18,018 nt of DNA from Terramyces sp. JEL0728 (taxonomy: Eukaryota > Chytridiomycota > Chytridiomycetes > Rhizophydiales > Terramycetaceae): contig JADIIU010000193.1 of NCBI GenBank assembly GCA_027603945.1, forward strand, positions 1-18,018, given 5' to 3'. Made by a program: the position numbers and the translations under genes. Positions within the stretch are counted from its first letter, which is position 1, and each line of letters begins with the position of its first letter. Positions 1 through 18,018 of the stretch are shown here, one piece after another. The notes beneath the pieces were generated by a model. That model had not been told where the DNA came from, searched no databases, and saw only the letters and a program-made list of their open reading frames with translations.

Positions 1-1
1 A

Positions 2-961
2 ATGAAATACCAAGTTTCTATTTCAAAAGTACAACGAACCGCTATTTTCTTTGTCGTAGTGTTGCTATCATTGGGTTTCTATTGCTCTTTTGATTTTACT
101 AGCAGGGAACAAATTGTTAAACATGAAGTACAGTTACGTGAACGCAAGATAGCTGGACCGATGGATCACGATTGGATTGTAATTTGCTCTAATATTAGCT
201 GGTTGCGAAGCACATTCTAGATAAAACTGCAAGCGTTGGCGTTCTCAGATATGGAGATGGCGAGTTAGCTGTGTTGGAAAAGGAGCCACTGACTTCAGAG
301 CAAGATAACTGGAAGTACAGTGGGGGAGCAGAGTCAATATTATCTGCAGATCTGGCTGACACGCTCGTTGGACACTTTGGAGAACCTATGTTTTGTAATT
401 TGCTTTAACCCAGACTGTTTTCCTGTAGATGATAACGTTGGATCGTTGAATAGCTACATGGCAATGACAGAACAACGCTTAGACTACATTTCATACGCCA
501 ATTTGTTTGTTAATTTCAATTACAAAAGGACAAAGAATCTGCTAAAGAAAATCCAAGAAGGAGAAGCAGGGGATGTAGTTATTTTTGCAAGCGAAGCCAG
601 CAAGCTTCATGCAGACACATTTACTACTCTAAAAGAATTTGTCCAGTGTCCAGACCACGGTTTGGAATGGTATGAATCTCACCACCAGGAAATCAAACAT
701 ACTTGGGACAGATTGGCAGCAGAATATACCAATACGCTGTTTATCTTATCTTGCGGACCTCTAAGTAACATTGCGGTCAATAGAATGTGGAAAACCAACA
801 AGCAAAACAGATATATTGATATCGGCTCTGCAGTTGATGAAATCTTGAAGGGAGAATCAACCCGGCCCTACACTGATGAAACCAGTTCCTACGCCGAGCA
901 ACTCGATTCTGCGTTTAAAGTAGTCAACGGTGAGGCAATTCTGCTTCCAAAATATTTTTAA
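2..961 (+). CDS. Membrane-anchored GT-D fold (DUF1792-like) glycosyltransferase
   Basis: Exons are 2-178, 199-394 and 414-961; the introns are 20 nt (GTAATTTGCTCTAATATTAG) and 19 nt (GTAATTTGCTTTAACCCAG). The joined frame gives 306 residues. Residues 13-30 form one hydrophobic segment after a short basic stretch, which suggests a type II Golgi/ER anchor. The domain begins with a RYGDGE motif (residues 76-81) and ends with SCGPLSNIAVNRMW, NRYIDIGSAVD and a TRPY segment, matching my knowledge of the GT-D family often called DUF1792. In that family the conserved acidic/Gly motif serves sugar-nucleotide binding; the donor and acceptor here are unknown. The first ATG is at base 2, so an upstream exon outside the window cannot be excluded. 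Both introns share their first ten bases. Confidence 0.8.
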
Positions 962-1022
962 TATAGAAAATTCATATTCTACAAAATATAGCTTATTTTG
1001 AACCTTTGGTACCTTCATTGCT

Positions 1023-1147
1023 CAGCCAAACAGAAATGGTTATTTTGGACCACCAGTTGATGAAAGTTTGAAAGGAAACCAAACTAGAACTGTGTGGGCG
1101 ATCTAACTAATGATACTAAACAATTGGATTCCCCATTCAAAGTTTAG
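1023..1147 (+). pseudogene. Decayed duplicate of the 3' end of the preceding glycosyltransferase gene
   Basis: From 1023 the frame reads QPNRNGYFGPPVDESLKGNQ then TR, parallel to KQNRYIDIGSAVDEILKGES then TR in the upstream gene (about 805-870). It stops at TAA 1104-1106. After a one-base shift the frame from 1106 reads TNDTKQLDSPFKV and stops at TAG 1145, parallel to the parent's AEQLDSAFKV. The copy thus holds an altered reading frame and two stops. No upstream domain of the copy is visible, so it is a partial tandem duplicate, not a gene. The rest of 962-1201 shows no other coding signal apart from a TTTATT at 1162-1167, which may be the poly(A) signal of the opposing sorting nexin gene. 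Confidence 0.65.
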
Positions 1148-1201
1148 ATGGCAGTACAAAATTTATTGGATAAAACATTGTTCAAAATAATTCAAATATA
1201 T

Positions 1202-3111
1202 TCATGTTGAAAAGTAACTTTCCCAGATCCTAAGGATATGCTTTTCAACAATACTAGACTTGAACAAGTAAGTTTGTACACTATCACACATATCTTTGAT
1301 TCTGCTATCTTTAAAGCTGTCCAACTCCTGCAAGAATTCCAGTCCAAGCTCATTAAAGTCGTTTTGTAGCTCGTTAAATTTGCCCTGCGTTTCTTTTAAT
1401 TGCGCTTCCGCTTCTTGTATTTTGTCTGTGCGGTGCTTTTGTGTTGTGTTTAGCTTGTTTAGCTGGTCCGTATGCTTTTGCAACGTTTGCTCCAATTGAT
1501 TCAATGAAGTTTGAAACTTTAATCGGATTTGATAATTGATTTTTATACAGCCAATAGTTCGCAAATGTTCCTGGATCTTCATTACTTGGTATTGTATTTC
1601 AACATTATTCTGTGTTAATTTCAAATACTTGTGAATCGAGCAACTCGGAGATTTCTTGGTGAATCCTCCCAAGTTTTAATATCTTCAAATTGCATGTGCC
1701 AGATATTTGTGTATCGCCCAACGCAACAAGCGATGAAGCCATTTCGCTGATTGCATTTGTATAATCTAATTTAATACAAAAGTACCTTTGCGCTGCTTGA
1801 CCAGAATATCGTACGATTTAGACAAACTCTTTAGCTGACTCTCCAACAGCAACAGCACTGCTTTTTTATCTTCAATTTGCTACATTATAAAAAAAAGTAC
1901 CTTGTCACTATCCGGTGTGCTTGGGAATGCTTGTATAGCTAACGGCGTAGTATCCTGCCCCAGTATATTCTTTTCAGTAAAAGCTTTCTTGTCAACACCA
2001 AATGTCTCCGACTCCAAAAAGAACCTCAGACTGTCATCCAGCTGTAGTCTGTGATGCAGTACAACTTTTTGTAAAAACTTTTCCAAATGATAGCGTCTAG
2101 ACTCGATAAAATCATCTTGGAATCTTCCTGATATTAAAATATTATACCCAACTGCAATTTCTCTGGGATTGGGGGTATAATAATACCTGGATATTTTGAT
2201 ATTAGCTGATTGTATAACCAAAAGAAATCGGAAAATCTCCGCATTACCGAAAATTCAAAATTTCGATACTTTGGATCGCTGGTTGCTGTAGTTACTCTAT
2301 ACTCCACATATCCACTTATCTTGTCTCCAACCTTCAATGGGTCCACCACATTTACCCGGAATTCATACATTTTTTTGGGTCTTTCCACGCCAACTTCTTC
2401 TTTTGGTGCTTCAACGTCACTCGAGATAGATACACTTAAAGGATCAAAGTTTGTTGGCTCTGGTTTGGATAATCGTGGGCTTTCGATTGCTGATAGAGTG
2501 CTTTTTGGTTCATAAACACTATAATCTGTAATTGAAGATTCCAATGGAGTGGGTTCTTTGATACTAGTGGCTTTTTCTGCCAATGCTGCCAGTGGAGTAT
2601 TTTCTTCGCTATTTGTTACTGGCGGTTCTTCCTTCTCTGGGTTTATTTGTAACGTATCAATTTCCAGAAGAGGGTTTGGGATGACATCAGAGGCAAACAC
2701 TGGTTCATTCACAGGTCTGGCAAAAGGATCCGGAATTTTGAAATCGAAAGCATCTGAAGCAAATGGAGACTGCACTGGTTCATCGAATTGGCTTTGTTCA
2801 TTATATTGCGGCTGAAATGGTGATTCGTTTAAAGGATCGGTTGGGAAACCTGGTTGGTATATACTTTGAAATGGTGATTCATGAAGCAACGTTTCTTTGA
2901 AAGGAGATTCCTGAAACCCGCCTAAAGGATCATTTTTCATTGTATCTTCCATTGGATCTTTCAGTGCACCAAAAGGAGAATAAGCGTCTACGGATGAAAA
3001 TGCTTTTGTTGGATCGATAATCGGTTTTTGTTTATCCGATTCGTTTTCCCCCCATTGATTCTCTTCCGTTTTCCACTCGCTGTCCTCTTGCCACGGATTC
3101 TGATTGAACAT
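1202..3111 (-). CDS. Vps5/SNX1-like sorting nexin (PX-BAR) of the retromer coat
   Basis: Exons run 3111-2148, 2127-1901, 1879-1786, 1765-1629 and 1609-1202; introns are 20, 21, 20 and 19 nt. The total is 1830 nt, 609 residues. Residues 1 to about 240 are disordered and acidic with many SPF/DPF triplets. The PX domain (about 245-370) shows MYEFRVNVVDP, the phosphoinositide-binding RRFSDFFWLYNQL, PPIPEK and GRFQDDFIESRRYHLEKFL; the first intron sits between PPIPEK and GRF. The rest is a charged helical BAR domain with a coiled coil near the C-terminus. Known role of the family: dimeric membrane-tubulating subunit of the endosome-to-Golgi retromer. The short DPF/SPF motifs resemble clathrin-adaptor-binding peptides (inference). 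Vps5 versus Vps17 is not fully resolved, but the PX basic motif favours Vps5/SNX1. Confidence 0.88.
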
Positions 3112-3360
3112 TTTTTATAAAGTCACTTTAACGGCAAACCATTTAAAATTATAATGGAAATCGACTTTCGGGGAGAATCAATTACTCTTCCAAGTAACCA
3201 TAGTCAAAAATCCCATAATTCGGACAATGAGTTATTTAAACAGGTTCGTCTTTAGCGATACTCAGATTCACTACCAGCCGATTTCATTGATCAACCAATG
3301 TTATTCAATTGGTTTCCATTCCACTAATTTTCAAGTTCAAAAAAATTTCAGCTCATCAGA
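3112..3360. promoter_or_regulatory. Divergent spacer between sorting nexin and polyprenyl synthase genes
   Basis: These 249 bp must hold both promoters. On the + strand an ATG at 3154 opens a 33-codon frame (MEIDFRGESITLPS...) ending at TAG 3253-3255. The same frame then stays open for 23 codons (RYSDSLPADFIDQPMLFNWF...) to TAA. I cannot justify an intron removing that TAG: the only local GT-AG pair ending there with a preserved frame is 12 nt and lacks the branch-like motif. It could be an upstream ORF of the synthase or chance. No clear TATA box or palindrome stood out. Confidence 0.35.
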
Positions 3361-4633
3361 ATGATACAACGTTTGTTCAAATCCCAATGGCAGAAATCTA
3401 TTTATAATGCAGAAAAACTAGTGCATTCAGGAAGCGGTACAGTAATCAACCCAAAGGAATTGCTGGGAAAAGATTTGTAAGCAATACTAACCATAGGTGA
3501 ATATATTTTAATATAGATCGTTATTGACAGACAATATTAGAAAATTATTAGGCTCAGGACATCCGGTACTTGAAACCGTATCCAATTATTATTTTTCAAA
3601 ACAAGGAAAGCACGTCAGACCGCTACTAGTATTATTGGTATCCCTTGCAACTACAAAGCAATTGAAAACTCAAGAGATTGACAAGCCATTGACGAATAAT
3701 AGTGGAATATTTTTCAAAGAGAGCAAAACAGAGTTTATTTTACCTACACAGCGCAGATTGGCAGAGATTACAGAGATGATTCATACTGCTTCTTTGTTAC
3801 ACGACGATGTAATCGATCTAAGTTTGACTAGAAGGTTCTTGGATTTAATATTAGAGGGGCTAATACTGCCAACCATGAATTTGGAAACAAGATGGCAATT
3901 TTAGCTGGAGATTTCTTACTCGCAAGGGCATCTGTCGCTTTAGCTCGTTTAAGAAACCTTCAAGTTGTAGAGCTATTAGCTACAGTGATATCCAATCTAG
4001 TTGAAGGTAACTTGGGTTAATTCCAGGTGAATTCATGCAATTGCGCAATAATTCCACCAATCCTCTGCAGAAATTTAACCAGTCATTACCGCCAGTATTT
4101 GTCAATGAAACTTTGGAGAATTCTTCAGATTTCCAATATTATATCGAAAAGACGTACATGAAAACTGCCAGTTTAATTGCCAAGTCTTGTCAGGCAGCAA
4201 CTATTTTAGGAGGATGCGATCAAGTCATAACTGATGCAGCTTACAGCTACGGGAGAAATCTCGGATTAGCGTTCCAAGTAAATACTGCTAACATTAGTTG
4301 GTTGATGATATGCTGGACTTTGTCGTTACAGAAAATGAATTTGGCAAACCCGTCAATGCAGATTTGTCATTGGGATTAGCAACAGCACCAGTCTTGTACG
4401 CAGCTCACGAATTCCCTGAATTGCTTCCATTAATTGAACGCAAATTCTCCCATGACGGTGATGTAGGAACAGCAAAAGAATTGGTGTTAAAAAGCAAGGG
4501 AATCGAGAAAACTAGACAGCTAGCCAAAGCCTATTGCGATGCTGCAATTAATGATATTCAGGTTCTGGAACCAAGTAGAGCTAGAACTGCTTTGATTGAA
4601 ATCACTGAGGCTGTATTAACAAGAACAAAATAA
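3361..4633 (+). CDS. COQ1: Mitochondrial polyprenyl diphosphate synthase (COQ1-like, ubiquinone side chain)
   Basis: Exons are 3361-3476, 3517-3834, 3855-4006, 4027-4277 and 4298-4633, giving 1173 nt and 390 residues. The first intron is 40 nt (two abutting 20-nt GT-AG units); the other three are 20 nt. Splicing restores both aspartate-rich motifs of trans-prenyltransferases: LLHDDVID at residues 133-139 and VDDMLD at 281-286. It also restores [21 protein letters not shown] and LVEGEFMQL, hallmarks of long-chain synthases. These bind Mg2+ and the allylic and isopentenyl diphosphates to build the quinone tail. The basic start ([16 protein letters not shown]) suggests mitochondrial import. A short insertion lies near residues 84-118. 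The stop codon overlaps an AATAAA signal. A heteromeric partner (PDSS2/Dlp1-like) is not in this window. Confidence 0.93.
3477..3516 (+). other. Tandem double microintron (20 + 20 nt)
   Basis: The break after codon 38 of the polyprenyl synthase is bridged by removing 40 nt, twice the size of any other intron here. The 40 nt split exactly into GTAAGCAATACTAACCATAG (3477-3496) and GTGAATATATTTTAATATAG (3497-3516). Each starts GT, ends AG, and has its own CTAAC or TTAAT branch-like motif 4-5 nt from the AG. There is no exon base between them. Removing only the first leaves TTG TGA, a stop; removing both gives GAT TTA TCG and the family sequence. Confidence 0.8.
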
Positions 4634-4634
4634 A
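4629..4634 (+). terminator. AATAAA poly(A) signal overlapping the COQ1 stop codon
   Basis: The stop TAA (4631-4633) is the middle of AATAAA, so the signal costs no extra 3' UTR sequence. The next gene's ATG follows within 26-74 bp. Confidence 0.55.
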
Positions 4635-4707
4635 ACGGTTATTATTAATCTTGAAGGCAATGCTCTTCTGGTATTCCTGTGGCCACTATTGGTTTCATTT
4701 TTTTCTC

Positions 4708-5157
4708 ATGCTGTCCAGCTCAACGAATGTCGAGAAACTAGCCAAAAAGCTACAATCGCTGGCAGAAGATGTATATTTCTTGCCGCAAGATTCGCTAGAT
4801 ATCCTATGGCAAGCATCGGAACAGGCAGAACTTGTAACGCTGCTGTCACAAGTAAGTTTAAGCGAATACGACGAACTTGTTCAAATACCATATCCAGAGA
4901 ACCAAGGAAGAGACTGGGACAGAGAGGATATATTAACATTGGATTCGTTGCTGAAAGATTCCAAGTATGATGTCAGTTCAATATCTAGTGTAATGGACAG
5001 AAATCTGCGGAGCATTGTGTTTAAAGGATGCGAATTGATTGCGCTTAAAGTAGATAAAGGATATACGCTGGAGCGGGCCTTTTCAGTCTACCTGAACAAG
5101 ATCACATCCAGCAATTATTTTGAGTATATCCGATATCGTAATTCTATAGGACTATAA
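4708..5157 (+). CDS. Unrecognised 149-residue helical protein with a SANT/Myb-like stretch
   Basis: I do not recognise this gene. From ATG 4708 (MLSSSTNVEKLAKKL) it has 149 residues and no intron. An in-frame ATG at 4660 would add 16 mostly hydrophobic/aromatic residues; I prefer 4708 because the extra part lacks the composition of the rest, but the choice is open. The N-terminal 50 residues look like helices rich in Leu, Glu and Gln. Residues about 72-115 (DWDREDILTLDSLLKD, then VSSISSVMDRNLRSIVFKGCEL) have the spacing of a degenerate Myb/SANT helix-turn-helix, with the later tryptophans replaced. It lies 74 bp after the synthase stop and 46 bp before the next ATG. AATAAA occurs at 5165-5170, eight bases past the stop. 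DNA binding is only a suggestion. Confidence 0.65.
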   Translation: MLSSSTNVEKLAKKLQSLAEDVYFLPQDSLDILWQASEQAELVTLLSQVSLSEYDELVQIPYPENQGRDWDREDILTLDSLLKDSKYDVSSISSVMDRNLRSIVFKGCELIALKVDKGYTLERAFSVYLNKITSSNYFEYIRYRNSIGL

Positions 5158-5203
5158 TCTGTACAATAAATATTTACTATTTGAATAAAGTTTTTTGATT
5201 TTT

Positions 5204-5823
5204 ATGCTGAAACAAACAAGGAAAACCCGAGAGTATTTCTACACCATCGATATCCACGGCCAGTTGTTTCTTGCAGATACGAAACACAAGAACTTTACTT
5301 CATGCTTCAAAGATCCAAAGTTTCTAAATTTCTTTTACAACCGACTCAAGAGAAACACTCATCGGTATACCAACTTGTTTCCTTATCTCTCAATATGCAG
5401 CAACGAAATCAACTATATCAGGCCCGCATTATGTAATTTTGATTAACTGCAGCACCAATTGTATTTCATGCGCTTAGACAAGACAATATGCTTTACGCGG
5501 GTAACTTGAGTGTGAAATTTGAACCGGAATTGGTTACTGTTAATAGCGATGGATATTTTTACTATCCATTTGACAAATCCAGTTATTATCCGCAGGACGA
5601 ACTCAAAGATATCGCATTCAAGAATGTTAATAATCAAGTGGATGATTGGGGGATCGAAGAGTATTTGGAAAAACTCGAAAACCAGCAAGAGCAGCGGGAA
5701 ATTATAGACGGCAAGTCTTTTGGGTTACTGAAATCGTCGTTGGTCTTGAACGAACTCGCTCCCGGTTTGGAGAATGAATATTTCATTTACAAAGGCAAAA
5801 AGTTTCCGTTCAACTGGATATAA
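5204..5823 (+). CDS. UPF0598 (C8orf82/DUF4505-like) conserved protein
   Basis: Exons 5204-5432 and 5453-5823 join across a 20-nt intron (GTAATTTTGATTAACTGCAG) to give 199 residues. Near the start it reads REYFYTIDIHGQLFLADTKH, then KNFTSCFKDPKFLNFFYNRL and a RYTNLFPYLSICSNEINYIRP block. These match the signature of the eukaryotic UPF0598 family that includes human C8orf82 (YFYYVD...GQLFL, KNFITCFKD). The downstream exon has LYAGNLSVKFEPELVTVN and GYFYYP, also typical, and ends in a family-like SSLVLNELAP segment. The family has no firmly assigned biochemical function that I can cite. ATG 5204 is the first in frame. The AATAAA at 5851-5856 lies inside the opposing FRG1-like coding sequence. 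Confidence 0.85.
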
Positions 5824-5824
5824 G

Positions 5825-5830
5825 TTTATT
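5825..5830 (-). terminator. AATAAA poly(A) signal overlapping the FRG1-like stop codon
   Basis: On the minus strand the final codons read TGC AAA TAA AC, so the stop TAA (5828-5826) sits inside AATAAA. It lies against the convergent gene's stop at 5821-5823. Confidence 0.5.
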
Positions 5831-6604
5831 TGCAGAATTTGTCTGGTTTCAATAAAGCTCTTCTGTTTAGCAATTCTTCATTCAACCTTCCATCGCGTTT
5901 AGCTTTTGCCAATTCATCCACACTCCTGGTTAGCGCTGCGAGTTCTTTCTTTCCAAACGAATGCATTTTTTCAAGTTTCTCAATCTCCAATGAAACTGCA
6001 CTCACATGCACCTTTTTTTCTATCCTGAATAAGTTTATTTTACCTGTGAACGTATTGCATCTTGATTTGAAATACCTCATTATCCGCTATATGCTCCGAA
6101 TCGCAGCGTATAGTGCCTGAATTGTAAGATAAATACTGTCCCCAATAATTCTGCAGTGCAAATCCATTCTTTTGTTTAATTACATTCCAGCTCTCTGCTG
6201 GTCCCACTAACTTAGCAATAGTTACCAGCTTCCATTTCGCATGATATAACTCCAAATTTATCTGACGATAGATACTTGTCAAAACAGTTTTTAAATGTGA
6301 ATTTGTTGTTTACTTGATGGACTACCCATACTTGGGAAGCTACCCATGGAACTGATGTTTCTAGTGGTAGCGGTACTGGTGGTTGGTCTTCATGCGGTAC
6401 TGGTTTAAATGAAACTCTGGTTGTTGATTGAACAGCGTTTAGCAAATTCAGATGGTGGATAATTACAGAAGGGCCGTTGATAGCTGCTGGTTCTTGACAC
6501 ACCATCCATCCTTGTTCTTCCTTTTCCTGTACTTCTTGTTTCTTTTTTGTCTTTTTCTTTGAGACTTTCTCTTGTCCTTTAAATTTCAATTTTGAAGTTT
6601 TCAT
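5826..6604 (-). CDS. FRG1-like nuclear/RNA-associated protein (fascin-like fold)
   Basis: Exons 6604-6226, 6206-6044 and 6024-5826 are joined across two 19-nt introns to give 246 residues. It opens with a lysine-rich segment (residues about 3-26), a likely nuclear/nucleolar localisation signal. GWMVCQE follows, then VPWVASQVWVVHQV, FDKYLSSDKFGVISCEMEAV, GPAESWNVIKQKNGFALQ and YWGQYLSY, the beta-trefoil-like core of FRG1. The end, LNEELLNRRALLKPDKFCK, matches the conserved FRG1 tail (LLDRR...KADRYCK). FRG1 proteins associate with nucleoli, pre-mRNA processing complexes and actin. A splicing-linked protein is notable in a genome with such small introns, but that connection is only context. A proline-rich insertion (PPVPLPLE) replaces part of the usual N-terminal core. 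Confidence 0.88.
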
Positions 6605-6657
6605 TCGAGATCAAAAAAGATTTATTGTATCAATCCGCCGGGCAGCCGGTTGGTGAA

Positions 6658-6738
6658 TTAGATCAGTTCGATAGCCTTGGCTATCTCTGGTTGCGCCGAA
6701 TAGTCTATTGAGCATCCAAGAAATTCGAAATGAATATT
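6658..6738 (-). other. In-frame open extension beyond the dehydrogenase stop codon
   Basis: Directly after the TAA of the minus-strand dehydrogenase (6741-6739) the same frame stays open for 26 codons (NIHFEFLGCSIDYSAQPEIA then KAIELI) to TAA 6660-6658. It reads like a protein tail and fills most of the 134-bp gap before FRG1. No intron that would bypass the stop is visible. It may be chance, a lost C-terminus, or a readthrough extension. An AATAAA (TTTATT on +) lies at 6621-6626, beyond it. Confidence 0.25.
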
Positions 6739-6743
6739 TTATT
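6738..6743 (-). terminator. AATAAA poly(A) signal overlapping the dehydrogenase stop codon
   Basis: The minus strand reads AAG AAA TAA AAT; the stop TAA is contained in AATAAA. A second AATAAA (minus strand, 6626-6621) lies about 113 nt downstream, so two polyadenylation choices exist. Confidence 0.45.
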
Positions 6744-7734
6744 TCTTGGAGATACTCCCTTGATACATTTTAAGGTCGGTGTTGGCGCCAGTTATTACAC
6801 GAATGATGTTGTTTACTTCAACAGGTAGGATTTTAAGTGCAGTCGAAAGTTTGGCATAGAACGGCAGGTGCACTTCTTGCCCTTGTCCGCTTTCTAGCAC
6901 ACGTATAATTGCGTCAACTACCATGCCAGTTTCAAGGACAGGGGTGAGGTACGGATACTGGTGTCCAACTCCAATAAACATGCCGGTATTAACCAACCCT
7001 GGATAGATAGTAGATACTTGAACCTGTCTAGATTTAGAGATAGCTACCCGAGTAATTCTTGTCGCAGAGATTCCATGTACCCGGTAACAGCGAATTTAGA
7101 ACAGGAATAGTCTACACTATAAGCAGCGCCAACAATTCCCATAACAGATGACACTGAAAGCTCGTTAAATATTGGTTACTAAGTGTCCCTTATTCCTTAT
7201 TAAATCCGGCAAGAACTGTTTCAGCAGGTAAAACTGTGCAAGAACATTGACTTGCATTGTCCGTTCAATCTCACTGATTTCTGCATCTTTAAACAATTTG
7301 GCATAAACTATTCCTGCATTGTTCACAAGGATTGTTGGATTTATTCCAGCGCAAACTTTTCTAATATCTTCATTATTTGAAATATCGCATTGCTTGAATA
7401 CTAGATTGGGATGGGCTATTGGGCATGGAGCTCTATCCAGTACAACCACCTTAGATCCGTTATCCAGGCACTTTTCAGCTAATAATTTTCCTATTCCATG
7501 TGATCCGCCTGTAATTACTATTGTCTGGTCGATCCATCTTACCGGTTTCCTTGTGAGGTATCTGTATAGCGATAGGGAGAATGTGGACACAGCAAATACC
7601 GAGCATATCATTGGGAAGAGGAAGCTGATTGGGATAAACGAGAGTGATATCCAGATGAGTGGAGAGAATACAATATCTAGAAATAACAGCGAGTATATTT
7701 TTTCCAGAACTGTATTCAGTTGGAGTGGTGTCAT
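6739..7734 (-). CDS. Membrane-bound short-chain dehydrogenase/reductase (SDR16C, RDH10/HSD17B11-like)
   Basis: Exons 7734-7180, 7160-7048 and 7027-6739 (introns 19 and 20 nt) give 318 residues. Two hydrophobic stretches at about residues 16-56 anchor the protein in the ER or lipid-droplet membrane. The Rossmann signature TGGSHGIG is at 75-82. The NNAG motif, SVSSVMG with catalytic Ser near 190, and YSCSK (Tyr203, Lys207) complete the active site. The frame across the second intron restores ELLGQVQVSTIYPGLVNTGMF, the typical PG-T-M segment. The family oxidises or reduces retinoids, steroids and other lipid alcohols with NAD(P); the substrate here is unknown. The ATG lies only 33 bp past the upstream transcription factor's stop, so its promoter must lie inside that gene or the two share a transcript. 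Confidence 0.88.
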
Positions 7735-7767
7735 GATTCAAAACTGGAAAATTTCTAAAATACAAAA

Positions 7768-9950
7768 TTAACTATATTGAAAATTCCAAAAATCAGGACG
7801 GCCGCCCATAGCAACATCTTGCAGCTTCAAAGCAAAGTAGTTTGCGGCAGGCCATACACCAGCATTCCTTAATAAACATGGTAGAATATTCGAGGTGATG
7901 ATCGATGATAGTTGGTTGGATACTTCCGTATTAACGGGTTCAGTTCTATGCGCTATCATGGCGCTTGATGCAATAATGAAACTGATCAAAGCAGACGTTG
8001 CGCAGGCATAGAGTGGCGAAGGAATATTTAGATTTAAAGACAGATTGTACAAGTTTTGCAAGTCGTGCTGATCATATGCAGATACTCCATATGGTGAATC
8101 GTTTGGATAGAGTGGGATATACCCGCATTTGTACATGAATTCAAGTGCCCTGACAGTTGCAAACATTACTTCTTTTGGTGTGTATATTTCCGGTTTGCCC
8201 GCATCCAGCGCAAACTTTTCAGTACACTTGTTTTGTACTAGAGGAAGGTGGATGTAGGTAAGAATAGCAAGATTCACCAGTAAACCGTCAATGATTTCCA
8301 CTGACAGTCTTGCCAACTGTGAAGGGATCTGATCGACTACTGTATTTGAAGGTGCAAACTGCTCCAAAGACGGGATCAGATTGAAACCATGTGGAATGGA
8401 ATGCAGCATAACAAGAATCTCGTTGTGCATCTCTTTTCCTTTCTTTCCAGCTTCAAATGCATTGGTCTTGAACTTTTGCGATCTGGAGAATCTAACAGCT
8501 CTTCGCAAATTCCGCATGCAGAATTCTTCTTTTTCTACAAAATCAAACGAAATCCCTGAAAAGTAGTGTCGAGTTTCATTTAGATCGTCAAACATTAATG
8601 CTAAATTGGATTTTTCCCAAATAGTGTTTTTGGCCAAATGAGTCTTTAGTTTTCGTTCCTTTGGCTGTTGGATTGGATGTTTGCTTCCAATAACCTCATG
8701 CAAATCAGGATAATTTGATTCATCCATCATGAATCCTGCGCCAGTAGCAATAGAAGCAAACGTATCTACCATCATTAGCATATTCCATAGCGCATATCGT
8801 TCTTTTCTGTCTCTCTTTGAAAGCGATTTTTCCTGTGCAATCAAGCTCTGATTTCCCATGATCGAAACCAAGTCATCTACTGTAATCATAGAGTTATCCA
8901 GAGAATCTGAAAAAGTCATTGGGTTGAAAATATTCTTTGCTTGTCCTTTCTGGAATGCTTCTGAAATAAATGTAATGGCTTCAGCAGTTTTGCCGATACA
9001 AAACAGTGAAATTGCATGAACCAGACATGCTCTAATATCGTCGTACGCTTCCTGATGTGATTGGGCTGCAATATCAACATTTGAAGTGATGTGTATTTTA
9101 TACACTTCTGCTACCCTTAGTCGATCAGCAAACGTAACAGTCCCCAAATTTCCAAATAACTGCGGATGGTTTGAGACAAAAACCGCATGGTAGAACAATG
9201 CATTCTTTAGCTTGTGTGACAGTTGAATATCCCTATATTAACGTCTAGTACCTCGAAGCTGGGTGAACAAGTCGCTCTTCAGAGTCAAAAGTACTTCCGA
9301 TATAAAATAACGATGTCAGTGAAATCAAATGATTTTCCAGGTCGTCTTCATTTGAAAAAGTAGGCGAGAGCGGAACAATGCTGATTGGTGTGGGCATGAA
9401 AGTTTGAGATTGCTTGGGTATAAATGTATTATCAGTAAAGAATGCTGCATTAGTAAATCGTTACATAGATCAGGCTCCATGAATCCTGCACTGAAATGAT
9501 TGCTTGTCTGATATCCACTGCCCAAATAACTCTGTTTCTGATGCCCCATGCGATGATTATTGTGCATTTCCGATGGCGAGAGCACTTTTTCAGTTGCAAC
9601 AAGTAAATTCTTTACCCGTTCATCCACAGGTGCTTGTACATTCGTCTGCAGCTGAGTCAAAGGTTTCAACATTGCCTCGACACTTTCCAATCTGGATAAT
9701 AATGCTTGAGAGAGTGCGGCTTGGTTGTTTCTATGTTAATATTTGCCCACCTTACAGCAGGGCCTTCTGAATATCCACACTGGGCAGCTCCATCTCTATG
9801 TTTTCTTGATGTCTTCAAACATGGAGAGCATATTGGTCGTACACCATCGCACTGTGGTTAATTTTGAATTACTTTTCTTTTGCGCAATCGGCATACATCA
9901 CATGCCTGCTTGGGCCGCTTTGTTGCAAGCTGTGGTGTATTCATATTCAT
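7768..9950 (-). CDS. Zn2Cys6 binuclear-cluster transcription factor with fungal regulatory domain
   Basis: Five exons (9950-9873, 9851-9751, 9730-9465, 9444-9252, 9232-7768) with introns of 21, 20, 20 and 19 nt give 700 residues. The zinc cluster is ACDVCRLRKRKC then DGVRPICSPC and a sixth Cys: residues 17, 20, 27, 34, 37 and 51. The last spacing is 13 residues, longer than the usual 6-8. The first intron falls exactly before Cys27, splitting the cluster between exons. Residues about 75-100 (SQALLSRLESVEAML) look like the dimerising coiled coil of this class. The long last exon holds the helical fungal_trans-type middle region, including LYNLSLNLNIPSPLYACATS. Such proteins bind CGG half-sites and activate metabolic genes. 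A CGG-N10-CCG site lies about 110 bp upstream, and an amino acid permease is the next gene. Confidence 0.9.
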
Positions 9951-10007
9951 GGTGAAGAATTTTGGGGAGTTGAAGCCACATTGAACATTTGTTTGACATA
10001 TGTTTGA

Positions 10008-10024
10008 GACGTCACGAAGACGTC
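10008..10024. promoter_or_regulatory. Paired GACGTC palindromes (bZIP/CRE-like)
   Basis: GACGTC at 10008-10013 and again at 10019-10024, each followed by A (ACGTCA half-site), 11 bp apart, about one helical turn. They lie 58-74 bp before the zinc-cluster ATG. ACGTCA is the half-site recognised by ATF/CREB-type bZIP factors; binding here is inferred. Confidence 0.4.
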
Positions 10025-10060
10025 AACCTGCCACCCACGAGCTACATACAGATGCAATCA

Positions 10061-10076
10061 CGGATACAGTTCACCG
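10061..10076. promoter_or_regulatory. CGG-N10-CCG zinc-cluster-type operator
   Basis: CGG at 10061-10063 and CCG at 10074-10076 with 10 bp between. It overlaps an inverted repeat GGATAC (10062-10067) / GTATCC (10076-10081). CGG-N10-CCG is the spacing known for yeast Put3, a Zn2Cys6 regulator of proline use. It lies about 110 bp upstream of the zinc-cluster gene's start, so autoregulation is possible. Confidence 0.4.
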
Positions 10077-10378
10077 TATCCATATCTGAAGCAGAGTCTA
10101 CTATCGGACCTCAATTCAAGTTTTTTCTCAAACGTCGTTAATGTGATGAAATTCCATGTCTCAAGCAAATTGTCATTGGCAGATCTACGGCACAGACCTT
10201 ATAAATCTTTTGAGATTGAAACACGAATGATTTTCAAATATCTGCCGCGGTTTGCGGGTGTAAGCTTGTTGCACGGCCAGTGTTTTGAAACCAACTGAGG
10301 ATTTTAACGTGAAAGAATTCCCCATTGCCTACCACTGCGCTGGAAATCCCAACAAGTATGAAATCAGGTATTTATTAA

Positions 10379-11944
10379 TTAGTATTCAGCAGGCGAGAGG
10401 ATAGCTTTATCCGACGAAACAACTTCAGATTGGAATTTAACCTTGTGGTACACAAACAACCCAATAAAAAACGGCACGCCGGAAAAGGTAACTACAAACT
10501 GCAGGATTGGATTGTCGGACACTATAGCTGCGTATCCTTGTGCACAAATAATTGCAATCCCTAATATAATCGCAACCACTGGGCCAGCAGGATAAAACGA
10601 CGACTTGTATACAAGCACACGCAAGTCTATAGATTGCGCTTTAAAGGCTTGTCTAAATCTAATATGAATAACTGCAATAGATATCCAAGTCAGTATACCT
10701 GATACGCCAGTAATACTAATTAAATAAGTAAACACTTGGCCATCTCCGAGCACTATTCCAAGAAAAGAAAGGCAGCCAATACCAACAGTAGCTAATAAAC
10801 TATACAGCGGCACGCCATTATTAGTAACTTTGCCAAATACAGCAGGGGCTTTTCCTTCTTGCGCCATAGCCATCAATGTTCTGGAAGCAGCATACAATGC
10901 CGAATTGCCAGCACTAAGAACAGCCGTAAACACCACACCATTCATCAAATGTGCCGCGAAATTCATCCCTGCTTTCTGAAAAACAAGTGTGAATGGCGCT
11001 ACGGTAATATCATTTGATATTGACGCATTCAACAGATTAGGATCATCGTTCCTAATAGCAAGCCCCATTACAAATATCGAGCACATGAAAAAGAATCTAA
11101 AATGAATGGATATTTACGTTATCCGCCAAAAAGTATTTTTGATTGCCTTGGGTATAGTAGTTTGAGGATCCTTGGCTTCGCCAGCAGCAATTCCAACCAA
11201 TTCAGTGCCGCCAAAAGAAAAGAAAGCCATCAAGAATACATTGAATATCCCAACTATTCCATTTTTAATTGGCGCACCTTCAATATCCCAGTATTTGAAC
11301 CCAAGATACCCTTCAGACCCAACGTATCCCAAATCCAAAACAATTCCAACAATAATAAATAGTATAATTGCTAGTACTTTTACTATTGCTAGCCAATACT
11401 CTGATTCTCCAAATCCTTTTGCTCCAAAACAATTCACAGCGAATAAAAATGCCAATATGATAATAGCTGATATCCATGTTGGTATATTTGGCATCCAGAA
11501 TGATAATATCATACTTGCTGCGTTAATTTCAGAGGCTAGTATTAGCTTAATGTACGAAATGAGACGGCCCACTGCAGCCAATAATTCCAGCCTAGTGAAA
11601 ATCCTAGTGCTGGATGTACGAATCTACTAGCATAAGTGGTAAATGATCCAGAGACAGGCAAGTACGTTGCCAGTTCTCCAAGAGAAGTCATGACAACATA
11701 CACCATTACTCCAACTATTCCATATCCTATTAAAGCTCCTAATGGTCCTGCTGATGATATAGTTGCTCCAGATGCAATAAATAGTCCCTATACATCAAGA
11801 TAAAAATACAGTCCCAATAGTTCCCTAGTTTTAATTTTACAGTACCCCAATAGCAATCATTTGTATATGGCGAGATGACAACTGTCTTTCTATCTTTGGA
11901 AGCGATGCTATTTCCACATCAGTTAAAAGTGGTGTGGTTTCCAT
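10379..11944 (-). CDS. Yeast-type amino acid permease (APC superfamily, YAT family)
   Basis: Exons 11944-11846, 11824-11810, 11787-11556, 11535-11118 and 11096-10379 give 1482 nt and 493 residues; introns are 21, 22, 20 and 21 nt. The second exon is a 15-nt microexon coding GTIGT, which completes the family's GGTIGTGLFIASG motif in TM1. AVSFPSEINAASMI, FGESEYWLAIVKVLAI, SFGGTELVGIAAGEAKDP and AGNSALYAASRTLMAMAQEG are further YAT hallmarks. About twelve hydrophobic segments are visible. The N-terminus is short (about 30 residues before TM1) and the C-terminal tail ends SPAEY. It is a proton-coupled plasma-membrane amino acid importer; specificity cannot be read from sequence. AATAAA begins two bases past the stop (TTTATT at 10371-10376). 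Three GATAA motifs lie upstream. Confidence 0.93.
11810..11824 (-). other. 15-nt microexon of the amino acid permease
   Basis: AGTCCCAATAGTTCC on +, read on the minus strand as GGA ACT ATT GGG ACT (GTIGT), flanked by a 21-nt intron (11825-11845) and a 22-nt intron (11788-11809). The five residues are among the most conserved in the permease family, so the exon cannot be skipped without loss of function. Confidence 0.85.
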
Positions 11945-12031
11945 TTTTTTAAAGTTTAACTTTTGCTTACCTAATGTTGACCGCTTATTGCGAAATCACA
12001 AAGGATCAAATTTTCCGCAGGGTTTAGAAAG

Positions 12032-12059
12032 GATAACTACAAACAAAAGATAAGGATAA
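12032..12059. promoter_or_regulatory. Cluster of three GATAA motifs upstream of the permease
   Basis: GATAA on the + strand at 12032-12036, 12049-12053 and 12055-12059, 88-115 bp before the permease ATG (11944, minus). GATA factors such as Gln3/Gat1/AreA are known to act through GATAA pairs at fungal nitrogen-permease promoters. The cluster also lies just past the NDPK stop, so it may also fall in that gene's 3' region. Confidence 0.45.
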
Positions 12060-12089
12060 CTTGAATTCAGATGATAGACTTTATTTAGC

Positions 12090-12827
12090 CTAGTTTTGAG
12101 AAATAACCCATTCAGCATTTCCAACTATTTTTAATTTAAGCTTACATTCCCAGTCATAAACTTCATTAGATCCAAACCACAATGGGATCTCAATGTTGGC
12201 AGACTCGAAACTATCACTTCCATGGATAATATTACGACCAACAGAGATACAATAGTCACCTCTGATTGTGCCTGGTTCGGCTTGAAGCGGGTTGGTAGCG
12301 CCAATAATGCGTCTTCCTTGCTTGATAACATCAGGACCTATATTAAAAACAAGCACCTTCCCAAACCATAGCAACAACAGGGGCTACGGTTAAGATGAAA
12401 TACCTCTTCCTGAAGTCATGTAATCAACTAATCCTCTAAAGAATGGTCTTGATTTCAAATCAGCATAGTGGACTTCAGCTAAAGCGCGGGATGGAACAAC
12501 AGCTTTCAATCCAACCAATTTGTACCCTTTTTCTTCAAATCTTTGGATAATCTTGCCAACCAAGCCTCTTTGAGTACCATCTGGTTTTACAGCAATAAAC
12601 GTACGTTCGACTCCACCTTGGACACCAGCATGTGACCTTACCTCAACTTTAACTGCTGGTTTCTTTGCATCAGCCAGTAATGGGGATTGCTGAGCTAGGA
12701 TTGCAGCTACCAAGACACCTGTTCCGACAATTGCACCAAGTCTCATTTTGGTTTGTTGCTTTGGTATAGTGTGTTGTGATCTGGTTTGCAATCCAGATCG
12801 AAGTGCTTTGGTGAACTGCTTGAACAT
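12090..12827 (-). CDS. Mitochondrial nucleoside diphosphate kinase
   Basis: Exons 12827-12404, 12383-12357 and 12337-12090 (introns 20 and 19 nt) give 232 residues; the middle exon is only 27 nt (PVVAMVWEG with split flanking codons). About 75 residues precede the catalytic domain. They comprise a basic presequence-like start ([19 protein letters not shown]) and a hydrophobic segment (about 30-46), suggesting import into mitochondria and possibly inner-membrane anchoring. The kinase domain shows [51 protein letters not shown] and [10 protein letters not shown] with the phosphorylated His at 189. It exchanges phosphate between NTPs and NDPs; topology resembles NME4-type enzymes (inference). 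An AATAAA (TTTATT at 12080-12085 on +) starts four bases past the stop. A CACGTG E-box lies at 12859-12864, about 30 bp upstream of the ATG. Confidence 0.93.
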
Positions 12828-13194
12828 TTGATTTCCTGGAGAAAATTTTCAAGCCAAACACGTGCAAAATAGCTATGGATTCAATTGTATCTATAGGTGA
12901 TTGGGAAGTGATTGGCATGAAAATAATTTCGGTATATAGATGCGAGTTACCACACTAGTTGTTGGAATCTGGTCAAGTTTGTGTTCAAAACAAGTTTCAT
13001 CTCCAACTTGTACAAAAAAGAAGTTGAGAGGATTCTAACCCAATTCCATTGATTCTAACCCAATTCCTATTGATTCTAACCCAATTCCTTTTGATTCTAA
13101 CCCAATTCCTTTTGATTCTAATCAAAATGGTCACCTGCCACACTTTCAAAAGGAGAATGGCTGTTGAAAAGACTTTCAGGGACCTTTATACTTT
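12828..13194. promoter_or_regulatory. Divergent 367-bp spacer between NDPK and the DUF3712-like gene
   Basis: This spacer carries both promoters. A CACGTG palindrome (12859-12864) lies 32 bp before the NDPK start; CACGTG is the bHLH (Cbf1/Pho4-type) site. A minisatellite (13031-13113) is listed separately. A 27-codon + strand frame from ATG near 12874 is not convincing. A TATA-like TTTATACTTTATG stretch runs into the ATG at 13195. Confidence 0.4.
13031..13113. repeat. Four-copy 20/21-bp tandem repeat (minisatellite)
   Basis: Units start at 13031 (20 bp), 13051, 13072 and 13093 (21 bp each), with a partial GATTCTA at 13114. The shared core is GATTCTAACCCAATTCC followed by a variable 3-4 base tail (ATT, TATT, TTTT, TTTT). 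The last two units are identical. Spacing of about two helical turns would place a bound factor on one face of DNA. The core contains CTAACCC, a telomere-like heptamer, but the array is not telomeric. Confidence 0.9.
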
Positions 13195-14538
13195 ATGACA
13201 TTTGAAAAGGAAAAGGGATATCACATTTATACGGATATAGACGATAAAATAGAGCCAAAAGGATGCGTTGATTGGTGGGTTGGCCCAAGAGAATTAAGAA
13301 AACGCTATTGTGGAAGGAGAATGACTGGATGCCAATTCTACTGCTTGAACATCTGCTCATTCCTAGCAATCGCATTCACTGCGGTATTTCTTGTTGTTTA
13401 TTTAATTGTCATTCCGAATGCAATTCAAACTCAAATTGGATCAGGTTCGGTCGATGCAGCGACTATAAACACTTTGAATTTCACTGATGCTACAAATGCT
13501 TCCACTGGATTCTATGTTGATATGGTAATCAAGAAACCCTCATTTGTGCCTGGTCATATCATTCTCTCTGGGCCAACTGAATTCCATTTGGGCGACCCAG
13601 ACAACTTTGGGGATGGTTGCGCTGTACTGCTGATCAATCATACAATCACTGTATCGACATTTGAAGATACTCCATTAGGAATCCTTGGGAATTTAACCAT
13701 TACAAATATGACTACAATGCAAAATATTCTGGCTGGAAAGACAAATTTCAAATTGGGAATATCTACTTCATGGACTATTACTTATTGGGGTATCCAGTGG
13801 TACAAGAGCCTCAAATTACACTCTGTGTACAATATGAGTCCTGATTCACCTTCATTTGCATTTTCAGTAAATTCCAACCCTTTCCCTAAAGCAATTAGAG
13901 CAGATAACCTTAGTGATAGATGTTTAACAATAGACCAAGCGATTAAGAACGATTATAATACCAGTCAATTGATTACGCTTGGGCCAGGACTGCCAGATTT
14001 GTATTTGGATGAGCTTGTGCTCGATGCGTATGATGGCTCGAAACTAGTGTTTAACACTACTGCTTCATTCGAAAACCCGATGAAGACTCAAATGAATCTA
14101 AGTTATATGGAAGTATCTCTTGGTGCTCAGCAACCATTAATGACGGTAAGATTGGAAAAGCAAGGCAAGGGAAATTGGGAATTGGCGTACCCATATGGAT
14201 TGATATTCCGAAAAAGCATAATGACTGTGCCGATAACTGTCACCCTAACCTTCCTTGAGCCGCAAAAAGATTTCATGTCTTCGCTTACTTTTCTTGGCAG
14301 CGCATTCCAAGCCGACAATTCAACGCTTTTTGGGCCATTCAATATCATCCCACGATCCAGTGGGTTTATCTTTGGTCAAATATCTCAAAATATGCAAATA
14401 TCGTTACCGAAAGGTAGTATCCTTACTGCATTGGATCAATTCAAGAGTATTTTAGCGGAAGCATTGGCTACCAAATCGCAAAAGGATAGCAGCAGTGACA
14501 TTATGAACATATTATCGCAAATATTTAGCAACCACTAA
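13195..14538 (+). CDS. Type II membrane glycoprotein, DUF3712/LEA2-like
   Basis: A single intronless exon codes 447 residues. A 48-residue cytosolic N-terminus with Trp/Arg-rich DWWVGPRELRKRY is followed by a membrane segment (about 49-74) bounded by cysteines 46, 50 and 54. The large outer part has at least ten N-x-S/T sequons (NFT, NAS, NHT, NLT, NMT, NTS, NTT and others), which indicates passage through the secretory pathway. The IKKPSFVPGHIILSGPTEFH region and the repeated beta-rich pattern resemble the fungal DUF3712 family of vacuolar/cell-surface proteins related to LEA2 domains; some bind lipids, but the function here is unknown. The C-terminal 40 residues are helical. It is the only long gene in the window without an intron. 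AATAAA overlaps the last base of the stop. Confidence 0.7.
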   Translation: MTFEKEKGYHIYTDIDDKIEPKGCVDWWVGPRELRKRYCGRRMTGCQFYCLNICSFLAIAFTAVFLVVYLIVIPNAIQTQIGSGSVDAATINTLNFTDATNASTGFYVDMVIKKPSFVPGHIILSGPTEFHLGDPDNFGDGCAVLLINHTITVSTFEDTPLGILGNLTITNMTTMQNILAGKTNFKLGISTSWTITYWGIQWYKSLKLHSVYNMSPDSPSFAFSVNSNPFPKAIRADNLSDRCLTIDQAIKNDYNTSQLITLGPGLPDLYLDELVLDAYDGSKLVFNTTASFENPMKTQMNLSYMEVSLGAQQPLMTVRLEKQGKGNWELAYPYGLIFRKSIMTVPITVTLTFLEPQKDFMSSLTFLGSAFQADNSTLFGPFNIIPRSSGFIFGQISQNMQISLPKGSILTALDQFKSILAEALATKSQKDSSSDIMNILSQIFSNH

Positions 14539-14543
14539 ATAAA
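14538..14543 (+). terminator. AATAAA poly(A) signal at the stop of the DUF3712-like gene
   Basis: The stop TAA is 14536-14538 and AATAAA begins on its last base. The helicase gene's first possible ATG is 27 bp further. Confidence 0.5.
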
Positions 14544-14614
14544 CCATTGGTTCTGGCATTTAATGTACTATGAGTCATTTATATATTTTTTGTCCAGAAA
14601 TTTCAAAGTTAAAA

Positions 14615-16994
14615 ATGAACTTGATCAGGAAATTCACAACGCAAGTCATCCAGCAACTCGAAACTCAACACCCTTTTAGAAACACCACCCACAGTTTATC
14701 GTCCGAACAGGAGCGGATAATATATTCCCCATTCAACAAGAATTATATTGTAACTGCAGGCGCAGGAAGCGGTAAAACACTTACAATGCTGAAACGAGTA
14801 GAATGGATGATTGAAAACAAAATACCAGATGATACGATAATGATAACTACGTTCACGCACCAGGCAGGTGAAGAGATCAAGTACAGATTACAAGATATCC
14901 TAGGTGATCATAAAATCAGAGTTGGAACATTTGATAGTATAAGTCAGAGCATAGTACGGACTAGATTCGGTAACCAGAATCTACATGTTGGAGAATACAG
15001 CAGCAAATATCTTGAACTAATCAGATCAGAGAATATTATGCAGCAATTCAAGTATATATTTGTAGACGAATTCCAAGATATAAATGATTTGCAGTTTCAA
15101 ATAATTAAAGAATATTATAATACGGGCTGCAATATATTTGGCGTTGGGTATTTTTTGTTAATTTAGGGACGCTGCTCAAAATATATACCAGTTTAGAGGG
15201 TCGAATCCAAAGTATATGCAAAAGTTTTGTGAGATTTTCAAAGATTCGGAGCATCTTGCTTTAACTACCAACTACCGATCCACTGGTGCGCTTGTTCAGT
15301 ACTCGAATGCTGCCAGGCCGTTTATATATCCAGATTGCAAAATGACTGCTAGTAATTTACATGGAGAGTATATACCATCAGTAATGTTTTTCAGTGCTGT
15401 CGAGGAACAAAACCAAGCTGTGGTTGCTTATATTAACGAAATAATTGAAGAGGGCACACCGCCAGCAGAAATAGCCATCCTCTGTCCAATCAACCATCCG
15501 TTATATTTGATGGAAGAAACACTTGAAAAGAATGGAATCAGAAATGTAATGCTGGAGCGATTCGACATCTTTCAGAGTAAAAGATTAGACGGTCATGTAT
15601 GTCTCAGCACCATTCATAGATCAAAAGGGCTCGAGTGGGATGTGGTTATCATGATTGGCATGTCTGACGATATTATACCCAAATCAACTGAAACTGGATC
15701 GATCGAAGAAGCGAAGCGATTATTTTATGTTGGAGTAACTAGAGCTAAAAAGAATCTAAATATTTGTTTTTCGTCAAAGAAAGCGCCGTCGAGATTTATT
15801 ACAGAAATTAGTCCTGTTTTGTTTGAAAAGAACTATGATGAAACTGATAGTATCAAGAAATCGACAAATGCCCGGCCGAACGTTGCATATACCAGTCTAG
15901 ATGGAATTTTACAATCCATTACCGTTAGTGAATACCAGCAATTGCGTGAAAATGATATTCTACCAGACATTTCAAAAATCACAACCCAGAATCTATTCAA
16001 ACCAGCTTCTTATGATTCAATAGTACATAAAGATCATCTGTACGAAGATTTTGCAAAGTTTATCGAATGCTTTGTGTTAAGGTCGATTTCAAGGGTTTAC
16101 AATTTACAAGACAGCAAGTATGATCAAGTGGCCATGCAGTTGCAATCAGTAACACCAATTTCTCGTAGAACGTTTGATGTATACCACAAAAGATATGGCG
16201 AAATCACTTTATTGATGGAAAAGCACTACAAGGAGTTTTGCAACAGTTCAAAAGGCTTGAAGGAAAGTCTGGCGCAGATTTGTGAAAAAGAACAGATAGC
16301 CATGTCCAAACCGGATTTAAAAAGTCTCGCTTTAGCTGTTCAATCTATTGTTACCAAAGCGGAAAAGTACAAGATACCATGGAAATCTGTCCAGCTTATC
16401 GATTCTAAATTGAAAACCAATCCAGAAAGTTTATTCTTGGAAAGACTTTGTGAAAGTCTTGAAACATATGGGGATTACAGTATACCATCTACTAGAGCGC
16501 TGGCAGCGATATGGGATATCTCTCTCTGCTATTCAATTTTATTCAAGCAACGTAATCGAATGCTGTACAAAAAAGTAAATGGACTGCAAATGTATGAATC
16601 TCACAAGAAGATGTTTGTTGGTTTGACAGAGGTATTCCTCAAACAGATCATCAACGATAATAATGATCTGGGTACACCAGTCAATCAACTAATCCAATGC
16701 AGTATCCCAATACATATACCCAACGCGCCGAATATAAAAGGTATTGCGCCAATCAGGAAGAACGACACGTTGATTCAAATCAGCTGTTCAAGCAGACAGG
16801 CAGTTTCTCCAGAAGTTATTCTTGAAATGCTGACGTACAAGTCGGTAATGGATGGTATCAACAAACTGGCCGTTCTCAATCCAATCACTGGCGACTACAG
16901 CGAACTCGACGTGTCTGATTGGGATAATGGCGATTTATTGATAGAGTTTTTGATTAAAAGGTCAAAGGCGGGGAATAGATATAATAATGTATAA
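14615..16994 (+). CDS. UvrD/Rep-family SF1A DNA helicase with long C-terminal region
   Basis: Exons 14615-15147 and 15167-16994, joined across a 19-nt intron (GTATTTTTTGTTAATTTAG), give 786 residues. An in-frame ATG at 14570 would add 15; I prefer 14615 because it starts an amphipathic basic segment (MNLIRKFTTQVIQQL) that could target mitochondria, as in yeast Hmi1. Motifs: Q motif LSSEQERII (28-36), Walker A GAGSGKT (49-55), Walker B VDEFQD (150-155), GDAAQNIYQFRG (178-189, split by the intron), NYRS (213-216), STIHRSKGLEWD (325-336) and RLFYVGVTRAK (362-372). Only about 110 residues separate NYRS from the next motif, so the 2B subdomain is reduced. The last 415 residues lack helicase motifs; residues about 710-770 resemble a PD-(D/E)XK nuclease core without its charged residues. 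It unwinds DNA 3' to 5' by family; the exact role is unknown. Confidence 0.9.
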
Positions 16995-17106
16995 ATAGTA
17001 ATATACCACTAGCACAGTTTGTCGTGCATCTGCCAAATTGAGTTTTAACCACTCTCTACCAGAAGCAGAAAGTGTCTAGCAGCTCACCGTAAAGTACACA
17101 ACCAGA
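16995..17106 (+). promoter_or_regulatory. Short spacer between the helicase and the MLKL-like gene
   Basis: 112 bp with no gene or RNA that I can support. It must carry the helicase 3' end and the next promoter. No consensus AATAAA occurs here; GTATAAATAG overlapping the helicase stop is the nearest match. Confidence 0.3.
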
Positions 17107-18018
17107 ATGGTATACGAGGCACAAATCGCGGGTGAAACGGGTGGCACATCAAAGGGTACTGGGAATTTTAACAGGGAGAATTTCTCGACTCATTAGAATG
17201 AGCTTTGACGAATTAGAAGGGAAAGTATTGGATGGGGTTCAGAATCTCTTGGATACAAAATCAAAAGTTGAAGATGCCGCTTCCAAAGCCATTGATTTGG
17301 CCAAGCAATGCAATAATCCAATGATTCAAAACACCATCAATATCGTCCAATCTGTCTTGGATATCGGTAATCAAATCCCATATGTCGGCCCAATCTGCAG
17401 CGTCTTGACAGTAATCCGTTCTAACAAAAGTTTATTATTCAAATAGAAATAAAAGCAAGAGAAGCCGAGTCCAAATGTACGGACTTGGTAGAACGAATCA
17501 ATTTCATGGTTGGCCATTTGACTGCTTTGGAACATGTTGCTGTCATTCCCGCTACCGAGCTTGTATTGCAAAAGATGGACCAGGTGCTAAAAGATGCAGC
17601 AACTGTCATCCAAACCTATAGAAAGCAGAGTAAGATTTCCCGGAGATTGAACCTTGGAAATAAGGATAAGTTCCAAGGCTGCTTTACGAGCATCGAGAAA
17701 TGCTCTGCAGATTTGATGTTTAGTTTGCAAATTCATCAAACGCACAAGCTGGAGGAATTGAGCAAGAGAAAGGAAGACGCACTGGACTTGGAGGCGGAAA
17801 AGTTTATCAAGGAGCACGGTGGGATTGAAAACATCAAGGTGGGTTTTAATTTAACAGTAGAATAACAAAGAATTGGTCAAGCAATTTGCAGCCGAAACAA
17901 AATTGACAATCGACGATAATGTCATGCAAGAATTAAACTCCAATATTAGCTCGCTGCTCATTGAAAATCAAGCCGCGATGGAAAACATCCTGAAAAAGAA
18001 CTTGAGCACTGAAATTTC
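17107..18018 (+). CDS. MLKL/HeLo-type helical-bundle protein, 5' part (runs off the window)
   Basis: Exons 17107-17155, 17175-17410, 17431-17838 and 17861 to beyond 18018, with introns of 19, 20 and 22 nt; about 283 residues are visible. After MSFDELEGKVLDG come helices leading to IPYVGPICSVLTFIIQIE, then KCTDLVERINFMVGHLTAL, LVLQKMDQVLKDAATVIQ and SRRLNLGNKDKFQGCFTSIE. This order (Gly-Pro helix, L..R.. helix, a loop, F..C helix) is the N-terminal four-helix bundle shared by MLKL, RPW8 and fungal HeLo/HeLo-like proteins. A charged coiled coil follows. In fungi such bundles usually precede kinase or NLR-type domains and act in membrane-directed cell death or incompatibility; the effector part lies outside. 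The start is uncertain: ATG 17107 needs the first intron, while ATG 17198 does not. The 22-nt intron has a tandem AG acceptor. Confidence 0.75.

Follow-up and report, generated by a model that had tools for sequence, protein, structure and literature searches.

Can a fungal nucleus carry spliceosomal introns that are nearly all 19-22 nt long, far below the usual fungal intron size? The question is raised by an 18,018-nt contig of the chytrid Terramyces sp. JEL0728 (the window, by which we mean this whole stretch of DNA), for which we wrote 13 gene models, 11 of them intron-bearing (Table 1). The initial annotation had described 28 single GT-AG segments of 19-22 nt plus a 40-nt double unit in eleven genes, and the hand-written models bear this out: 28 single introns and one abutting 20+20 pair (3477-3516) together make 30 units (eight of 19 nt, 15 of 20 nt, five of 21 nt and two of 22 nt). 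The earlier size split of the singles stands for 20 nt (13) and 22 nt (two), but eight are of 19 nt and five of 21 nt, not nine and four, a discrepancy of one boundary choice.

Removal of these units restores coding continuity. As had been claimed, each of the ten complete multi-exon genes in the window has a spliced length divisible by three, and internal stops are absent. Kept in place singly, 29 of the 30 units disrupt the reading frame or introduce a stop, and the lone exception (NDPK, 12145-12125) is the least certain intron. An automatic gene model gave 38 window introns, eight of which (128-148, 920-966, 3231-3335, 4613-4656, 5124-5190, 7216-7196, 13913-13933 and 17156-17174) were removed by hand because they fused adjacent genes, stretched a gene past a plausible start or end, or deleted in-frame sequence. 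Segments of the form GTR...yTAAy...AG number 23 in the window at 19-20 nt, against 3.7 in shuffles, and every length from 23 to 60 nt has four or fewer. An Rfam search of the window returned zero matches.

Table 1. Gene models of the window and their intron units, with positions, strand and evidence.
Feature	Position	Strand	Evidence
Gene 1 (Pfam family: none)	2..961	+	gene model
Gene 1 intron, 20 nt	179..198	+	gene model
Gene 1 intron, 19 nt	395..413	+	gene model
Vps5-like sorting nexin gene (PX, Vps5)	1202..3111	-	gene model
Vps5-like intron, 20 nt	2128..2147	-	gene model
Vps5-like intron, 21 nt	1880..1900	-	gene model
Vps5-like intron, 20 nt	1766..1785	-	gene model
Vps5-like intron, 19 nt	1610..1628	-	gene model
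COQ1 gene (polyprenyl synthetase)	3361..4633	+	gene model, profile score, B. macroporosus protein match
COQ1 two-unit train, unit 1, 20 nt	3477..3496	+	gene model, profile score
COQ1 two-unit train, unit 2, 20 nt, AG/GT joint, no exon between	3497..3516	+	gene model, profile score
COQ1 intron, 20 nt	3835..3854	+	gene model, profile score
COQ1 intron, 20 nt	4007..4026	+	gene model, profile score
COQ1 intron, 20 nt	4278..4297	+	gene model, profile score
DUF4505 (UPF0598-like) gene	5204..5823	+	gene model
DUF4505 intron, 20 nt	5433..5452	+	gene model
FRG1-like gene	5826..6604	-	gene model
FRG1-like intron, 19 nt	6207..6225	-	gene model
FRG1-like intron, 19 nt	6025..6043	-	gene model
Short-chain dehydrogenase gene	6739..7734	-	gene model
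Dehydrogenase intron, 19 nt	7161..7179	-	gene model
Dehydrogenase intron, 20 nt	7028..7047	-	gene model
Zn2Cys6 transcription factor gene	7768..9950	-	gene model
Zn2Cys6 intron, 21 nt	9852..9872	-	gene model
Zn2Cys6 intron, 20 nt	9731..9750	-	gene model
Zn2Cys6 intron, 20 nt	9445..9464	-	gene model
Zn2Cys6 intron, 19 nt	9233..9251	-	gene model
Amino acid permease gene	10379..11944	-	gene model
Permease intron, 21 nt	11825..11845	-	gene model
Permease intron, 22 nt	11788..11809	-	gene model
Permease intron, 20 nt	11536..11555	-	gene model
Permease intron, 21 nt	11097..11117	-	gene model
Nucleoside diphosphate kinase (NDPK) gene	12090..12827	-	gene model, PDB chain comparison
NDPK intron, 20 nt; two-residue insertion vs PDB chains adjoins junction	12384..12403	-	gene model, PDB chain comparison
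NDPK intron, 19 nt	12338..12356	-	gene model, PDB chain comparison
NDPK intron, 21 nt; in frame, stop-free, least certain	12125..12145	-	gene model
UvrD-like helicase gene	14615..16994	+	gene model
Helicase intron, 19 nt, within GDAAQ motif region	15148..15166	+	gene model
MLKL_N-like domain gene, truncated by contig end	17198..18018	+	gene model
MLKL_N-like intron, 20 nt	17411..17430	+	gene model
MLKL_N-like intron, 22 nt; 19-nt variant 17839-17857 also AG-ended	17839..17860	+	gene model

Protein comparisons place the organism within Boothiomyces or beside it (Rhizophydiales, Chytridiomycota), and they bear on the same junctions. The spliced COQ1 model reaches a profile score of 626.7, against 21.6-427.8 when one intron or the pair is retained. 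U2AF65 scores 528.8 spliced and 82.0-465.4 with intron 2, 3 or 4 retained; with intron 1 retained, an intron whose exact-base position is not fixed by homology, the profile reports no match. Two 98.9% identical copies differ by 1 nt in the length of two introns, whereas length differences within their exons are zero. The COQ1 model is identical to an annotated Boothiomyces macroporosus protein at 377 of 390 residues, ungapped, the U2AF65 model largely agrees with its annotated counterpart in that species, and a Globomyces U2AF65 also aligns at the protein level. Since the annotated B. macroporosus proteins fit the spliced models, annotation pipelines have accepted such introns. These matches favor the view that annotators of the Boothiomyces and Globomyces genomes already know of the small introns, which would leave only their description as new. 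We consider this doubtful, as a literature search confined largely to openly available article text found no description of tiny introns in a chytrid, and the available text of PMC5364385, PMC13391722 and PMC6733946 states no such intron size.

The size class is genome-wide. Intron sizes, which the initial annotation had proposed to tabulate across the genome, were tabulated for 200 kb from 20 loci, where the peak in intron length is visible without gene models, as it is in the window. In this sample a frame-only gene finder, whose only inputs are codon bias and GT/AG, finds 125 GT-AG introns of 19-22 nt, compared with 27, 13, 17, 16 and 15 for five control dinucleotide pairs. Above 22 nt, GT-AG introns show zero mean excess over the controls, so single longer introns seem rare. 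In the refined models, 330 of 364 introns measure 19-22 nt. This length distribution depends on a learned length prior and, unlike the frame-only control test, is not independent. Introns are present in 109 of 125 gene models, and nearly all deviate from one length by no more than a few nucleotides, as in the uniform ultra-short classes of nucleomorphs, heterotrichs and mikrocytids. Seventeen of the 364 modelled introns are longer than 25 nt, at least several of them modelling errors. Inspection covered ten models scoring above 40 with an intron longer than 26 nt, plus one from locus L061. Three long introns proved to be model misplacements, in what we take to be a MARK-type kinase (L061), in Cbf5 (L015, by Pfam) and in what is presumably, from its motif, a KH protein (L010); others among the long-intron models resemble fused genes. 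An initial version of the gene finder that lacked a site model had yielded false introns and small false genes.

The anatomy of these introns is that of the U2-type spliceosomal class, with GT donors and AG acceptors at restored frames beyond chance and a branch motif whose distance from the acceptor is constrained. The TRAY motif is in place in 263 of 342 introns (shuffled expectation 0.226) but not in the other 79, and the branch adenosine is nucleotide 14-15 in 227 of the 263 that bear it. A typical unit runs from a GTA donor through a T-rich spacer to a yTAAy-type branch site, with the adenosine at nucleotide 14 or 15 and the AG 5-6 nt later. Standard splicing logic suggests that donor and branch site are recognized jointly as one block and that the AG at 5-6-nt spacing from the branch adenosine gets used; downstream of the branch site a polypyrimidine tract would have no room. 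TG acceptors were rejected as a class, being used 11 times against 9.2 expected when all acceptors were allowed at a penalty. Their score gain per frequency is the top of 15 but near that of TT (1.56 vs 1.54), so that TG acceptors are noted only as three single cases.

Prp8, SF1, U2AF65 and a canonical U2 snRNA are present in the genome, and the spliceosome genes themselves contain 19-22-nt segments; read across its own introns, U2AF65 reaches 251.7 bits, under the family cut-off of 310.3. Among the spliceosome components that the initial annotation had named for inspection, U2AF65, SF1 and U2 snRNA are present, but U6 snRNA was not found by covariance model, core pattern or a 97-nt query, the last run without a positive control. 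Two U6 covariance matches at 27 bits (cut-off 44) were rejected: one (L029) lies across a 21-nt intron of a gene model, and the other (L030) is a 98.9% identical copy of it. That the 19-22-nt segments are unspliced, whether as assembly artefacts, through skipping in translation or through removal from the DNA, is highly improbable. Such a view sits poorly with a donor, branch-site and acceptor consensus at fixed spacing, with an enrichment specific to GT-AG over five other dinucleotide pairs, with the presence of such segments in spliceosome genes and with annotated proteins from another assembly that agree across the junctions. We infer from these features that the segments are removed by splicing. 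The original proposal of near-uniform 19-22-nt spliceosomal-type introns in a fungus thus finds support in the window, 20 other loci, the branch motif and the spliceosome genes. We put at roughly 0.92 the probability that this chytrid has a single 19-22-nt U2-type intron class (tails 17-25 nt), with longer introns built as trains of units.

Trains of two to seven abutting intron units with AG/GT joints are new in this analysis. The 40-nt double unit had been recognized and is present as two abutting 20-nt units, but the genome-wide class to which it belongs had been missed. A strict train pattern matches 39 times, at 24 places, against four times in reversed sequence, and the joints are specific to the unit length, with zero matches at 30-34-nt spacing. 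A pattern for pairs that requires two TAAC branch sites, too strict for a train census, gives nine pairs (two identical in sequence) against zero reversed. We parsed 34 trains, 38-158 nt long, and a Pfam domain runs through a train junction in nine of ten chosen proteins. Besides COQ1, genes with trains include a proteasome alpha gene (L044) and a SIKE gene (L024). The units parse as complete abutting GT...AG segments, with no internal intron splitting an outer donor, branch site or acceptor as in stwintrons. At each joint the acceptor is at once followed by a donor, as in recursive splicing with zero-length exons, which is known from long animal introns.

Adjacent train units are more than 80% identical in 15 of 94 pairs, so tandem duplication does happen, and larger introns probably arise in this way, their units then diverging. 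The same duplicates would fit a scheme in which the single tiny introns are real and each train leaves in one step, from first donor to last acceptor, as an ordinary 40-160-nt fungal intron, its repeats a duplication scar; the parsed 38-158 nt lies within the reach of a standard fungal spliceosome. One-step removal does not require a branch motif in every unit, yet non-last units have it in place in 24 of 31 cases (17% expected; missing in seven). With 79 of 94 adjacent pairs at or below 80% identity, no joints at 30-34-nt spacing and GT-AG introns longer than 22 nt no more frequent on average than their controls, we regard this scheme as unlikely. Retention of their own branch motifs by non-last units suggests instead that train units, each keeping its own sites, are probably removed separately, one at a time. 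We lean slightly toward a stricter version of unit-wise removal, in which a spliceosome with a ruler would take out only units of about 19-23 nt, so that the sole route to a larger intron would be to duplicate an entire unit in tandem. Trains of two to seven or more complete mini-introns, separated by zero-nucleotide exons, would then be excised one by one, and intron length would come in multiples of about 21 nt.

Related systems share parts of this organization, as far as the available text of each source describes them. Chlorarachniophyte nucleomorph introns (18-21 bp; PMC10245619, PMC4035089) are likewise numerous, nearly equal in length and narrow in size class, but belong to a relic endosymbiont nucleus of about 300 genes rather than a 15-Mb fungal genome, and trains go unmentioned in the available parts of both papers. 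The heterotrich ciliate Stentor has uniform tiny U2-type introns (15-16 nt) with a fixed branch adenosine, a 5-nt tail and spliceosomal RNAs present; it differs in its loop of 10-11 nt (14-15 in the chytrid), its weak branch consensus in place of yTAAy and its 18% of intron-bearing genes, against 109 of 125 chytrid models (PMC9505925). Mikrocytid introns are also tiny and uniform (16-17 bp; PMC10245619), but these parasites have 224 introns and a reduced spliceosome, whereas the chytrid retains U2AF65 and SF1 and has many introns. Paramecium, another ciliate, has short introns narrowly distributed around an optimum length (median 24-25 nt), with a range of 15-100 nt in P. bursaria and no trains mentioned in the text available (PMC12862383). 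Fungal stwintrons are complex intervening sequences of more than one U2 intron, excised consecutively and with duplication proposed in their origin, but in them an inner intron interrupts one of the outer intron's elements, whereas chytrid units are complete, abutting, up to seven in a row and of one length (PMC7138796). Recursive splicing shares AG/GT joints that regenerate a donor and would share stepwise removal (PMC5126111), whereas each step in the chytrid would take out about 20 nt.

Minimal intron size and spliceosomal size sensing have been studied mainly in ciliates, mikrocytids and nucleomorphs, and a fungus in which U2AF65, SF1 and Prp8 are retained would place the question beside standard fungal models. 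At 330 introns per 200 kb, a 15-Mb genome would by extrapolation contain about 25,000 of a single size. Genomes of this kind will be misread by gene-prediction and read-mapping software whose smallest permitted intron exceeds 20 nt. If confirmed, the chytrid would be a natural test of the smallest intron that a spliceosome can remove. Its trains would provide a readable record of intron growth via tandem duplication. They would also put intron definition to a natural test, because at each joint either the unit or a longer intron could be chosen.

Predicted introns interrupt 11 of the 13 gene models in the window: 28 stand alone, at 19-22 nt, and COQ1 has in addition two 20-nt units that abut. 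These hand-checked models, in which 8 of the 38 introns proposed by an automatic model were removed, recover the 28 GT...AG segments that the initial annotation had placed in eleven genes, and its 40-nt double unit is the COQ1 pair. Its statement that every complete multi-exon gene, ten in number, has a coding length divisible by three after splicing also held (counting a UPF0598-like gene once its start was corrected), and no internal stops are left. When single units were retained, 29 of 30 broke the gene. Pfam domains were detected in 8 of 10 window proteins tested together and in the DUF4505 gene, and the spliced NDPK aligns to solved structures, with a two-residue insertion adjoining the first junction. 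Elsewhere in the window, about five tandem copies of a 20-22-bp repeat (GATTCTAACCCAATTCC...) were noted by eye upstream of an intronless gene at 13195, and the protein of the last gene has a match (E 1.7e-7) to MLKL_N, a four-helix domain found in cell-death proteins.

Segment counts that need no gene model and a frame-only gene finder point to the same size class. GTR...yTAAy...AG segments of 19-20 nt number 23 in the window versus 3.7 in shuffles; across 20 loci (200 kb), there are 81, 88 and 40 at 19, 20 and 21 nt, 38, 28 and 28 in the reversed-sequence control and about 20 at other lengths. The least biased evidence is a frame-only gene finder run with control dinucleotides on the 20 loci, using a uniform length prior of 15-150 nt and no branch-site term. 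It called 125 GT-AG introns of 19-22 nt, versus 27 for GA-TG, 13 for GC-AG, 17 for CT-AC, 16 for GT-AC and 15 for CT-AG; beyond 22 nt, the mean count per length was 2.25 for GT-AG and 2.49-3.34 for the controls. The size tabulation proposed in the initial annotation, run on the 200-kb sample using a site model with a learned length prior, places 330 of 364 introns at 19-22 nt, in 125 genes of which 16 are intronless. The sequence covered was 200 kb plus chosen loci of a 15.0-Mb assembly (231 contigs, GC 0.39), in which the window is C193:1-18018; rough extrapolation from the 200-kb sample to the genome gives about 25,000 introns.

These introns have a compact and regular anatomy. In the set of 17-24-nt introns (346), 292 have A as the third donor base, while 184 end in TAG and 90 in CAG. 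A TRAY branch motif occurs in 263 of 342 introns of 18-23 nt. Of these 263, 227 have the branch adenosine at position 14 or 15 and 221 have 5-6 nt following it, which leaves no room there for a polypyrimidine tract; the spacer 5' of the branch site is the T-richest part. Three introns of 20-21 nt that have the branch motif at its usual position seem to end in TG instead of AG; TG acceptors as a class show no clear enrichment.

Coordinates of individual features in the window and in loci taken from the assembly
Feature	Position	Strand	Gene or context
Abutting pair of 20-nt units	window 3477-3516	+	COQ1
Tandem repeat	window 13030-13125		
MLKL_N match	window 17198-18018		last gene
Apparent TG-ending intron	L061:2854-2873, same in copy L062		presumably a MARK-type kinase
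Apparent TG-ending intron	L015:438-458	+	Cbf5, junction within DKCLD
Apparent TG-ending intron	L015:4628-4609	-	phosphoacetylglucosamine mutase, junction within AMG1_III
Clustered trains	L052 (C128:21400-22900)	both	gene models uncertain

Homologs support individual junctions. Against a profile of 118 COQ1 homologs (Boothiomyces and Globomyces left out), the spliced model scores 626.7 bits, versus 21.6 with the abutting pair kept, 185.7, 300.9 or 427.8 with one of the other introns kept and 117.8 with all kept; any shifted boundary lowers the score. With an equivalent U2AF65 profile (118 homologs), the spliced model scores 528.8 bits, falling to 82.0, 112.0 or 465.4 when intron 2, 3 or 4 is kept; no match to this profile was reported with intron 1 kept, and the exact edge of that intron is not fixed, since a shifted boundary scores 529.0.

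The spliced COQ1 model matches an annotated protein of Boothiomyces macroporosus (Terramycetaceae, Rhizophydiales, Chytridiomycota) at 377 of 390 residues (97%) without gaps and that of Globomyces sp. JEL0801 at 72% identity, with lower-ranking matches mostly to other chytrids. U2AF65, on another contig, is 93% identical to B. macroporosus across 93% of its length and 65% to Globomyces pollinis-pini. The public B. macroporosus proteins show that annotation pipelines already accept such introns. Our U2AF65 model has 11 additional residues, which Globomyces shares, so the B. macroporosus annotation is probably too short there. That annotation (P0121) is also listed with an extra N-side ribosomal-protein-type domain (PF17136), and in our locus a gene matching this sequence is a separate model just upstream of U2AF65; the annotation is probably a fusion.

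Three near-identical segment pairs (98.4-98.9%; C111/C199, C30/C33 and two C44 stretches), either uncollapsed haplotypes or segmental duplications, allowed copies to be compared. In one pair, the length of two introns differs by a single nucleotide (21 and 20), with zero indels in 2331 aligned exon bases and three between genes; on these two events, the intron segments thus tolerate frame-changing length differences. In the other two pairs, one gene is modelled differently between copies and, alignment ends aside, indels lie only outside modelled genes.

The spliceosome components that the initial annotation proposed to inspect were found in part. U2AF65 (251.7 bits across its introns, under the family cut-off of 310.3; 440 residues when spliced, with homologs that have RNA-binding domains), SF1 (66 and 43 bits), Prp8 (PROCN domain, 774 bits) and U2 snRNA (140 bits, with an intact GUAGUA element) are present; the three protein gene models themselves contain 19-20 nt introns. 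Small intron size is therefore not tied to U2AF65 loss. Searches of the whole assembly with a covariance model, a core pattern and a 97-nt query did not find a U6 snRNA gene, which may be split, divergent or absent from the assembly.

The COQ1 pair is the smallest kind of train, in which units abut with no exon between them. The 200-kb sample contains two trains, of six consecutive 21-23-nt units in a SIKE-family gene and of two units at a second locus, from which a rough extrapolation gives perhaps 150 in the genome. In a genome-wide search, a TAG|GTA joint followed by two complete units matched 39 times, in 24 places, and the reversed pattern 4 times; when the unit length was set to 30-34 nt, there were 0 matches versus 7 reversed. 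Parsing of 20 stretches (holding 22 of the 24 places, a C15 place left out), the first sample and the window, with trains having any unit outside 15-27 nt discarded, yielded 34 trains and 128 units (2 to 7 units and 38 to 158 nt per train). Identity exceeds 80% in 15 of 94 neighbouring unit pairs, and a proteasome alpha subunit gene train has three identical 20-mers. A further locus has clustered trains of up to seven units, some of them identical. Among ten train-bearing proteins picked for apparent conservation, a Pfam domain spans at least one train junction in nine; the exception is the Vms1-like protein, whose train falls outside its domain.

Two readings of the trains were weighed, stepwise excision of fixed units and, as the main rival, removal of a whole train in one step. 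Since train parsing uses a branch-site score, the unbiased test relies on pattern-only units. The branch motif is in place in 24 of 31 non-redundant pattern units preceding another unit (17% expected; p = 4e-13), units that are non-last and not always internal, because the preceding TAG can be exonic. Across all pattern units, it occurs in 37 of 47, versus 56 of 309 GTA..TAG segments of 30-34 nt. That the tested units are not strictly internal lowers somewhat the probability of the reading that the spliceosome would remove only fixed-size units of about 20 nt, with trains excised unit by unit; we put it at only slightly better than even (about 0.55).

As far as the available text of the sources goes, narrow intron size classes like that of this fungus occur in chlorarachniophyte nucleomorphs (18-21 bp; PMC10245619, PMC4035089), mikrocytids (16-17 bp; PMC10245619) and heterotrichs (15-16 nt; PMC9505925), and the Stentor branch-site layout, a 10-11-nt loop and 5-nt tail, resembles that seen here (PMC9505925). 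Stwintrons (PMC7138796) and recursive splicing (PMC5126111) share stepwise removal with the predicted train splicing, though stwintrons are nested and train units are not. Within the literature searched, whose scope leaves out most subscription journals, we found no description of tiny introns in fungi or chytrids, or of abutting or zero-length-exon introns like these trains.

If the intron is recognised as a single block of fixed length, about 20 nt, this would explain both the one size of single introns and the occurrence of larger introns as its multiples. Duplicating a unit in tandem would then produce trains, with no new sites required. Because each unit has a full set of sites, excision need not follow a fixed order.
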